From Ornithinicoccus hortensis (GTDB lineage Bacteria; Actinomycetota; Actinomycetes; Actinomycetales; Dermatophilaceae), in contig NZ_VFOP01000001.1 in assembly GCF_006716185.1 (NCBI RefSeq), positions 1,054,001 through 1,118,000 of the forward strand: DNA of 64,000 bases, given 5' to 3'. The notes beneath the pieces are model-generated. The model saw nothing but the letters and a program-made list of their open reading frames with translations, searched no databases and was not told the DNA's origin. The position numbers and the translations under genes are program-made. Shown here piece by piece: positions 1 through 64,000 of the stretch. Position 1 is the stretch's first letter. The number at the start of each line of letters is the position of its first letter.

Positions 1-1888
1 CCTTGGCCACCGTCGCCGGGACGAGTTGCACCTGGTGCACCTCGTCGTGTTCGGTCCCCAGCACGTCGTGCGCCACTCCCGCGGCCGTGAGTGCCCGAGC
101 GGTCGCTGCCACCCGGTCGTCGGGCACGATGAGGCCGACCGAGCCGGGTTGGCGGGCCAGCCCCGCAGCCCGGTCGACGACGGCCGCTACCAGGTCGGCC
201 GCGGCCACCCGGTCGAGGTCGAGCCGGCCCCGGTTCTCCCGGACGGAGACCGGTGCCCCGAGGCCGGGGGCCATGTGCGGGAGCAGCCGGGCGGCATACT
301 CGATCACGGCGGCGGGCACCCGGAAGCCGCGGTCCAGCACCTCCACGTGGGCGCCGTCCTTGCCCAGGTGGCGCAGCGACTCCTGCCACGAGCCGGTCGC
401 CCACGGGGTCGTGCCCTGCGCGATGTCTCCCAGGACGGTCAACGAGCCGGTCGCCGCGCGGCGACCCACCGCGCGCAGCTGCATGGGGGAGAGGTCCTGC
501 GCCTCGTCCAGCACGATGTGCCCCAGGCTCGGCGTGCGCTCGAGGATGTCCCCGAGCTCGTCCAGCAACACCGTGTCGGCCGCTGTCCACCGCGCCGCAC
601 CCTTGGTGCGCGGGGGCCTGTCCCACAGCAGCAGCTCCTGCTCCTCCGCGGTGAGGTCGCTGCCCGCAGCCGCCGCCAGGGCCCCGGGTGAGGACCACAG
701 CTCCCACAACACCTGACGGGGGTCGACGCGCGGCCACAACGTCGTCACGTAGTCCCGGACCGGTTTCGACCGGGCGACCGCGTCCTGCACCCGGTCGTCC
801 GGGGTGTCCCCGGCCCGCTCCATCCGGACCAGCACGGCGTGCGCCAGCCGCTGCGGGAGCATCGCCCTGGCCGCGTCGTACCGGACGCCGCGGGTGCCCA
901 GCTCGTCCAGGATCTCCTGGACCTCGAACGCGCCCACCCGCCACTTGCGGGCACCCCGGGGCACGACCAGCGGTTCCCCGGCACTCCCCACCCTCGCCCA
1001 GACGGCCCGGCGCAACACGTCCGCCAGGCGGGCATCGCCCTTCAGCGTCGCCACCCGGGGGTCGTCCGTGGCGCGGACCGGCACGTCCCCCACCAGCTCC
1101 TCGATCGTGGTGTGCCGCACCTCGATCTCGCCGAGCGCCGGGAGCACGGCGCCGATGTGTTCCAGGAAGGCCCGGTTCGGCCCGACCACGAGGACCCCGG
1201 TGCGGGACAACCGCTCGCGGAAGGCATAGAGCAGCCAGGCCGCCCGGTGCAGGCCGACCGCGGTCTTGCCCGTGCCCGGTGCACCCTGCACGCAGACAGT
1301 GCTGGAGACGTCGGCCCGCACGATCTGGTCCTGCTCGGGCTGGATGGTGGCCACGATGTCGCGCATCGGCCCGATCCGGGGTCGCTCGATCTCGCGGGCC
1401 AGGATGGCCGATCCCCCGGTCTCCCCGGCATCGACGTCACCATCCTGCGGGGCGAGCAGGTGCTCGTCCTCGTATGCCGTGAGCTCGCCCCCGTCGACCC
1501 CGAACCGGCGGCGCAGGACGACCCCCATCGGATAGGTGCGGGACGCCCGGTAGAAGGCAGTGGAGACCTCGGCCCGCCAGTCGATGACGACCGGGTCCCC
1601 CGCGGGGTCGGACACGTGCCGACGTCCGATGTAGTGGGGGCGGGCGGCGGAGCCATCGGTCAGGTCGACGCGGCCGAAGAACAGGGCGCTGCCAGGGTCG
1701 TCCAGCAAGGCCTTGGCCCGCTGCCACAGCGTGTAGGCGAGGTGCTCACCGGCGATCTTGTCGCCGGCGTCGGCCTGCAGGGAGAGGGTGTGCTCGCGCA
1801 TCCGGGCGAGCTCGGAGCGGGCCCTGGCCAGGTGGGCCTGCTCCCGGGCGAGTTCGTGGGCAGGGTCGGGGGCGGGCGGAACGGACAT
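1..1888 (-). CDS. HelD/UvrD-like superfamily 1 ATPase, C-terminus beyond the left edge
   Basis: About 629 residues are present and the frame stays open to the window edge. The N-terminus is charged and probably coiled coil (residues 8-40). A Walker A motif GAPGTGKT lies at residues 202-209 and a Walker B-type DEAQD at about 461-465, the layout of superfamily 1 helicases split by long insertions. In Actinobacteria such proteins with an N-terminal coiled coil are usually HelD/HelR factors that release stalled RNA polymerase; that role is inference, and a UvrD-type DNA helicase remains possible. The start ATG (1888-1886) has GAGGTGG about nine bases upstream. That ribosome site lies in one arm of a 16-bp inverted repeat. 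The gene follows the HtrA gene on the same strand. Confidence 0.75.
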   Translation of the reverse strand, partial: MSVPPAPDPAHELAREQAHLARARSELARMREHTLSLQADAGDKIAGEHLAYTLWQRAKALLDDPGSALFFGRVDLTDGSAARPHYIGRRHVSDPAGDPVVIDWRAEVSTAFYRASRTYPMGVVLRRRFGVDGGELTAYEDEHLLAPQDGDVDAGETGGSAILAREIERPRIGPMRDIVATIQPEQDQIVRADVSSTVCVQGAPGTGKTAVGLHRAAWLLYAFRERLSRTGVLVVGPNRAFLEHIGAVLPALGEIEVRHTTIEELVGDVPVRATDDPRVATLKGDARLADVLRRAVWARVGSAGEPLVVPRGARKWRVGAFEVQEILDELGTRGVRYDAARAMLPQRLAHAVLVRMERAGDTPDDRVQDAVARSKPVRDYVTTLWPRVDPRQVLWELWSSPGALAAAAGSDLTAEEQELLLWDRPPRTKGAARWTAADTVLLDELGDILERTPSLGHIVLDEAQDLSPMQLRAVGRRAATGSLTVLGDIAQGTTPWATGSWQESLRHLGKDGAHVEVLDRGFRVPAAVIEYAARLLPHMAPGLGAPVSVRENRGRLDLDRVAAADLVAAVVDRAAGLARQPGSVGLIVPDDRVAATARALTAAGVAHDVLGTEHDEVHQVQLVPATVAK

Positions 1889-1892
1889 GGAA

Positions 1893-1957
1893 AGGCCACC
1901 TCGGATCGACCAGGCGAAAGGGGGGAGACAAAGACCTTAGCCGATCCGAGGTGGCCT
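1893..1957 (-). promoter_or_regulatory. 16-bp inverted repeat covering the helicase ribosome-binding site
   Basis: AGGCCACCTCGGATCG at 1893-1908 and CGATCCGAGGTGGCCT at 1942-1957 are perfect inverted copies separated by 33 bases. On the minus strand the second arm contains the GAGGTGG ribosome site of the helicase gene, so the folded RNA would hide it. The same stem follows the HtrA stop codon and could act as an RNA 3' end, but no T-tract follows. Which role applies is not decided by sequence. Confidence 0.65.
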
Positions 1958-1968
1958 GGCTGGGGGAA

Positions 1969-3135
1969 TTACTGCTGCTGGTCGTCCGGCCGGGCGTCCA
2001 GCGTCACGGTGACCTCGTGGCGTTCGCCGTCCCGGACGTAGCCCAGGACGACCTCGTCGCCGGTGGTGCGCTGGCGCACCTGCGCGACCAGGGCGAGGGC
2101 GCTGTCCACGCGCTCCCCGTCGATGTCGGTGATGACGTCGCCCTTCTTCAGTCCGGCGGACGCGGCGGGGGAGTCCTCCTCGACCTGGCTGATCCCGGCG
2201 GCGGCGCTGGTGCCGCTGTCCACGGTGGCCGTCGCGTCCTCGAGGCCCACGCCGAGGAAGGCGTGCTCGGCCGTCCCCTCCTCGATGAGCTGCTCGGCGA
2301 TCGAGTCCGCCTCGCTCACCGGGATGGCGAAGCCGATGCCGATGCTGCCGCTCTGGCCGCCCATCGCACCGCTGGACAGGCTCGCGATGGAGGAGTTGAT
2401 CCCGACCAGCGCGCCGGACGCGTCGACCAGGGCGCCGCCGGAGTTGCCGGGGTTGATCGCCGCGCTGGTCTGGATGGCGTTGGTCACGACCGGTGCGGCC
2501 TGGGCCTGCGACATCGGGTCCATCCCCTGCTCGGTCGACTGGGTGGTGACCGGGCGGTCCAGCGCGCTGACGATGCCGGTGGTCACCGTGCCGGACAGGC
2601 CGAGCGGGTTGCCGATCGCCATGACCGGCTGGCCGACGGTGAGTGCCTGGTCGTCGCCGAGGGCGATCGGGACGAGGTCGTCGGGCGGGTCCGTCAACGT
2701 GATCACGGCCAGGTCGGTGGAGGAGTCCTCGCCGGCCACCTCGGCGTCGTAGGCGCGGCCGTCGGCGAGGGTGACCCGCACCCGGTCGGCGCCGGCCACG
2801 ACGTGCGCGTTGGTGACGATGTGCCCCTCGGTGTCCCACACGACGCCGGAGCCGGCGCCCTCGCTGGTCTGGGAGGAGACGCCGATGGAGACCACGCTCG
2901 GTCCCACCTTCTCGGCGATGGTGCCCCAGTCGGACTGGGTGCCCAGCGAGGCATTGGACGCCTGCGTGGTGGCCCGACCGGAGGACTCCACGACGACCGG
3001 CTGGTCATCGGCACCCGCCTGCACCACGGCATACGTGCCGCCGGAGGCAAGGCCCGCCGACAACAACCCGACGGCCAGGATGCCGCCCCAGCGGGATGCG
3101 CGTCCGCCCTGTCGCGGCGTGGTCTGCGTGCTCAT
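1969..3135 (-). CDS. HtrA/DegP-type serine protease with PDZ domain
   Basis: A 388-residue membrane-anchored S1C (HtrA/PepD-like) protease that probably degrades or chaperones misfolded proteins outside the membrane. Residues 18-40 form one hydrophobic segment after a short basic cytoplasmic tail, giving a type II anchor. The catalytic triad is His111 (TNAHVV), Asp141 (STDLAVI) and Ser232 (GNSGGAL). A PDZ domain fills roughly residues 290-380 (FLGVGL, SPAASAGLKKGDVI). I chose ATG 3135 because AGGAGG lies six bases upstream; a longer in-frame start at 3204 has no better ribosome site and would put extra polar residues before the anchor. The gene is divergent from the ehu operon. Confidence 0.92.
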   Translation of the reverse strand: MSTQTTPRQGGRASRWGGILAVGLLSAGLASGGTYAVVQAGADDQPVVVESSGRATTQASNASLGTQSDWGTIAEKVGPSVVSIGVSSQTSEGAGSGVVWDTEGHIVTNAHVVAGADRVRVTLADGRAYDAEVAGEDSSTDLAVITLTDPPDDLVPIALGDDQALTVGQPVMAIGNPLGLSGTVTTGIVSALDRPVTTQSTEQGMDPMSQAQAAPVVTNAIQTSAAINPGNSGGALVDASGALVGINSSIASLSSGAMGGQSGSIGIGFAIPVSEADSIAEQLIEEGTAEHAFLGVGLEDATATVDSGTSAAAGISQVEEDSPAASAGLKKGDVITDIDGERVDSALALVAQVRQRTTGDEVVLGYVRDGERHEVTVTLDARPDDQQQ

Positions 3136-3284
3136 GTCGTCCTCCTGTGCGCGGCTGGCAGGGCTCTGTGCGCTGCCTCGGACACCATGGAAACCCCTCC
3201 ACATCGAGAAATCCTGGAAGAAATCTGGGAGTCCGCTGGGGATCTCGATCCGGAAACGATTTGGCCCGGAACCGGCCGATGCAC

Positions 3285-3313
3285 TTGAAGCGCGCCGCGG
3301 AACTGCCTACGTT
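3285..3313 (+). promoter_or_regulatory. Sigma-70-type promoter of the ehu operon
   Basis: TTGAAG (3285-3290) and TACGTT (3308-3313) are separated by exactly 17 bases, close to the actinobacterial housekeeping pattern TTGACN-17-TANNNT. Transcription would begin near 3320, giving a leader of about 83 bases before the ATG at 3403. Confidence 0.55.
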
Positions 3314-3322
3314 CGAACAGAT

Positions 3323-3402
3323 CCTCAGCCCCACACGGGGCGCGCGCCCCACGGTAAGACCCGTGAGGTGGGAGCCGCGCCCCGGCAACCGAAAGGACCA
3401 GC
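3323..3402 (+). other. Structured 5' leader of ehuB, unidentified
   Basis: The leader contains a perfect 14-bp palindrome GGGGCGCGCGCCCC (3337-3350). Two alternative longer pairings are visible: CCTCA (3323-3327) with TGAGG, and CACGGG with CCCGTG. It ends with a GGCAACC sequence before the GAAAGGA ribosome site. Parts resemble the SAM-I riboswitch core (GGTGG-AG, CCGGCAACC), but the middle helices of that family are missing. I do not assign a known riboswitch. Confidence 0.3.
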
Positions 3403-4434
3403 ATGAAGATCCAGGGACGCAACCGGGGAGGCGTGTTCGTCGCCTGCTTGGCGGCCGGAGCGCTCGTGCTCACCGCGTGCGGCAGCAAGGATGACGCCGG
3501 GACCGGTGGTGGCGACGGCGACGGCGGTGGTGACACCGGGAACTCCGAGGGAGCCGGCCTGCTGGAGGAACTGCAGGAGCAGGGCACGATCACCGTCGCC
3601 TTCGCCGGTGAGCAGCCCTACAGCTGGGAGGACGACAACGGCGAGCTGACCGGCGCCACGATCGCCCTGGACCGGGAGATCTACAAGGCCCTGGGCATCG
3701 ACACCGTCGAGGGACAGTACGTCGACTGGAACGCCCTCATCCCCGGGCTGAACAAGGGCGAGTACGACTCCGTCTCGGCCGGTATGTCGATCCTGCCGGA
3801 CCGCTGCGCGCAGGCCTCCTTCTCCAAGCCGACGCTGATGTACACCACCGGCCTGATGGTCCCCGAGGGCAACCCGATGGGGCTGACCGACCTGCAGAGC
3901 ATCGTCGACGCCGACGCGCTGGTGGCCGTGCAGTCCGCCACCATCGAGCAGGGCTACCTCGAGGACGACATGGGCTACGGCAACACGATGAGCGTGGCCA
4001 GCTCCCTCGACGGCATGGAGGCCGTCGCCAGCGGCCAGGCCGACGCCTTCGCGCTGACGGCCATCTCGCTGCGCACGATGGCCGAGAACAACCCCGACCA
4101 GCCGGTCGAGGTCACCGAGGCGTTCACCGCCGAGATCGACGGTGTGCCGCAGATCAGCGCCGGTGCGACCGTCTTCCGCAACGAGGACAACGACCTGCGC
4201 GAGGCCTACAACGCCGAGCTGGAGAAGATCGTCAACGACCCGGAGCGGTTCGAGGAGATCGTCGGTGAGTTCGGCTTCTCCGACGCCGAGCGTCCCGCCG
4301 AGGGGCTCACGGTCGAGATGTTCTGCGATGGCAGCGACGAGAGCCTCACCGAGGCCAACGACATCCAGAACGCCAAGGGAAGTGGGGAAGACTCCGACTC
4401 CGGTGACGACGCCGGGGCGACCAGCGAGGACTGA
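3403..4434 (+). CDS. Amino-acid/ectoine-type ABC substrate-binding lipoprotein (EhuB-like)
   Basis: A 343-residue solute-binding protein of the family 3 (His/Glu/ectoine) type. A signal peptide ends in the lipobox LTAC (Cys at about residue 26), so it should be lipid-anchored outside the cell. An acidic, Gly-rich linker follows. The mature domain carries features I associate with EhuB, notably GLNKGEYDSVSAGMSI followed by LPDRC. The tail after residue 320 is acidic (GSGEDSDSGDD). It is first in a four-gene operon with two permeases and one ATPase, all in ehuBCDA order. Ectoine/hydroxyectoine is my preferred substrate; a polar amino acid cannot be excluded. The ribosome site is GAAAGGA. Confidence 0.72.
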   Translation: MKIQGRNRGGVFVACLAAGALVLTACGSKDDAGTGGGDGDGGGDTGNSEGAGLLEELQEQGTITVAFAGEQPYSWEDDNGELTGATIALDREIYKALGIDTVEGQYVDWNALIPGLNKGEYDSVSAGMSILPDRCAQASFSKPTLMYTTGLMVPEGNPMGLTDLQSIVDADALVAVQSATIEQGYLEDDMGYGNTMSVASSLDGMEAVASGQADAFALTAISLRTMAENNPDQPVEVTEAFTAEIDGVPQISAGATVFRNEDNDLREAYNAELEKIVNDPERFEEIVGEFGFSDAERPAEGLTVEMFCDGSDESLTEANDIQNAKGSGEDSDSGDDAGATSED

Positions 4435-4445
4435 GGACCACTCGC

Positions 4446-5174
4446 GTGGGTGACTTCTTCTCCGATGTTGGCACGACGCTGCCGAGGTTGATCGAGAACG
4501 GTCTCCAGACCACTCTCTACGCCTTCCTCGGCGGCGCCGTGCTGATGATGATCGTCGCGGTGGTCCTCGGTGTGACGCTGCACCAGGGACCCCGCTGGGC
4601 ACAGGTGATCTCGCGGATCATCGTCGAGGTCTTCCGCGGGACCAGCCTGGTGGTCCAGTTGTTCTTCCTCTTCTACGTGATCCCCACGGTGGCCAGGGAC
4701 ATGGGCTACGACTTCGACCTGGGCGGCATGTGGAGCGCCATCATCGGTCTCGGGCTCAACTACGGCGCCTACGGTGCCGAGGTGGTCCGGGGGTCGTTGA
4801 ACGCGGTGCCCAAGGGCCAGTGGGAGACCACGACGGCGTTGTCGATGCCGTGGTTCACCAAGTTCCGCCGGGTCATCTGGCCGCAGGCGTGGGCGCTGAT
4901 GCTCCCCGGCTTCAACAACCTCGCCGTGATGCTCGTCAAGGGCACCGCCGCGGTGAGCCTGGTGCTGTTGCACGACGTGACCTTCGACGCCTCGATCGCT
5001 CGGCGTAGCGTCGGCACCTGGGTCTCCTTCGGCAGCGCCATGCTGATCTACCTGGTCATCGCGCTCATCGTGTCCTCGGTCTTCCGGTGGATGGAGCGCC
5101 GGGCCCAGCAACGGTTGGGCTTCAAGGTGAGCCGGCGGGATGCGGACGCTGCGGTCGCAGAGGCGGTCGCCTGA
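4446..5174 (+). CDS. ABC transporter permease (EhuC-like)
   Basis: A 242-residue membrane permease of the His/Glu/Gln type with about five transmembrane segments. The EAA loop around residues 115-150 (YGAYGAEVVRGSL ... GQWETTTALSMP) is the ATPase contact typical of polar amino-acid importers. GTG is the start, 11 bases after the ehuB stop. The C-terminal tail is basic and then acidic. Its stop overlaps the next permease's ATG (TGATG), so the two subunits are probably translated in step to form a heterodimer. Confidence 0.85.
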   Translation: MGDFFSDVGTTLPRLIENGLQTTLYAFLGGAVLMMIVAVVLGVTLHQGPRWAQVISRIIVEVFRGTSLVVQLFFLFYVIPTVARDMGYDFDLGGMWSAIIGLGLNYGAYGAEVVRGSLNAVPKGQWETTTALSMPWFTKFRRVIWPQAWALMLPGFNNLAVMLVKGTAAVSLVLLHDVTFDASIARRSVGTWVSFGSAMLIYLVIALIVSSVFRWMERRAQQRLGFKVSRRDADAAVAEAVA

Positions 5175-5830
5175 TGGTTCTCTTCGATCCCGAGCTGTTC
5201 ATGGAGGCCCTCCCGATCCTGCTGGAGGCCTTCCTCAAGGTGACCTTGGTCGCGACGGTGCTCGGCTCACTGATCGCCGTCGTGCTGGGTCTGGTCTGGG
5301 CCATCGGTGTCCGCCAGCTGCCGAAGGTGCTGGGGTACCCGTTGAAATGGGCGTTGGACGTGATCCGGATGACGCCGCTGCCGGTGCAGTTGCTGTTCGC
5401 CCTCGGCATCGTGGTGGGATTCGCCCCGCGCTTCGACCGCCTCACCATCGGCATCGTCGTCCTCGGCGTGCACTACTCGACCTACATGGCCGAGTCCTAC
5501 CGGGGCGGCATCGAGTCGATCCGGCAGGGACAGTGGGAGGCCGCCACCGCGTTGAGCCTGCCCCAGTCGCGCACTTGGCGGGCGGTCATCCTGCCGCAGG
5601 CGATCCGCAACACCCTGCCCTCCCTGGGCAACTGGATGATCGCCATGTTCAAGGACACGCCGTTCTTGATCTTCATCTCAGTGCCGGAGATGGTCACCGA
5701 GGCCCAGGAGTTCGGTGGAAAGCACTTCACCTACATCGAGGCGTTCACGGTCGCCGGCCTGATCTTCCTCGCGGCCAGTTATCCGACGGCGCTCCTGATG
5801 AAGAAACTGGAGAAGAAACTTGCCTACTGA
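5174..5830 (+). CDS. ABC transporter permease (EhuD-like)
   Basis: The second permease, 218 residues, with about five transmembrane segments and the EAA loop (STYMAESYRGGIESIRQGQWEA begins near residue 105). The start ATG at 5174 overlaps the preceding stop; a longer frame exists upstream but would run inside the previous gene without purpose. The end overlaps the ATPase gene by 11 bases, again implying coupled translation. Confidence 0.85.
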   Translation: MVLFDPELFMEALPILLEAFLKVTLVATVLGSLIAVVLGLVWAIGVRQLPKVLGYPLKWALDVIRMTPLPVQLLFALGIVVGFAPRFDRLTIGIVVLGVHYSTYMAESYRGGIESIRQGQWEAATALSLPQSRTWRAVILPQAIRNTLPSLGNWMIAMFKDTPFLIFISVPEMVTEAQEFGGKHFTYIEAFTVAGLIFLAASYPTALLMKKLEKKLAY

Positions 5831-6623
5831 CAACCAGCCGACCCCGGACGGGGCTACGACAACCCCCCGGATCGAGTTCAAGAACGTGGTGAAGAAGTTC
5901 GGTGACCTCACGGTGCTGAACAACCTCAACCTGACCGTGGGTCACGGGGAGCGGGTCACCCTCATCGGCCCCAGCGGCTCCGGCAAGACGACCATCCTCC
6001 GGTTGCTGATGACGCTGGAAGACCTCACCGACGGGTATATCTTCGTCGACGGCGCCCCGCTCACCCACGCCGAGCGAGGTGGGAAGCGGGTGGCGCTGAA
6101 GCCCAAGGAGGTCAGCAAGACCCGGCGGCGGATCGGCATGGTCTTCCAGCAGTTCAACCTGTTCCCCAACATGTCGGTGATCGAGAACATCATCGAGGCG
6201 CCGGTGCACGTGCTCGGCAAGAAGCCGGAGGAGGCCCGGGTCGAGGCCAAGGGCCTGCTGGAGAAGGTCGGGTTGGCCGCCAAGGCCGACGCGCACCCCA
6301 TGCAGTTGTCCGGTGGGCAGCAGCAACGGGTGGCGATCGCCCGGGCACTGGCCATGCACCCCGAGATCATCTGCCTCGACGAGGTCACCTCGGCGCTGGA
6401 CCCCGAGCTGGTCGGTGACGTGCTGAACACGCTGCGCGACCTGGCCCAGGAGACCGACATCACGATGCTCATCGTGACCCACGAGATGCAGTTCGCCCGG
6501 GACGTGTCCAACCGGGTCATGATGTTCGACGGCGGCCAGATCGTGGAGGAGGGGTCCCCGGACAAGATCTTCACCGACCCCGACCACAACCGCACCAAGA
6601 AGTTCCTGGAGGCCGTCCTCTGA
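5820..6623 (+). CDS. ABC transporter ATP-binding protein (EhuA-like)
   Basis: A 267-residue nucleotide-binding subunit that powers the importer. Walker A GPSGSGKT is at residues 50-57, followed by the Q-loop (VFQQFNLFP), the signature LSGGQQQRVAIARAL, Walker B IICLDEVTSALDP and the switch His in VTHEM. The DPELV after Walker B and the FARDVSNRVMMFDGG segment match EhuA proteins as I remember them. The start appears to be TTG at 5820 with GGAG about ten bases upstream; no ATG or GTG fits the conserved N-terminus. It closes the operon and faces the convergent histidine kinase gene. Confidence 0.82.
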   Translation: MPTDNQPTPDGATTTPRIEFKNVVKKFGDLTVLNNLNLTVGHGERVTLIGPSGSGKTTILRLLMTLEDLTDGYIFVDGAPLTHAERGGKRVALKPKEVSKTRRRIGMVFQQFNLFPNMSVIENIIEAPVHVLGKKPEEARVEAKGLLEKVGLAAKADAHPMQLSGGQQQRVAIARALAMHPEIICLDEVTSALDPELVGDVLNTLRDLAQETDITMLIVTHEMQFARDVSNRVMMFDGGQIVEEGSPDKIFTDPDHNRTKKFLEAVL

Positions 6624-6630
6624 GGACGGC
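6612..6630 (+). terminator. Hairpin enclosing the ehuA stop codon
   Basis: GCCGTCC (6612-6618) and GGACGGC (6624-6630) form a perfect 7-bp stem with the loop TCTGA, which contains the TGA stop codon. It lies between two convergent genes. There is no T-tract, as is common for high-GC intrinsic terminators, so the call is tentative. Confidence 0.35.
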
Positions 6631-6656
6631 GGGACGACCCGCGGACAGCCCCCCGG

Positions 6657-8144
6657 TCAGGAGGCGTCGGCCGGTTCGGTGGTGAGGTGCAGCGGCAGCT
6701 CGACACGGAACGTGGCGCCCCCGCCGGGGGTCTGCAGGTGGCGGACCGTCCCGCCGTGCCGGGCCACGATGGCCGCGACGATGGCCAGCCCCAGGCCGGT
6801 GCCGCCGCTGGACCGGTTGCGCGAGGGATCCGCGCGGTAGAACCGCTCGAACACCCGGTCGGCGACGTCCGGCGGGATGCCCGGCCCGTGGTCCCGGATC
6901 TCCACCACGGCGCGTCCCCCTGAGCTCCCGAGGGCCACCTCCAGCGGGGTCCGGTCCGGGGTGTGCTCCAGGGCGTTGGCCACCAGGTTGGTGAAGACCT
7001 GCCGCAACCCGTGGTCGTCGCCCATGGTGTGGACCCCGGAGAGGCCCTCCGCGGCGGGGTCCAACGGCACCAGCCGGATGTCCCGGTCGTCCCGGCGCAC
7101 CCGGGCGTCCTGGACGGTGTCGGCGGCGAGCACGGTGAGGTCGACGTCCCGCGGCTGCGTGGCCGGTTGGCTGTCGAGCCTGGTCAGCAGCAGCAGGTCC
7201 TCCACCAACCGGGCCATCCGGCCGGCCTCGTTCTCGATCCGGCTCATCGCCCCGGCCACGTCCTCGGGCTCGCGCACGCCCCCCACGCGGTACAGCTCGG
7301 CATACCCCTTCACCGTGGCCAACGGGGTCCGCAGCTCGTGCGAGGCGTCCGCCACGAACTGCCGCATCCGCTGCTCCGAGGCCTCCCGCACCGCGAAAGA
7401 GTGCTCGATGCGCGCCAGCATCCTGTTCAGCGAGTCCGACAACGAAGCCACCTCGTCGTGGGCGGCCCGCGGCGGGATCCGGCTGGTGAGGTCCCCGGCG
7501 GCGATCGCCCGGGCGGTGTCCTCGATCCGGCCGAGCGGACGGAACGAGCGGCGCACCGCGAACCAGCCGAGCAGGGCGACGGCCGCGAGCGTGCAGAAGC
7601 CGACGATGCTGCTGAGGAGGACCAGTTGTCGCACGGTGCTCTGCACGGGGGCGAGCGGGACCGCGACGGCGACGGTCAGCTGGCCGCTGCGGTGCCGGTC
7701 GGCCAGCACCCGCCACTGCCCGTCGGACCCCTCGCCCCGCACCGTGAAATAGAACGGTCCCTCGGCGAACCGCGGGTCGTCCCAGGCCACGGCGCTCAGG
7801 TCGGGACGGATCTCCTGGCTGCGCGGCGCCCAGGCGATGGCCTGGTTCGTCTCGCGGTGCGTAATCACCAGGTAGAACGGGGTCGAGGGCAGGTAGTCCT
7901 CGCCGGGGTCCGGCTGGTTCATCAGCTGGGCCACCGCGCTGTCGGCCAACGGGTCCAGGTAGGAGCGCAGGTCCGAGTCCGTGCGGTCGGTCAGGTAGTC
8001 GCGCAGCAGGTATGCCGTGAGCGTGGTCGTGACGAGGAACGCGGTGAGGGTGAGCAGCACGACCACCGAGACGAGGCGTGCGGTCAGCGACAGGTTGTGC
8101 AGCCGGGTATAGACCCGGTGGCGGGCTCCGGCCAGGGGGGTCAC
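6657..8144 (-). CDS. Membrane sensor histidine kinase of an OmpR-type pair
   Basis: A 495-residue kinase. Transmembrane helices at about 23-48 and 175-200 flank an extracytoplasmic sensor of about 125 residues with no domain I recognise. A HAMP domain follows (about 200-252), then HisKA with His269 in DASHELRTPL, and HATPase_c with N box NLVANALEHT, G1 DHGPGIP and G2 GGTGLGLAI. It autophosphorylates and passes phosphate to the regulator encoded just upstream. Its GTG start (8144) overlaps the regulator's stop by four bases (GTGA). TrcS-, MprB- and CseC-like assignments are all plausible; the stimulus cannot be read from sequence. Confidence 0.9.
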   Translation of the reverse strand: MTPLAGARHRVYTRLHNLSLTARLVSVVVLLTLTAFLVTTTLTAYLLRDYLTDRTDSDLRSYLDPLADSAVAQLMNQPDPGEDYLPSTPFYLVITHRETNQAIAWAPRSQEIRPDLSAVAWDDPRFAEGPFYFTVRGEGSDGQWRVLADRHRSGQLTVAVAVPLAPVQSTVRQLVLLSSIVGFCTLAAVALLGWFAVRRSFRPLGRIEDTARAIAAGDLTSRIPPRAAHDEVASLSDSLNRMLARIEHSFAVREASEQRMRQFVADASHELRTPLATVKGYAELYRVGGVREPEDVAGAMSRIENEAGRMARLVEDLLLLTRLDSQPATQPRDVDLTVLAADTVQDARVRRDDRDIRLVPLDPAAEGLSGVHTMGDDHGLRQVFTNLVANALEHTPDRTPLEVALGSSGGRAVVEIRDHGPGIPPDVADRVFERFYRADPSRNRSSGGTGLGLAIVAAIVARHGGTVRHLQTPGGGATFRVELPLHLTTEPADAS

Positions 8145-8845
8145 GCGTTCTCGCGGGGCTCTCGCAGCACGTAGCCGACGCCGCGCTTGGTGTGGATCAG
8201 GGGCGGGCCGTCCACGTCGACCTTGCGCCGCAGGTAGGAGATGTAGGACTCCACGATGCCCATCTCACCACGGAAGTCGTAGTCCCACACGTGGTCCAGG
8301 ATCTGCGACTTGGACAGCACCCGCCCGCGGTTGAGCATCAGGTAGCGCAACAGCTTGAACTCGGTGGGCGAGACCTCGATGACCTTGCCGTTGCGGCGCA
8401 CCTCGTGGCTGTCCTCGTCGAGCTCCAGGTCGGCCACCCGCAGGGCGGTGTCGTCCTCGTCCTCGACGGCGGTCGTGCGACGCAGGACCGCACGGATCCG
8501 GGCGACCACCTCCTCCAGGCTGAACGGCTTGGTGACGTAGTCGTCGCCCCCGACGGTGAGCCCCTTGACCTTGTCGTCCAGGGAGTCCCGGGCGGTGAGG
8601 AAGACGATGGGCACCTGGCGTCCGGCCTCGCGCAGCCGGCGGGTGACGGTGAAACCGTCCATGTCCGGCAACATCACGTCCATCACGGCGAGGTCGATGT
8701 CGTGCTCGGAGGCCATCTTCAGGGCGGTGTTCCCGTCGGCGGCAGCGTGCACCTGGAACCCGGCGAACTTCAGGCTGGTGGCCAGGAGCTCACGAATGTT
8801 CGTCTCGTCCTCGACCACGAGCAGGGTCGCTTCAGGTGTACTCAT
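8141..8845 (-). CDS. OmpR/PhoB-family response regulator
   Basis: A 234-residue DNA-binding regulator. The receiver domain (about 6-120) has the acidic pocket VEDE, phospho-acceptor Asp56 (VMDVMLPD), Thr in FLTARD and Lys in VTKPF. The winged-helix output domain (about 140-230) ends with the usual RGVGYVL. It is first in an operon with the sensor kinase. The ATG at 8845 lies 20 bases from a perfect 11-bp tandem repeat, the spacing this family recognises, so autoregulation is likely. TrcR-like ancestry is a guess. Confidence 0.92.
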   Translation of the reverse strand: MSTPEATLLVVEDETNIRELLATSLKFAGFQVHAAADGNTALKMASEHDIDLAVMDVMLPDMDGFTVTRRLREAGRQVPIVFLTARDSLDDKVKGLTVGGDDYVTKPFSLEEVVARIRAVLRRTTAVEDEDDTALRVADLELDEDSHEVRRNGKVIEVSPTEFKLLRYLMLNRGRVLSKSQILDHVWDYDFRGEMGIVESYISYLRRKVDVDGPPLIHTKRGVGYVLREPRENA

Positions 8846-8864
8846 GACTCCCAGTGTCCGGCCT

Positions 8865-8886
8865 TTGTCTGGGAGTTGTCTGGGAG
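8865..8886 (-). promoter_or_regulatory. Tandem 11-bp direct repeat, probable response-regulator operator
   Basis: TTGTCTGGGAG occurs twice back to back (8865-8875 and 8876-8886) with no mismatch. OmpR/PhoB-family dimers bind head to tail to half-sites 10-11 bp apart, so this fits an operator for the regulator whose start lies 20 bases downstream on the minus strand. Confidence 0.6.
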
Positions 8887-8904
8887 CCACCTGACCGAGC
8901 CGGG

Positions 8905-10974
8905 TTATCGGGCACCCGAGAAGGCCGACAACTCCTGGGCGAGGACGTCGGCGAGGGACTGCGAGTAGCTGACGGTGATGTGGTCGTCGTCGCTGTAGAC
9001 GACCACGTTGCCGATCACGGCCGGGCACTCGGTGTCGTCACAAAAGTAGGTGCTGAGATCGGCGAATGTCAGGTTGGCTGGTGCGGGGTCGAGTTGCGTG
9101 GTGGGGTCCACGGCCGCCAGGGTGCTCTCCCGGGCGATGGTGCACTCCGCGGACAGCGCCCCGTGCTCGGCCATGCAGTCCACCCGGTTGAACGGTGAAC
9201 GGGGGTTGTCCCGGATGGCCAGGACCGGGATGTCGTGGTCGGCAAGTTCTTGCCACACGGGCAGATACATCTCGGGCACCTCCTCCGGGTCCTCGTGGTG
9301 GGTGACCGTCGAGGTCATCAGGACGAGGTCGGGGTCCAGCTCGACCAGGAGTGGGAGGGCGTCCTGATTCCAGGTGGCGCACGTGGTGAGCGAGGGGTGG
9401 TCCTCGCCTTCTGGGAGTTGGTAGCCCACGCGACAGCCGTTCTTGAGCAGGGTGTGCACCCGCCAGCCCTCGGCCTGGGCGGCCAGGTCCAAACCGGGGA
9501 GCCAGTGGGCGGAGTGGCTGCCGCCGATCAGGACCACCGTCCGCTCGGCGTCGACGTCGCCGTAGTCGCACTCCACCACGCCGCTCTCGTGGAGAGAGGT
9601 CTGGCAGTTGTCCTTGGCGACCGACGGGACGTCGTCGGAGGCGGCGAGGACACCGGGGACCGGGTCGTCGGTGTTGCCCAGGGACAGGTCGGTCCCGTCG
9701 GTCTGGTCGACCAGCGGCGCACCCACTACCCCGGATGCGACGGTGCGCTGCACCCCGCGGTTGGCCCCGGCGAGCGCGGCCCCGGCGACGAGTGCCACCA
9801 GGGCCGCCGACGCACCGAGGACCATCCACGAGGACCGGGGGAGCGCGAACGAGCGCACCGGCTGCTCGACCAGTCGGGTGCTCAGCTCGGCCAGCCCGAC
9901 GGAGGCGGCAATCAGCACGGCCCCTTCCACCACTCCCACTGCGATGACGTCGCGCCAGTGCAGGTAGAAGACGAAGACCGGCCAGTGCCAGAGGTAGATG
10001 CCGTAGGAGATCCGGCCGAGGCGCACCATCGGCCGGCGGGACAGGAGACCCGCGGCCGACCAGCGCTGGCCGGAGTTGCCGGTCGCCAGGATGAACACGG
10101 CGCCCAGGACCGGCCACAGGGCGACCCATCCGGGGAACGCCTCGCTGACCGACAGCGCCACGCCGCAACTGACGATGAGGACCAGGCCGACCCAGCCCAG
10201 CGCCACGCTGAGCACACCCGAGGGAGCGGTCATCCGGCGCAGCACCAGGGCGACGAGGCCGCCGGCCGCGAACTCCCAGAGCCGCGTGCCGGTGTGGAAG
10301 TAGGCGATCGGCTGGTCGAGGCGGGTGAGGACGACCGAGTAGGTGAAGGACGCGAGGAAGGCCGCACCCAACACCCAGCCGAACCAGATATCCAAGGCGC
10401 GGCGGCCGCGGGTGGCGAAGGCGAGGACCGCGAGGGCGGCCAGGACCAGGTAGAACTGGCCCTGGATGGACATCGCCCAGAAGTGCTGGACCGGGCTGAC
10501 CGCCCCGTCCCGCTGGAGGTAGTCGACCGAACGCTCGATGAGCTGCCAGTTCTCGTAGTACAGGGCCGAGGCGCCGATGTCGGAGAATACCGAGCGCCAC
10601 AGCGTCGCCGGCAGGAGCAGCACCGTCGCGGTGGCGACGACCACGAGCACCACGAGTGCCTGGGGCAGCAACCTGCTGGCCAACCGGCTCAGGTAGCGGC
10701 CCAGGTGGAGGTAGCCCTGCCGTTCGTAGTGCCCCAGGATGGTCAGCACCATCATGAAGCCGGCGATCACGAAGAAGACATCGACGCCGCCGGAGACCCG
10801 GCCGAGCCACACGTGGTAGACCGCCACCAACAACGCCGCCACGGTGCGCAGACCCTCGATCTCGGGACGAAAGCGCACGCTTCCCGGGACGGCGGGGGTG
10901 ACGATCGGGGCGAGCGGGCGATCCGCCCGGGCGGGTTGGGACGTGCTCGGCCTCGCGCTGAGGTCGGTGGACAC
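8905..10974 (-). CDS. Acyltransferase-3 / SGNH-hydrolase fusion (cell-wall or glycan O-acetyltransferase)
   Basis: A 689-residue polytopic protein. Residues about 30-380 are an acyltransferase-3 domain with ten or so membrane helices, starting with RFRPEIEGLR and the catalytic-type His in YHVWLG. After a linker, an extracytoplasmic SGNH domain (about 470-689) shows the nucleophile serine in LIGGSHSAHW and the Asp/His pair in SDDDHIT near the C-terminus. This OatA/OafB-like architecture carries acetyl groups across the membrane and places them on peptidoglycan or surface polysaccharide. I prefer the GTG at 10974 because GGAGGAG precedes it; ATG 11013 would add 13 residues. TACTTT about 50 bases upstream could be its -10. 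Confidence 0.88.
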   Translation of the reverse strand: MSTDLSARPSTSQPARADRPLAPIVTPAVPGSVRFRPEIEGLRTVAALLVAVYHVWLGRVSGGVDVFFVIAGFMMVLTILGHYERQGYLHLGRYLSRLASRLLPQALVVLVVVATATVLLLPATLWRSVFSDIGASALYYENWQLIERSVDYLQRDGAVSPVQHFWAMSIQGQFYLVLAALAVLAFATRGRRALDIWFGWVLGAAFLASFTYSVVLTRLDQPIAYFHTGTRLWEFAAGGLVALVLRRMTAPSGVLSVALGWVGLVLIVSCGVALSVSEAFPGWVALWPVLGAVFILATGNSGQRWSAAGLLSRRPMVRLGRISYGIYLWHWPVFVFYLHWRDVIAVGVVEGAVLIAASVGLAELSTRLVEQPVRSFALPRSSWMVLGASAALVALVAGAALAGANRGVQRTVASGVVGAPLVDQTDGTDLSLGNTDDPVPGVLAASDDVPSVAKDNCQTSLHESGVVECDYGDVDAERTVVLIGGSHSAHWLPGLDLAAQAEGWRVHTLLKNGCRVGYQLPEGEDHPSLTTCATWNQDALPLLVELDPDLVLMTSTVTHHEDPEEVPEMYLPVWQELADHDIPVLAIRDNPRSPFNRVDCMAEHGALSAECTIARESTLAAVDPTTQLDPAPANLTFADLSTYFCDDTECPAVIGNVVVYSDDDHITVSYSQSLADVLAQELSAFSGAR

Positions 10975-11040
10975 GGATCTCCTCCAGGGCAACGCGGGGC
11001 AGGTCGGCCCCACGAAAGTACCCAGCCTGGTGCGAACTAC

Positions 11041-12708
11041 CTAGCTTGGCGCGGGCGCGTCCAAAGACCCGAGGTCATCCGCGTCGACGATGCGGTAGGC
11101 GTAGCCTTGCTCGGCCAGGAACCGCTGCCGGTGCGCGGCGAACTCCGCGTCGACGGTGTCCCGCGCGACGATCGTGTAGAAGTGGGCGGTCCGGCCGTCG
11201 CCCTTGGGCCGCAGCACCCGGCCGAGGCGCTGGGCCTCCTCCTGGCGCGACCCGAACGTGCCGGAAACCTGGATCGCCACGGACGCCTCCGGCAGGTCGA
11301 TCGAGAAGTTGGCGACCTTGCTCACCACGAGCAGGTCGATCTCGCCCTCCCGGAACTGCCGGAACAGCTTCTGCCGGGTCGCGACCCCCGTCTCGCCGGT
11401 GATCAACGGGGCGTCCAGGCGCCCGGCGAGGGTCTCCAGCTGGTCCAGGTACTGCCCGATGACCAGCGTCGGCTCGCCCCGGTGCCGGGCCACGAGCTGG
11501 TCGACGACGGGGTCCTTGGCCTCCGCGCACGAGGCGAACCGGTAGCGCTCCTCCGGCTCGGCCACGGCATACGCCATCCGCATCGACTCGGACAGGCCGA
11601 CCCGCACCTCGACGCAGTCGGCAGGAGCGATATAGCCCTGGGCCTCGATGTCCTTCCACGGGGCGTCGTACCGCTTGGGGCCGATCAGCGAGAACACGTC
11701 GGACTCCCGACCGTCCTCGCGCACCAGGGTCGCGGTCAGGCCGAGGCGGCGGCGGGCCTGGAGGTCGGCGGTCATCCGGAAGATGGGGGCCGGGAGCAGG
11801 TGGACCTCGTCGTAGACGATGAGGCCCCAGTCCCGCGCGTCGAGCAGGTCCAGGTGCGGGTAGTTGCCCTTCCGGCGCAGCGTGAGGACCTGGTAGGTGG
11901 CGATGGTGACCGGGCGGATCTCCTTGCGGGCCCCGGAGTACTCCCCGATCTCGTCCTCGGTGAGGGAGGTGCGGGCCAGCAGCTCGTCACGCCACTGCCG
12001 GGCGGCGACGGTGTTGGTCACCAGGATCAGCGTGGTCGTCCCCGACTTGGCCATCGCGCCGGCGCCGACCAGAGTCTTGCCGGCTCCGCAGGGCAGCACC
12101 ACGACACCGGAGCCACCGTCCCAGAACCCGTTGACCGCCTGCTGCTGGTAGGGCCGCAGCGACCAGCCGTCCTCCGCCAGGTCGATCCGGTGCTGTTCGC
12201 CGTCGACGTAGCCGGCCAGGTCCTCGGCGGGCCACCCCACCTTGAGCAGCTCCTGCTTGAGGCGGCCACGCTCGGAGGGGTGGACCTCGACGGTGTCCTC
12301 GTCGACGGTCTGGCCGATCATCGGCTTGATCTTCTTGTGCCGCAGCACCTCGGCGAGCACCGGACGGTCCGTGGTGCGCAGCAGCAGCCGGGGCTCGTCA
12401 CCGGACTCGTCGCGGAGCAGGGTCAACCGGCCGTAGCGGGCCATCGTGTCCGCGACGTCGAGGAGCAGGGCGTTGGGGACCGGGTACCGGCTGTGGGTCA
12501 CCAGGGCGTCCACGACTTGCTCGGCGTCGTGCCCCGCGGCCCGGGCGTTCCACAGGCCCAACGGGGTCACCCGGTAGGTGTGCACGTGCTCCGGGGCACG
12601 CTCCAGCTCGGCGAACGGTGCGATCGCTCGCCGGGCGGTCTCCGCGTCGGGGTGGTCGACCTCCAGCAGGAGGGTCTTGTCGCTCTGCACGATCAGGGGT
12701 CCGGTCAT
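11041..12708 (-). CDS. XPB/ERCC3-type DNA repair helicase
   Basis: A 555-residue superfamily 2 helicase of the bacterial XPB family, a 3'-5' DNA translocase linked to repair. An N-terminal helicase-associated domain (about 1-170) begins GPLIVQSDKTLLLEVDH. The motor has Walker A PCGAGKT (206-212), DEVH in VYDEVHLLP, motif III LTATLVRED, and a C-terminal helicase lobe with QEEAQRLGRVLRPKG (motif VI). I place the start at ATG 12708, just before the conserved N-terminus; no strong ribosome site is visible and an earlier in-frame GTG is possible. The gene is divergent from the HMG-CoA lyase gene across 104 bases. Confidence 0.93.
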   Translation of the reverse strand: MTGPLIVQSDKTLLLEVDHPDAETARRAIAPFAELERAPEHVHTYRVTPLGLWNARAAGHDAEQVVDALVTHSRYPVPNALLLDVADTMARYGRLTLLRDESGDEPRLLLRTTDRPVLAEVLRHKKIKPMIGQTVDEDTVEVHPSERGRLKQELLKVGWPAEDLAGYVDGEQHRIDLAEDGWSLRPYQQQAVNGFWDGGSGVVVLPCGAGKTLVGAGAMAKSGTTTLILVTNTVAARQWRDELLARTSLTEDEIGEYSGARKEIRPVTIATYQVLTLRRKGNYPHLDLLDARDWGLIVYDEVHLLPAPIFRMTADLQARRRLGLTATLVREDGRESDVFSLIGPKRYDAPWKDIEAQGYIAPADCVEVRVGLSESMRMAYAVAEPEERYRFASCAEAKDPVVDQLVARHRGEPTLVIGQYLDQLETLAGRLDAPLITGETGVATRQKLFRQFREGEIDLLVVSKVANFSIDLPEASVAIQVSGTFGSRQEEAQRLGRVLRPKGDGRTAHFYTIVARDTVDAEFAAHRQRFLAEQGYAYRIVDADDLGSLDAPAPS

Positions 12709-12812
12709 CGGCTGTGCAACGTCGGTCCGCACCGTCGTTGTTCCCGCGGTGACGGCCGCCGTGGTCTCCGTCGTGGTGTCCCTGTGTGCGAGGCCGGTGC
12801 GAGGATGGGGGT

Positions 12813-13751
12813 ATGACGCGCACGTTGCCGATGGTCGAGCCGGATCCGGACCTGCCCGAGAGCGTGACCATCTACGAGGTCGGCCCACGGGACGGGCTGC
12901 AGAACGAGAAGTCCGTGGTCCCCGTCGAGGTGAAGGCCGAGTTCGTCCGCCGGCTCCTCGCGGCTGGCCTGCAGACCGTCGAGCTGACCTCCTTCGTGCC
13001 GGCGAAGTGGGTGCCCCAGCTGGGCGACGCGGAGGAGCTGATCGACCTGCTCGGGTCGGCCGGCACGGGCCGGCAGCGCCCCGTGCTCGTGCCCAACGAA
13101 CGCGGCCTGGACCGGGCCCTGGAGAAGGGGGTCTCCTCGATCGCCATCTTCGGCAGCGCCACCGAGTCCTTCGCCCAGGCCAACCTGAACCGGTCGGTCG
13201 CCGAGTCGGTGCAGATGTTCGCCCCCGTGGTGGCCCGGGCGCTGGACGCCGGCGCCTGGGTGCGGGCCTACGTCTCGATGTGCTTCGGCGACCCGTGGGA
13301 GGGGCCGGTGCCGGTCGACCAGGTGGTGGACTCCTGCTCCCGGTTGATGGACCTCGGCTGTGACCAGCTCAGCATCGGCGACACCATCGGGGTAGCCACC
13401 CCCGGTCACGTGCAACGGCTCCTCGACGGGCTGGACGGGGCCGGGATCGGGGTGGACCAGATCGGGGTGCACTTCCACGACACCTACGGCCAGGCGCTGT
13501 CCAACACGCTGACCGCGCTGTCCCGCGGGGTCAGCGTGGTCGACGCCAGCACCGGGGGCCTGGGCGGCTGCCCCTACGCCAAGTCCGCCACCGGCAACCT
13601 GGCCACCGAGGACCTGGTCTGGGCGCTGGACGGTCTCGGGGTGGAGCACGGCACCGACCTGGACATGCTCGTGGAGACGAGCGTCTGGATGGCCGGTCAA
13701 CTCGGCCGCCCCTCGCCGTCGCGGGTCGTCAAGGCGCTCAGCGGGACCTGA
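12813..13751 (+). CDS. Hydroxymethylglutaryl-CoA lyase
   Basis: A 312-residue DRE-TIM enzyme that should cleave HMG-CoA (or a related acyl-CoA) to acetoacetate and acetyl-CoA in leucine catabolism. Visible motifs are VGPRDGLQNE near residue 24 (catalytic Arg-Asp), HFHDTYG (metal-binding histidines) and the family signature GLGGCPYA with the catalytic Cys. Length matches MvaB enzymes. The sequence just before the ATG, GAGGAT plus six bases, looks like a -10 box placing the transcript start on the A of ATG. The same arrangement occurs before menG. Confidence 0.88.
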   Translation: MTRTLPMVEPDPDLPESVTIYEVGPRDGLQNEKSVVPVEVKAEFVRRLLAAGLQTVELTSFVPAKWVPQLGDAEELIDLLGSAGTGRQRPVLVPNERGLDRALEKGVSSIAIFGSATESFAQANLNRSVAESVQMFAPVVARALDAGAWVRAYVSMCFGDPWEGPVPVDQVVDSCSRLMDLGCDQLSIGDTIGVATPGHVQRLLDGLDGAGIGVDQIGVHFHDTYGQALSNTLTALSRGVSVVDASTGGLGGCPYAKSATGNLATEDLVWALDGLGVEHGTDLDMLVETSVWMAGQLGRPSPSRVVKALSGT

Positions 13752-13783
13752 TGGCAGGGCACTGACCGGCGGCCCTTACTGGG

Positions 13784-14614
13784 TCATCGTCCAGCCGCTG
13801 CGATGCGCTGGACGATCTCGTTGGCCCATTCGACGGCCTCGTCGACGGTCGGCAGGACGTCGAGCCCGTCGGCGGCCTCGGCATAGAGCGTGTCCCAGCC
13901 TGCACCGGGCACGATGGTCGGTGGCCAAGCCTGCTGACGACGGTAGTCGAACAGACGGATACAGGTCGTCGCCACCTGCGCGAGGTCGAGGTTCTCTTCC
14001 CTGTCGAGGAGTTGGAGGTCGACGAGATCGCGCGTACGTTCGCTCCTCTCGCCCGAGGCGGCGTGGAGCTTCTGCGCAATCTGATGATCCGATCGCATGA
14101 CGGGCACTGGCTGGGGTGCTTCCAAGCCGATCTGGGTGAAGAGTCCCGCGAGGTCGGCGGCCAGCTGATACTCGGGCTCGTCGGCATCGCCGATCTCGTT
14201 GTGTCCCAGCTCGAACTTCACGGTGCACCACGGGCGCCCCCGGTAGTTGAGCTTCACCTCGAACGGTTGCATGACATGGGCCGTAGGTGCCGCCGGCGGT
14301 CGGGGTGGGGCCTTCTCGACCAGTCTCCCAGTGAACCCCGCCCACCCGGCTGACAGGGAGTCCTAGAAGTCGCTGCGGAATCTTGCAAGTGGTCTGACTC
14401 GCGCAGCATCGAGGTCTTGAGTGAAGCGAGTGGCCCGTCCGTAGCGCAGCGCCATCGCGCTCCCACCCTTGATCGCTCCTTCGGGCAACATCTGGCTGAC
14501 CACGACCAGTGCCATCCCGACCCGCCGCCGCAGGGCGAGCCCTTCGCTGCCCTCCAGGTGGCGTATGCGCTGCTCCAGCGAACGCACGCTGGTCGGTGTG
14601 CCGGAGTAACTCAC
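13784..14614 (-). pseudogene. AbiEii-type nucleotidyltransferase toxin with an in-frame amber codon
   Basis: Read through, this is a 276-residue AbiEii/AbiGii toxin: the nucleotidyltransferase core KGGSAMALRYG then RFTQDLDAAR (GG(S/T) and DxD motifs), then a C-terminal part starting FEVKLNYRGRPW. A TAG at 14363-14365, right after RFRSDF, breaks it. The downstream part continues in the same frame (DSLSAGWAGFTGRLV), so one substitution rather than an indel explains the break. The GTG start overlaps the antitoxin stop by four bases. An internal ATG at 14272 could start a fragment of 162 residues lacking the catalytic core. The toxin is probably dead unless the amber is suppressed. Confidence 0.78.
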
Positions 14615-15153
14615 GACTGAAGTCCCTCCTGCACGCGCTGCCACTCGGCCGTGGTCAACAGCCCCTCCCTGCGAGCCTGCTTCGCCGCATCCAGAAGACG
14701 CTCGGTCTCGATGCGAGCGCGACACTCAAGAATGGCGTCGGCCACCGGTTGCGCTGCGAGTCCCTCGTAGAACGTCGTCCCTACGTCTTCCTTGACCTGG
14801 GTCAACTCGACGTACGGAGGTAGCTTTGGACGAGCGCGACGGCGAACGGCAACCTTGATCCTGCGCGGGTTCACGTCGGCCAGGCCCAACAGGGCAAGAA
14901 CCGCCTCCCCGTGCAAGTACGCGCCTTCTCCCGCGCGCAAGAGTGCTTCGGCAAACTGGTCGTAGATGGTTGGCGGGATGTCCGGCACGCGATAGAGCCC
15001 GTAGGCGACGTTCACCAGGCCGCCACGTGCGGCAAGCTTCGGCAACTCGATCGCGGGTACCCCAGCCTCGGATGCCGCCCTCGTCGTTACGTAACCGTAG
15101 TGATCGAGCGCGATCTCGCGCACGATTTCCCGATATGTCCCGCCGGGCGCCAT
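14611..15153 (-). CDS. AbiEi-type antitoxin / transcriptional repressor
   Basis: A 180-residue protein of the AbiEi family: an N-terminal winged-helix region (about 8-55, YVTTRAASEAGVPAIELPKL) and a C-terminal antitoxin domain. In AbiE systems (type IV toxin-antitoxin, phage defence) this protein counteracts the nucleotidyltransferase toxin and represses the operon through inverted repeats. A 14-bp imperfect palindrome lies directly upstream of its ATG, and TATAGT six bases before the ATG suggests a leaderless transcript. The locus looks lower in GC (I counted about 63-67% on sample lines) than its neighbours, a sign of transfer. Confidence 0.85.
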   Translation of the reverse strand: MAPGGTYREIVREIALDHYGYVTTRAASEAGVPAIELPKLAARGGLVNVAYGLYRVPDIPPTIYDQFAEALLRAGEGAYLHGEAVLALLGLADVNPRRIKVAVRRRARPKLPPYVELTQVKEDVGTTFYEGLAAQPVADAILECRARIETERLLDAAKQARREGLLTTAEWQRVQEGLQS

Positions 15154-15154
15154 G

Positions 15155-15187
15155 TCACAACTATACCGAAAAGCGGTAGTGTTGTGA
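15155..15187 (-). promoter_or_regulatory. Palindromic AbiEi operator with leaderless promoter
   Basis: TCACAACTATACCG (15155-15168) and CGGTAGTGTTGTGA (15174-15187) are inverted copies matching at 12 of 14 positions around AAAAG. On the minus strand TATAGT sits six bases before the antitoxin ATG, inside the inner arm. Repressor bound here would cover the -10 box. Confidence 0.7.
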
Positions 15188-15226
15188 CGGACGGTTCAGT
15201 CCTGGGGCTCCTCGGTGGGGTCGTCG

Positions 15227-15448
15227 TCACCCTCCGGGCGAGGGGAAACGCGCCTTCTCTGGAGGTAGCGCGCGGTCGGCGACCACGTCGATGGTGACCA
15301 GCCCGCCGTCCAGGTCCACCTCACCCTTCCCGTGCGGGTCGTCCGCGGGTGTGGGTGCCGGAGCCACCTTGTCGTGCTGCTCCTTGATGTCCTGCTGCGC
15401 CCGGTGACCGGCCGGGTTGAAGATCTCGTCGAAGACGCCGAAGCCCAT
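15227..15448 (-). CDS. Small conserved acidic protein, paralogue of the neighbouring gene
   Basis: A 73-residue soluble protein of unknown function. It starts GFGVFDEIFNPAG and has a central GKGEVDLDGGLVTI. The adjacent gene encodes a protein with the same two blocks (FGKLFDPAGES and GRAEVDLDAGVLIL), so the pair looks like a tandem duplication. From memory the blocks recall small actinobacterial proteins listed as DUF6191; I could not check. ATG 15448 has GGGAGG seven bases upstream. It is second in a two-gene operon, 22 bases after its paralogue. Confidence 0.6.
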   Translation of the reverse strand: MGFGVFDEIFNPAGHRAQQDIKEQHDKVAPAPTPADDPHGKGEVDLDGGLVTIDVVADRALPPEKARFPSPGG

Positions 15449-15471
15449 GGGTTGCCTCCCGCCCGCCGGGC

Positions 15472-15669
15472 TCAGCCCTCGTCCGGCTCGTGGGCCGCGT
15501 CGGCGTCGGCGTTGCCCGACGCGTCGTCGCCGTAGTCGGGCAGGATCAGGACGCCAGCGTCCAGGTCGACCTCGGCGCGCCCCGCGTTCGGGTCGTAGCG
15601 CTCGCCCTTGCCGGTCTCCTCGGAGCCGGACTCGCCGGCGGGATCGAAGAGTTTGCCGAACATGCCCAT
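15472..15669 (-). CDS. Small conserved acidic protein
   Basis: A 65-residue acidic protein without signal peptide or membrane segment. The N-terminal block MFGKLFDPAGES and the block GRAEVDLDAGVLIL are shared with the next gene; the C-terminal 20 residues are nearly all Asp, Glu, Ala and Gly. GGGAGG lies five bases before the ATG at 15669, which supports a real gene. Function unknown. Confidence 0.6.
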   Translation of the reverse strand: MGMFGKLFDPAGESGSEETGKGERYDPNAGRAEVDLDAGVLILPDYGDDASGNADADAAHEPDEG

Positions 15670-15844
15670 GGTGGCCTCCCGTGATTGCCGTCCTGCCTAC
15701 CGTATGCCGTGGGGCCGGCGGACGCACCCTCGCCGCCCGGGAACCGGCTGGGTCGCCGACGCCCCGAATAGGGCGCGCGGCGGGCCTGGGCTTACCGTGT
15801 GGCGAGAGAGAGTTCGTAGGTGCGGGGATCAGGAGGCCGGGGAC

Positions 15845-17818
15845 ATGGCGACATCAGGGATCGACCGGGTTCACATGGACGTCCGGGTACGCCCCCAGGA
15901 CGACCTCTTCGGCCACGTGAACGGGCGGTGGCTGGAGACGGCCGAGATCCCTGCCGACCGCGGCCGCTACGGGGCCTTCGACATGCTCCGGGAGAACGCC
16001 GAGACCAGGGTGCGCGAGCTGATCGAGCGGGCCGCGGGGTCCGAGCCGCCGCTGGACAGCCCTGCCGGCAAGGTGGGTGCGCTGTACGCCAGCTTCATGG
16101 ATACCGCGGCGGTCGAGGCGCAGGGCACCGAGCCGCTGGCCGACGACCTGCGCCGGATCGCCGCCGTCACGGACGCCTCGGGCGTGGTCCAGACGTCGGG
16201 GGTGCAGGAACGGCACGGCGTGGACGGCCTGGTGCACTTCTGGGTGACCTCGGACGCCGGCAACCCGGGCACCAACATCGGCTACCTGCACCAGGGCGGC
16301 ATCGGCCTGCCGGACGAGGCGTACTACACCGACGAGGACCACGAGGCGACGCGCACGGCATACGTGGCCTACCTGCGCCGGCTGCTCGAACTGGCCACGG
16401 ACGAGCTGGCGGCGGCCGGGCTCGACCTCGGACCCGACGCGGCCGACCGGGTGTTCGCCCTGGAGACCCGGATCGCCGCGGCCCACTGGGACCGGGTGAC
16501 CGCCCGGGACGCGGTGAAGTCCTACACCCGGCTGACCCGCGCCGAGCTGGACGACCTCACCCCCGGGTGGGACTGGGCGGCCTGGGCGGGCGGCATCGGC
16601 GCGGCGGACGGCGCCCTGGACCACGTCGTCGTCCGTCAACCCGACGTGCTGACCGCGATCGCGACGGCGCTGACCGAGGTGCCGGTCGCCGACTGGCAGG
16701 CCTGGCTCGTGGTGCGTCTCCTGGACGCGACCGCCCGCTACCTGCCGGACGACTTCGTGCAGGCCCACTTCGACTTCCACGGCCGCACCCTTACCGGCAC
16801 GCCCCAGCTGCGGGAGCGGTGGAAGCGGGGCGTCGGCCTGGTCGAGCAGCTGCTCGGCGAGGCGGCCGGTCAGCTGTATGTCGCGGAGCACTACCCGCCG
16901 GAGGCCGCGGAGCGGATGGAGCACCTGGTGGCCAACGTGGTCGCCGCCTTCCGCGAGCGCATCGCCGAGCTGGAGTGGATGGGGGAGCAGACGCGGGAGA
17001 GGGCGCTGGAGAAGCTGGCCGCGTTCCGTCCCAAGATCGGCCACCCGCCCACCTGGAAGGACTACTCGGCCTACGAGGTGCTGCCGGGCGACCTGCTGGG
17101 CAACGTGCGCCGCGGCCACGCCGTCGCGGCCGACCGGGAGCTGGCCAAGGTCGGGCAGCCGGTGGACCGCGACGAGTGGTTGATGACCCCGCAGACGGTG
17201 AACGCCTACTACCACCCGATGCTCAACGAGATCGTCTTCCCCGCCGCCATCCTGCAGCCGCCGTTCTTCACGGTGGACGCCGACGACGCGGTGAACTACG
17301 GCGGGATCGGGGCGGTCATCGCCCACGAGATCGGGCACGGGTTCGACGACCAGGGCTCCCGGTTCGCCGGGGACGGGTCGCTGACCGACTGGTGGACCGA
17401 GGAGGACCGGGCCAACTTCGACCAGCGGGCCGCGGCGCTGATCGCCCAGTTCGACGGGCTCTCCCCGCGGGACCTGCCGGACCGGACGGTCAACGGGGGC
17501 CTGACGGTCGGGGAGAACATCGGGGACCTGTGCGGCCTCAACATGGCGTTGGCCGCCTACCGGAAGGTGGACGGGGGAGGGTCCCAGGAGATCGACGGCT
17601 GGACGGGGGACCAGCGGTTCTTCCTCGGCTGGGCGCAGGTGTGGCGGGGCAAGGCGCGGGCCGAGGAACTGGCCCGGCTGATGACCACCGACCCGCACAG
17701 CCCCTCCGACCTGCGGGGCAACGTCGTGCGCAACGTCGACGCCTTCCACGAGGCGTTCGGCGTCACCGAGGGCGACGGCATGTGGCTCGCACCGAGCGGC
17801 CGGGTGCGAATCTTCTGA
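15845..17818 (+). CDS. M13-family (neprilysin/PepO-like) zinc metallopeptidase
   Basis: A 657-residue peptidase that should cut short peptides. The zinc site is HEIGH with His494, Glu495 and His498; the third ligand is Glu557 in GENIGDLCGL, and the substrate-binding NAYYHP lies just ahead. There is no signal peptide, so like mycobacterial Zmp1 it may act in the cytosol or leave by a non-classical route. Length fits the family. AGGAGG eight bases before ATG 15845 decides the start; TACCGT near 15795 may be the -10. Confidence 0.93.
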   Translation: MATSGIDRVHMDVRVRPQDDLFGHVNGRWLETAEIPADRGRYGAFDMLRENAETRVRELIERAAGSEPPLDSPAGKVGALYASFMDTAAVEAQGTEPLADDLRRIAAVTDASGVVQTSGVQERHGVDGLVHFWVTSDAGNPGTNIGYLHQGGIGLPDEAYYTDEDHEATRTAYVAYLRRLLELATDELAAAGLDLGPDAADRVFALETRIAAAHWDRVTARDAVKSYTRLTRAELDDLTPGWDWAAWAGGIGAADGALDHVVVRQPDVLTAIATALTEVPVADWQAWLVVRLLDATARYLPDDFVQAHFDFHGRTLTGTPQLRERWKRGVGLVEQLLGEAAGQLYVAEHYPPEAAERMEHLVANVVAAFRERIAELEWMGEQTRERALEKLAAFRPKIGHPPTWKDYSAYEVLPGDLLGNVRRGHAVAADRELAKVGQPVDRDEWLMTPQTVNAYYHPMLNEIVFPAAILQPPFFTVDADDAVNYGGIGAVIAHEIGHGFDDQGSRFAGDGSLTDWWTEEDRANFDQRAAALIAQFDGLSPRDLPDRTVNGGLTVGENIGDLCGLNMALAAYRKVDGGGSQEIDGWTGDQRFFLGWAQVWRGKARAEELARLMTTDPHSPSDLRGNVVRNVDAFHEAFGVTEGDGMWLAPSGRVRIF

Positions 17819-17825
17819 CCCCGGC

Positions 17826-17853
17826 CGCCCGTCCCGCTGCCGGGGGACGGGCG
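17826..17853. terminator. Bidirectional hairpin between convergent genes
   Basis: CGCCCGTCCC (17826-17835) and GGGACGGGCG (17844-17853) form a perfect 10-bp GC stem with an 8-base loop. It sits in the 38-base space between the M13 stop and the stop of the opposing gene, so it could end both transcripts. Confidence 0.55.
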
Positions 17854-17856
17854 CGA

Positions 17857-20106
17857 TCAGTCGGTGGCCCGCACGCCGGTGATCCGGTGGAGCAGGAAGG
17901 TGCGCGGCTGGTCCTGGTCGCCGACGGTGCCGCGCACCCGGCCACCCTCCACGGCGACCGGGCGCAGGAGCAGGGGCTGGACGCCCCCGACCTCGTCCGC
18001 GTAGCCGATCCAGACCGCGAGCCGGTCGGCGGCGGCCTCGCGCAGCACGGCCAGGGTGACGACCGGGTCGGTGTTGCGGGGTGCCCCTCCGGCGCTCCCG
18101 TCGGCGCCCCCGCGTGCCTTCTCCCCGCGTTGCATCCCCGCGACCACCTTGCCGGCGATCTCGGGGCCGACCGTGCTGAGCTGGACCGGGGCGGGGGTCC
18201 GTCGGGTGGTGCGGTGGTCACGCGCGGCCCCGAGCACGACCCCGCCGTCGCCGCCCTCGGCGATCGGGCCGTACTGCCGCTCCCGGAGCAGGTCGAGCAC
18301 GGTCGGTGCGGCCACCGGGCTGACCAGGACCGTCGGGGCGATCCGCCGCAGCTGGAGCAGCCCGAGCTCACGGTCGGCCAGCACCCGGTCCAGGAGGGCC
18401 TCGTCGTCCGAGCGCAGGTAGGACGAGGCCGACCCGACCCGGGCCACCCCGTGCCGCCGGGCCACGTCCCGGACCAGGTACTCCAGCGGCTGGGGGAGCC
18501 CGGTCCTGCTCACCGCCGCGATCTCGGAGAGCACGCGGTCTGCGGACCACCCGGCGTCCAGTGCCCGGCGCACGCTGGGCTCGGTGAACCGGTGCACCGT
18601 GGCGCCACCCCGGGACTCGATGTCGGCCACCAGGCGCAGCACGGTCCGGGCCTGCCCGTCGAGCCGCCCCGGCGCGACGGCGGTGAGGTCGGCTTGCAGC
18701 AGCACGTGGTCGACGGCCGGGGGGATGTGCTCGGCCATCACGGCCGCCGCGCCGGTCTCGTCCCCCGCGACCAGCAGCCTGCCGGCCGACGCCAACGCGC
18801 CACGGCCGGTCACCGCCGCCCACTCGGCCTCTCGGCGGACGGTCTCGAGGTCGGGGTCGCCGATCCGGGACAGGCGGGCGGGGTGCCGCCAGCGCAGCAG
18901 GGCGAGCAGGTCGTCGTCGGGCGGTGCCGTGCCCGGCTCCCAGGTGGCCAGCGCCGTGAGCGCGTCCTGGCGCCGCTGCCGGCCGCCGGGCCACGAGGTC
19001 TGCAGGCTCAGCGCGTTGACCCGGTTGCCGTCGCGGTTGCCCACCAGGGATGGTGCGGCGGACATGGTGAACCAGGCGCGGGCGAGGACCGCCCAGCGCT
19101 CGCTGGCGGGACGCTCCGCCCAGTCGTCGGAGTCGCCGGTCGGCATCCAGGCCGGGTCGACGGCGTCGTCGGCCGCGACCAGCCCGGCGGCCAGCATGAC
19201 CTCCACCAGCCAGGCGGCGTGCCCGGTCTCCGTCTCGGTCAGCCTCGCCACGTGGGACAGGTCGCGGGCGGACAGCCCACCCGCCCGGAGCACCCGCGGC
19301 GGACAGGCGCCCCACTCGTCGAGGACCTCGGCCACCAGGGAGATCAGCTCGGCCGCGCGCCCTCCCGCGCTGGCGTCCACGACGGCGGGGTCGAGGGGAG
19401 TGCCACCGGGGGTCGGGGGCTCCAGGGCCGGGTGCCGGTGCAGCGTCCCACCCCTGAGGGCGAGGGCGACCTGGCGGGGCAGGAGGACGTGGGCGTCGTC
19501 GATGCGCTGCAGCAACCCCCGCTCGACCAGGGCGCGGCCGGCATCACGGATCGCCCGGTCGCCGCTGCCGCCCGCCGACAGCACGCCCGTCGGGGGGCCC
19601 CACGTCAGGGCCGACAGGATCGCGCGCTGCGGGCCGTCGAGGTCGGCCAGGGCGTCGGTCAGGTCGGGACCCTCCGGCACCTGCTCTCCGACTGGGCCGA
19701 GACCGGCGGGTTCGCCGAGCACCTCGGTCACGGTGCGCACCACGCGGACCCCCTCCGGCGACCGCCAGGCCAGCGCGAGGGCGACCAGGTCCTGGACCAG
19801 GCCGGCCACCGCCGCGGACCGGGCGGGTTGCCCCAGCAGGGCCGCGACGGCTGCCGGCTCCGCCGCGCCCGCCACGGTGATCGCCTCCAGAGCCTGCAGG
19901 TGCGCCAGGTCCAGGCCGTCGAGGGCTCGTTGGACGCTCGCGCGGGTGGTGGCCCGGGCAGCCAGCGAGGTCAGGTCCGCCGGAGCGGGCCGGGCCAGGT
20001 CGGGGCGCGACCGGAGCAGCGCCACCAGCTCTGCCTCGCTGCGCAGGCGCAGGTCCTCGGCGAGGCTCCGGGCAGGTGTGGGCACGCTGGACACGCTAGC
20101 GGCCAC
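17857..20106 (-). CDS. XPB/Ssl2-like helicase-associated domain protein
   Basis: A 749-residue Ala/Arg-rich protein without Walker motifs. It resembles the actinobacterial family usually named helicase-associated or XPB/Ssl2-like protein (Rv0862c type), with an N-terminal winged-helix-like part (SEAELVALLRSRPDL) and a C-terminal part resembling the N-terminal domain of XPB. In mycobacteria this gene lies next to the XPB gene, which points to a shared repair role; here the two are 5 kb apart. GTG at 20106 is the longest start; GTGs a few codons inside are equally possible. It overlaps the upstream DoxX-like gene by 11 bases. Confidence 0.75.
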   Translation of the reverse strand: MAASVSSVPTPARSLAEDLRLRSEAELVALLRSRPDLARPAPADLTSLAARATTRASVQRALDGLDLAHLQALEAITVAGAAEPAAVAALLGQPARSAAVAGLVQDLVALALAWRSPEGVRVVRTVTEVLGEPAGLGPVGEQVPEGPDLTDALADLDGPQRAILSALTWGPPTGVLSAGGSGDRAIRDAGRALVERGLLQRIDDAHVLLPRQVALALRGGTLHRHPALEPPTPGGTPLDPAVVDASAGGRAAELISLVAEVLDEWGACPPRVLRAGGLSARDLSHVARLTETETGHAAWLVEVMLAAGLVAADDAVDPAWMPTGDSDDWAERPASERWAVLARAWFTMSAAPSLVGNRDGNRVNALSLQTSWPGGRQRRQDALTALATWEPGTAPPDDDLLALLRWRHPARLSRIGDPDLETVRREAEWAAVTGRGALASAGRLLVAGDETGAAAVMAEHIPPAVDHVLLQADLTAVAPGRLDGQARTVLRLVADIESRGGATVHRFTEPSVRRALDAGWSADRVLSEIAAVSRTGLPQPLEYLVRDVARRHGVARVGSASSYLRSDDEALLDRVLADRELGLLQLRRIAPTVLVSPVAAPTVLDLLRERQYGPIAEGGDGGVVLGAARDHRTTRRTPAPVQLSTVGPEIAGKVVAGMQRGEKARGGADGSAGGAPRNTDPVVTLAVLREAAADRLAVWIGYADEVGGVQPLLLRPVAVEGGRVRGTVGDQDQPRTFLLHRITGVRATD

Positions 20107-20497
20107 CGACCCCGAGGGCGGCCCTGATCAGCGGCACCTGGACCGGGAGACGGGCCAGGGACACCGCGAACCCGGTCCACGACCGCACGGTCCGGCGGCG
20201 CGCCGCCCGTCGACCGAGCGTCAGGCTCATCTGCACGTTGGCGGGGAACACCGCCACGAGCAGCCCGGCGCTGGCGAGTCCCGCGGGGGCACGGGTCGCC
20301 GGGTGGACCATGCCGGCGGCACAGGCCAGCTCGGCGACACCCGAGCCCAGGACCAGGAGCCGGCGGTGCCGGCGCAGCGGGGTGGGGATGATCCCCTCGA
20401 ACACGCGGGGTCGCAGGAGGTGCAGGAGGCCGGACGCCCCGAACAGGGCGGACAGCGCAACGCCTCCGGGGGGCAGTGGGCGGTGGGACCTGGGCAC
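20096..20497 (-). CDS. DoxX-like small membrane protein
   Basis: A 133-residue protein with four hydrophobic segments (about 11-30, 43-62, 68-90 and 105-128) in the arrangement of DoxX-family four-helix proteins. The family includes quinone-linked and stress-related members but the activity of this one cannot be read from sequence. GTG 20497 is the start. It overlaps the helicase-associated gene and probably shares its transcript with the lipoprotein 58 bases upstream. Confidence 0.65.
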   Translation of the reverse strand: MPRSHRPLPPGGVALSALFGASGLLHLLRPRVFEGIIPTPLRRHRRLLVLGSGVAELACAAGMVHPATRAPAGLASAGLLVAVFPANVQMSLTLGRRAARRRTVRSWTGFAVSLARLPVQVPLIRAALGVGGR

Positions 20498-20555
20498 CGC
20501 CCCAGGGTCCCACGCGCCGCGCCTCGCCGCGTGACGGGCTGGTCGGTCCGGCCGG

Positions 20556-21443
20556 TCAGAGGTGCACGGTCACCTCGGCCTCGGCACGCAGGTCCTCGAC
20601 CAGTTGGAGGACGGCCTCGTTCTCCTTCTCGGACTTCAGCTGCGCCTCGAGCTGGTCCTTGACGTCCTCGTAGGCGGGCATCTCCTGCGCCGGCGCACCG
20701 GTCTCGGACGCCGCGTCGCCACCCTCGGAGCCGGACTCCTCGCCGCCACCGCCCTGCTGGGCGGACAGCTCGTCGTAGAGCGCCCTGATCTCCTCCTCGG
20801 TCGGGTCCTCGACGTTGGCCTCCTGCTCGACGAGCTGGTCGACCTTGATCTTCTTCTCGACCTCGGCATCCACCTCGTCGGCGGTCATGCCCTGCTCCTC
20901 GAGGGCCGCGACGAACTCGTCCGCGGACCCCAGGCCGTTGCCCTGGGCGAGCTCCTCGAGCTCGGCCTCGATGTCCTCCGCGCTGGCCTCGAAGCCGTGC
21001 TCGTCGGAGGCCTGGAGCAGCAGCTCGTTGCTGACCAGGCCGTCGACGGTCTCCTGCCGGAGGGATTCCTCGTCGACCGGCTGGCCGGTCATCTCCGCCT
21101 GCATCGACGCCTGCTCGAAGGTCGTCGTGTAGGCCTCCGTGAAGTCGTCCTTGGAGATCTCGGTCCCGTTCACCTCGGCGACCGGGTCGGGCACGTCCGA
21201 GAGGTCGGGCGCTCCGGCCTCGGCGCCCGGGTCGCCGGTCCCCGCAGCGTCGTCGGCGCCACCGCCGGCGGTGGCGCCAGCCTGGCCGTCGCTCTCCGAC
21301 GCGTCGTCGGAACCCGGTGTGGCAGAGGTGCCCTGGGTGCTGTCGGCGCCGTCGGTGCCGTCCCCGGTGTCGGAGCTGCAGGCGGCGGCCCCGAGCAGGC
21401 AGACAGCCAGCCCCAAGCTGGTCAGCCATTTCTTGTTCTGCAT
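20556..21443 (-). CDS. SurA N-terminal domain lipoprotein
   Basis: A 295-residue exported protein. The signal peptide ends in the lipobox GAAAC at about residue 22, followed by roughly 60 residues of Asp/Gly/Ala/Ser linker. The folded part starts VAEVNGTEISKDDFTEAY, the SurA/PrsA-type N-terminal chaperone domain. No parvulin isomerase domain follows; instead an acidic insert (GGGGEESGSEGG) separates it from a last helix. It is probably a chaperone for secreted proteins on the outer face of the membrane. GAGGGAGAAGA precedes the ATG. An AT-rich promoter region lies between it and the divergent reductase gene. Confidence 0.75.
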   Translation of the reverse strand: MQNKKWLTSLGLAVCLLGAAACSSDTGDGTDGADSTQGTSATPGSDDASESDGQAGATAGGGADDAAGTGDPGAEAGAPDLSDVPDPVAEVNGTEISKDDFTEAYTTTFEQASMQAEMTGQPVDEESLRQETVDGLVSNELLLQASDEHGFEASAEDIEAELEELAQGNGLGSADEFVAALEEQGMTADEVDAEVEKKIKVDQLVEQEANVEDPTEEEIRALYDELSAQQGGGGEESGSEGGDAASETGAPAQEMPAYEDVKDQLEAQLKSEKENEAVLQLVEDLRAEAEVTVHL

Positions 21444-21609
21444 TCTTCTCCCTCATGTCGAAAACGGTCGGTCAACGTATCACGAATCGATAAACTCGCT
21501 TGTTCGGAATTCTCAGGGAATTGCCAGGAATGGGGATTGTGAATATGAATACACGGATGTCCGCGGGGTGGCCGTCCGTCCGCCCTTGCCGGCCGTGGAC
21601 CGGGTGGGA

Positions 21610-21634
21610 TACTGTGAGGCTAACAGCGTTAGCC
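21610..21634 (+). promoter_or_regulatory. TetR-type operator overlapping a -10 box
   Basis: GGCTAAC (21618-21624) and GTTAGCC (21628-21634) form a perfect palindrome around AGC. It begins three bases after TACTGT (21610-21615), a good TANNNT -10 box. The downstream operon encodes its own TetR-family regulator, so this is the expected autorepression site. Confidence 0.65.
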
Positions 21635-21670
21635 GAAGGGTCTGGCGCGAGACGGGAGTAGGACGATGCC

Positions 21671-22147
21671 ATGACCGACCAGACCGCGGAACGTCCCCAC
21701 TACCAGCGCCCGGGATGGGTGACCCGCAACGTCTTCAACCGCGCCATGTCCTTCCTGACCCGTCGCGGGGTGAGCGTCGTGGGCAGCCGGGTGCTGGAGG
21801 TCCCGGGGCGCCGCACCGGCGAGCACAGGCGGGTCCCCGTCAACCTCCTCGAGCACGGGGACGCGGCCTACCTGGTGGCCGCGCGGGGTACGACCGAATG
21901 GGTCCGCAACGTGCGGGCCAACGACGGACGGCTGGCGCTGATCCTGGGGCGCCGCCGGACGACCTACCGTGCGACCGAGCTCCCGGCGGGTGCCCGCGCG
22001 GAGGTGCTCCGGGCCTACCTGGCCCGGTGGAAGTTCGAGGTCGGGGCCTTCTTCGACGGTGTTGACGACCGCTCATCCGATGCCGAGCTGGAACGGGCGG
22101 CGACCCGGCACCCGGTCTTCCGGATCGACCCGGAGCCGGCCGGATGA
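21671..22147 (+). CDS. Deazaflavin (F420)-dependent nitroreductase-family protein
   Basis: A 158-residue Ddn-like split-barrel protein. The core VLEVPGRRTGEHRRVPVNLLEHGDAAYLVAARG (split here: GRRTGEHRRVPV, then YLVAARGTTEWVRNVRA) is the family hallmark, with RTG-R-PV binding the cofactor phosphate. Such enzymes use F420H2 or a related cofactor to reduce quinones or nitro compounds. The actual substrate is unknown. Its stop overlaps the TetR start (ATGA). GGGAGTAGGA precedes the ATG. Confidence 0.82.
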   Translation: MTDQTAERPHYQRPGWVTRNVFNRAMSFLTRRGVSVVGSRVLEVPGRRTGEHRRVPVNLLEHGDAAYLVAARGTTEWVRNVRANDGRLALILGRRRTTYRATELPAGARAEVLRAYLARWKFEVGAFFDGVDDRSSDAELERAATRHPVFRIDPEPAG

Positions 22148-22692
22148 CGGTGCCGTCCCGACCGGCTCCGTCCCTGCCGGCGCGCACGCCCCGGTCCCGA
22201 CAGATCCTCGCGGTCGCGCGGGATCTCCTCGAGGCGGAGGGGCCGGAGGGGCTGACCATGCGCCGGATCGGTGCGGCGCTGGGCATCAGGGCCCCGTCCC
22301 TCTACAAGCACCTGCCCGGCAAGGATGGGGTCCGCAAGGCCCTCATCGCCGATGCGCTCCTCGAGATCGGGACGAGCCTCCACGAGGCGGTCGCGGCGAC
22401 GGAGGAGTCCGCGGGGCCCGCGGTCCGGCTGCTGCGCGCCTACCGGGCCTACGCCACGGCGCACCCGCACCTCTACCGGTTGTGCACCGTCGGGGAGCTG
22501 GACCGCGCCGCCCTGCCCGCGGGCCTCGAGGAGTGGGCCGGCACTCCGTTCTTCCTGGTGGCCGGGGAGCCGTACCGGGCGCAGGCGCTGTGGGCGGCCG
22601 CCCACGGGCTGGCCGTCCTGGAGATCGACAACCGGTTCCTGCCCGGCTCGGAGCTGGACCGCACGTGGGCCTCGGCCGCGGCGTTCGGTTAG
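22144..22692 (+). CDS. TetR/AcrR-family repressor with WHG-type ligand domain
   Basis: A 182-residue regulator. The helix-turn-helix lies at about residues 37-57 (LTMRRIGAALGIRAPSLYKHL spans it). The C-terminal domain carries the W-HG pattern (LWAAAHGLAVLEI) of the TetR_C WHG group. It is translationally coupled to the reductase gene and probably represses that operon from the perfect palindrome at 21618-21634, releasing it when a small molecule binds. Confidence 0.88.
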   Translation: MTVPSRPAPSLPARTPRSRQILAVARDLLEAEGPEGLTMRRIGAALGIRAPSLYKHLPGKDGVRKALIADALLEIGTSLHEAVAATEESAGPAVRLLRAYRAYATAHPHLYRLCTVGELDRAALPAGLEEWAGTPFFLVAGEPYRAQALWAAAHGLAVLEIDNRFLPGSELDRTWASAAAFG

Positions 22693-22701
22693 CCTGCGCC
22701 A

Positions 22702-22791
22702 ATGCCACGGCACCCTGAGCAGTCCGGTCCGGTGACCGCCAGCACCCCGGCCGGGGTGTCCGGCCGGACGCGGCCGGTGGGGCGGGCATGA
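22702..22791 (+). CDS. Putative leaderless leader peptide coupled to menD
   Basis: A 29-codon ORF starts with ATG six bases after TAGCCT (22690-22695), a -10 box that itself contains the stop codon of the TetR gene. Its TGA overlaps the menD ATG (ATGA), so ribosomes finishing it could restart on menD. The peptide is rich in Pro, Gly and Arg with no biosynthetic amino-acid run. menD has no strong ribosome site of its own, which supports a coupling role; no homologue is known to me. Confidence 0.4.
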   Translation: MPRHPEQSGPVTASTPAGVSGRTRPVGRA

Positions 22792-24584
22792 ACCCCTCGA
22801 CCGCCCACGCCCGGGTCCTGGTCGACGAACTCCTCCGGTGCGGGGTCCGGGACGTGGTGCTGTGCCCGGGCTCCCGCTCCGCGCCGCTGGCGTATGCCGT
22901 GCTGGCGGCCGAGCGCGCCGGGTCGCTCCGCCTGCACGTGCGGGTGGACGAGCGCACGGCGGGCTTCCTCGCGCTGGGGCTGGCCAAGGTCTCCCGCAGG
23001 CCCGCCGCGGTGATCACCACGTCCGGCACCGCGGTGGCCAACCTGCACCCAGCGGTCCTGGAGGCCGACCACGGCGCGGTGCCGTTGCTCCTGCTCACCG
23101 CCGACCGCCCGTCCGAACTGCGCGGGACCGGCGCCAACCAGACGACGCGCCAGCCCGGCCTGTTCGGCAGGGCGGTGCGCTGGGAGGTGGACCAGCCGGC
23201 CGCGGAGCGGGGCGCCGACGGCTCCGCCGAACAGGCGGCCTGGCGCTCGGACGCGTGCCGGGCCTGGGTGGCCGCGACGGGTGGCCTCGGGGGCCGGCCC
23301 GGACCGGCGCACCTCAACGTCGCCTTCCGGGACCCGCTGCCCCCTCCCGAGCCGGCCGGGCGAGCCGGTGGGGTCCGGTCCGCGCTGCCGCCGGCCCTGG
23401 CGGGCCGTCCGGACGGCCGTCCCTGGACGGCGCCCGCCCCCACGGATGCTGCGGGTCTGGACCCCCGGGTGCGGACCCTGCTCGTGCTGGGGGACCTGCC
23501 CGATCCGGCGCAGGCCGACGAGGCGCTGCGGCTGGCGATGCGCAACGGCTGGCCGGTGATCGCCGAGCCGTTCGGCGCCGGCGACCGGCGCGGCGTCGTG
23601 CCGCACGGGCCGCTGCTCCTGGCCGCCCGGGACTGGGTCGACCGGCACCTGCCCGAACGCATCCTCGTCGTGGGGCGGATCACCCTCAGCAGGGACCTCG
23701 GCCGGCTGCTGCGCAGCCCGGGGGTCCGGGTCGAGCTGGTCACAACCGGACCCGACTGGCCCGACCCGTCCCACGTGGCGCAGACCGTGCACCCCTGGGC
23801 GGCGCTGCGCCGTGCGATGTCGTCGGCGGGTGCCGGACCGGGTCGGGGCACCGGCACGACCGACGTCCGCTGGGCCGCCGCGTGGGTCCAGGCCGGCATG
23901 GACGTCTCCCGTGCGGCGCGGCGCGTGGTCGCGGCGAGCTGGCCGTCGGGGCCCGCGATCGCCGACACCGTCCTGGGGTCGCTCGCGACGGGGGACACCC
24001 TGGTCGTCGGGTCCTCGAACGCCGCGCGCGACGTCGACCTCGCCGCGTCGTGGCGTCCGGACCACGGGACGACCCGGCCCACGGTGGTGGCCAACCGGGG
24101 GCTGGCCGGCATCGACGGCACGGTCTCGACCGCCCTCGGCATCGCCCTCGCGGCCCGGGCGAGCGAGCCGGACCGGGGCGCCCCCGGCGGCGGACCGGGG
24201 TGCACCGTGGCGCTGCTCGGTGACCTGACCTTCCTGCACGACGCCTCGGGGCTGGCGTTCGGCCCCGACGAGCCGCGCCCGGACCTGACCCTGGTCGTGG
24301 TGAACGACGACGGGGGCGGGATCTTCGCCACCCTCGAGTACGGCGCCCCAGCACGGTCCGCCGACTTCGAGCGGGTCTTCGGCACCCCCACGGGGACCGA
24401 CCTCGCCGCACTCTGCCGGGCCCACGGCATACCGCACGAGGTCGCCGGGGGCGCCCCCGACCTCGCGGCCGCGCTCGCCGGGACGGGCGGTGGGGTCCGG
24501 GTGGTCGAAGTGCGGGTGGACCGCTCGCGGCACCGGGACCTGAGGGAGCAGCTGGCCGCCGCCGCGGCCGCCGCCGTGCGCTGA
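22788..24584 (+). CDS. menD: 2-succinyl-5-enolpyruvyl-6-hydroxy-3-cyclohexene-1-carboxylate synthase
   Basis: A 598-residue thiamine-diphosphate enzyme that adds the succinic semialdehyde unit from 2-oxoglutarate to isochorismate, the second step of menaquinone synthesis. The N-terminus has CPGSRSAPLAYAVLAAE and TSGTAVANLHPAVLEAD (pyrimidine domain with the catalytic Glu); the C-terminal domain has the ThDP/Mg site GDLTFLHDASGL then VVNDDGGGIF. Length is usual. menF, menG and menJ lie 10-17 kb downstream, which supports the assignment. Expression may depend on the 29-codon ORF that overlaps its start. Confidence 0.95.
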   Translation: MNPSTAHARVLVDELLRCGVRDVVLCPGSRSAPLAYAVLAAERAGSLRLHVRVDERTAGFLALGLAKVSRRPAAVITTSGTAVANLHPAVLEADHGAVPLLLLTADRPSELRGTGANQTTRQPGLFGRAVRWEVDQPAAERGADGSAEQAAWRSDACRAWVAATGGLGGRPGPAHLNVAFRDPLPPPEPAGRAGGVRSALPPALAGRPDGRPWTAPAPTDAAGLDPRVRTLLVLGDLPDPAQADEALRLAMRNGWPVIAEPFGAGDRRGVVPHGPLLLAARDWVDRHLPERILVVGRITLSRDLGRLLRSPGVRVELVTTGPDWPDPSHVAQTVHPWAALRRAMSSAGAGPGRGTGTTDVRWAAAWVQAGMDVSRAARRVVAASWPSGPAIADTVLGSLATGDTLVVGSSNAARDVDLAASWRPDHGTTRPTVVANRGLAGIDGTVSTALGIALAARASEPDRGAPGGGPGCTVALLGDLTFLHDASGLAFGPDEPRPDLTLVVVNDDGGGIFATLEYGAPARSADFERVFGTPTGTDLAALCRAHGIPHEVAGGAPDLAAALAGTGGGVRVVEVRVDRSRHRDLREQLAAAAAAAVR

Positions 24585-24614
24585 CCGGCACCGACCCGCC
24601 GTCGACCGTGCCGG
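24585..24614. terminator. Hairpin between convergent menD and acetyltransferase genes
   Basis: CCGGCAC (24585-24591) pairs with GTGCCGG (24608-24614), a perfect 7-bp stem with a 16-base loop filling the 31-base gap between two stop codons. No T-tract. Confidence 0.35.
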
Positions 24615-24615
24615 G

Positions 24616-25941
24616 TTAGAAGCCGATGGCGCCGAACGGGTCGCTGTCGGCGCGCATCGCCCGGCTCAGCCGGCGCACCGCACCCGGCGTCAGCTCGGTG
24701 ACCTGCCCCGCTGCGGCCTGGGCGACGATCGGGCGGCCCCCGAGGTAGGCGGCACCCAGCGCCTGCACGGGCAACCGCACGTCGGCGTCGGCGTCCGTGG
24801 GCAGGCAGCTGCCGACCCCGTCGGCGCCCACGGACAGTCGCCAGCGGCGCGCGTTCCACGGGCAGACGTCGTCGACGACGTCCAGGACCACGTCCACCGG
24901 CCCGCTGTAGCCGCGGGCGGTGAGCGCCTTGTCGACGTCCACGAGCCGCAGCCACAGCCCGTCGTAGTGCCGCACCCGGACCGCCCGGGGACCACCGGCC
25001 CACCAGAGCAGCGGGTCGTCGGGCGAACGGTCGTAGAAGGTCACCTTGCCGGTCAGGTCGAAGTCGACCAGCCGGCGGGCCAGGGCCAGCAGCGAGCCGG
25101 GGTCGGTCGCCCCGAGCTCGCGCACGCGCACCTCGCCCTCGGGCTGGTGGTCGTCGTTCCACTTCGCGACGCGCCGGAACACGGCATACCCGGTGAGTTC
25201 GGTGCCGCGCTGGGCGAACATCGCCCGCAACGGCTCGTGGCCGCCGCGGGACGTGGGGTGGTCGGCGAACCAGCCCCGGGCGGTGTCCTCGCCGCGGGTG
25301 ACCGTGCCGAGGGTATGCCGTGCCGTCGCCAGGTGGGCCCGGTGCAGGGCGGCGGCCGCCTCGTCCGAGTCGGCGTCCACGAAGTGCGTGGACACCTCGG
25401 ACGCCGACGCGTCCAGCGTCTCGCCGGCCCGGAACTCGGTCCCCCGCCCCATGTCGAGCGAGACGTCGGAGGACGCCCCGCCGTAGCCGAACCGGCCGTA
25501 GATGCCCGGCTCGGAGGCGTGCAGACCGGCCAGGGGCGTCTCGTCGCGGTCGTGCAGACCGTGCAGGTGGTCGACCATCATCCGGCGCAGGATGCCGCGG
25601 CGACGGTGGTCCGGGTGCACGCCGACCCAGGTCAGGCCCGACATCGGCAGCGGGGTCAGGTCCCCGTCCGGCCCGGGCGCGGTGACCCCCATGAGCCAGG
25701 CGCTGTAGGTGCCGACCAGCGGCACCGGCCCGTCGGAGGGGGTGCCCAGCGGCGCGGGGCCCACGGGTTCCACCCCACGGGTGCGGGTGAAGTCGAGGTT
25801 GCGGACGTAGTCCGCACCGGTCTGACCGGGGGCGACCTCGAACCAGGTGAGGTCCTCGAAGTGGCGGATGCGCTCGGCGTCGGCCGGCGTCAGGTCGACC
25901 AATCGGGTCGCGTCCCCGGGGGATGCCTCGGATAAACTCAC
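24616..25941 (-). CDS. Eis-type GNAT N-acetyltransferase
   Basis: A 441-residue protein with the layout of mycobacterial Eis: a first GNAT domain with the acetyl-CoA loop VGVHPDHRRRGILRRMM at about residue 105, a degenerate second GNAT fold, and a C-terminal SCP2-like domain ending FGAIGF, whose free C-terminal carboxylate acts in catalysis in this family. Eis enzymes acetylate amines on aminoglycosides and proteins; the natural substrate here is unknown. I place the start at GTG 25941; the ribosome site is weak (GGAGG about 13 bases away). Convergent with menD. Confidence 0.82.
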   Translation of the reverse strand: MSLSEASPGDATRLVDLTPADAERIRHFEDLTWFEVAPGQTGADYVRNLDFTRTRGVEPVGPAPLGTPSDGPVPLVGTYSAWLMGVTAPGPDGDLTPLPMSGLTWVGVHPDHRRRGILRRMMVDHLHGLHDRDETPLAGLHASEPGIYGRFGYGGASSDVSLDMGRGTEFRAGETLDASASEVSTHFVDADSDEAAAALHRAHLATARHTLGTVTRGEDTARGWFADHPTSRGGHEPLRAMFAQRGTELTGYAVFRRVAKWNDDHQPEGEVRVRELGATDPGSLLALARRLVDFDLTGKVTFYDRSPDDPLLWWAGGPRAVRVRHYDGLWLRLVDVDKALTARGYSGPVDVVLDVVDDVCPWNARRWRLSVGADGVGSCLPTDADADVRLPVQALGAAYLGGRPIVAQAAAGQVTELTPGAVRRLSRAMRADSDPFGAIGF

Positions 25942-26028
25942 GGGGCCACTCTGGCCTCCGGCGAGCACGCCGCGCCACACCTTTTCCAGCAGCGTCGGCC
26001 CGGCCGGCGAAGGAGCCCGAAAGACCCC

Positions 26029-27288
26029 GTGTCCACACCCCTGCCTCCACCGCGCATGCCTGCTTCCGCCACCGTCCCGGACCGCCGGACGGCCGGATCG
26101 CCCCTGGCGGTCGCGGTCGTCTTCGCCGCGGCGGGGTTCGTGATGGCCCAGACGCTGGCGCGGGTGCCCGCGCTGCGCGACAGCGTCGGGGCGAGCCAGG
26201 CCGAGCTGGGGCTGGCCCTGGTGGGCGGCGGGCTGGGGTCGCTCCTGGCGATGCCGCACACGGCACGCCTGGTCAGCCGGTTCGGCAACCTCCGGGTGAC
26301 CGCGGTCTCCCTCGTCCTCGCCTCGCTCGGCTGGGGCTCGGTCGCGTTCGCCCCGAACGTCTGGGTGCTGGCCGGGCTGCTGGTGCTCGCCGGCGCCCCG
26401 GTGGGGGTCTGGGACGTGTCGATGAACATCCAGGGCTTCCGGGTGGAGCAGCTGCGCTCCCGCACGCTGATGCCCTACCTGCACGCCGCCTTCTCCGCCG
26501 GGACCGTCGCCGGGGCGGGTCTGGGGGCGCTCGCGGCGTGGCAGGGCATCGGCCTGGGCCAGGTCCCCGTGGGCGCGGTGCTGGCGCTCCTGGCGGGGCT
26601 GGCCGCGGTCCGGGCCTTCGTCCCCGTCGAGGACACCACGGCGGGTGACGGTGCGCAGGATCCGGCCGAGGAGAGCAGCACTGGCCGTGGGATCAGCGTC
26701 CTGGAGATCCTGATCGGCGTGGTCTGCCTGGGGGCGGCACTGGCCGAGGGCGCCGCCAACGACTGGTTGGCGCTGCTGCTGGTCGACGTCCGCGGGGCCC
26801 CGGAGGCGTTCGGGGCGCTGGCCTTCATGGCGTTCAACGTCACGATGCTCCTGGGGCGCCTGGCCGGTGGCGCGGTGACCCGCTGGTGGGGGCGGGACGT
26901 CGTGGCCCGCGTCGGCGGCGTCCTGGCAGCCACCGGCATCCTGCTGGTCACCCTGGTCCCCTCGCTCCCGGTGGCACTGGTCGGCGGGCTGCTCTGGGGG
27001 CTGGGAGTCTCGACCATCTTTCCGGCCGCGATCTCCGCGGCCGGCGAGGTCCCCGGTCGCGGCACCCGCGCGATCGGGGTGGTCAGCACCATCGCCTACG
27101 GGGCCTTCCTGTTCGGGGCGCCGACGATCGGGCTGCTGGCCGAGCGGTTCGGGTTGGACCGCGCGCTCTGGCTGGTCGTCTGCTTCCTCGCCCTGATGGT
27201 GCTGCTCGCGGGGGCCCTCAGAGCGCGGCCGCCTTGGCGCGCAGCACCGCCTGCTCCCGCTCGTTCGCGGCCAGACCCGCAGCCGTGA
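26029..27288 (+). CDS. MFS transporter
   Basis: A 419-residue membrane protein with about twelve hydrophobic segments and a polar central loop (TTAGDGAQDPAEESS, about residue 205). It resembles YbjJ/fucose-permease-like MFS proteins, but the substrate is unknown. The start is GTG at 26029. The last 71 bases overlap the 3' end of the opposing sigma-factor gene, so the C-terminus (Pro/Ala/Arg-rich, after residue 395) is coded antisense to the sigma factor. The overlap is unusual but both frames look real. Confidence 0.82.
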   Translation: MSTPLPPPRMPASATVPDRRTAGSPLAVAVVFAAAGFVMAQTLARVPALRDSVGASQAELGLALVGGGLGSLLAMPHTARLVSRFGNLRVTAVSLVLASLGWGSVAFAPNVWVLAGLLVLAGAPVGVWDVSMNIQGFRVEQLRSRTLMPYLHAAFSAGTVAGAGLGALAAWQGIGLGQVPVGAVLALLAGLAAVRAFVPVEDTTAGDGAQDPAEESSTGRGISVLEILIGVVCLGAALAEGAANDWLALLLVDVRGAPEAFGALAFMAFNVTMLLGRLAGGAVTRWWGRDVVARVGGVLAATGILLVTLVPSLPVALVGGLLWGLGVSTIFPAAISAAGEVPGRGTRAIGVVSTIAYGAFLFGAPTIGLLAERFGLDRALWLVVCFLALMVLLAGALRARPPWRAAPPAPARSRPDPQP

Positions 27289-28444
27289 GCAGCTCGGACC
27301 GGGCCTCCTCGGTCCGGCCCAGTCGGGCCAGCAGTTCGCCCCGGACGCTGGGCAGCAGGTAGGAGCCGCGCAGCGCCCCTGCGGAGGCGAGACCGTCCAC
27401 GATCCGCAGGGCGGTGGCCGGGCCGGTGGCCATCGACACGGCGACGGCGCGGTTGAGGTCCACCACGGGGCTCGGCGCGATCCGGCCCAACGCCTCGTAG
27501 AGCACCACGATGCGATCCCAGTCGGTGTCTGCCACGCTCGGGGCGACGGCGTGGCACTGCGCGATCGCGGCCTGGAGGGCGTAGCTGCCACGGCCCCTGC
27601 CCACCCTGTCGGCCAGCGCCAGCGCGGACTGCCCGCGGCGGATCTGCGACCGGTCCCACCGGGAGCGGTCCTGGTCGGCCAGCAGCACCGGGGTACCGTC
27701 GGCCGCCACCCGCGCTGCGAATCGAGACGCCTGGAACTCCATCAGCGCCACCAGGCCGTGCGCCTCGGACTCTCGCGGCAGCAACCGCGCCACCACCCGA
27801 CCGAGCCGCAGCGCCTCGAGGGCCAGGTCGGGTCGGATCCAGCGGTCGCCGGAGGTGGCGGCATACCCCTCGGTGAACACGGCATACACGACCCCGAGGA
27901 CCCCGCTCAGCCGCTCCCGCCACTGCCCCGGCTCCGGCGCCTCGAACGGCACCGTGGCGGCGGCCAGGGTCTTCTTGGCCCGGGTGATCCGTGCCTGCAC
28001 CGTGGGGACCGGCACCAGCATGATCCGGGCGATCTCCTCCGTGGTCAGGCCACCGACCACCCGGAGGGTGAGGCACACCTGCGCCTCGCGCGAGAGCACC
28101 GGGTGGCAGGCGGTGAACACCAGCCGCAGCATGTCGTCCTCGATCGGCTGCCACTCCTGCTCTGCCGCCTCGGTGAGGTCGTGGGCGATGGCCTGGTAGC
28201 GCTCGGCGAGCCGCTCCCGGCGGCGCCAGGCATCGATCGCCCGGCGTTTGGCCACCGCCGTGAGCCAGGCGCCCGCGTTGCGCGGGACACCGGACTCCGG
28301 CCACTGCGTCAACGCATCCGCCACCGCCTCCTGGGCGAGGTCCTCGGCGAGCCCGAAGTCGCCGGTCACCCGGGCCAGGGTCGCCACGACCCGGGCGCCC
28401 TCGATCCGCCAGACGGCGTCGACGGTGCGTCGGATGTCGGTCAT
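27218..28444 (-). CDS. ECF42-type sigma factor with C-terminal helical extension
   Basis: A 408-residue sigma factor. Region 2 (about 15-80, EDLAQEAVADALTQWPE, GAWLTAVAKRRAIDAWR) and region 4 (about 115-175, LTTEEIARIMLVPVPTVQ) are followed by about 200 extra residues of helical, TPR-like sequence with VVDLNRAVAVSMA. This is the ECF42 layout; that group lacks an anti-sigma factor and is encoded beside DGPF/YciI-like proteins, exactly as here. The extension is thought to regulate activity. It is second in an operon, 38 bases after the DGPF gene. Confidence 0.88.
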   Translation of the reverse strand: MTDIRRTVDAVWRIEGARVVATLARVTGDFGLAEDLAQEAVADALTQWPESGVPRNAGAWLTAVAKRRAIDAWRRRERLAERYQAIAHDLTEAAEQEWQPIEDDMLRLVFTACHPVLSREAQVCLTLRVVGGLTTEEIARIMLVPVPTVQARITRAKKTLAAATVPFEAPEPGQWRERLSGVLGVVYAVFTEGYAATSGDRWIRPDLALEALRLGRVVARLLPRESEAHGLVALMEFQASRFAARVAADGTPVLLADQDRSRWDRSQIRRGQSALALADRVGRGRGSYALQAAIAQCHAVAPSVADTDWDRIVVLYEALGRIAPSPVVDLNRAVAVSMATGPATALRIVDGLASAGALRGSYLLPSVRGELLARLGRTEEARSELLTAAGLAANEREQAVLRAKAAAL

Positions 28445-28482
28445 CGGTCCGTATGCCGTGGGGCCGGGTGGGGCGACCCGAC

Positions 28483-28935
28483 TCAGCCCTTGCCCCCGGC
28501 GCCCTTGCCCTCGGCGCGGGCGGCCTGCTCCTCGCGCCAACCCTCTTCCTTCTGGACGTACTCGTTGTCCGCGAAGTCGGCGAAGTCGCACTCGTCGGTC
28601 ACCCGGCGCACCTCGAGCTTGCTGCCCGGGCCGAGCGGGGCACGGCTGGCCCACTGGGCGGCCTCCTCCTTGCTGGCCACCTCCAGGATCCAGAAGCCGT
28701 TGAACAGCTCGTGCGTCTCGCCGTAGGGGCCGTCGGTGACGATCGGGGTCTCCGCGTCGAAGTCGACGACGAAGCCCTCCTCGGCGTCGGCCAGGCCCTC
28801 GCCCGCCAGGAGGACCCCGGCGTCCATCAGGGACTCGTTGTAGGCACCCATCGCGTTGATGATCTCCTCGAAGTCCATCTCCTGGGATGCCTCGGCAGCC
28901 TCCTGGGTGGCCCGCATGATCAGCATGTACTTCAT
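28483..28935 (-). CDS. YciI-related DGPF protein, partner of the ECF42 sigma factor
   Basis: A 150-residue soluble protein beginning KYMLIMRA, with the DGPF-type motif as DGPY at residues 68-71 (IVTDGPYGETHELFNGFW). The C-terminus is an added charged tail (EEQAARAEGKGAGGKG). Members of this family are the usual targets of ECF42 sigma factors; their biochemical role is not settled. An ECF42-like promoter lies about 50 bases upstream, suggesting that the sigma factor drives its own operon. Confidence 0.85.
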   Translation of the reverse strand: MKYMLIMRATQEAAEASQEMDFEEIINAMGAYNESLMDAGVLLAGEGLADAEEGFVVDFDAETPIVTDGPYGETHELFNGFWILEVASKEEAAQWASRAPLGPGSKLEVRRVTDECDFADFADNEYVQKEEGWREEQAARAEGKGAGGKG

Positions 28936-28986
28936 CGTCCTGCTCCTTCGTCGCGCAGGGCGCCTCGTGCGCCCTCCTGCCTACCC

Positions 28987-29013
28987 GTCGAACGGCCGCG
29001 CCGCGGATCGACA
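28987..29013 (-). promoter_or_regulatory. Predicted ECF42 promoter of the DGPF-sigma operon
   Basis: On the minus strand TGTCGA (29013-29008) and CGAC (28990-28987) are 17 bases apart. This matches the ECF42 target motif as I recall it from Streptomyces venezuelae (TGTCGA at -35, CGA/TC at -10). It lies in the 177-base divergent space before the DGPF gene. Confidence 0.55.
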
Positions 29014-29099
29014 TGGCCGACCAACTTTCTCCGCCCCCGCCGTGCAGGCCTTCACACATTCTGCACATCGCGCTGGCACCGCGGCCCCGTCCGGACTCC

Positions 29100-29112
29100 T
29101 AGGCTTCAGAAC
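29100..29112 (+). promoter_or_regulatory. -10 box giving a leaderless regulator transcript
   Basis: TAGGCT (29100-29105) is a TANNNT -10 box seven bases before the regulator's ATG (29113), and there is no ribosome site, so the transcript probably begins at the start codon. No good -35 is visible 17 bases upstream. Confidence 0.4.
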
Positions 29113-29817
29113 ATGACCGAAGAACGCGGGGCAGGGGCGGGCAGTCACCGGCTACTGGTCGTCGAGGACGACCCCACGATCAACCAGGCGCTGGCCGACC
29201 GGCTCGCCGCCGAGGGGTTCGACGTCGTCCGGGCGTTCGACGGACCCGGTGCGGTCACGGCATACCAGGAGCACACGCCGGACCTGGTCCTGCTGGACAT
29301 CATGCTCCCCGGCTTCGACGGCCTCGAGGTGTGCCGTCGGATCCAGGCGGAGCGGCCGGTGCCGGTCCTGATGCTCACCGCACGGACCGACGAGACGGAC
29401 CTGCTGGTGGGCCTGGGGGTCGGGGCCGACGACTACGTGACCAAGCCGTTCCGGATGCGGGAGGTCGTGGCACGGGTGCGCGCGCTGCTGCGACGGGTGG
29501 ACCGCGCCGCCGAGCTGGCCGCCGCCCGCCCGCCGGCGGTGAAGGTCGGTGACCTCGTGCTGGACCGCGCGACCCGCCGGGTGCAGGTCGGTGCGGACGA
29601 GGTGCACCTCGCGCCGTTGGAGTTCGACCTGCTCGCGGTGCTCGCGGAGGCGGCCGGGACGGTGCGCAGCCGGGAGTCGCTGATGTCGGAGGTCTGGGGC
29701 TGGGCCGATGCCCGGGGGACCCGCACGCTGGACAGCCACGTCCGGTCGCTGCGCGCCAAGATCGGCAGCGCGCGGATCCGGACCGTGCACGGCGTCGGCT
29801 ACGCGCTGGAGGCCTGA
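29113..29817 (+). CDS. OmpR-family response regulator
   Basis: A 234-residue regulator with receiver domain (about 13-128; acidic pair VVEDD, phospho-acceptor Asp62 in LLDIMLPG, Lys in VTKPF) and winged-helix output domain (about 145-232) ending VHGVGYALEA. It is followed after three bases by the kinase-DUF4173 gene and should be phosphorylated by it. It is divergent from the DGPF-sigma operon. Targets unknown. Confidence 0.92.
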   Translation: MTEERGAGAGSHRLLVVEDDPTINQALADRLAAEGFDVVRAFDGPGAVTAYQEHTPDLVLLDIMLPGFDGLEVCRRIQAERPVPVLMLTARTDETDLLVGLGVGADDYVTKPFRMREVVARVRALLRRVDRAAELAAARPPAVKVGDLVLDRATRRVQVGADEVHLAPLEFDLLAVLAEAAGTVRSRESLMSEVWGWADARGTRTLDSHVRSLRAKIGSARIRTVHGVGYALEA

Positions 29818-29820
29818 GGT

Positions 29821-32448
29821 ATGCCGTCCACTCACCTCCGGCGGGAACGCCCCCTCGACGGGGTCACCTCGATCACCGTCAAGATCGGGCTGCTCGTCGT
29901 GCTGAGCATCGTGGCGGCGGTCGTGCTGATGCAGGTCGGCAGCCGGGCGGGGGTGCCCGGCTGGATCACCCTGCCGGTCGCCCTGGCCGGTGCCCTCGGG
30001 GTCAGCCGGTGGCTGGCCCGCGGGATGACCTCACCGCTGCGGGAGATGACGCGGGCCGCGGGGCAGATGGCCGCCGGGGACTACTCGGCCCGGGTGCCGG
30101 CGACGTCCGCGGACGAGGTCGGACGGTTGGGGCACGCCTTCAACACGATGGCCGCCGACCTGGCCGCCGCGGACCAGGAACGCCGCCAGCTGGTCGCCAC
30201 GGTGTCCCACGAGCTGCGGACGCCGCTGGCCGCCCAGCGCGCCCTGCTGGAGAACCTCGTCGACGGTGTCGTCACCCCCGACGACACCGCCCTGCAGACC
30301 GCCCTGGCCCAGTCCGAACGCCTCAGCGGCCTGGTCTCCGACCTGCTCGACGTGAGCCGGATCGACGGCGGGGCGGCCCCACTGCACCTCGCGCCGGTCC
30401 GGGTGGCCGAGCTGCTGGGGGCTGCCGCCGCCGAGGCCACCGTGGGGGGCCGGGACGTCCGGGTCGAGACCCGCGTCGAACCCACCGACCTGGTCGTCGA
30501 CGCCGACTCGGCCCGTCTGGCCCAGGTCGTGGCCAACCTGCTGGACAACGCGATCCGGCACAGCCCCGCCGGCGGCACGGTGACGGTGCACGCCGCCGCG
30601 GCGGACGACCGCTGGTTCCTCGAGGTCGGGGACGAGGGGCCCGGCATCCCCGCCGAGCAGGCGCAGCGGGTGTTCGAGCGGTTCGGCGTCGGCGAGGACG
30701 GGGGCGGGGGCACCGGCCTCGGCCTGGCCATCTCCCGCTGGGTCTGCCAGCTCCACGGCGGCACCATCGCCGCACTCCCACCCCCCGGTGACGCCACCGG
30801 GGCACGGGTGCGTGCGGTGCTGCCGCGCCACCCCTCCGCCCGCGACGTCCAGCCGGCCGCACCCATCCAGCACCGCACACCCACCCAGCACGGCACACCC
30901 GAGGAGAACCCCGTGACCGCGACCCACCCCACCCCCTCGTCGACCACGGCCGCGACGGACGCGCCGCCGCTGCCGGCCGCGACGACCGACGCGCTGTTCG
31001 GCGACTTCTGGCCGGAGCGGGAGAGCCTGCGGACGGCGACCGGACAGTTGGCCGGGTCGGTGGCGGTCGGGGCGCTGGCCGCCCTGGTGCTGCCCTACCG
31101 CAACATCGGGCTGGGGGTCCTCCTGGTGCTGCTGCTGGCCGGCGGACTCGTGCTCGCGTCGTCGGTCTACCGACGGCGGCGGTGGACCGTCGTCTCGGCC
31201 GCCCTCTGCGTCGGCCTCGCCTCGCTCGTGGTGCTCCGCGCCGCCGAGTGGCTGGCGGTGCTGGCCGTGCTGGTGGCGGGCGTCCTGGTCGCGACGGCGC
31301 TGACCGACGCCCGGAAGGTGCTCTCGATGCTCGCGGCCGGGGCCACCTGGGTCGGCAGCGGCATCCGCGGGCTGCCCCTGCTCGGACGGACCCTGACCGC
31401 CGCGGGCCGCCAGGAACGGCTGTGGCCGGTGCTGCGGACCACCGCCCTGTCCCTGGTCGCGCTGGTCATCTTCGGCGGACTGTTCGCCTCCGGCGACCCG
31501 GTCCTCGGGTCGTGGGTCTCGGCGGTCCTGCCGGACATCACGATCGCCGACAGCCTCGTCTTCCGCGGCTTCGTGTGGTTCCTGGTCGGTGGGGTCGTCC
31601 TGGCCGCGTGCTACCTGGCGCTCAACCCCCCGAGGGTGGAGAAGGTGGCGCTGCGGGGTGCCCGTCCGGTGTCCCGACCGTGGGAGTGGGCGGTGCCCGC
31701 AGGCGTCGTGCTGGCGGTGTTCGTGGCCTTCCTGGTCGCCCAGGCCTCCGCCATGTGGGGTGGACACGACTATGTCCTGAACACCACCGGGATGCGGTAT
31801 GCCGACTACGTCCACCAGGGCTTCGCCCAGCTGACCGCGGCGACCGCGCTGACCCTGGTGACCATCGCCCTGGTGGTGCGCAAGGCACCCCGGTCCGATC
31901 CGGGCGACCGCCGGTTGCTCCGGTGGATCCTGGGTGCGTTGTGCCTGCTCACCCTGCTGGTGGTCGTGTCGGCGCTGTCCCGGATGGCGGTCTACCAGCA
32001 GGCCTACGGGTTCACCGTCCTCCGGGTGCTGGTGGACGCCTTCGAGGTGTGGCTCGGCATCCTGGTGCTGCTCGTGATGGTGGCGGGGGTCCGGATGTCC
32101 GGCTGGTGGTTGCCGCGGGCCGCGCTGGCCTCCGGGGCCGCCCTGCTGCTCGTGATCGGCCTGGCCAACCCCGAGGCACGGGTCGCGCAGGCCAACATCG
32201 ACCGGTTCCACGAGGTGGGCAAGCTCGACGTGGCCTACCTGGCCAGCCTCGGGGCCGATGCCACCCCGGTCATCGAGGCCGGTCTGCCGGCCGACCTCGC
32301 GGAGTGTGTCGTCGCGGGGCAGTACGCCTCCTCGCTGGAGGACGACTGGCTCGGCTGGAACCTGGGGCGGGCCAGGGCGGCCCAGGTGTCGGGCTACGGC
32401 ACCGACAACAGCAGGGGACTGGCCTGCGAGCCGCAGATCGGGGAGTGA
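29821..32448 (+). CDS. Sensor histidine kinase continuous with a DUF4173/DUF4153-type membrane protein
   Basis: One 875-codon frame holds two proteins' worth of sequence. Residues 1-345 are a short kinase: two membrane helices (about 18-40 and 45-65), HAMP, His130 in VATVSHELRTPL, N box NLLDNAIRH, G boxes DEGPGIP and GGTGLGLAI. A Pro/Thr/His linker (about 345-385) contains a repeated six-residue unit. Residues about 390-800 are ten or more membrane helices of a DUF4173-like protein, ending with an exported-type domain. Inside the linker GAGGAG stands six bases before GTG 30913, so the membrane protein may also be made alone. Most relatives, as I recall, keep the two as separate genes. Confidence 0.85.
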   Translation: MPSTHLRRERPLDGVTSITVKIGLLVVLSIVAAVVLMQVGSRAGVPGWITLPVALAGALGVSRWLARGMTSPLREMTRAAGQMAAGDYSARVPATSADEVGRLGHAFNTMAADLAAADQERRQLVATVSHELRTPLAAQRALLENLVDGVVTPDDTALQTALAQSERLSGLVSDLLDVSRIDGGAAPLHLAPVRVAELLGAAAAEATVGGRDVRVETRVEPTDLVVDADSARLAQVVANLLDNAIRHSPAGGTVTVHAAAADDRWFLEVGDEGPGIPAEQAQRVFERFGVGEDGGGGTGLGLAISRWVCQLHGGTIAALPPPGDATGARVRAVLPRHPSARDVQPAAPIQHRTPTQHGTPEENPVTATHPTPSSTTAATDAPPLPAATTDALFGDFWPERESLRTATGQLAGSVAVGALAALVLPYRNIGLGVLLVLLLAGGLVLASSVYRRRRWTVVSAALCVGLASLVVLRAAEWLAVLAVLVAGVLVATALTDARKVLSMLAAGATWVGSGIRGLPLLGRTLTAAGRQERLWPVLRTTALSLVALVIFGGLFASGDPVLGSWVSAVLPDITIADSLVFRGFVWFLVGGVVLAACYLALNPPRVEKVALRGARPVSRPWEWAVPAGVVLAVFVAFLVAQASAMWGGHDYVLNTTGMRYADYVHQGFAQLTAATALTLVTIALVVRKAPRSDPGDRRLLRWILGALCLLTLLVVVSALSRMAVYQQAYGFTVLRVLVDAFEVWLGILVLLVMVAGVRMSGWWLPRAALASGAALLLVIGLANPEARVAQANIDRFHEVGKLDVAYLASLGADATPVIEAGLPADLAECVVAGQYASSLEDDWLGWNLGRARAAQVSGYGTDNSRGLACEPQIGE
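30860..30897 (+). repeat. 18-bp tandem repeat in the kinase-membrane protein linker
   Basis: CACCCATCCAGCACCGCACA (30860-30879) and CACCCACCCAGCACGGCACA (30878-30897) are near-identical with a period of 18 bases, encoding two copies of a six-residue unit P(I/T)QH(R/G)T. The period keeps the reading frame, and the repeat ends just before the internal GAGGAG/GTG start signal. Confidence 0.7.
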
Positions 32449-32518
32449 TCCCGGCGCGCCGATGAGTTCCGGCCCCGCCCCGGGTCAGACCCGTATGGCA
32501 CACCCCGAGGAGCAGACG

Positions 32519-33403
32519 ATGACCGACCCGACCACGCACACCCTGGACCTTCCCGGCGTCACCCTGACCTACGACATACGGGGCGACCTGACGGAGGCGA
32601 CGGCCGACCGGCCGGCGCTGCTGCTGGCCGCCTCGCCGATGGGCGCCTCGGGCTTCCCCACGCTGGCCGGGCACTTCACCGACCGACCGGTGATCACCTA
32701 CGACCCGCGCGGGGTCGAGCGCAGCGTCCGCTCCGACGGGGCCGGTGAGCTCACCCCGGAGCAGCACGCCGCGGATCTGCACGCGCTGCTGCAGGCGCTG
32801 GACCTGCCGGCCGTCGACGTGTTCGCCAGCAGCGGGGGTGCGGTCAACGCCCTGTGCCTGGTGTCCGCCCACCCGGACGAGGTCCGCACCCTGGTCGCCC
32901 ACGAACCGCCCGCGGCCGCGGCGCTGCCCGACGCGGGGCCGGCGCTGGCGGTCTGCGAGGACATCTACCAGACCTACCAGCACGAGGGGATGGGCCCGGC
33001 CATGGCCAGGTTCATCGCGATCAGCTCCCACCAGGGCCCGGTGCCCGAGGACTACCTGGACGGCCCCGCGCCGGACCCCGCGGCGTTCGGTCTGCCGACC
33101 GAGGACGACGGCACCCGGGACGACCCGCTCGTCGGCCAGAACATCCGGACGATCACCGCCTACCGGCCTGACGTCCCCGCCCTCACCACGACCGCGACCC
33201 GCGTGGTTTTCGCGGTGGGGGAGGAGTCCGGGGAGGAGCTGGCGGCCCGGGCCGGCCGAGCCGTTGCCGCCGCGATCGGCACCGAGCCGGTGCTCTTCCC
33301 GGGGAGCCATGCCGGATTCCTCGGCCAGGAGTACGGGCCGGAGATGGCCGGGCGCCCGGACGAGTTCGCCGCGGCGCTGCGCCGGGTCCTCGACGGCCGC
33401 TGA
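32519..33403 (+). CDS. Alpha/beta hydrolase
   Basis: A 294-residue alpha/beta-hydrolase fold protein. The nucleophile elbow is FASSGGA near residue 105, with Ser in place of the first Gly of GxSxG; the acid and the His in FPGSHAGFLG near the C-terminus complete a plausible triad. An oxyanion region LAASPMGASGFP precedes. No signal peptide, so cytosolic; substrate unknown. I use ATG 32519 because GAGGAG lies six bases upstream; the ATG 24 bases earlier lacks one. It follows the kinase gene by 70 bases and may share its transcript. Confidence 0.8.
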   Translation: MTDPTTHTLDLPGVTLTYDIRGDLTEATADRPALLLAASPMGASGFPTLAGHFTDRPVITYDPRGVERSVRSDGAGELTPEQHAADLHALLQALDLPAVDVFASSGGAVNALCLVSAHPDEVRTLVAHEPPAAAALPDAGPALAVCEDIYQTYQHEGMGPAMARFIAISSHQGPVPEDYLDGPAPDPAAFGLPTEDDGTRDDPLVGQNIRTITAYRPDVPALTTTATRVVFAVGEESGEELAARAGRAVAAAIGTEPVLFPGSHAGFLGQEYGPEMAGRPDEFAAALRRVLDGR

Positions 33404-33496
33404 GCAGGAGCGACACGGGACGGCGCGCGTTACTGCGGTATGCCGTCGGCCGAGTGTGACCAGGATCGCACCGTTCCGGTTTGGTTCCGCGAGGGT

Positions 33497-33524
33497 ATTT
33501 AGGTAAGGGTGGTCTTACCTAAAT
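33497..33524 (+). promoter_or_regulatory. DtxR/IdeR-type iron box upstream of fprA
   Basis: ATTTAGGTAAG (33497-33507) and CTTACCTAAAT (33514-33524) are a perfect 11-bp inverted repeat around GGTGGT. Half-sites TTAGGTAAG match the DtxR/IdeR consensus TTAGGTTAGGCTAACCTAA; the 28-bp span could hold two overlapping 19-bp sites offset by six bases, as IdeR dimers bind. It lies 20 bases before the GTG of fprA, so ferric-replete cells should shut the gene off. Confidence 0.82.
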
Positions 33525-33543
33525 ATTTTCGGAGGAGTTCTTC

Positions 33544-34896
33544 GTGCGAGACATCCGCGTCGCCGTCATCGGCGCTGGCCCGGCCGGGATCTATGCCGCC
33601 GACATCCTGACCCGGGAGCACCCCGGGGCCAGCGTCGACATCATCGAGCGACTTCCCGCGCCGTACGGGCTGGTCCGCTACGGCGTCGCGCCGGACCACC
33701 CCCGGATCAAGGAGATCGTCAAGGCGCTCCGTCGGGTCCTGGGCCGGGAGGAGATCCGCTTCCTGGGCAACGTCGACTACGGCACCGACCTCAAGCTCGC
33801 GGACCTCAACCGGTTCTACGACGCGGTGATCTTCGCGACCGGGGCCGCCACCGACCGTCCGCTGGAGATCCCCGGCATCGACCTGCCCGGCTCCCACGGG
33901 GCCGCCGACTTCGTCTCCTGGTACGCCGGGCACCCCGACGTCCCGCGCGACTGGCCGCTGGAGGCCGAGTCCGTGGCGGTGATCGGCGCCGGCAACGTCG
34001 CCCTCGACGTGGCCCGGATGCTCGCCAAGCCCGCCGACGAGCAACTGGGCACCGAGGTGGCCGACAACGTCTACCAGGGGCTGAAGGCCAACCGGGCCAA
34101 GGACGTGCACGTCTTCGCCCGCCGCGGCCCCGCCCAGATCAAGTTCACCCCGATGGAGCTGCGCGAGCTCTCGCACAGCCCGAACGTGGACGTCCTCGTA
34201 CACCCCGAGGGGTTCGAGATCGACGAGGCCGGCCAGCAGGCGATCAACCGCACCAAGAGCACCCGCCTTGTGGTGGACACCCTGTTGAAGTACCTGGAGG
34301 CGGAACCGACCGGCGCCGACCACCGGATCCACATCCACCTGTGCCAGGTGCCGGTCCGCGTCCTGGGCACGGACCGTGTCGAGGGTCTGCGGACCGAGCG
34401 CACCGAGCTCCAGGGCGACGGGACGGTCCGCGGCACCGGCGAGTATGTCGACACCCCGGTCCAGGCGGTCTACCGTGCCGTGGGCTACCTGTCGACCCAC
34501 CTGCCCGACGTGCCCTTCGACCACGCCGCCGGCGTGGTGCCGCACGACGCCGGCCGGGTGCTCGACCTGGACGGGTCGCAGCTCACCGGCAGCTACGTCA
34601 CCGGCTGGATCAAGCGCGGACCGGTGGGGCTGATCGGGCACACCAAGTCCGACGCCGCCGAGACGGTCGCCAGCCTGCTGGCCGACCTGGACGGCCTGTC
34701 CGCGGCGGAGCTGCCCGACCCGGACGCCATCGTCGCCTACCTCCGGGACCGCGACGTCGACGTCGTCACCTGGGACGGGTGGGAGCGCCTCGACGCCCAT
34801 GAGGTCGCCCTCGGTGAGGCCCAGGGTCGCGAGCGGATCAAGGTCGTGCCCCGCGAGGACATGCTCGTGCACGCCTCGGGTCGCCAGCTGGTCTGA
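33544..34896 (+). CDS. Ferredoxin/flavodoxin-NADP+ reductase of the FprA (adrenodoxin reductase-like) family
   Basis: A 450-residue FAD enzyme passing electrons between NADPH and ferredoxin. The FAD site is IGAGPAGIYAAD at about residues 9-20, followed by RLPAPYGLVRYGVAPDH (split: PYGLVRYGVAPDHP), and the NADP site is VIGAGNVALDVARM at about 145. C-terminal GWIKRGPVGLIGHTK closes the fold. GTG 33544 has GGAGGAG upstream. The iron box in its promoter implies a role in iron limitation, perhaps siderophore-iron reduction or feeding electrons to iron-mobilising enzymes. Confidence 0.92.
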   Translation: MRDIRVAVIGAGPAGIYAADILTREHPGASVDIIERLPAPYGLVRYGVAPDHPRIKEIVKALRRVLGREEIRFLGNVDYGTDLKLADLNRFYDAVIFATGAATDRPLEIPGIDLPGSHGAADFVSWYAGHPDVPRDWPLEAESVAVIGAGNVALDVARMLAKPADEQLGTEVADNVYQGLKANRAKDVHVFARRGPAQIKFTPMELRELSHSPNVDVLVHPEGFEIDEAGQQAINRTKSTRLVVDTLLKYLEAEPTGADHRIHIHLCQVPVRVLGTDRVEGLRTERTELQGDGTVRGTGEYVDTPVQAVYRAVGYLSTHLPDVPFDHAAGVVPHDAGRVLDLDGSQLTGSYVTGWIKRGPVGLIGHTKSDAAETVASLLADLDGLSAAELPDPDAIVAYLRDRDVDVVTWDGWERLDAHEVALGEAQGRERIKVVPREDMLVHASGRQLV

Positions 34897-34984
34897 GGGG
34901 GGCTAGCGGAGGTCGACCCCGGCTCGGGGAGCGGCCCGCGAGACGGTCCCCGGTAGGGGCAGCCGCAACCGCAGCCCCGTGCGC

Positions 34985-36310
34985 TCAGGCGTCGAGGGCA
35001 TAGCGCATCGCGGCGAGCTTGGCCTCGGTCTCGGCCAGCTCGGCGTCCGGGTCGGACGCGGCGACGATGCCCCCGCCGGCGAACAGTCGCATCGAGGAAT
35101 TGTCGGTGGCGAACTGGCCGCAGCGCAGCGCGATGCCCCAGTCGCCGTCCCCGTCGGCGTCCACCCAGCCGACGGGCCCGGCATACCGCCCCCGGTCCAT
35201 CCCCTCGATCTCGGCGATCAACCGCGCCGCGACGTCGGAGGGGGTCCCGCACACCGCGGCGGAGGGGTGCAGCGCGGCGGCCAGGCGCAACGAGGTGGCG
35301 CCGTTGGCCGGCTGCCCGCTGATATCGGTGGCCAGGTGGTAGACGTCGGGGAGCTCCAGGACGAACGGCTCGTCCGGCACCTCCAGCGCGGTGCAGTGCG
35401 GGGCCAGTGCCTCGGCCACGGACCGGACCGCGAAGGCGTGCTCCTCCAGCTCCTTCTCGTCGGACACCAGGTGCAGCCGGGGGTCGCTGCGGTGGGCCGG
35501 TTCCAGCTCCGGGTGGGCCTCGGTGACCGACGGCGCGGGCGTCCGGTCCCGGCGGACGGTGCCGGCCAGGACCCGGGAACGGACCCGGCCGTCCTGTAGC
35601 CGGACCAGCATCTCGGGGGTGGCGCCCACCAGCCCGTCCACCGCGAAGGTCCAGGTCGCGCCGTAGCGGTCGGCCAGCCTGCGGAGCACCCCCACCGGGT
35701 CCAGCGGCCCGCTGCCCTCGGCGACGACGTCGCGGGCCAGCACGACCTTCTCGACCTCCCCGGCGCGGATCCGGCCGATGGCGGCGCGGATGACCTCAGG
35801 CCACCGGTGCGCCGGGACGGTGCCGTCGCGCAGCTCGACACCGGGGCGCACCCGGTCCCGGGCAGCGGGGGCGGGAGTCGGTGCCTCGACGGGCGCGGCG
35901 ACGTGATCGCCCTCGGGCTCGATGGTGGTCACCCAGCACCGGCCGTCCCTGCGCCCCACGACCACCTCGGGGACGGCCAGCGTGCCGCCCCGCGCGGAGT
36001 CCGGGGAGAAGGCGAAGGACCCGAAGGCGAGCAGGCCGCTGCCCGGCTGCCCGATCTCGTCCTCCACGGTCGCGGCCGACACCAGCTGGGCCCACCACTC
36101 CTCGGCGGAGTCGAACCGGGCGGTGCCGTGCGTGGTGACCTCGGCAGCGCGGCCCCAGGCGACGATGCCCTCGCCCTCCCGGACCCAGGAGAGCACGCCC
36201 GACGGGTCGGCGCCGGCGGCCACCGCGGCCTCCACCCACCCGAAGAGGTCGACGAACGGGTCCACCTCGAGGGTGCTGACCCGGAGTCTGGGCGGGGCGA
36301 TGACGGTCAC
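34985..36310 (-). CDS. menF: Isochorismate synthase (menaquinone pathway)
   Basis: A 441-residue chorismate-binding enzyme that turns chorismate into isochorismate, the entry to menaquinone synthesis. The C-terminal 250 residues carry the family motifs: [51 protein letters not shown] and FAGGGIV. With menD, menG and menJ in the window, a menaquinone role is more likely than siderophore or salicylate synthesis. The start is GTG 36310 (GGGAGG about 15 bases away). It is divergent from menG across 58 bases. Confidence 0.9.
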
Positions 36311-36368
36311 GGCCAACCAGCCTATGTCCTCCCGTCGGGGCGGTCGGACCAGGTGCGAGGATGAGGGC

Positions 36369-37058
36369 ATGATCCGCGCCAGCCTGGACAAGCAACCGCA
36401 CGAGGTCGCCGAGATGTTCGACGATGTCGCGGGCCGGTACGACCTGACCAACGACGTGCTCTCCCTCGGCCAGGACCGGCTCTGGCGGCGCGCGGTGGTC
36501 AAGGCGGTGGCGGCGCGGCCGGGGGAGCGGGTGCTGGACATCGCCGCGGGCACCGGGACCAGCAGCGAGCCGTATGCCGACGCGGGGGTTGACGTGGTCC
36601 CGGCGGACTTCTCCCTCGGGATGCTCGGGGAGGGACGACGCCGCCGCCCCGACCTGCCGTTCACCGCGGCCGACGCGCTGGCGCTGCCCTTCGCGGACGG
36701 GTCGTTCGACGTGGTCACGATGTCCTTCGGGCTGCGCAACGTCGCGGACGTGGGGCAGGCGCTGGAGGAGTTCCACCGGGTCACCAGGCCTGGCGGGCGG
36801 TTGGTCGTGTGCGAGTTCTCCGCGCCCACGAACAAGGCCTTCCGCACCGTCTACCGCGAGTACCTGATGCGGGCGCTGCCCAGCGTCGCGCGCCGGGTGA
36901 GCAGCAACCCGGAGTCCTACATCTACCTCGCCGAGTCGATCCAGGAGTGGCCGGACCAGGCCTCCCTCGCCCGGCGGATCGGGGCGGCCGGGTGGGAGCG
37001 GGTGCGGTGGCGCAACCTCTCCGGCGGGATCGTCGCCCTGCACCACGCGGTGCGGTAG
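36369..37058 (+). CDS. menG: Demethylmenaquinone methyltransferase
   Basis: A 229-residue SAM-dependent methyltransferase of the MenG/UbiE family, which performs the last ring methylation of menaquinone. The signature [18 protein letters not shown] is at about residues 25-42, the SAM loop [12 protein letters not shown] at about 57, and FGLRNVAD follows at about 122. Length is usual. GAGGAT six bases before the ATG looks like a -10 box, implying a leaderless transcript. It shares a short divergent control region with menF. Confidence 0.93.
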
Positions 37059-37104
37059 GGCCGGACGGGTCGGCCGGGCGGACCGGGGCAGCGGGCGGAC
37101 GGCG

Positions 37105-38970
37105 ATGGGTGCCGAGATCACCGCGGTGCGGGACTTCCTGGCCGGGCACGCCCCCTTCCGCGACCTGCCGCCCGAGGCGCTCTCCGCGCTGTCCCGGTCG
37201 CTGACCGTGCGCTACGTGCGGCGCGGCACCCGCATCCGGTCGGTGGGGGAGGCGGCCCACGAGATGTTCGTGCTGCGGTCCGGCGCGGTGGACATCACCG
37301 ACCCGGAGGGTGCCCTGGTCGAGCGCAGCGACCCCGGCACCTCGTTCGGCATGTCGGCGCTGGTGGACCCGGCGCCGTCGCGCTACGACTTCACCGCCAT
37401 CGAGGACAGCCTGCTCCTCGTGGTGCCGGCGGAGGTGTTCGCCCGGACCTGCGCCGAGCACGCAGGCTTCGCCACGTTCTATGCGCAGGCGCACACCGCC
37501 CGGTTGCGGCGGGCGCTCGGCGTCCTGCACGCGACGACCCGGGGCGGGGCAGTGTTCAAGACGTCGGTGCGGGACCTGGTCCGCCGGCCACCGGTCGGGA
37601 CCGCGCCGAGCACGAGCATCCGCGAGGCGGCGCGGCTGATGGCCGACGAACACGTCTCCTGCCTGGTGGTCCTACGGGACGGGCGGCTGGTGGGGATCCT
37701 CACCGACCGGGACCTGCGCACCCGGGTGCTGGCCACCGGGCGCGACCCCGCGGACCCCGTGTCGGCCGTCATGACGCCGGACCCGGCGACCGTCCCGGAG
37801 GACGCCCTGACCTTCGAGGTGCTGATGGAGATGGTGGCGCGTGCCGTCCACCACCTGCCCGTCGTCGACCGTGGCGGCCGGGTGACCGGACTGGTCACCG
37901 GGACCGACCTGATGCGCCTGGAGCACAACAACCCGGTCTACCTGGTGGCCGACATCGCCGCGGCGCCGGACCAGCCGGCGCTCACCCGGCTCTCCCGGCG
38001 GATCCCGGTGATCCTGGAGCAGCTGGTCGCCGAGGACGCCAGCGCGGACGACATCGGGCGGGTCGTCACCGCGCTCGGCGACGCGCTCGAACGCCGGCTG
38101 CTGGTGCTCGCCGAGACGGACCTCGGGCCGCCCCCGGTGCCCTACTGCTGGGTGGTCCTCGGGTCCCAGGCGCGGCAGGAACAGGGACTGTCCAGCGACC
38201 AGGACAACGCGCTCGTGCTCGGCGACGACGCGGACCGCGCGGACGACGGGTACTTCCTGGAGCTGGCCCGCCGGGTCCGCTCGGGCCTGGCCGCCTGCGG
38301 GTATGCCGAGTGCCCGGGTGAGGTGATGGCCACCAACAGCCGGTGGCGCGCCCCGGTCGGCACCTGGCGGCAGCACTTCGCTGGCTGGCTGGACACCCCC
38401 CAACCGCAGGCGGTCCTCAACGGCGCCATCTTCTTCGACATGCGTCCCCTGCACGGCGCGACCGAGCTGGTGACCGGACTGCGCCGCGAGGTGCTGGGGC
38501 GGACCGCGGACTCCGACCTGTTCCTGGCCTACCTGGCCTCGCACGCCGTGGGGCAGCGGCCACCGATCGGCTTCTTCCGCGGCTTCGCCCTGGAGCGCCA
38601 CGGCGAGCACCGCGACACCCTGGACCTGAAGCACGGCGGGGTGGCCGCCGTCGTCGACCTCGCGCGGGTGCACGCGCTGCGCCACGGCATACCCGAGGTC
38701 AACACCCGGGCGCGGATCACCGAGGCGGCACGGGCCGGGTCGCTCAGCGTCGGGTTGGCAGCGGAGCTGCGCGACGCGCTGGAGTTCCTGGCCTACGTGC
38801 GGCTGCGGCACCAGGGGCGGGCGGTGCGGGCCGGTCGGGAGCCGGACAACTTCGTCGACCCGGCCGACCTGACCGACTTCGACCGGCGGCACCTGCGGGA
38901 CGCCTTCCGGATCGTCCGGTCCGCGCAGCAGGCACTGTCCCAGAAGATGGCACTGGGGCACCTGTCATGA
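37105..38970 (+). CDS. cNMP-binding / CBS pair / DUF294 nucleotidyltransferase-like protein
   Basis: A 621-residue cytosolic multidomain protein. Residues about 8-130 form a cyclic-nucleotide-binding-type fold (FVLRSGAVDIT), about 155-275 two CBS repeats (TDRDLRTRVLA; TGTDLMRLE), about 320-460 the DUF294 GlnD-like nucleotidyltransferase fold (VLGSQARQEQGLSSDQDNAL), and about 480-615 the DUF294 C-terminal domain. It probably senses nucleotides and modifies or binds a partner, but no target is known. Its stop overlaps the exonuclease start (ATGA), a pairing common in proteobacteria and actinobacteria. Confidence 0.88.
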   Translation: MGAEITAVRDFLAGHAPFRDLPPEALSALSRSLTVRYVRRGTRIRSVGEAAHEMFVLRSGAVDITDPEGALVERSDPGTSFGMSALVDPAPSRYDFTAIEDSLLLVVPAEVFARTCAEHAGFATFYAQAHTARLRRALGVLHATTRGGAVFKTSVRDLVRRPPVGTAPSTSIREAARLMADEHVSCLVVLRDGRLVGILTDRDLRTRVLATGRDPADPVSAVMTPDPATVPEDALTFEVLMEMVARAVHHLPVVDRGGRVTGLVTGTDLMRLEHNNPVYLVADIAAAPDQPALTRLSRRIPVILEQLVAEDASADDIGRVVTALGDALERRLLVLAETDLGPPPVPYCWVVLGSQARQEQGLSSDQDNALVLGDDADRADDGYFLELARRVRSGLAACGYAECPGEVMATNSRWRAPVGTWRQHFAGWLDTPQPQAVLNGAIFFDMRPLHGATELVTGLRREVLGRTADSDLFLAYLASHAVGQRPPIGFFRGFALERHGEHRDTLDLKHGGVAAVVDLARVHALRHGIPEVNTRARITEAARAGSLSVGLAAELRDALEFLAYVRLRHQGRAVRAGREPDNFVDPADLTDFDRRHLRDAFRIVRSAQQALSQKMALGHLS

Positions 38971-39626
38971 CCCTGCTGCGCCGGCGGCACGGGGGTGCCG
39001 ACCCGATGCCCGCACCGGGGTGCCCGCTCCGTGACCTGCCGCTGCTCGCGCTCGACCTGGAGACCACCGGCCTGGATCCGGTGCGGGGCGAGATCGTCGC
39101 GGTGGGGATGGTGCCGGTCGATGGCACCGTGGTGCGGCTCGACGGGGCGTGGCAGAGCCTGGTGCGCCCGGCCGGGGGCCGCGGGGTCGGGGACAGTGCC
39201 ACCGTCCACGGCCTCACCGACGACACCGTGGCGGCGGGCTCCGCGCTGTCGGACGTCGTGTCCCGGGTGCTCGGGGAGCTGGCCGGGCGGGTGCTCCTCG
39301 CCCATCACGCCGCCATCGAGGTCGGGTTCCTGAGCCGTGCCTGCCGGCGGGTGGGCCGGGACTTCCCCGACGTGCGCGTGGTCGACACCGTCCGGTTGCA
39401 CCGCCGCGTGCTCGGGCGGGGTCGCCCGCTGGGGCACGTGGGCGAGGACGAGCTCCGGCTGGGGAGCGCCCGCGCCCACCTGGGCCTGCCGCCCTACCCC
39501 GACCACGACGCCCTCACCGACGCCCTGGCCTGCGCCGAGCTCTACCTGGCGCAGGTGGAGCACCTCGGCGGCGCGGACGGCCTGCGGCTGCGCCAGGTGG
39601 CCAGCCGGGTGCCGCCGAGCCGCTGA
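38967..39626 (+). CDS. DEDDh 3'-5' exonuclease (DnaQ-like)
   Basis: A 219-residue exonuclease. Exo I is LALDLETTGLDP (Asp and Glu metal ligands), Exo III is HDALTDAL (His and Asp). In Exo II the usual HNAxFD is HHAAIEVGFL, with Glu where Asp normally binds metal, so activity may be reduced or altered. It is translationally coupled to the DUF294 protein and, in this context, is more likely a partner in nucleotide signalling or RNA/DNA trimming than the replicative proofreading subunit. Confidence 0.82.
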   Translation: MTLLRRRHGGADPMPAPGCPLRDLPLLALDLETTGLDPVRGEIVAVGMVPVDGTVVRLDGAWQSLVRPAGGRGVGDSATVHGLTDDTVAAGSALSDVVSRVLGELAGRVLLAHHAAIEVGFLSRACRRVGRDFPDVRVVDTVRLHRRVLGRGRPLGHVGEDELRLGSARAHLGLPPYPDHDALTDALACAELYLAQVEHLGGADGLRLRQVASRVPPSR

Positions 39627-39679
39627 CGGGGCAGGTCCACGGACCGCCCGGCGGCCACCGCCCGCGGGGCACCCGGGAG

Positions 39680-39694
39680 TGAGGCGAACCTTAG
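39680..39694 (+). promoter_or_regulatory. Weak iron-box-like site upstream of menJ
   Basis: TGAGGCGAACCTTAG resembles a DtxR half-box (TTAGGCTAACCTAA) with three mismatches and keeps the AGG-n4-CCT spacing. It is much weaker than the site before fprA and may be chance. TAGACT at 39718-39723 is a possible -10 box for menJ. Confidence 0.2.
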
Positions 39695-39764
39695 TGATCT
39701 GTGGTGAAAGGTGGACCTAGACTGACCCGAGTTCGTGAATCCCTTCACAAGCGAGGCGTCTTCG

Positions 39765-41087
39765 GTGAGTGAGCAGTCGGTCGCAACCGCCCAGGTCCGG
39801 TTCGACGAGACCGCCGACGTGATCGTGGTCGGCGCGGGTCCCGGTGGATCCGCCACCGCGGCATACCTGGCCGCCCACGGACTCGAGGTCCTGCTGCTGG
39901 AGAAGACCGCCTTCCCCCGCGAGAAGGTGTGCGGTGACGGACTCACGCCCCGCGCCGTCCGGGAGCTGGTCACCCTCGGGATCCCCACGCCGGAGGACGA
40001 CGGGTGGATCAAGAACTGGGGCCTACGGATCATCGGCGGCGGCATGCGGCTGCAGCTGGACTGGCCGGACAACAGCGCCTTCCCGCCCTACGGGCTGGTC
40101 CGGACCCGGCAGGACTTCGACGACATCCTGGCCAAGCACGCCCAGTCCCGCGGGGTGAAGCTGCACCAGCTCACCAACGTCGTGGGCCCGGTCCTGGACG
40201 AGCGCACCGGCCACATCATCGGGGTGCGCGCCAAGGTGATGGGCAGCGACAACCGGCCCACCGGCGAGCAGGTCGCCTACGGCGCTCCCGTCGTCGTCGC
40301 GGCCGACGGCAACTCCTCCCGGCTCTCGCTGTCGATGGAGCGCCCCAAGCGGGACGACCGGCCGATGGGCGTGGCGGTGCGCACCTACTTCACCAGCCCC
40401 CGGCACGACGACGACTACCTGGAGTCCTGGCTGGAGCTGTGGTCGACCAACGACGAGGGGGAGAAGATCCTGCTGCCCGGCTACGGGTGGATCTTCGGGG
40501 TCGGCGACGGCACGTCCAACGTCGGGCTCGGCATCCTGAACACCTCCGACGCCTTCGGCAAGGTCGACTACAAGGACGTCATGCGCCGCTGGGTCGCGAC
40601 GATGCCGGAGGAGTGGACCTACAGCGAGGAGACCCAGGTCGGCCCGATCCGCGGCGCGGCCCTGCCGATGGGCTTCAACCGGCAGCCGCACTACGACCGG
40701 GGGCTGCTGCTCGTCGGCGACGCCGGCGGCATGGTGAACCCGTTCAACGGGGAGGGCATCGCCTACGCGATGGAGTCCGGCCGGCTCGCCGCCGAGGTGA
40801 TCGCCCAGGCGCTGGCCCGGAGCACCCCGGAGGCCCGCGAGCGGGTGCTGCAGTCCTACCCCCGGGTGATGAAGGACGCCCTCGGGGGCTACTACACGCT
40901 GGGTCGGCACTTCGCCCAGCTGATCGGGCATCCCGAGGTGATGCGGCTGGCCACCAAGTACGGTCTGCCGCGCAAGACCCTGATGAAGTTCCTGCTGAAG
41001 GTGATGGCGAATCTGGGCGAGCCCCACGGGGGGCGCGCCGACGACCGCATCATTGCAGCACTCACAAAGATCGCACCTGCGGCATGA
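39765..41087 (+). CDS. Geranylgeranyl reductase-family protein, probable menaquinone reductase MenJ
   Basis: A 440-residue FAD protein. VIVVGAGPGGSATAAYLA lies near residue 20, CGDGLTPRAV follows at about 58, and GDAGGMVNPFNGEGIAYAMESG begins near residue 318 (second FAD contact, given as GDAGGMVNPFNGEGI). In mycobacteria this family reduces one isoprene unit of menaquinone (MenJ); its position between menG and nuoA favours that role over a phospholipid or carotenoid role. I chose GTG 39765 (GAGG nine bases upstream); GTG 39735 would add ten residues. Confidence 0.85.
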   Translation: MSEQSVATAQVRFDETADVIVVGAGPGGSATAAYLAAHGLEVLLLEKTAFPREKVCGDGLTPRAVRELVTLGIPTPEDDGWIKNWGLRIIGGGMRLQLDWPDNSAFPPYGLVRTRQDFDDILAKHAQSRGVKLHQLTNVVGPVLDERTGHIIGVRAKVMGSDNRPTGEQVAYGAPVVVAADGNSSRLSLSMERPKRDDRPMGVAVRTYFTSPRHDDDYLESWLELWSTNDEGEKILLPGYGWIFGVGDGTSNVGLGILNTSDAFGKVDYKDVMRRWVATMPEEWTYSEETQVGPIRGAALPMGFNRQPHYDRGLLLVGDAGGMVNPFNGEGIAYAMESGRLAAEVIAQALARSTPEARERVLQSYPRVMKDALGGYYTLGRHFAQLIGHPEVMRLATKYGLPRKTLMKFLLKVMANLGEPHGGRADDRIIAALTKIAPAA

Positions 41088-41103
41088 TGGGCCCCAGCAC
41101 CCC

Positions 41104-41109
41104 TAGGAT
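41104..41109 (+). promoter_or_regulatory. Possible -10 box of the nuo operon
   Basis: TAGGAT fits TANNNT and lies 37 bases before the nuoA ATG, leaving room for the AAAGGAG ribosome site. No matching -35 is visible 16-18 bases upstream. Confidence 0.3.
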
Positions 41110-41145
41110 TGGGCCGCGCCGAGCCACCCGAAAGGAGCGCGGGCT

Positions 41146-41508
41146 ATGAGCCAGACCTATCTGCCCCTGCTGATGTTCTTAGCGTTGGGACTGCTCTTCG
41201 CGGGGGGCTCGGTGGGCACCGCGGCGATCGTGGGGCGACGCACCTACAACAGGGCCAAGGCCGAGGCCTACGAGTGCGGCATCCAACCGACACCGCAGGC
41301 CCGGGACGGTGGCCGCATCCCGATCAAGTACTACCTGACCGCGATGCTGTTCATCGTCTTCGACGTCGAGGTGCTCTTCCTCTACCCGTTCGCGGTGGCC
41401 TTCGACCAGGTCGGGCTGTTCTCGCTGATGGCGATGGTGCTCTTCCTGGTGGTCGTGTCGGTCCCGTTCGTCTACGAGTGGAGCCGGGGTGGTCTGGAGT
41501 GGGACTGA
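41146..41508 (+). CDS. nuoA: NADH-quinone oxidoreductase subunit A
   Basis: A 120-residue subunit with three membrane helices (about 5-28, 64-86, 92-113). The conserved loop YECGIQP with its Cys lies at about residue 42, and FDVEVLFLYPFA marks helix two. It sits at the junction of the membrane and peripheral arms, near the quinone site. First of fourteen nuo genes in standard order; AAAGGAG precedes the ATG. Confidence 0.96.
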   Translation: MSQTYLPLLMFLALGLLFAGGSVGTAAIVGRRTYNRAKAEAYECGIQPTPQARDGGRIPIKYYLTAMLFIVFDVEVLFLYPFAVAFDQVGLFSLMAMVLFLVVVSVPFVYEWSRGGLEWD

Positions 41509-41570
41509 GGGACGCGATGACAGACACGTATGCAGGGCAGAACCCGGTCACGGAAGGCACGGTGTGAGGA

Positions 41571-42125
41571 ATGGGGCTTGAGGACAAACTCCCGTCCGGC
41601 TTCCTGCTGACCACGGTCGAGGGCCTGGTCGGCCAGATGCAGTCCCGGTCGATCTGGCCGGCGACCTTCGGGTTGGCCTGTTGCGCGATCGAGATGATGG
41701 CGGTCGGCACCCCGGACTACGACATCGCCCGGTTCGGGATGGAGCGCTTCGCGGCGACCCCCCGCCAGGCCGACCTGATGATCGTGGCGGGCCGGGTGAG
41801 CCAGAAGATGGCGCCGGTGGTGCGCCAGGTCTACGACCAGATGCCCAACCCCAAGTGGGTCCTGTCGATGGGGGTCTGCGCCAGCTCCGGCGGCATGTTC
41901 AACAACTACGCCGTGGTGCAGGGCGTGGACCACATCGTCCCGGTCGACATCTACCTGCCCGGCTGTCCGCCGCGGCCGCAGATGCTGCTCAACGCGATCC
42001 TGTCGCTGCACGAGACCATCCGGAACAGCAAGTTCGGCGTCGACCGGGTCGAGGCGGCGCGCAAGGCCGAGGCCGCCGCGCTGGCCGCCACGCCGACGCA
42101 CGAGATGAAGGGGCTGCTGGCGTGA
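41571..42125 (+). CDS. nuoB: NADH-quinone oxidoreductase subunit B
   Basis: A 184-residue subunit carrying cluster N2, the last iron-sulfur centre before quinone. The ligand cysteines are in [10 protein letters not shown] (Cys37-Cys38), MGVCASSGG and YLPGCPPRP. An Ala-rich C-terminal tail of about 25 residues is added. It is 62 bases after nuoA and overlaps nuoC by four bases. Confidence 0.97.
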
Positions 42126-42915
42126 GCGAGACCCCCGAGGCACCCAAGGACGAGGCCGTGACCCCCGGCGCCGACGAGGCCAGCGCGAGCCCGGCCGAGG
42201 CCGGCACCAGCCCGCACGACGACCTGCCGGTGCAGGAGACCGCGCCCACCGAGCCCGGCGCGCCGGTGGTCGTCGCCCGCAAGCGGGGCATGTTCGGCTC
42301 GTCGCTGGGCAATGACACCAGCGGGTACGGCGGGCTGGAGCGTCCCGTCCTGTTCCCCGGTGCCTCTGCGCGCCCCTACGGCGGCTACTTCGACGCCGTG
42401 GCGGACGCCCTCGAGGACTCCCTCGGCTCCGGGTACGCGGCGGCCGTGCCCGCCGTCGTCGTGGACCGTGGGGAACTCACCCTGCACGTGGCCCGCGAGC
42501 AGCTGCTCGTGGTCATGAAGGCGCTCCGCGACGAACCGGCCCTCCGGTTCGAGATGATGAACGGGGTGTCCGGGGTCAACTACCCCGAGCACACCGGGGC
42601 GGAGCTGCACGCCGTCTACCACCTGCTGTCGATCACCAACGGCAGCCGCCGGATCCGGGTCGAGGTCACCTGCCCCGACGAGGACCCGCACATTCCCTCG
42701 GTCGTCTCGGTCTACCCGGCGGTGGACTGGCACGAGCGGGAGACCTTCGACATGTTCGGGATCGTCTTCGACGGGCACCCGGCGCTGACCCGCATCCTGA
42801 TGCCGGACGACTGGCGCGGGCACCCGCAGCGCAAGGACTACCCGTTGGGCGGGATCCCGGTGGAGTACAAGGGCGCCACCATCCCGTCGCCCGACCAGCG
42901 CAGGAGCTACAGCTG

Positions 42916-42916
<1 letters not shown>
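42122..42916 (+). CDS. nuoC: NADH-quinone oxidoreductase subunit C
   Basis: A 264-residue peripheral-arm subunit. The family core (about 75-264) includes [20 protein letters not shown] and [19 protein letters not shown]. The first 50-55 residues are an acidic Ala/Pro/Glu-rich extension ([16 protein letters not shown]) of low complexity, longer than in enteric NuoC. GTG start overlapping nuoB (GTGA); its TGA overlaps the nuoD ATG. nuoC and nuoD are separate, unlike the enteric fusion. Confidence 0.95.
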
Positions 42917-44258
<1,342 letters not shown>

Positions 44259-44262
<4 letters not shown>

Positions 44263-45143
44263 GCACGCCAGAGCCCGAGGGCACGATGCGCACGACATTC
44301 GGCGCCGGGATCGACAAGGAGGGCCCCGGCCGCTTCGAGGGTGCCCTGCACCGGCAGGACCCGCTGCACGCCAGCGACGAGGACTGGCCGGCGGACGTCC
44401 GGGCCCAGCTGGAGGCGGACGCCGCCGAGATCATCGCGCGCTATCCGCAGAAGCGGTCCGCCCTGCTGCCGATCCTGCACCTGATCCAGTCGGTCGACGG
44501 CTACGTCACCGGCCGGGGCGTGCAGTTCTGCGCCGAGCTGCTGGACCTGACCACCGCCGAGGTCGCCGGTGTCGCGACCTTCTACACCCAGTACAAGCGG
44601 CACCCCAACGGTGAGTACACCGTGGGCGTGTGCACCAACACGCTGTGCGCGATCATGGGCGGGGACCAGATCTTCGAGGCGGTCAGCGAGCGCCTCGGCA
44701 TCGGCCACGACGAGACCACCCCGGACGGCAAGATCACCCTGGAAGGCGTCGAGTGCAACGCCGCCTGCGACTTCGCCCCCGTGGTGATGGTCAACTGGGA
44801 GTTCTTCGACAACCAGACCCCGGAGTCGGCCACCGAGCTGGTCGACGACCTGCGCGGGGGCAAGCCGGTCACCCCGACCCGGGGTGCCGGCCGGGTCTGC
44901 ACCTTCAAGCAGGTCTCCAGGGTGCTGGCCGGGTTCAACGACGGGCTCTCCGACGAGGGGGTGGGCGCCGGCGCGCCGTCCCTGGCCGGGCTGAAGCTGG
45001 CCAAGGAGCGCGGGTGGACCGCTCCGGGCGACGAGGCGACCCCGGGGGACCAGGACGTCACGAGTGACGGAGCGCCGCAGGCCGGCGGCGAACACAGCTC
45101 CACGGACTCCCCGGCGACCGGGGACAAGGAGGTGGACCGGTGA
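44259..45143 (+). CDS. nuoE: NADH-quinone oxidoreductase subunit E
   Basis: A 294-residue 24-kDa-type subunit with the thioredoxin-like [2Fe-2S] N1a centre: [12 protein letters not shown] and [11 protein letters not shown] supply the four cysteines. The last 70 residues are a polar tail after [16 protein letters not shown], longer than in most bacteria and typical of actinobacterial NuoE. GTG start overlapping nuoD; its end overlaps nuoF. Confidence 0.96.
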
Positions 45144-46453
45144 GCACCACGCTGACGCCGATCCTGAGCAAGTTCTGGGACCACCCGCAGTCCTGGACGC
45201 TAGCGACCTACGAGGACAACGACGGCTACCAGGCGCTGCGCAAGGCGCTGAAGATGGACCCGGCGGACATGGTGCAGGCGGCCAAGGACTCCGGCCTGCG
45301 CGGCCGTGGCGGCGCCGGGTTCCCCACCGGGATGAAGTGGGGCTTCCTGCCCCCGCCGGACGGTGGACCCCGCTACCTGGTGGTGAACGCCGACGAGGCG
45401 GAGCCGGGCACCTGCAAGGACATCCCGCTGCTGATGGCCGCCCCGCAGTTCCTGATCGAGGGGATGATCATCACCTCCTTCGCGATCGGCTGTAACCACG
45501 CCTTCATCTACCTGCGCGGTGAGGTGGTGCACGTGCACCGCCGGGTGCAGCGGGCCATCGAGGAGGCGTATGCCGCCGGCTACCTCGGCAAGGACATCCT
45601 GGGCAGCGGGTTCGACCTGGACATCACGCTGCACTCCGGTGCCGGTGCCTACATCTGCGGTGAGGAGACGGCGCTGCTGGACTCCCTGGAGGGCCGGCGC
45701 GGTCAGCCCCGCCTGAAGCCCCCGTTCCCGGCGGTCGCGGGCCTCTACGCCCGCCCCACGGTCGTGAACAACGTGGAGAGCATCGCCAGCGTCGCCCCGA
45801 TCTTCCAGCACGGCGCCGAGTGGTTCGCCGGGATGGGCACCGAGAAGTCGCAGGGCTTCGGCTTCTTCTCGCTGTCCGGACACGTGACCCGCCCGGGCCA
45901 GTACGAGGCCCCGCTCGGCATCACGCTGCGCGAGCTGCTCGACATGGCCGGCGGGATCCGCAAGGGCCACCAGTTGAAGTTCTGGACGCCCGGTGGCTCC
46001 TCGACCCCGATCTTCACCGACGAGCACCTGGACGTCCCGCTGGACTTCGAGTCCGTGGCCGCGGCCGGGTCCATGCTGGGCACCCGCGCGCTGCAGATCT
46101 TCGACGAGACCACGTCCGTGGTGCGTGCGGTGGCCCGGTGGACCGACTTCTACGCCCACGAGTCCTGCGGCAAGTGCACCCCCTGTCGGGAGGGCACCTA
46201 CTGGCTCAAGCAGATCATGGCCCGCCTCGAGGCGGGCAAGGGCACCCAGGACGACATCGACAAGCTCGTCGACATCTGTGACAACATCCTGGGCCGCGCG
46301 TTCTGCGCCCTGGGAGACGGCGCGACCAGCCCGATCACCTCCGCCGTCCAGCACTTCCGGGAGGAGTTCGAGGCGGGGATGCACACGCCGGCCGACGAGT
46401 TGTTCCCGCCGGAGCGCTCCACCCTGTTCGCCAAGGAGGGCCAGCCCGCATGA
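45140..46453 (+). CDS. nuoF: NADH-quinone oxidoreductase subunit F
   Basis: A 437-residue 51-kDa-type subunit that binds NADH and FMN and takes the first hydride. [15 protein letters not shown] (about residue 54) is the NADH/FMN loop, [19 protein letters not shown] the FMN site, and [16 protein letters not shown] plus a later Cys (RAFCALGD) hold the N3 [4Fe-4S] cluster. GTG start overlapping nuoE. Confidence 0.97.
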
Positions 46454-48939
46454 CCGTCAACTCCTCTCCCGCCTCCGGTGGAAACGCGGTGGACACCGGC
46501 GGGAACGCCGAGGTCCCGGCCGAGCCGGACGTGAAGATGGTCGAGCTCACCATCGACGAGGTCCCGGTGAGCGTGCCGGAGGGCACCCTGGTGATCCGGG
46601 CGGCCGAGCAGATCGGCATCCAGATCCCCCGGTTCTGCGACCACCCGCTACTGGACCCGGTCGGCGCCTGCCGGCAGTGCATGGTGGATGTGGCCACCCC
46701 GGACCGGGACGGCAACTACCGGCCGATGCCCAAGCCCCAGGCGTCCTGCACCATCGCCGTGTCGCCCGGCATGCAGGTCAAGACCCAGCACACCTCCGCG
46801 GTCGCCGACAAGGCGCAGCAGGGCCAGATGGAGTTCCTGCTGATCAACCACCCGCTGGACTGCCCCGTCTGCGACAAGGGCGGGGAGTGCCCGCTGCAGA
46901 ACCAGGCGATGTCCAACGGCCGGCCCAAGAGCCGCTTCGAGGACGTCAAGCGGACCTACCCCAAGCCGATCAACATCTCCACGCAGGTGCTGCTGGACCG
47001 GGACCGCTGCGTCCTCTGTGCCCGGTGCACCCGGTTCTCCGACCAGATCGCCGGCGACCCGTTCATCGCGCTGATCGAGCGCGGGGCGCTGCAGCAGGTC
47101 GGGGTCTACGAGGAGCAGCCGTTCCAGTCCTACTTCTCGGGCAACACCGTCCAGATCTGCCCGGTCGGTGCGCTGACCGGTGCGGCCTACCGGTTCCGCT
47201 CCCGGCCGTTCGACCTGGTCTCCACCCCGAGCGTGTGCGAGCACTGCGCATCCGGGTGCTCCATCCGCACCGACCACCGCCGCGGTGTGGTGCTGCGCCG
47301 GATGGCGCTGGAGGACCCCGAGGTGAACGAGGAGTGGAACTGCGACAAGGGTCGCTGGGCCTTCCCGTATGCCGTGCAGCCGGACCGGCTGCGCGACCCC
47401 GTGGTCCGCGACTCCGACGGGCAGTACCGGGTGGCCTCCTGGGACGAGGCCTACGCCGCCGCGGCCAGTGCGCTGGGCGCGGCCCGGGCCGACCGCGGGG
47501 TGGGCGTGCTCACCGGCGGCCGGCTGTCCCTGGAGGACGCCTACGCCTACAGCAAGTTCGCCCGGACCGCGTTGGGCACCAACGACATCGACTTCCGCTC
47601 CCGTCCGCACTCGGTCGAGGAGACCGAGTTCCTGGCGGCCCGCGTCGCCGGCAACACCAGCGTGACCTTCGGTGACCTGGAGACCGCCTCCGCGGTCCTG
47701 CTGGTCGCGCTGGAGCCGGAGGAGGAGTCGCCCTCGATCTTCCTGCGGCTGCGCAAGTCCAACCGGGCCAACGGCACCCCGGTCTACGCGCTGGCCCCCT
47801 TCGCCACCCGCGGGCTGGAGAAGGTGAACGGCACCCTGCTGCCGGTCGCCCCCGGCACCGAGGCTGAGGTGCTCCGCGCGATGGTCGAGCACCCCGGCGA
47901 CGAGGGGCTGCTGCACGAGGCCATCCAGGCGCTCGACGCCGGCGCGGTGATCCTGGTCGGCGAGCGTCTCGCGATGGTGCCCGGCGGGTTGTCCGCGGTC
48001 GCCGCGCTGGCCGAGAGCACCGGGGCCCGGCTCGCCTGGGTCCCGCGCCGGGCCGGTGAGCGCGGCGCGGTCGAGGCCGGCGCGCTGCCCAACCTGCTGC
48101 CCGGTGGCCGCCCCCTCGGGGACGCGACCGTGGCCGCCGCGTGGGGCGCCGAGTTGCCGCAGCAACCGGGCCGGGACAGCGGGGCGATCTTTGCCGCCGC
48201 CGCCTCCGGTGAGCTGTCCGCGCTCCTGGTCGCGGGGGTCGACCCCGACGACATGGAGGACCCGCGCACCGCCCGCGCCGGGCTGGAGAAGGCGTTCGTG
48301 GTGTCGCTGGACCTGCGCGAGTCCGCGGTGCACGAGTACGCCGACGTGATCCTGCCGGTCGCGCCGCAGCAGGAGAAGTCGGGCAGCTTCGTCAACTGGG
48401 AGGGTCGGGTCCGGCCGTTCCAGCAGGCGCTGGACTCCAACGCCCGCAGCGACGCCGGGGTGCTCGACCTGCTGGCCGGTGCGATGGGCATCGCCCTGGG
48501 CACCCTCTCCGTCGACCAGGTCCGGACCGAGCTGGAGGGCCTGGCCGGCGCGACCGACCGGCCGGCCGCTCCGCAGGTCCCGGCCTCGGGCCCGCCCCGC
48601 CCGGCGCAGGGCGAGGCCGTGCTGGCCACCTGGCACCACCTGCTGGACCTCGGGTCGCTGCAGGACGGTGAGCCCTTCCTGGCCGGCACCGCCAAGACGC
48701 CGGTCGCCCGGCTCTCCCCGGCGACGGCCGCCGCCGCAGGTGTGGCGGAGGGCGATCCGCTCCTGGTGAGCACCGACCAGGGGGCACTCACCCTGCCGGT
48801 GGCACTGACCGAGATGCCCGACCACGTCGTCTGGGTGCCGACCAACTCGACCGGGTCCCGGGTCCGCGCCACCCTCGGGGTGGACGCCGGGGCCGTGGTC
48901 CGGGTCGGGGCCGCCGAACACACCGGAGGTGTCGCATGA
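46450..48939 (+). CDS. nuoG: NADH-quinone oxidoreductase subunit G
   Basis: An 829-residue 75-kDa-type subunit forming the electron wire. The N1b [2Fe-2S] cysteines are in [20 protein letters not shown], the N5 set in [17 protein letters not shown], and N4 in [10 protein letters not shown] with CPVGALT. The extra N7 motif [10 protein letters not shown] with a later Cys in EWNCDKGRW is kept. The C-terminal two thirds are molybdopterin-oxidoreductase-like without a cofactor Cys. The stop overlaps nuoH. Confidence 0.95.
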
Positions 48940-50360
48940 GTGCTCTGGCCGCGGTGGGCGAGTTCGCCGCCCACGGGCCGTCGGTCCTGGCCGCCGCGCC
49001 GGTGTCGATGACCGACTATCCCGTGGCGGACTTCAGCGACACCCCGTGGTGGCTGGCGCTGATCAAGACCGTCGGTGTCTTCGTCTACCTGTTGCTCTCG
49101 GTGCTCATCGTCATCTGGTTCGAGCGGCGCGTCATCGGCCGGATGCAGCAGCGGCCGGGCCCCAACCGGTTCGGTCCGATCGGCATCCTGCAGACGCTGG
49201 CCGACGGGCTGAAGCTGATGATGAAGGAAGACGTCATCCCCAAGGCCGCGGACAAGGTGATGTTCGTCCTGGCCCCGCTGATGGTCGGGTCGCTGGCGTT
49301 CGTCTCCTTCGCGATCATCCCGCTGGGCGGCACGGTCGAGATGTTCGGGCACACCACGCCCCTGCAGCTGACCGACACGCCCGTCTCGGTGCTGCTGGTG
49401 CTGGCCGTGGCCGGCGTCGGTGCCTACGGCTTCGTGCTGGCCGGCTGGTCCTCCGGGTCGACCTACCCGCTGCTGGGTGGTCTGCGCTCCACCGCCCAGG
49501 TGATCTCCTACGAGATCGCGATGGGACTGTCGCTGGTCGCCGTCTTCCTCTACTCCGGATCGATGTCGACCAGCCAGATCGTGGCGGCCCAGGACGGTCT
49601 CTGGTACATCATCCCGCTGTTCTTCTCCTTCGTGGTCTACGTGATCACGATGGTCGGCGAGACCAACCGGCTGCCGTTCGACCTCGCCGAGGGCGAGGGC
49701 GAGCTCGGTGGCGGGTTCCACACCGAGTACTCCTCGATGAAGTTCGGGATGTTCTTCCTCGGTGAGTACATCAACATGTTCACCGTGTCCGCGCTGGCCA
49801 CCACCCTCTTCCTGGGTGGGTGGCAGGCGCCCCCCGGCATCGCCGCGATCAACGACGGCATGTTCAACGAGGGGTGGTGGGGCCTGCTCTGGTTCACCAT
49901 CAAGATGTGGCTGTTCATCTTCTTCTACGTCTGGCTGCGCGGCTCCCTGCCGCGGGTGCGCTACGACCAGTTCATGAAGCTGGGGTGGAAGGTGCTCATC
50001 CCCGCCTCGCTGGTGTGGGTCGTCGCGGTGATGATGATCCGCGCCGCCCAGGTCGGCTACTTCGGCGACGGACGCTACGTGCTGCCGATCACCCTGGCCG
50101 CCGTGGGTGTCGTCGTGATCGGCGGACTGCTGCTCCTGGACAAGCGCAGCAGCGATGCCCGCGAGGCCAAGCTGGCCGCCCGCAAGCCCCCCGCCGAGGT
50201 CGACCCGTTCGCGGGTGGCTTCCCGGTGCCGCCGCTGCCCGGCCAGAAGCTGGTCGAACCCCGTCGCGCGGTGACCCGGGCCGAGCCGGTCACCGTCAGC
50301 GCCGGCGGCGCCACCGGCGACCCGACCGAACCCGACAGCACGGAGGACACTCGTGGCTGA
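48936..50360 (+). CDS. nuoH: NADH-quinone oxidoreductase subunit H
   Basis: A 474-residue membrane subunit with about eight helices that forms the quinone entry. [19 protein letters not shown] is at about residue 64, and [20 protein letters not shown] gives the acidic loop at the quinone site. After the last helix (about residue 405) comes a 65-residue polar tail (Arg/Pro/Thr/Glu-rich), an actinobacterial feature. Overlaps nuoG by four bases and nuoI by eight. Confidence 0.96.
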
Positions 50361-51024
50361 GTCACAGACCCCCGACCCGGGCTCCAAGTCCTCGGTCAAC
50401 AAGGGAAGCAACGCGAAGGCGAGCGAGCGCGGCGGCTTCTTCGCCGACCTGTTCGCCCCCGTCGCGGGCTTCGGTGTCAGCTTCGGCACCATGTTCCGCA
50501 AGGTGCACACCGAGGAGTACCCCGAGGAGCGTCGCCCCACACAGCCGCGGTTCCACGGACGCCACCAGCTCAACCGGCACCCCGACGGGCTGGAGAAGTG
50601 CGTGGGCTGTGAGCTGTGCGCCTGGGCCTGCCCGGCGGACGCGATCTACGTCGAGGGCGCGGACAACACCGACGCCGCCCGGTACTCCCCGGGGGAGCGG
50701 TACGGCCGCGTCTACCAGATCAACTACCTGCGCTGCATCTTCTGCGGGTTGTGCATCGAGGCGTGCCCGACCCGGGCCCTGACGATGACCAACGAGTACG
50801 AGCTGGCCGACAGCCGCCGTGAGCCGTTGATCTACGAGAAGCACCAGCTGCTGGCCCCGCTGCGGGAGGGCATGCTGCCGCCGCCGTTCCCGATGGCCGA
50901 GGGCATGTCCGAGCGTGACTACTACCGCGGCACGGTGACCACCGCCACCGCCGAGCAGCGTGCCTACGTCGAGGAGCGGGACACCCCGGCGGAGACGGAC
51001 CAGTCCGAGGAGGTCACCCGATGA
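50353..51024 (+). CDS. nuoI: NADH-quinone oxidoreductase subunit I
   Basis: A 223-residue ferredoxin-like subunit holding N6a and N6b. The two cysteine motifs are [12 protein letters not shown] and [12 protein letters not shown]. The first 35 residues are a polar Ser/Lys-rich extension before an amphipathic membrane-surface helix ([16 protein letters not shown]). GTG start; the end overlaps nuoJ by four bases. Confidence 0.96.
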
Positions 51025-51872
51025 CCGGAGCGGAAGCCCTGCTCTTCTGGGTGCTGGCACCGGCCACGGTGCTGGGCGCCCTCGGGCTGCTGTTCGCCCG
51101 CAAGGCCGTGCACGCCGCCATGTCGATGGCGCTGGTGATGGTCTCGATGGGTATCTTCTACATCGCCCAGCACGCCGAGTTCGTCGGCATCATCCAGATC
51201 TTCGTCTACTCCGGCGCGGTCATGATGCTCTTCCTCTTCGTGGTCATGACGATCGGCGTGGACGCCTCGGACTCGATGATCGAGCCGCTGGCCGGCCAGC
51301 GGGTCTGGTCCTGGATCCTGGGCATCCTCTTCCTCGCGCTGGGCGTGACGATCGTCGGCCAGGTCTCCTTCCCGGACACGGTCGAGGCCCTCGCCGCCGC
51401 CCAGGCCGAGGGATCGATCACCGCGCTGGCCCGGGAGATCTTCAGCGTCCAGGTCTTCGGCTTCGAGGTCCTCGGCACGCTGCTGGTGATCGCGGTCATG
51501 GGCGCCATGGTGCTGGCCCACCGGGAACGGCTGCTGCCGCGCCGCGACCAGCGCGCCTCGGCCGCGCGGCGGGTCCGGTCCGGCCAGTGGCTGTCGGGCA
51601 AGCCGAACCCCGGCATCTACGCCCGGCACAACGCCTCCGACACCCCGGCGCTGCTGCCCGACGGCACCCCGACCGAGATCTCCGTCCCCCGCGTGCTGGT
51701 CGCCCGCGACCAGCTGGTCGACCCGGAGATCTTCGCGGAGGCGACGGAGACGGCATACGACTCCATCGGCACCGGGTTCCCGCACCCGGACACCCCGGTG
51801 CCGGACGACGCCGACGACCAGGCCACCCGTGACTCTGCCGGCACCCAGTCCACCGAGGAGGCACAGCGGTGA
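51021..51872 (+). CDS. nuoJ: NADH-quinone oxidoreductase subunit J
   Basis: A 283-residue membrane subunit with five helices in the first 175 residues, including the [17 protein letters not shown] helix that contains the pi-bulge region of complex I. About 105 extra polar residues follow (from [13 protein letters not shown] on), with no recognised domain; long NuoJ tails occur in other actinobacteria. Overlaps nuoI and nuoK by four bases each. Confidence 0.95.
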
Positions 51873-52168
51873 ACCTCTCGGCCTACATCTACCTGTCGAT
51901 GATCCTGTTCACCATCGGTTCGCTGGTGGTGCTCACCCGGCGCAACACGATCGTGGTGTTCATGGGGATCGAGTTGATGCTCAACGCCTGCAACCTGGCG
52001 CTGGTCACCTTCGCCCGCATGCACGGCTCCCTGGACGGACAGGTCTACGCCCTGTTCGTGATGGTGGTCGCGGCCGCGGAGGTCGTGGTCGGTCTGGCGA
52101 TCATCATGTCCATCTACCGTGCACGTCGCTCGGCCTCGGTCGACGACGCCAACCTGCTGAAGCTGTAA
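51869..52168 (+). CDS. nuoK: NADH-quinone oxidoreductase subunit K
   Basis: A 99-residue subunit with three membrane helices, full length for the family. [14 protein letters not shown] contains the conserved membrane Glu of the proton path, and [13 protein letters not shown] holds the second. GTG start overlapping nuoJ. Confidence 0.96.
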
Positions 52169-52177
52169 GGAGCGAGC

Positions 52178-54133
52178 GTGCCTTTGCTTGAGACGAGCGC
52201 GATCCTGCCGCTCGCTGATCCCAGTGCCGTCCGGGCGGTCGAGGCCACCGGCACGGCCGGCCTGGCCTGGCTGCTGGTCGCCCTGCCGTTGGTGGGTGCC
52301 GGACTGCTGCTGGTCGGCGGACGGGCCACCGACAAGTTCGGCCCGATGCTGGCCACCCTGCTGTCCTGGGGCAGCTTCGTGGTCGGCGCCCTGATCGTGG
52401 TCCAGCTGCTCGGCGAGCCCGAGGGCGAGCGGTCGCTGTCCCTCCAGCTGTGGGACTGGGTGAGCGCCGGTGACCTGTCGGTCCACGTCGGGTTCCTGCT
52501 GGACCCGCTGTCGCTGGCCTTCGTCCTGCTGATCACCTTCGTCGGGTCCCTGATCCACGTGTACTCGCTGGGCTACATGGCCCACGACCCGCACAAGCGC
52601 CGGTTCTTCGCCTACCTGAACCTCTTCGTGGCGGCGATGCTCGTCCTGGTGCTGGCGGACTCCTACCTGGTGCTCTTCGTCGGCTGGGAGGGTGTCGGTC
52701 TGGCCTCCTACCTGCTGATCGGCTTCTGGTACCAGAACCCCGAGTACGCCACCGCCGGCAACAAGGCCTTCGTGGTCAACCGGGTCGGTGACTTCGCGCT
52801 GCTCATCGGGATGGCGGTGATGCTGTCCACCTTCGGCTCGCTGGACTACGCCGGGGTGCACGGCAACGCCGCGGGGGCCAGCGAGACGACCCTGACTATC
52901 CTGGGGCTGCTGCTCCTGGTCGGTGCCTGCGGCAAGTCGGCCCAGTTCCCGCTGCAGAGCTGGCTGGGCGACGCGATGGCCGGTCCGACCCCCGTGTCCG
53001 CGCTGATCCACGCCGCGACCATGGTGACCGCCGGCGTCTACCTGATCGCCCGCAGCCAGGCGATCTTCGACCTCACGCCCGACGCCCAGTTGGCGGTGGC
53101 CATCGTCGGCACGATCACGCTGGTCTTCGGTGCCATCGTCGGCTGTGCCAAGGACGACATCAAGAAGGCGCTGGCGGCCTCCACGATGAGCCAGATCGGC
53201 TACATGATGCTCGCCGTCGGGCTGGGCCCGATCGGCTACGTCTTCGCGATCTTCCACCTGATCACCCACGGCTTCTTCAAGGCCGGGATGTTCCTCGGGG
53301 CCGGCTCGGTGATGCACTCCATGAACAACGGGGTCGACATGCGCCGGTTCGGTGACCTGTCCACGAAGATGAAGATCACCTGGCTGACCTTCGGCGCCGG
53401 CTGGCTGGCCATCATCGGCTTCCCGTTCCTGTCCGGCTGGTGGTCCAAGGACCTCATCATCGAGTCGGCCTTCGTCGGCGAGGGACTGCGCCCGTGGATC
53501 TTCGGGGGCGCCGCGATGCTGGCGGCCGGCCTGACCGCCTTCTACATGTCCCGGCTGTTCCTGATGACCTTCCACGGCGACGCGCGGTGGGAGGACGACG
53601 TTCACCCGCACGAGTCGCCGCTGACCATGACGGTGCCGATGATCATCCTGTCGGTGGGCTCGGTCGCCCTCGGCGCGGCCCTGTGGCCCACCGGGATCTT
53701 CAACGACTGGCTGGAGCCCGTCTTCGGTCACGTCGAACACCACGAGCCGGTGATCCCGGTCCTGGCGATCCAGGTCCTGGTGTTCGTGCTGATGGCGGCC
53801 GGTGTGGCGCTCGCCTGGTGGAACTACGTCCGGCAGGACGTCCCGCAGGTGGCTCCCGCGGGCTCCTTCCTCACCCGCGCCGCGCGGCGTGACCTGTTCC
53901 AGGACGACGTCAACGAGATCTTCCTGCGGCATCCCGGTGACCAGCTGGTCAAGGGGATGGTCGCGGCCGACGACGACGTCGTGGACGGCGGCCTGGTCGG
54001 CGGGGTCACCGGCGGCCTGTCCGGCCTCTCAGGAGTCCTGCGCCGCACCCAGAACGGGTTCGTCCGCAGTTATGCCATGACGATGCTGGCCGGCGTCGTC
54101 GCCATTCTCGGAGTCGTGTGGGTGATGCAGTGA
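52178..54133 (+). CDS. nuoL: NADH-quinone oxidoreductase subunit L
   Basis: A 651-residue antiporter-like proton-pumping subunit with about fourteen helices plus the C-terminal lateral helix region. [15 protein letters not shown] carries the key Glu, [21 protein letters not shown] the Lys and half-helix, and [14 protein letters not shown] a second half-helix. The start GTG 52178 has AAGGAGCGA upstream, nine bases after nuoK. Confidence 0.96.
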
Positions 54134-55662
54134 TGACCGACTTTCCGTGGATGACCACCCTGCTGCTGGTTCCGGCCGTCGGCGCTCTCGTGGTCGCCCT
54201 GCTCCCCAAGGGGTTCGGCCGGGTCCGTGAGGTCGCCCTGGCGTTCTCGCTGGTGACCCTGGCGCTGACCGCCGTCGCCGCCAGCAACTTCGACATCGGC
54301 ACCGCCGGGCAGCTGCAGCTGCAGGAGACCTACTCCTGGATCCCCCAGTTCGGCGTCAGTTTCGCCCTGGGCATGGACGGCATCGCGCTGACCATGATCG
54401 TGCTCTCGGTGATCCTGGTCCCGATCTGCCTGGTCGCGGCCTGGGACGACGTGCCCAACGAGGGGCGCCGCCAGCACGGCTACTTCGCCTGGATGCTGCT
54501 GCTCGAGGCGTTCATGGTCGGCGTCTTCGCCGCCACCGACGTCTTCCTGTTCTACGTCTTCTTCGAGGCGATGCTGGTCCCGGTCTACTTCCTGATCGGC
54601 CGCTACGGCGGCAAGCAGCGGGCCGCGGCAGCCACCAGCTTCCTGCTCTACTCGCTACTCGGTGGCCTGGTCATGCTGGTCGCCGTCATCGCGCTGTACC
54701 TGCAGGGCCCCGGCGGCAGCGACGGATTCCTCCTGGAGCGGCTGACCGGCCTCGAGATCGGCGGCACCACCGAGATCCTGCTGTTCCTCGGCTTCTTCCT
54801 CGCCTTCGCGATCAAGGCGCCGATGTGGCCGCTGCACACCTGGCTGCCCAAGGCCGCCAGCGAGGCGCGTCCGGCCACCTCGGTGATGCTGGTCGCGGTG
54901 CTGGACAAGGTCGGCACGTTCGGGATGATCCGGTTCTGCCTGCAGCTCTTCCCGGAGGCCAGCGAGTGGGCCACCCCGGTGGTGATGGTGCTGGCCGTCA
55001 TCTCGATCCTGTTCGGGGCGCTGCTGGCGATCGGCCAGACCGACATGATGCGACTGATCGCCTACACCTCGATCAGCCACTTCGGCTTCATCGTGCTCGG
55101 CATCTTCGCCATGACGACGGTGAGCCAGACCGGGTCGACCCTCTACATGGTCAACCACGGGTTCACCACCGCGGCGCTGTTCCTGATCGCCGGCATGCTC
55201 ATCGTGCGCAACGGCGGCAGCCGGCACATCCCGTCCTACGGCGGGTGGCAGAAGGTCACCCCGCTGATCGCCGGCACGCTGCTCGTGGCGGGCCTGTCCG
55301 GCCTGGCGCTGCCCGGCCTGAACGCCTTCGTGTCCGAGTTCATGGTGATCGTGGGCACCTTCCAGCGGTACCCGGCGTTCGCCGTCGTCGGCGCCTCGGC
55401 GGTCATCCTGGCGGCCCTCTACATCCTGCTCTGGTACAAGAAGCTCGCGACCGGGCCAGCCCCGGAGCTGTCCGCCCCGGTGACGGACATGTCCGTGCGG
55501 GAGAAGGTGGTCGTCGTTCCGCTGATCGCCGCGTTCCTGGTCCTCGGGTTCTACCCCAAGCCCGTCATCGACGCGCTGGAGCCCGCCGTGACCACCACCT
55601 TGCAGACGGTCGGGATCACCGACCCTGCGCCGACCGCCGACCTCGAGGGGAGTGATCGCTGA
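54133..55662 (+). CDS. nuoM: NADH-quinone oxidoreductase subunit M
   Basis: A 509-residue antiporter-like subunit with about fourteen helices. FFEAMLVPVYFLIGRYGG carries the conserved Glu, KAPMWPLHTWLPKAASEARP the Lys motif, and MMRLIAYTSISHFGF follows. I prefer ATG 54133, overlapping the nuoL stop by one base, because the protein then starts at [16 protein letters not shown] 54118 would add five residues. Confidence 0.95.
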   Translation: MTDFPWMTTLLLVPAVGALVVALLPKGFGRVREVALAFSLVTLALTAVAASNFDIGTAGQLQLQETYSWIPQFGVSFALGMDGIALTMIVLSVILVPICLVAAWDDVPNEGRRQHGYFAWMLLLEAFMVGVFAATDVFLFYVFFEAMLVPVYFLIGRYGGKQRAAAATSFLLYSLLGGLVMLVAVIALYLQGPGGSDGFLLERLTGLEIGGTTEILLFLGFFLAFAIKAPMWPLHTWLPKAASEARPATSVMLVAVLDKVGTFGMIRFCLQLFPEASEWATPVVMVLAVISILFGALLAIGQTDMMRLIAYTSISHFGFIVLGIFAMTTVSQTGSTLYMVNHGFTTAALFLIAGMLIVRNGGSRHIPSYGGWQKVTPLIAGTLLVAGLSGLALPGLNAFVSEFMVIVGTFQRYPAFAVVGASAVILAALYILLWYKKLATGPAPELSAPVTDMSVREKVVVVPLIAAFLVLGFYPKPVIDALEPAVTTTLQTVGITDPAPTADLEGSDR

Positions 55663-57191
55663 TGTTCACCGCTCCGGAGATCGACTACCTGGCGTTCCTG
55701 CCGCTGATCATCGTCTTCGCCGGCGGCCTGGTCGGTTGCCTGGTGGAGGGCTTCGCCGGCCGCGGCCAGCGCTACGCCATCCAGCTGCCGCTGACCGTGG
55801 GCACCCTGGTGCTCGCGCTGGTCGCGCTGGTCACCGTCAGCCGGGACCACACCGGCATCACCGCCGCCGGGGCCCTGGTCACCGACGACCCGGCCCTGGT
55901 CATCCAGGGGCTGGTCCTCGCCCTGGCCCTCACCGGCGTGATGGTGATGGGCGAGCGGCTCGGCGGCGCCACCCCCGACGCGTTCACCCAGGCCGGGGTC
56001 TCCATCCCCGGTTCGCAGGAGGAGGCGCTGGCGACCAAGCTCGGCGCCACCACCACCGAGATCTTCCCGCTGACCCTGCTGTCGGTGGGCGGCATGATGC
56101 TCTTCCCCGCGGCCAACGACCTGATGGTGATGTTCATCGCCCTGGAGGTCCTGTCGCTGCCGCTGTACGTCCTCTGCGGGCTGGCCCGCCGCCGCCGGCT
56201 GCTCTCGCAGGAGGCGTCCCTGAAGTACTTCATGCTCGGGTCGTTCTCCTCCGCGTTCTTCCTGTTCGGCGCCGTGCTGCTGTACGGCTACGCCGGGTCG
56301 ATGCGGCTGGACGTGATCGCCGACACGGTCGCGACCGGGGTCGGGATGGAGGGGCTGCTGGCCCCCGGCATCCTGCTGCTCTCGGTCGGCCTGCTCTTCA
56401 AGGTCGGTGCCGTGCCCTTCCACGCGTGGACGCCGGACGTCTACCAGGGGGCACCCACCCCCGTCACCGGGTTCATGGCCGCGTGCACCAAGGTGGCCGC
56501 GTTCGGCGCCATGCTGCGCATCTTCTACGTGGCCGTCGAGGGCGCCCGGTTGGACTGGCAGCCCGTGCTGGCCGCCGTCGCGGCGCTGAGCATGGTGGTG
56601 GGCGCCGTCATGTCGATCCAGCAGACCGACATCAAGCGGATCCTGGCCTACTCCTCGATCGCGCACGCCGGGTTCATCCTGGCCGGCCTGATCGCCCTGG
56701 AGCAGACCGGTGCCTCGAGCACGATGTTCTACCTGATGGCCTACGGCTTCATGACGATCCCGGCCTTCGCCCTGGTTACCCTGGTGCGGACCGCAGGTTC
56801 GGAGGCCACCCACATCACCCAGTGGTCCGGCCTGGCCCAGCGCAGCCCCTGGCTCGCCGGCGCCTTCGCCTTCCTGCTGCTCGCGTTCGCCGGGATCCCG
56901 CTGACCTCCGGCTTCACCGGCAAGTTCGCGGTCTTCACCGCGGCGGTGGACGGTGGCTACTGGTGGCTCGCGGTGGTCGGTGTGCTGGCCAGCGCGGTGA
57001 CCGCCTACATCTACTTCAAGCTCATCATGGTCATGTACTTCGGTGACGAGTCCGTCGGGACGCACGTGGTGCGGCCCTCCTGGCTGACCACCTTCGCGGT
57101 GGTGGCCGGCCTGGCGATCACCCTCGGCCTCGGCGTCGCGCCCTCCCCGCTCCTGGAACTGGCCGAGGGCGCGGCCACCTTCCTGCGGTGA
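55662..57191 (+). CDS. nuoN: NADH-quinone oxidoreductase subunit N
   Basis: A 509-residue antiporter-like subunit, the one closest to the quinone module. FIALEVLSLPLYVLCGLARR carries the conserved Glu, KVGAVPFHAWTPDVYQGAPT the Lys motif, and RILAYSSIAHAGF follows. ATG overlaps the nuoM stop by one base; the end overlaps the polyprenyl synthase by four bases. Last nuo gene. Confidence 0.95.
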   Translation: MFTAPEIDYLAFLPLIIVFAGGLVGCLVEGFAGRGQRYAIQLPLTVGTLVLALVALVTVSRDHTGITAAGALVTDDPALVIQGLVLALALTGVMVMGERLGGATPDAFTQAGVSIPGSQEEALATKLGATTTEIFPLTLLSVGGMMLFPAANDLMVMFIALEVLSLPLYVLCGLARRRRLLSQEASLKYFMLGSFSSAFFLFGAVLLYGYAGSMRLDVIADTVATGVGMEGLLAPGILLLSVGLLFKVGAVPFHAWTPDVYQGAPTPVTGFMAACTKVAAFGAMLRIFYVAVEGARLDWQPVLAAVAALSMVVGAVMSIQQTDIKRILAYSSIAHAGFILAGLIALEQTGASSTMFYLMAYGFMTIPAFALVTLVRTAGSEATHITQWSGLAQRSPWLAGAFAFLLLAFAGIPLTSGFTGKFAVFTAAVDGGYWWLAVVGVLASAVTAYIYFKLIMVMYFGDESVGTHVVRPSWLTTFAVVAGLAITLGLGVAPSPLLELAEGAATFLR

Positions 57192-58207
57192 GCCCCGTCC
57201 CGACGACGCACGACCCCGGACCGGCCACCGTCATCCCCGGGGTCGACCCTGCGCTGAACGAGCGGATCCTGGCGGGCCTGGAGACCGTCGACGCCCGACT
57301 CACCGAGGCGGTGTCCTCGGACGAGGAGTTCCTGGCCGAGGCCGGGGGCTACCTGGCCCGCGCGGGAGGCAAGCGGTTCCGCCCCCTGCTGGCGCTGCTG
57401 TGCGCCGAGGTCGCCGGTGGGATCAACGCCCGCGTGGTCGACGCCGCCGTCGGCGTCGAGCTGACTCACCTGGCCTCGCTCTACCACGACGACGTGATGG
57501 ACGAGGCGGACCTGCGCCGCGGGGTCCCGAGCGCGAACCGGGCCTACGGCAACTCCACCGCGATCCTGGTCGGCGACCTGCTCTTCGGCACCGCCTCGTA
57601 TGTCGTCGCCGGGCTCGGCGCCGAAGCCGTCCGGATCCAGGCGGAGACCTTCGTCCGGTTGTGCGCCGGGCAGATCCGGGACACCCGTCCCCCCGGCGAG
57701 GGGGAGGACCCGGTCGACTACTACCTCGGGGTCCTGGCCGACAAGACCGGGGCGCTGATCGCCACCGCCGCCCGCTACGGCGCGCTGTTCGCCGGGGCCG
57801 ACGAGGAGACCATCCGGACCCTCACGGCATACGGCGAGCGGATCGGCGTGGTCTTCCAGCTGGCCGACGACCTGCTCGACATCGCCTCGGACGCCGACGA
57901 CTCGGGCAAGACCCCGGGCACCGACCTGCGGGAGGGCAAGGCCACCCTGCCGGTCCTCCTCGCCCGGGCGTCCACGGACCCCGCCGACGCCGAGCTGCAG
58001 CAGCTCCTCGCCGGCCCGATCGGCGACGAGGCGGACCTGGAGCGGGCGCTGACCCTGCTGCGGGAGCACCCCGCCATGGAGCAGGCGCAGCGGCACACCC
58101 TGGAGATGGCGCAGGGCGCCGAGGAGCTGCTGGCCCGGCTCGAGGACGGGCCGGCGGTGCAGGCGCTGAGGGCCATGGTCACCGGCGTCGCGCTGCGCTC
58201 GACCTGA
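57188..58207 (+). CDS. Long-chain polyprenyl diphosphate synthase (menaquinone side chain)
   Basis: A 339-residue trans-isoprenyl diphosphate synthase. GKRFRPLLALL is at residues 61-71, the first Asp-rich motif DDVMD at 101-105, and the second DDLLD begins at about 227. The residue pattern ahead of the first motif (small side chains, HLASLYH) is that of long-chain enzymes such as heptaprenyl or octaprenyl synthases. Translational coupling to nuoN (GTGA overlap) strongly suggests it makes the menaquinone tail. Chain length cannot be read exactly. Confidence 0.9.
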   Translation: MSPVPTTHDPGPATVIPGVDPALNERILAGLETVDARLTEAVSSDEEFLAEAGGYLARAGGKRFRPLLALLCAEVAGGINARVVDAAVGVELTHLASLYHDDVMDEADLRRGVPSANRAYGNSTAILVGDLLFGTASYVVAGLGAEAVRIQAETFVRLCAGQIRDTRPPGEGEDPVDYYLGVLADKTGALIATAARYGALFAGADEETIRTLTAYGERIGVVFQLADDLLDIASDADDSGKTPGTDLREGKATLPVLLARASTDPADAELQQLLAGPIGDEADLERALTLLREHPAMEQAQRHTLEMAQGAEELLARLEDGPAVQALRAMVTGVALRST

Positions 58208-58215
58208 GCGCCTCG

Positions 58216-58896
58216 TCAGCTGGAGCGCAGTCCGGGGTTGAGCACGCCGCGGAAGTGGACCGCCCGCCACCCGAACCGCTCGGCCGCCTCCACGTTCGGC
58301 AACCGGTCGTCGGTGAAGACCACCGCGGACCGGGTGACCGGGCGCTCCAGGTGCCGTTCGACCGCGGCGTGCGCCGCGGCATACGCACCGGGGTCCGGCT
58401 TGGCGACGCCGAAGTCGGCGCTGTTCAGCGCCACCCCGGCCAGGTGCCCGAGGCCGATCTGGTGCAGCTCGGCGGGGATGTTGTCCGTGCCGTTGGTGAA
58501 CAGGAAGACGCGCTTGCCGGCCCCCTGCAGCTCCTCGATGAGGGCCACCGTCGGCCGGATCGGCGTGCCGCGGTCGGCGAGCCACGCGTCGACGGCGCGG
58601 GTCGCGTCCTCGGCGTCGATCCCGTGCTCGACCAGGCCCTCGCAGATGCTGCTGCGCCACTGGGCGAAGGTGATGTCCCCGACGATGACCGCGCCGAGCC
58701 GGCTCTCGTGGAAGGCGATCGTGAAGAACTCCTCCGACGTCAGCCCGATCCGGGCGGTGACCTCCCGCGTCGTGGCGAGGTCGAAGTCCCGCACGACACC
58801 GTCGAGGTCGAACACGAAGACCTCGGCGTCGGCGGCCATCCCGCGCAGGGTGGTCAGCGGGTCGGGGGCCGGGTGGTCGCTCTGCACGCCGCCCAT
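58216..58896 (-). CDS. HAD-superfamily hydrolase
   Basis: A 226-residue HAD phosphatase with a helical cap. Motif I is VFDLDGVVRDFD (nucleophile Asp), motif II LFTNGT, motif III Lys in GVAKPDP, and motif IV FTDDRLPNVEAAE. It is like YihX/epoxide-hydrolase-type HADs; the substrate is probably a small phosphoester. The start is uncertain: ATG 58896 lacks a clear ribosome site, and internal GTG or ATG codons are possible. Convergent with the polyprenyl synthase, eight bases apart. Confidence 0.8.
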   Translation of the reverse strand: MGGVQSDHPAPDPLTTLRGMAADAEVFVFDLDGVVRDFDLATTREVTARIGLTSEEFFTIAFHESRLGAVIVGDITFAQWRSSICEGLVEHGIDAEDATRAVDAWLADRGTPIRPTVALIEELQGAGKRVFLFTNGTDNIPAELHQIGLGHLAGVALNSADFGVAKPDPGAYAAAHAAVERHLERPVTRSAVVFTDDRLPNVEAAERFGWRAVHFRGVLNPGLRSS

Positions 58897-59014
58897 CGTG
58901 TCACGGGCGGGGCACCCGGCATACCGGGAAATGCCGACGCGGCGCGCGGGTGGGCGGGCGTCCCGGGTTAAGGTGATGGACGGCAACCAGCGGCAGGGGA
59001 GTAGGGAGTCAGGC

Positions 59015-59665
59015 ATGGCGCAGGGCGGGTCCTCGCCGACGCCGCCGTCGGCGACCCCCGAGGGGGCCGACCGCGACGGGTGGGCCGGGACGGTCCGCAC
59101 CACTGAGCGCCTCGACACGGTCGCCAACGGGGTGACGCTGGTCCGCACCGTGGTGTCCGTCGTGCTCGCCGTCTTCGCCCTCGTCGAGGCGTCCGTCCCC
59201 CTGCTCATCGTGGCGTATGCCGTCTACTGGGTCGGCGACATGGCCGACGGCTGGTCGGCCCGGGCCCTGGACCAGGAGACCCGGCTCGGTGCCGTCTTCG
59301 ACATCATCAGCGACCGGGCCTGCACCATCCTGTGCGCGGCGGCGTTCATCCGGATCGAGCCCGAGGTCGCCGTCCCGATCGCGGTCTTCCTGGTGCAGTT
59401 CGCGGTCCTGGACACGATGCTCACGCTCGGCTTCCTCTACTGGCCGGTGAAGGGCCCGAACGACATGCACCAGGTCGACCGGACGATCTACCGGTGGAAC
59501 TGGTCGCCGCCGGCGAAGGCGGTCAACACCTCCGTCGTGGTGCTGCTGTGCCTGGTCGGCTGGCCGGTCCCGGCAACCGTGGTGGCCGCGGCGGTCGGTG
59601 TGCTGAAGGTCTGGTCCCTGGTCCGCATGCGCGGGCTGTCCACCGGCACGATCACCCCGAACTGA
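59015..59665 (+). CDS. CDP-alcohol phosphatidyltransferase
   Basis: A 216-residue membrane enzyme that moves a phosphatidyl group from a CDP-alcohol to an acceptor hydroxyl. The full signature is present: Asp75, Asp78-Gly79, Ala82-Arg83, Gly92, Asp96 and Asp100. About six hydrophobic segments. Which phospholipid it makes (PgsA-, Pis- or ClsB-like) is not decided. ATG 59015 has GGGAGT upstream; the next gene follows after nine bases. Confidence 0.86.
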   Translation: MAQGGSSPTPPSATPEGADRDGWAGTVRTTERLDTVANGVTLVRTVVSVVLAVFALVEASVPLLIVAYAVYWVGDMADGWSARALDQETRLGAVFDIISDRACTILCAAAFIRIEPEVAVPIAVFLVQFAVLDTMLTLGFLYWPVKGPNDMHQVDRTIYRWNWSPPAKAVNTSVVVLLCLVGWPVPATVVAAAVGVLKVWSLVRMRGLSTGTITPN

Positions 59666-59674
59666 GCCGCGCGG

Positions 59675-60184
59675 GTGGACTGGCTGGACGGGCAACCCGC
59701 GGTCGTGGCGGGGCTCACCTTCCTCTACGGCTTCGCCTCTGCGCTGTTCCCCGTCCTCAACATCGAGGTCGTCGCGCTGGCGCTGCCCGTGGCGCAGCCC
59801 ACCGGCTGGTTGTTCTCGGTGCTGAGCATGACGGCCGGGCAGACGGTGGGCAAGATCGTGATCTTCCAGGCCGCCCGCGGCGGCGCGGTCTGGCTGGACA
59901 GGTGGAAGGAGCGCAACCCGGGCCGCAAGGCCGGCAGCGGGCCGGCCTGGTGGCAACGGATCGTGGAGTGGAGCAACAACCTGTTCCGGTTGTTGGACCA
60001 CACCTGGCCGGCCGGCGGCGTGGTGCTGCTGTCGGCCGCCGTGGGCATGCCGCCGTTGGCGGTGGTCAGCGTGGTCGCGGGGGCCCGCAAGACCCCGCTG
60101 TGGATCTTCGTGCTCGCCACCTTCGTCGGGCGCGGCGCCCGGCTGCTCGTGCTGTCCGTGCCGGTCGCCCTCGCGTCGCACTGA
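59675..60184 (+). CDS. Small membrane protein with VTT/SNARE-associated-like (DedA-type) features
   Basis: A 169-residue protein with three or four membrane segments. GLTFLYGFASALFPVLNIEV opens the chain, and a re-entrant-like VGMPPLAVVSVVAGA then FVGRGARLL near the end recalls the VTT (DedA/TVP38) core, a family of lipid scramblases or transporters. The GTG start lies nine bases after the CDP-alcohol enzyme, so the two may cooperate in lipid handling. The match is partial. Confidence 0.6.
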   Translation: MDWLDGQPAVVAGLTFLYGFASALFPVLNIEVVALALPVAQPTGWLFSVLSMTAGQTVGKIVIFQAARGGAVWLDRWKERNPGRKAGSGPAWWQRIVEWSNNLFRLLDHTWPAGGVVLLSAAVGMPPLAVVSVVAGARKTPLWIFVLATFVGRGARLLVLSVPVALASH

Positions 60185-60206
60185 CCGAGGCGGTACAACT
60201 GTGCCC

Positions 60207-60857
60207 ATGGATCCCGCCAGCACCCCGATCAAGGTCTTCCTCCTGGACGACCACGAACTCGTCCGGCGGGGCCTGCACGACCTCCTGTCCAGCGAGCCCG
60301 ACATCGAGATCGTCGGGGAGTCGGGGTCGGCCCAGGAGGCCACCCGGCGGATCCCGGCGCTGCGCCCGGACGTGGCGGTGCTGGACGGCCGGCTGCCGGA
60401 CGGCTCGGGGGTGGAGGTATGCCGTGACATCCGGGCCGTCGACCCGACCATCAAGGCGCTGATCCTGACCTCCTACGACGACGACGAGGCGTTGTTCTCG
60501 GCGATCATGGCCGGGGCCTCCGGCTACGTGCTTAAGCAGATCAACGGCACGGAGTTGGTGGACGGGATCCGCAAGGTGGCCGCCGGGATGTCCCTGCTGG
60601 ACCCGGCGCTCACCGCGCGGGTGATGGACCGGCTGCGGCACGGGGACCCGCAGCAGGCGGCCCTGAGCAAGCTCACCGAGCAGGAACGCCGGATCCTGGC
60701 GCTGATCGCCGAGGGGATGACGAACCGGCAGATCGGCGCCCAGCTCTTCCTGGCCGAGAAGACGGTGAAGAACTACGTCTCCAGCCTGTTGGCCAAGCTC
60801 GGGCTGGAACGCCGCACCCAGGCGGCCGTGCTGGGCGCCAAGCTGTTCGACAAGTAG
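60207..60857 (+). CDS. DevR/DosR-type response regulator (NarL family)
   Basis: A 216-residue regulator. The receiver (about 8-125) has acidic DDHE, phospho-acceptor Asp60 (VAVLDGRLPDG), Thr in LTSYDDD and Lys in VLKQINGTEL; the LuxR-type helix-turn-helix (about 150-212) reads LTEQERRILALIAEGMTNRQ and KTVKNYVSSLLAKLG. The GRLPDGSGVEVCRDIR and KTVKNYVSSL segments are those of DevR, which controls dormancy genes under hypoxia or NO in mycobacteria. DevS-like kinase and DevR-box-like palindromes lie just downstream. TACAACT shortly before the ATG suggests a near-leaderless transcript. Confidence 0.88.
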   Translation: MDPASTPIKVFLLDDHELVRRGLHDLLSSEPDIEIVGESGSAQEATRRIPALRPDVAVLDGRLPDGSGVEVCRDIRAVDPTIKALILTSYDDDEALFSAIMAGASGYVLKQINGTELVDGIRKVAAGMSLLDPALTARVMDRLRHGDPQQAALSKLTEQERRILALIAEGMTNRQIGAQLFLAEKTVKNYVSSLLAKLGLERRTQAAVLGAKLFDK

Positions 60858-60879
60858 CCCCGGCCGCGACCGCCCGGGT

Positions 60880-60895
60880 CGGGACCTTGGTCCCG
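60880..60895. promoter_or_regulatory. DevR/DosR-box-like palindrome
   Basis: CGGGACC TT GGTCCCG is a perfect 7+2+7 palindrome matching the core of the DevR consensus (GGGACTT-n-AGTCCC type). It lies about 95-110 bases before the DoxX-like gene and 23 bases after the devR-like stop codon. Confidence 0.6.
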
Positions 60896-60903
60896 CCGGT
60901 TGC

Positions 60904-60923
60904 GGCCCCTGGACCCTGGGGCC
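60904..60923. promoter_or_regulatory. Second DevR-box-like palindrome
   Basis: GGCCCC (60904-60909) and GGGGCC (60918-60923) form an inverted repeat around TGGACCCT, 24 bases centre to centre from the first box. The inner GGACC resembles a degraded half-site. Paired boxes are common in DevR-controlled promoters. Confidence 0.35.
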
Positions 60924-60989
60924 CGACCCGCTCTCCCGCGAGCATGGAAGTGGCAGGAAAACCTGCCCGCCACGACGAGGAGAAGGACG

Positions 60990-61544
60990 ATGGCTACCAG
61001 GATCACCCACCACACCACGAGCGCGACGGCACCGGTCGAGGTCCAGGGGGCCGGGGTGCTGAGCCCGGCCGCCCGCAAGGTCATGGCGGTGCTGCGGGTC
61101 ATGTTCGGCTTCTACTTCCTCTGGGCCTTCCTGGACAAGACCTTCGGCCTGGGGTTCTCCACCCCGGCGGAGCGCGCCTGGATCAACGGCGGCGACCCGA
61201 CCGCCGGGTTCCTGTCCAACACCGAGGGCACCTTCGCCGCCACCTTCCAGTCGCTGGCCGGCCAGTTCTGGGTGAGCCCGCTGTTCATGATCGGCCTGCT
61301 GGGCATCGGCATCGCGCTGATCGCCGGCGCCGGCCTGCGGATCGCCGCCGTGACCGGCGCGACGATGTACCTGCTGATGTACCTGGCCGCGCTGCCCCTC
61401 ACGACCAACCCGGTCATCGACGACCACCTGACCGGTGCGGTGGCCCTGATCCTGTTCGCCGTCGCCCTCGCCGGGGACACCTGGGGCCTGGGCCGCTGGT
61501 GGGCCGGCACCTCCCTGGTGCGGCGCTACCCGATCCTGCGGTGA
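60990..61544 (+). CDS. DoxX-family membrane protein between devR- and devS-like genes
   Basis: A 184-residue protein with four membrane helices (about 32-50, 92-113, 116-136, 147-165). RVMFGFYFLWAFLDKTFGLGF and the following WINGGDPTAGFLSN are typical of DoxX/TQO-like proteins of actinobacteria, some of which feed electrons to quinones. GAGGAGAAGGA before the ATG. The DevR-like boxes upstream imply induction under low oxygen or redox stress; catalysis is unproven. Confidence 0.75.
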   Translation: MATRITHHTTSATAPVEVQGAGVLSPAARKVMAVLRVMFGFYFLWAFLDKTFGLGFSTPAERAWINGGDPTAGFLSNTEGTFAATFQSLAGQFWVSPLFMIGLLGIGIALIAGAGLRIAAVTGATMYLLMYLAALPLTTNPVIDDHLTGAVALILFAVALAGDTWGLGRWWAGTSLVRRYPILR

Positions 61545-61554
61545 CGCCGGTGCG

Positions 61555-63201
61555 CTAGCCCGGTGGGGTCAACGGGACCCGCCACGACACCTCGGTGCCG
61601 TGCGGGTCCCGATTCCTGATCTCCACCTCTCCGCCGCGGGCCCGGGCCCGGCTGCGGATGTTGCGCAGCCCGCTCTCCTTGATGTGGTCCGGGACGCCCA
61701 CCCCGTCGTCGCTGATCCGGCAGGTCACCACGTCGTCGGCGACGGTCACCCGCACGGTCGTCGAGGACGCCCCGGCGTGCCGGGCCACGTTGGACAGCGC
61801 CTCCCGCAGCACCGCGAGCAGGTGGATCTGCAGGTCGTCGTCCAGCGCGCTGTCGACCGGGCCCTCGAACTGCCCGACCGGGGTGAAGCCGAGGGTGGAG
61901 GCGTAGCTGGTGATCAGGCTGCGCAGGTCGGCCCGCAGCGAGCTCTGCCCGGGACGGTGCTGCAGCTCGAAGATCGTCGCCCGGATGTCACGGATCGTGG
62001 CGTCCAGCTCGGTCACCGCCGACTGGAGACGCTCCAGCACCTCCGGACGCACGGCCAGCCGGCTGGCCCCCTGCAGTTGCAGGCCGGTGGCGAACAACCG
62101 CTGGATCACCAGGTCGTGCAGGTCCCGGGCGATCCGGTCACGGTCCTCCAGGAGCGCCAGGAGCCGTTGGTCGTTCTCCCGGTCCACCTGGTCCAGCACC
62201 AGGGTGACCTGCAGCGAGAAGGCCCGCAACAGGTCCTGCCCCTGGGCCTCGCCCATCCCGGCCGGCGGGCGCCAGCCACTCACCACCAGGGCCACGACCT
62301 GCCCGGAACGCGGGTGGACCGGGAGGACGGTCGTGCGGTCGCCCCGCGGGGCGGCGTCCGGCGCTGGCGGCGTCGCCGGGTCGGTCAGGTCCACCTGTTC
62401 GCCCGTCGCCAGGCAGTGCTCGAGCGCCTCCCGCCGCGCGGCGAGGGACGCGGCGGCATCCGCGCCCGAGGCAGCCAGCACCTGTTGCCGGCCGGTCTCG
62501 TCGACGGCCACGACCGCGACCGCGCCCGCTGCCGTGAGGTCGAGCAGGTGGGCGGTCACGGTGGGCAGCAGGACCTCGATGTCGACCTCGCTGAGCAGCT
62601 CCCGCAGCACGTCCCAGATGCCCTCCATCACCTGCCGTTGGACGGCGTTGACGGAGCGCTCCTGCAGCGAGTCGATGACCGAGCCCGCGACGAGGGAGAG
62701 CCCCTCGACCAGTTGCTCGTCCTCGACGGTGAACGGCTGGCCGTCGGCCTTCTCGGTCAGGTAGAGGTTGCCGTAGACCCGCTCGCCCACCCGCACCGGC
62801 ATCCCCAGGAAGGTCCGCATCGGGGGGTGGCCGGGCGGGAAACCGGAGGAGTCCGGTGCCTGGGTCAGGTCGTCCAGGCGCACCGGGCGCGGGTCGTGGA
62901 TCAGCCGCCCGAGCAGACCGCGGCCGCGCGGGAAGTCGCCGATCTCCGCCCGTTCCTGCTCGGTGAGGCCGTGCGTGATGAACCGTGCCAACCGGTCCGG
63001 CTCCCGCTCGTCGATCACGCCGAGGGCGCCGTAGCGGGCCCCGGAGGCCTCGCAGGCCAGCACGACGATCCGGTGCAGCACGGCGTCCAGGTCCGTGCCG
63101 GCGCCCAGGTCGTGCACGGCGGTCAGCAGCGTGCCCAGGCGGTGCGCGGTGTCGGAGCCGGGGGCGGGCACCCGGTCGTCCTCTGCGGTGGTGGCGTCCA
63201 C
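61555..63201 (-). CDS. DevS/DosT-type GAF sensor histidine kinase
   Basis: A 548-residue soluble kinase with two GAF domains (about 25-170 and 190-335), a HisKA_3 helix with His362 in RDLHDLVIQRLFATGLQLQG, and HATPase_c (LREALSNVARHAGA, SDDGVGVP). GAF-A is very close to DevS: GHPPMRTFLGMPVRV and YGNLYLTEKADGQPF. His125 in HPPMRTFLG corresponds, by memory of DevS numbering, to its haem ligand (His149). It should sense oxygen, NO or redox and phosphorylate the DevR-like protein. I chose GTG 63201, seven bases after TAGCGT (leaderless); ATG 63276 is an alternative. Confidence 0.87.
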   Translation of the reverse strand: MDATTAEDDRVPAPGSDTAHRLGTLLTAVHDLGAGTDLDAVLHRIVVLACEASGARYGALGVIDEREPDRLARFITHGLTEQERAEIGDFPRGRGLLGRLIHDPRPVRLDDLTQAPDSSGFPPGHPPMRTFLGMPVRVGERVYGNLYLTEKADGQPFTVEDEQLVEGLSLVAGSVIDSLQERSVNAVQRQVMEGIWDVLRELLSEVDIEVLLPTVTAHLLDLTAAGAVAVVAVDETGRQQVLAASGADAAASLAARREALEHCLATGEQVDLTDPATPPAPDAAPRGDRTTVLPVHPRSGQVVALVVSGWRPPAGMGEAQGQDLLRAFSLQVTLVLDQVDRENDQRLLALLEDRDRIARDLHDLVIQRLFATGLQLQGASRLAVRPEVLERLQSAVTELDATIRDIRATIFELQHRPGQSSLRADLRSLITSYASTLGFTPVGQFEGPVDSALDDDLQIHLLAVLREALSNVARHAGASSTTVRVTVADDVVTCRISDDGVGVPDHIKESGLRNIRSRARARGGEVEIRNRDPHGTEVSWRVPLTPPG

Positions 63202-63315
63202 CGGATGAACGCTACCGTCGCCGCGCCGGGAGCCGGAAGGACCCTCCGCGGCCGGCGCGACGTACCCTGCTGCCATGAGTCGGGTCCGCGGTCTGCCGCA
63301 CGCCGGGGGCGCACG

Positions 63316-64000
63316 ATGACCCCCCGTACCCGCCGACAGCTGGCCGGGGCCTGGGCGATGGTCCCGTTCGCGCTGCTCCTGGTGGGGGCGCGGGTGTGGC
63401 AGCCCCCGGGGGAGCTGCCGACCCGGTGGTCCGGCAGCTCCCCGGACGGCTTCACCGACGGTGGCACGGTGCTGCTCACGACGCTCACCGTGGCCGGCTT
63501 CTGCTCGATCCTGGCCGCGCTCGTCGCCCTGGTGCGGGTGTTCGTCCCGGGGCGGTGGTCCCGCTGGATCGTGGCCCTGTTGGCGACCGTGTCCGGTGCC
63601 GCGGCGGCCGCCTACGGCGTGGGTGCGTGGGCCACGTCGCTGGCCGGTTCGGCGGCAGCGGTCCACCCCTGGTGGGTGGCGCTCGTGGTCGTCCTGGCGG
63701 TGCTGTGCGGTGTCGTCGCGCACCGGGTGCACGGTCTGGAGGTGCCCTCGCGCGCGGAGCTGCTGCACGGCATACCGGAGCGGTCGCGGGTCGTCCCGGT
63801 CACCCGGCCGGACCCGGCGGTCGGTCGAGCGGCCGCGGGGGGCGACGGCGACGAACGGGCACCCGGGGAGTGGACCGGGCGGTCGGCCTCCCGGCTCCTG
63901 GTGGGGCTGAGCATCTACACCGGCCTGGTCTTCGCGGTGTGCGTGGCCCTCCTGCTGTTCGGCGGGCCGCACTACCGGCTGTTGCTGGTCGCCGTGCTGG
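63316..64000 (+). CDS. Membrane protein with DUF1648-like start, cut by the right edge
   Basis: 228 codons are present, frame open to the end. Helices lie at about 12-28, 52-75, 82-105, 115-132 and 195-220. The segment between helices one and two, PTRWSGSSPDGFTD, recalls DUF1648 proteins (P-x-HW-x-x-G-x-x-D), such as bacitracin/SdpI-like membrane proteins. The function is unknown. Divergent from the DevS-like gene across 114 bases. Confidence 0.6.
   Translation, partial: MTPRTRRQLAGAWAMVPFALLLVGARVWQPPGELPTRWSGSSPDGFTDGGTVLLTTLTVAGFCSILAALVALVRVFVPGRWSRWIVALLATVSGAAAAAYGVGAWATSLAGSAAAVHPWWVALVVVLAVLCGVVAHRVHGLEVPSRAELLHGIPERSRVVPVTRPDPAVGRAAAGGDGDERAPGEWTGRSASRLLVGLSIYTGLVFAVCVALLLFGGPHYRLLLVAVL

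What the first reader, a model, noticed from the sequence alone, without database searches (positions are those of the whole stretch)
292..63776. Strongly over-represented octamer CGGCATAC/GTATGCCG across the window
I count 33 copies. If G and C are each 0.36 and A and T each 0.14, about two would be expected on both strands of 64 kb. Copies lie in all coding phases and force rare codons: GCA-TAC (Ala-Tyr), TAT-GCC (Tyr-Ala), GGC-ATA (Gly-Ile, at 24426, 38686 and 63769), GTA-TGC-C (60417) and CGG-CAT-AC (25313). Four or five are intergenic, one overlapping a start codon (29819). A DNA-level function is therefore more likely than a codon-pair effect. Strand use is nearly even (18/15), unlike FtsK-orienting KOPS. 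Chi-like recombination site, methylation target, nucleoid-protein site or a selfish short element are open options. nuo genes are depleted.
Basis: partly seen in the sequence, partly recalled or inferred. Interest (0 to 1): 0.75.

Follow-up and report, generated by a model that had tools for sequence, protein, structure and literature searches.

The report
Putative DNA uptake sequence in actinobacteria
A short DNA word repeated almost two thousand times across this actinobacterium's genome, with spelling variants in its relatives, looks like the 'self' tag by which some naturally transformable bacteria recognise DNA of their own kind, which I found described only for two Gram-negative families.

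Summary
In detail: CGGCATAC occurs 33 times in the window (about 1 expected) and 1,865 times in the 3.94 Mb genome, evenly on both strands. It is in excess in all six codon phases, denser between genes, and tolerates few mismatches. High copy number is confined to one family, Dermatophilaceae in the GTDB sense; 273 sampled genomes of 19 other families in the order and 292 of the phylum outside the family are near background. Within the family the motif has clade-specific spellings (CGGCATCC, CGGCGTAC, CGTCATAC and others), mixed inside one genus; in some genera none was found. Copies under 30 bp apart are mostly inverted (17 of 19), often as hairpins after genes. Orthologous copies are kept above background in motif-bearing relatives (not in a small own-genus sample) and lost in motif-less ones. 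The genome carries comEA, comEC and two tad clusters, as transformable Micrococcus luteus does. This is the anatomy of a DNA uptake sequence (as in Neisseriaceae and Pasteurellaceae), here in a Gram-positive family. Chi, KOPS, codon-pair and HIP1-type explanations fit worse. Uptake itself is untested, no receptor was identified, and the link to tad genes is suggestive, not significant once ancestry is considered.

The parts
292..299 (+). motif copy CGGCATAC
1472..1479 (-). motif copy CGGCATAC
3027..3034 (+). motif copy CGGCATAC
7298..7305 (+). motif copy CGGCATAC
8010..8017 (-). motif copy CGGCATAC
11565..11572 (+). motif copy CGGCATAC
15702..15709 (-). motif copy CGGCATAC between called genes (15669 and 15845)
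16356..16363 (+). motif copy CGGCATAC
22892..22899 (-). motif copy CGGCATAC inside the gene 22788-24584 (MenD-like; name from my reading of the translation)
24425..24432 (+). motif copy CGGCATAC inside the same MenD-like gene
25182..25189 (+). motif copy CGGCATAC
25313..25320 (-). motif copy CGGCATAC
27859..27866 (+). motif copy CGGCATAC, first of a direct pair 21 bp apart
27880..27887 (+). motif copy CGGCATAC, second of the direct pair
28451..28458 (-). motif copy CGGCATAC between called genes (28444 and 28483)
29258..29265 (+). motif copy CGGCATAC
29819..29826 (-). motif copy CGGCATAC overlapping the start codon of the gene called at 29821
31797..31804 (-). motif copy CGGCATAC
33438..33445 (-). 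motif copy CGGCATAC between called genes (33403 and 33544)
35179..35186 (+). motif copy CGGCATAC
36572..36579 (-). motif copy CGGCATAC
38301..38308 (-). motif copy CGGCATAC
38685..38692 (+). motif copy CGGCATAC
39859..39866 (+). motif copy CGGCATAC
45568..45575 (-). motif copy CGGCATAC (in the region taken as nuo)
47367..47374 (-). motif copy CGGCATAC (same region)
51751..51758 (+). motif copy CGGCATAC (same region)
57825..57832 (+). motif copy CGGCATAC
58377..58384 (+). motif copy CGGCATAC
58917..58924 (+). motif copy CGGCATAC between called genes (58896 and 59675)
59215..59222 (-). motif copy CGGCATAC between the same called genes
60417..60424 (-). motif copy CGGCATAC
63768..63775 (+). motif copy CGGCATAC (no gene called there)

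Best explanation
CGGCATAC, with a soft CA or CT in front, is most likely a DNA uptake sequence (a self-recognition tag for natural transformation). Proposed mechanism: cells of this family make a Tad/Flp competence pilus together with ComEA and ComEC; a still unidentified receptor in or near the pilus prefers DNA fragments that carry the tag; such fragments are imported and recombined, so tagged alleles are copied over untagged ones and the tag accumulates at about one per 2 kb in all frames and both strands, while unrelated DNA (phages, islands) stays tag-poor. Changes in receptor preference move whole clades to a new spelling, and loss of uptake lets the tags decay. Shown here: copy number, strand and phase behaviour, inverted hairpin pairs, clade-specific spellings, family restriction in the genomes sampled, retention or loss at orthologous sites, presence of comEA, comEC and two tad clusters. 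Inferred: that the family transforms naturally, that uptake depends on the motif, and that a receptor exists.
For: Copy number and density like an uptake sequence: 1,865 in 3.94 Mb, up to 1,655 and 1,622 per strand in a 3.6 Mb relative. Not strand-biased: 92 copies on the leading and 84 on the lagging strand in 20 stretches (my tally; origin and terminus placed by GC skew only). Excess over within-gene synonymous shuffles in all six phases, 178 observed against 18.8 in total. Sharp recognition: each one-base change at the eight core positions of CACGGCATAC leaves 0 to 8 copies against 72 (a few of these are still above their own expectation, the most CACGACATAC, 8 against 0.7). Of 19 neighbouring copies under 30 bp apart, 17 are inverted; of 18 pairs in the GTATGCCG...CGGCATAC order within 60 bp, 16 lie between called genes, 9 of these 7-26 bp beyond a called stop codon. 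Spellings by clade. Retention at orthologous sites of the comEC region: 29 of 69 in motif-bearing relatives against 15% for octamers of equal GC, 1 of 57 in motif-less relatives against 14%. Family restriction. ComEA with SLBB and HHH domains, full ComEC, two tad clusters. In M. luteus the genes of both tad clusters are needed for transformation, with one exception that only lowers it (PMC4322843, abstract and passages). The inverted-pair and dialect features match those described for Neisseriaceae (PMC3630211, abstract and passages).
Against: No transformation experiment is known to me in this family; one search for Intrasporangiaceae with natural competence gave one unrelated paper. ComEC is in 115 of 119 family genomes regardless of motif, and several motif-less genera keep tad-1, for example G057 and G010, so machinery alone does not predict the motif. 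Missing TadA1 goes with neither CGGCATAC nor CGGCATCC in 11 of 13 genomes, against 38 of 89 with TadA1 (Fisher p = 0.006, not corrected for ancestry), but on the tree about 3 independent pairs agree and none disagree, p about 0.25. Two motif-bearing genomes, G047 and G092, lack an ortholog-level TadA1. Retention within own-genus loci equals background, 2 of 13 against 15%, and for the window against named relatives it is only 26% against 20%; these counts repeat the same site over several relatives. In the own genome only 2 of 4 close pairs are inverted. The minor pilins of tad-1 are acidic, not obvious DNA receptors.
Confidence: 0.7

Rival explanations
1. A binding or modification site of another genome-wide DNA-level system (nucleoid-organising protein or methyltransferase), analogous to the cyanobacterial HIP1 octamer (recalled), whose abundance is kept by selection and whose spelling follows the protein.
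For: Any sequence-specific protein could give family restriction and clade spellings; all-phase excess and both-strand use are compatible.
Against: The core is not palindromic, unlike HIP1 (recalled); a methylation target as such is not expected to be in large excess; hairpin-forming inverted pairs after genes and depletion in a prophage (2 in 34 kb against about 15.7 at the own genome's density) are not predicted. No candidate protein was searched for.
Confidence: 0.17
2. A Chi-like recombination hotspot read by a RecBCD-type enzyme.
For: Octameric, very abundant; the own genome encodes RecC.
Against: No leading-strand bias (92 to 84). RecC is found in 48 of 119 family genomes; motif-rich G017, G021 and G022 have none, while motif-less G013, G041 and G045 have it. 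A conserved enzyme would not be expected to change spelling by genus. Other helicase-nucleases (AddAB, AdnAB) were not searched for.
Confidence: 0.06
3. A strand-orienting chromosome-segregation signal (KOPS-like, or architecture-imparting sequences).
For: Genome-wide spread and high copy number.
Against: Forward and reverse counts are equal genome-wide (926 and 939) and about equal by replichore in the sample.
Confidence: 0.02
4. A by-product of codon-pair or context-dependent mutation bias.
For: Most coding copies are in two phases, TAT-GCC (105 of 178) and GCA-TAC (46 of 178).
Against: Excess in every phase over synonymous shuffles; intergenic density is higher (0.61 against 0.43 per kb); 10 of 31 ATA and 105 of 301 TAT codons lie inside the motif; single-base variants are far rarer.
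Confidence: 0.01
5. A selfish short repeat spread by a transposition-like process.
For: High copy number only.
Against: No conserved flanks beyond the soft CA/CT; aligned orthologous octamers often differ by one base (10 of 69 in motif-bearing, 18 of 57 in motif-less relatives, gap-free columns only), as expected of point substitution.
Confidence: 0.01

Closest known systems
DNA uptake sequence (DUS) of Neisseriaceae, read by the minor pilin ComP
   Same: Thousands of copies, inside and between genes, inverted pairs at gene ends, several dialects following the phylogeny within one family (PMC3630211, abstract and passages).
   Different: Different sequence, Gram-positive high-GC host, no type IVa pilus marker in most genomes (PilM_2 in 5 of 119); no ComP-like receptor identified; Tad pili instead.
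Uptake signal sequence (USS) of Pasteurellaceae, with ComN/PpdA as predicted receptor
   Same: Short tag with dialects; receptor still only predicted (PMC12616744, abstract).
   Different: Unrelated sequence; ComN is a type IV minor pilin, not searched for here.
Flp/Tad pilus-dependent transformation of Micrococcus luteus
   Same: Two tad clusters in the order tadA-B-C-(flp)-E/F-G plus a comEA/comEC locus (PMC4322843, abstract and passages; own genome).
   Different: The words 'uptake sequence' do not occur in that paper's main text. M. luteus itself was not looked at by name here.
HIP1 octamer of cyanobacteria (recalled)
   Same: Genome-wide abundant octamer with lineage-dependent abundance.
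   Different: HIP1 is palindromic; this motif is not.

Membership tests
DNA uptake sequences (DUS/USS) | Hundreds to thousands of copies, far above expectation | tested here: met
   1,865 copies; 209 against 12.9 in 464 kb
DNA uptake sequences (DUS/USS) | Non-palindromic, both strands, no replication-strand bias | tested here: met
   926/939; 92 leading, 84 lagging (tally)
DNA uptake sequences (DUS/USS) | Inverted pairs forming hairpins near gene ends | tested here: met
   17 of 19 close pairs inverted (own genome 2 of 4); 16 of 18 -+ pairs intergenic, 9 of them 7-26 bp beyond a called stop
DNA uptake sequences (DUS/USS) | Clade-specific dialects | tested here: met
   CGGCATCC 983-2,258 per strand in 7 of 119 genomes, others 111-674; further spellings from samples; mostly clade-coherent on the tree
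DNA uptake sequences (DUS/USS) | Poor in mobile elements | tested here: met
   Prophage in G080: 2 in 34 kb; island-like stretch L128: 0 in 20 kb; small sample
DNA uptake sequences (DUS/USS) | Competence machinery in the host | tested here: met
   genes for ComEA, ComEC and two tad clusters; competence itself not tested
DNA uptake sequences (DUS/USS) | Motif increases DNA uptake and transformation | not testable with these tools
   needs an experiment
DNA uptake sequences (DUS/USS) | Cognate sequence-specific receptor | tested here: inconclusive
   tad-1 loss and motif loss partly coincide but not significantly on the tree; no receptor nominated
Chi sites | Orientation bias with replication | tested here: not met
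   tally
Chi sites | Occurs with the cognate RecBCD-type enzyme | tested here: not met
   RecC not found in motif-rich G017, G021, G022; AddAB/AdnAB not tested
KOPS | Strand skew pointing to the terminus | tested here: not met
HIP1-type palindromes | Palindromic core | tested here: not met
   the sequence itself

The most novel reading that the evidence does not exclude
A third, independently evolved DNA uptake sequence system, the first in Gram-positive bacteria, with at least four related spellings in one actinobacterial family, read by a Tad/Flp competence pilus or an associated receptor of a new kind, and with a spelling change caught half-way inside one genus (g45).
Probability: 0.62. Interest if true: 0.92.

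Novelty: new variant of a known kind. Interest (0 to 1): 0.8.

Why it matters
A review of 2016 attributes sequence-tagged DNA uptake to two families, Pasteurellaceae and Neisseriaceae (PMC5031613, passages). A third, convergent case in an actinobacterial family would show that self-DNA preference evolves repeatedly, and its dialects, mixed genomes and losses would let the question of how such tags spread (biased uptake against selection) be tested directly. It also predicts that many little-studied actinobacteria of this family are naturally transformable, which would make them genetically tractable by adding the tag to donor DNA.

Tried and rejected
A type IVa pilus as the uptake machine: PilM_2 in only 5 of 119 family genomes, not the own one. 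ComEC presence as a predictor of the motif: 115 of 119, uninformative. Chi through RecBCD: RecC distribution does not follow the motif. KOPS or other strand-oriented signals: equal strands. Codon-pair effect: all-phase excess. Reading a DNA-binding surface from minor pilin charge: acidic, led nowhere. Comparing minor pilins of tad-1 between dialects: six relatives' stretches and G047 were fetched and translated, too few and too divergent, and no pilin was called in one of them (L289); not pursued. CCGCATCG in G057 looked like a dialect (40 against 9.3) but sits almost only in two phases and is poorer between genes, so I take it as a codon effect. Literature for the exact octamer: 3,142 papers hold the letters of one strand or the other, mostly by chance one must assume; the 15 listed were seen, none on this subject. 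Searches for an uptake sequence in actinobacteria: searches found no paper; 13 (5 papers), 35 (1), 42 (1) and 67 (25, of which 10 listed) showed no report of one in the listings that I read; one search listed 20 of 77 papers on uptake sequences. Most subscription journals and all preprints are outside that library.
Full report
Check. The octamer is present 33 times, 18 on + and 15 on -; shuffles give 1.08 on average and never more than 4. The whole genome (3,935,242 bases, one contig; the window is 1,054,001-1,118,000) has 926 forward and 939 reverse copies against 123 and 126 for the pattern read backwards. In the window plus 20 stretches of 20 kb there are 209 copies where an order-3 model expects 12.9. 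The eight core positions are close to fixed: any one change of CACGGCATAC in the core leaves 0 to 8 copies against 72, though a few of these variants still exceed their own small expectation (8 against 0.7 at most). In front there is a soft preference for A (44%) or T (31%) and for C (61%) before that. After the core there is no clear preference.

Strand and place. By GC skew the origin lies between about 0.4 and 0.6 Mb and the terminus between about 2.6 and 2.8 Mb; in the 20 stretches 92 copies are on the leading and 84 on the lagging strand (my tally). With a simple gene caller that I wrote (87% coding), 178 copies are coding, 40 intergenic and 3 span a gene edge in 484 kb; density is 0.43 per kb in genes and 0.61 outside. 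Against shuffles of synonymous codons within each gene, each of the six phases is in excess (6/0.89, 46/1.83, 10/0.58, 2/0.10, 9/1.99, 105/13.4 observed/expected). Ten of 31 ATA codons and 105 of 301 TAT codons of the sample are inside motif copies. This rules out a codon-pair effect as the main cause.

Who has it. MenD relatives with names place the genome in Dermatophilaceae in the GTDB sense (the GTDB name is recalled), near Ornithinimicrobium, Phycicoccus and Nostocoides; I did not fix the genus. In named loci of 7-22 kb the count runs from 0 (Phycicoccus endophyticus, P. jejuensis, Arsenicicoccus piscis, Ornithinicoccus halotolerans among others) to 25 (P. elongatus Lp2, N. jenkinsii); all 80 named and 8 own loci were counted. 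For the 9-mer ACGGCATAC 119 family genomes were counted. Of the 102 at 90% completeness or more, 50 pass a threshold (at least 100 copies and about twice the backwards control) and 3 more carry CGGCATCC instead. In the order, 273 genomes of 19 other families have at most 94 CGGCATAC per strand, usually within a few-fold of the control; in the phylum, 292 genomes outside the family (7 of them also in the former set) have at most 31 ACGGCATAC per strand.

Dialects. Samples of 14-60 kb from 61 relatives and the own genome were scanned for over-represented octamers. CGGCATCC replaces CGGCATAC in G016, G026 and G103; whole-genome counts are 1,850-2,258 per strand in G016, G064, G026 and G103, 1,805 and 1,814 in G118, and 983-1,116 in G044 and G079, which also keep 217-240 ACGGCATAC per strand; the other 112 genomes have 111-674 per strand, the most in G001. 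G044, G079, G103 and G118 are one genus (g45), so a spelling change appears to be under way or recently done there. CGGCGTAC or CGTCGTAC is raised in G040 and G048 and weakly in G023 and G069; CGTCATAC with CGGCATAC, and in part CGCCATAC, in G003, G027 and G114; CGGCATTC with CGGCATAC in G012; CCGCATAC in G020 and weakly in G104. Calls from single 20 kb samples are weak. On a tree of LeuS, ComEC and DegV from 60 genomes (quick method, 34 of 57 inner branches starred) the spellings mostly follow clades, and motif presence changes at least 14 times. A quite different octamer, CCCCTTCG, marks the clade of G037, G038 and G074; it may be another system or a terminator-like word.

Hairpins and orientation. 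Neighbouring copies under 30 bp apart are inverted in 2 of 4 cases in the own genome, 12 of 12 in 23 motif-bearing relatives and 3 of 3 in 33 named loci (whether the named and unnamed sets share genomes was not checked). Within 60 bp there are 31 inverted pairs; 16 of 18 in the GTATGCCG...CGGCATAC order are between called genes, against 5 of 13 in the other order (three of the latter look like one orthologous site in three genomes). Of the 16, 9 begin 7-26 bp beyond a called stop codon, and many stems extend well past the motif. Neisseria uptake sequences are described in the same arrangement (PMC3630211, passages). The preference for opposite orientation reaches further: neighbours 100-1000 bp apart are opposite in 217 of 311 cases over the three sets, and beyond 1000 bp in 249 of 469 (sums). 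I have no explanation for that.

Evolution at orthologous sites. With about 71-74% DNA identity throughout, copies of the own genome in the comEC region are intact in 29 of 69 alignments to 23 motif-bearing relatives against 15.1% for octamers of equal GC, and in 1 of 57 alignments to 18 motif-less relatives against 14.2%. For the window and named loci: 32 of 123 against 20.0% (21 loci with at least 4 copies), and 0 of 39 against 20.0% (8 loci with none). Within the own genus it is 2 of 13 against 15.4%, no excess, on a small sample. The same site is counted once per relative, so these are not independent. Overall the motif is kept where a lineage has it and erased where it has not.

Machinery. 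Next to leuS the genome has ComEA (SLBB and HHH_3) and a full ComEC. It has two tad clusters: tad-1 (L255:5151-9755; TadA, TadB and TadC with T2SSF hits, an Flp-like small protein by my reading, TadE, a TadF-like protein without family hit, TadG) and tad-2 (L256:6912-13194, with a DUF4244 small pilin-like protein). In M. luteus, deletion of any gene of either cluster but one abolishes transformation (PMC4322843, abstract and passages). TadA1 orthologs (59% identity and more, mostly 68-83%) are widespread, but the best hit is only a paralog or nothing in 18 of 119 genomes; of the 13 of these at 90% completeness or more, 11 have neither CGGCATAC nor CGGCATCC, against 38 of 89 with TadA1 (Fisher p = 0.006, not corrected for ancestry; the 38 include other spellings; fragmentary hits were counted as present). 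TadC1 agrees: of the motif-less genomes without TadA1, the 12 searched have no hit or one no better than 5.7e-8 (30 genomes searched in all; G086 and G091 were not). On the tree the association is about 3 independent pairs for, 0 against, p about 0.25. Exceptions: G047, where tadA1 is not found, only the last 32 residues of TadC1 remain, and the place upstream holds other DNA including a SIR2-like gene while the pilin genes follow intact (TadB1 was not searched), as expected of a recent loss; and G092, unexplained. Motif-less genomes that keep tad-1 exist (G057, G008, G010, G002, G019, G024, G083).

Foreign DNA. A prophage of about 40 kb in G080 has 2 copies in the 34 kb read, 15.7 expected at the own genome's density. 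The own stretch at 1.80-1.82 Mb (GC 0.65; from the translations it looks like an island with an integrase and an IS transposase, my reading, no family search) has none; the stretch at 0-20 kb, which also holds transposase- and integrase-like genes by my reading, has 3.

Judgement. The combination of a non-palindromic, strand-neutral, all-phase, mobile-element-poor word with hairpin pairs and clade spellings in a family equipped with M. luteus-type competence genes is best explained as a DNA uptake sequence, 0.7. What is missing is any uptake experiment and the receptor. In the literature searched I found no report of an uptake sequence in actinobacteria; that library lacks most subscription journals and preprints, and only listings and the passages named were read. 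A review of 2016 names only Pasteurellaceae and Neisseriaceae (PMC5031613, passages). The re-check changed several counts and wordings but none that moves the odds.

Noticed in passing
G080:C46 (L248:1525-2547 and L249:16973-18559; integrase L249:15498-16925): A prophage of about 40 kb with a serine integrase and terminase sits inside comEC of a member of the own genus, at profile position about 30 of the Competence domain.
   Followed up: partly
G049:C1 (L250:18446-19153 and L220:9114-10727): Another insert with a phage capsid gene interrupts comEC at the same profile position; in G095 the comEC pieces end at contig ends there too. comEC may hold a recurring phage attachment site in this family.
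   Followed up: partly
G028:C23:365837-401816 and G007:C43:9233-21506: tadA of tad-1 is split by about 35 kb (G028, motif-less) and about 11 kb (G007, motif-rich); the inserts were not read.
   Followed up: no
G037, G038, G074 samples: A different octamer, CCCCTTCG, is in strong excess (49 against 6.9 in 60 kb of G074), found in all six phases and three times denser between genes over the three genomes; could be another tag or a terminator word.
   Followed up: partly
own genome, relatives and named loci: Neighbouring motif copies up to about 1 kb apart lie in opposite orientation more often than not (217 of 311 at 100-1000 bp, 249 of 469 beyond); unexplained.
   Followed up: no
G015 samples (L157, L158, L195): In genus g16 the motif is mostly intergenic (14 of 21 copies in 8 of 60 kb), with the longer form AGCGGCATACG.
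   Followed up: no
L287 (G047:C2:111001-121000): A SIR2-like gene and other unrelated DNA stand where tadA-tadC of tad-1 would be expected.
   Followed up: partly
G003 samples (L173, L174): AGTGGCACG occurs 17 times in 40 kb against 0.5 expected, perhaps a local repeat array.
   Followed up: no
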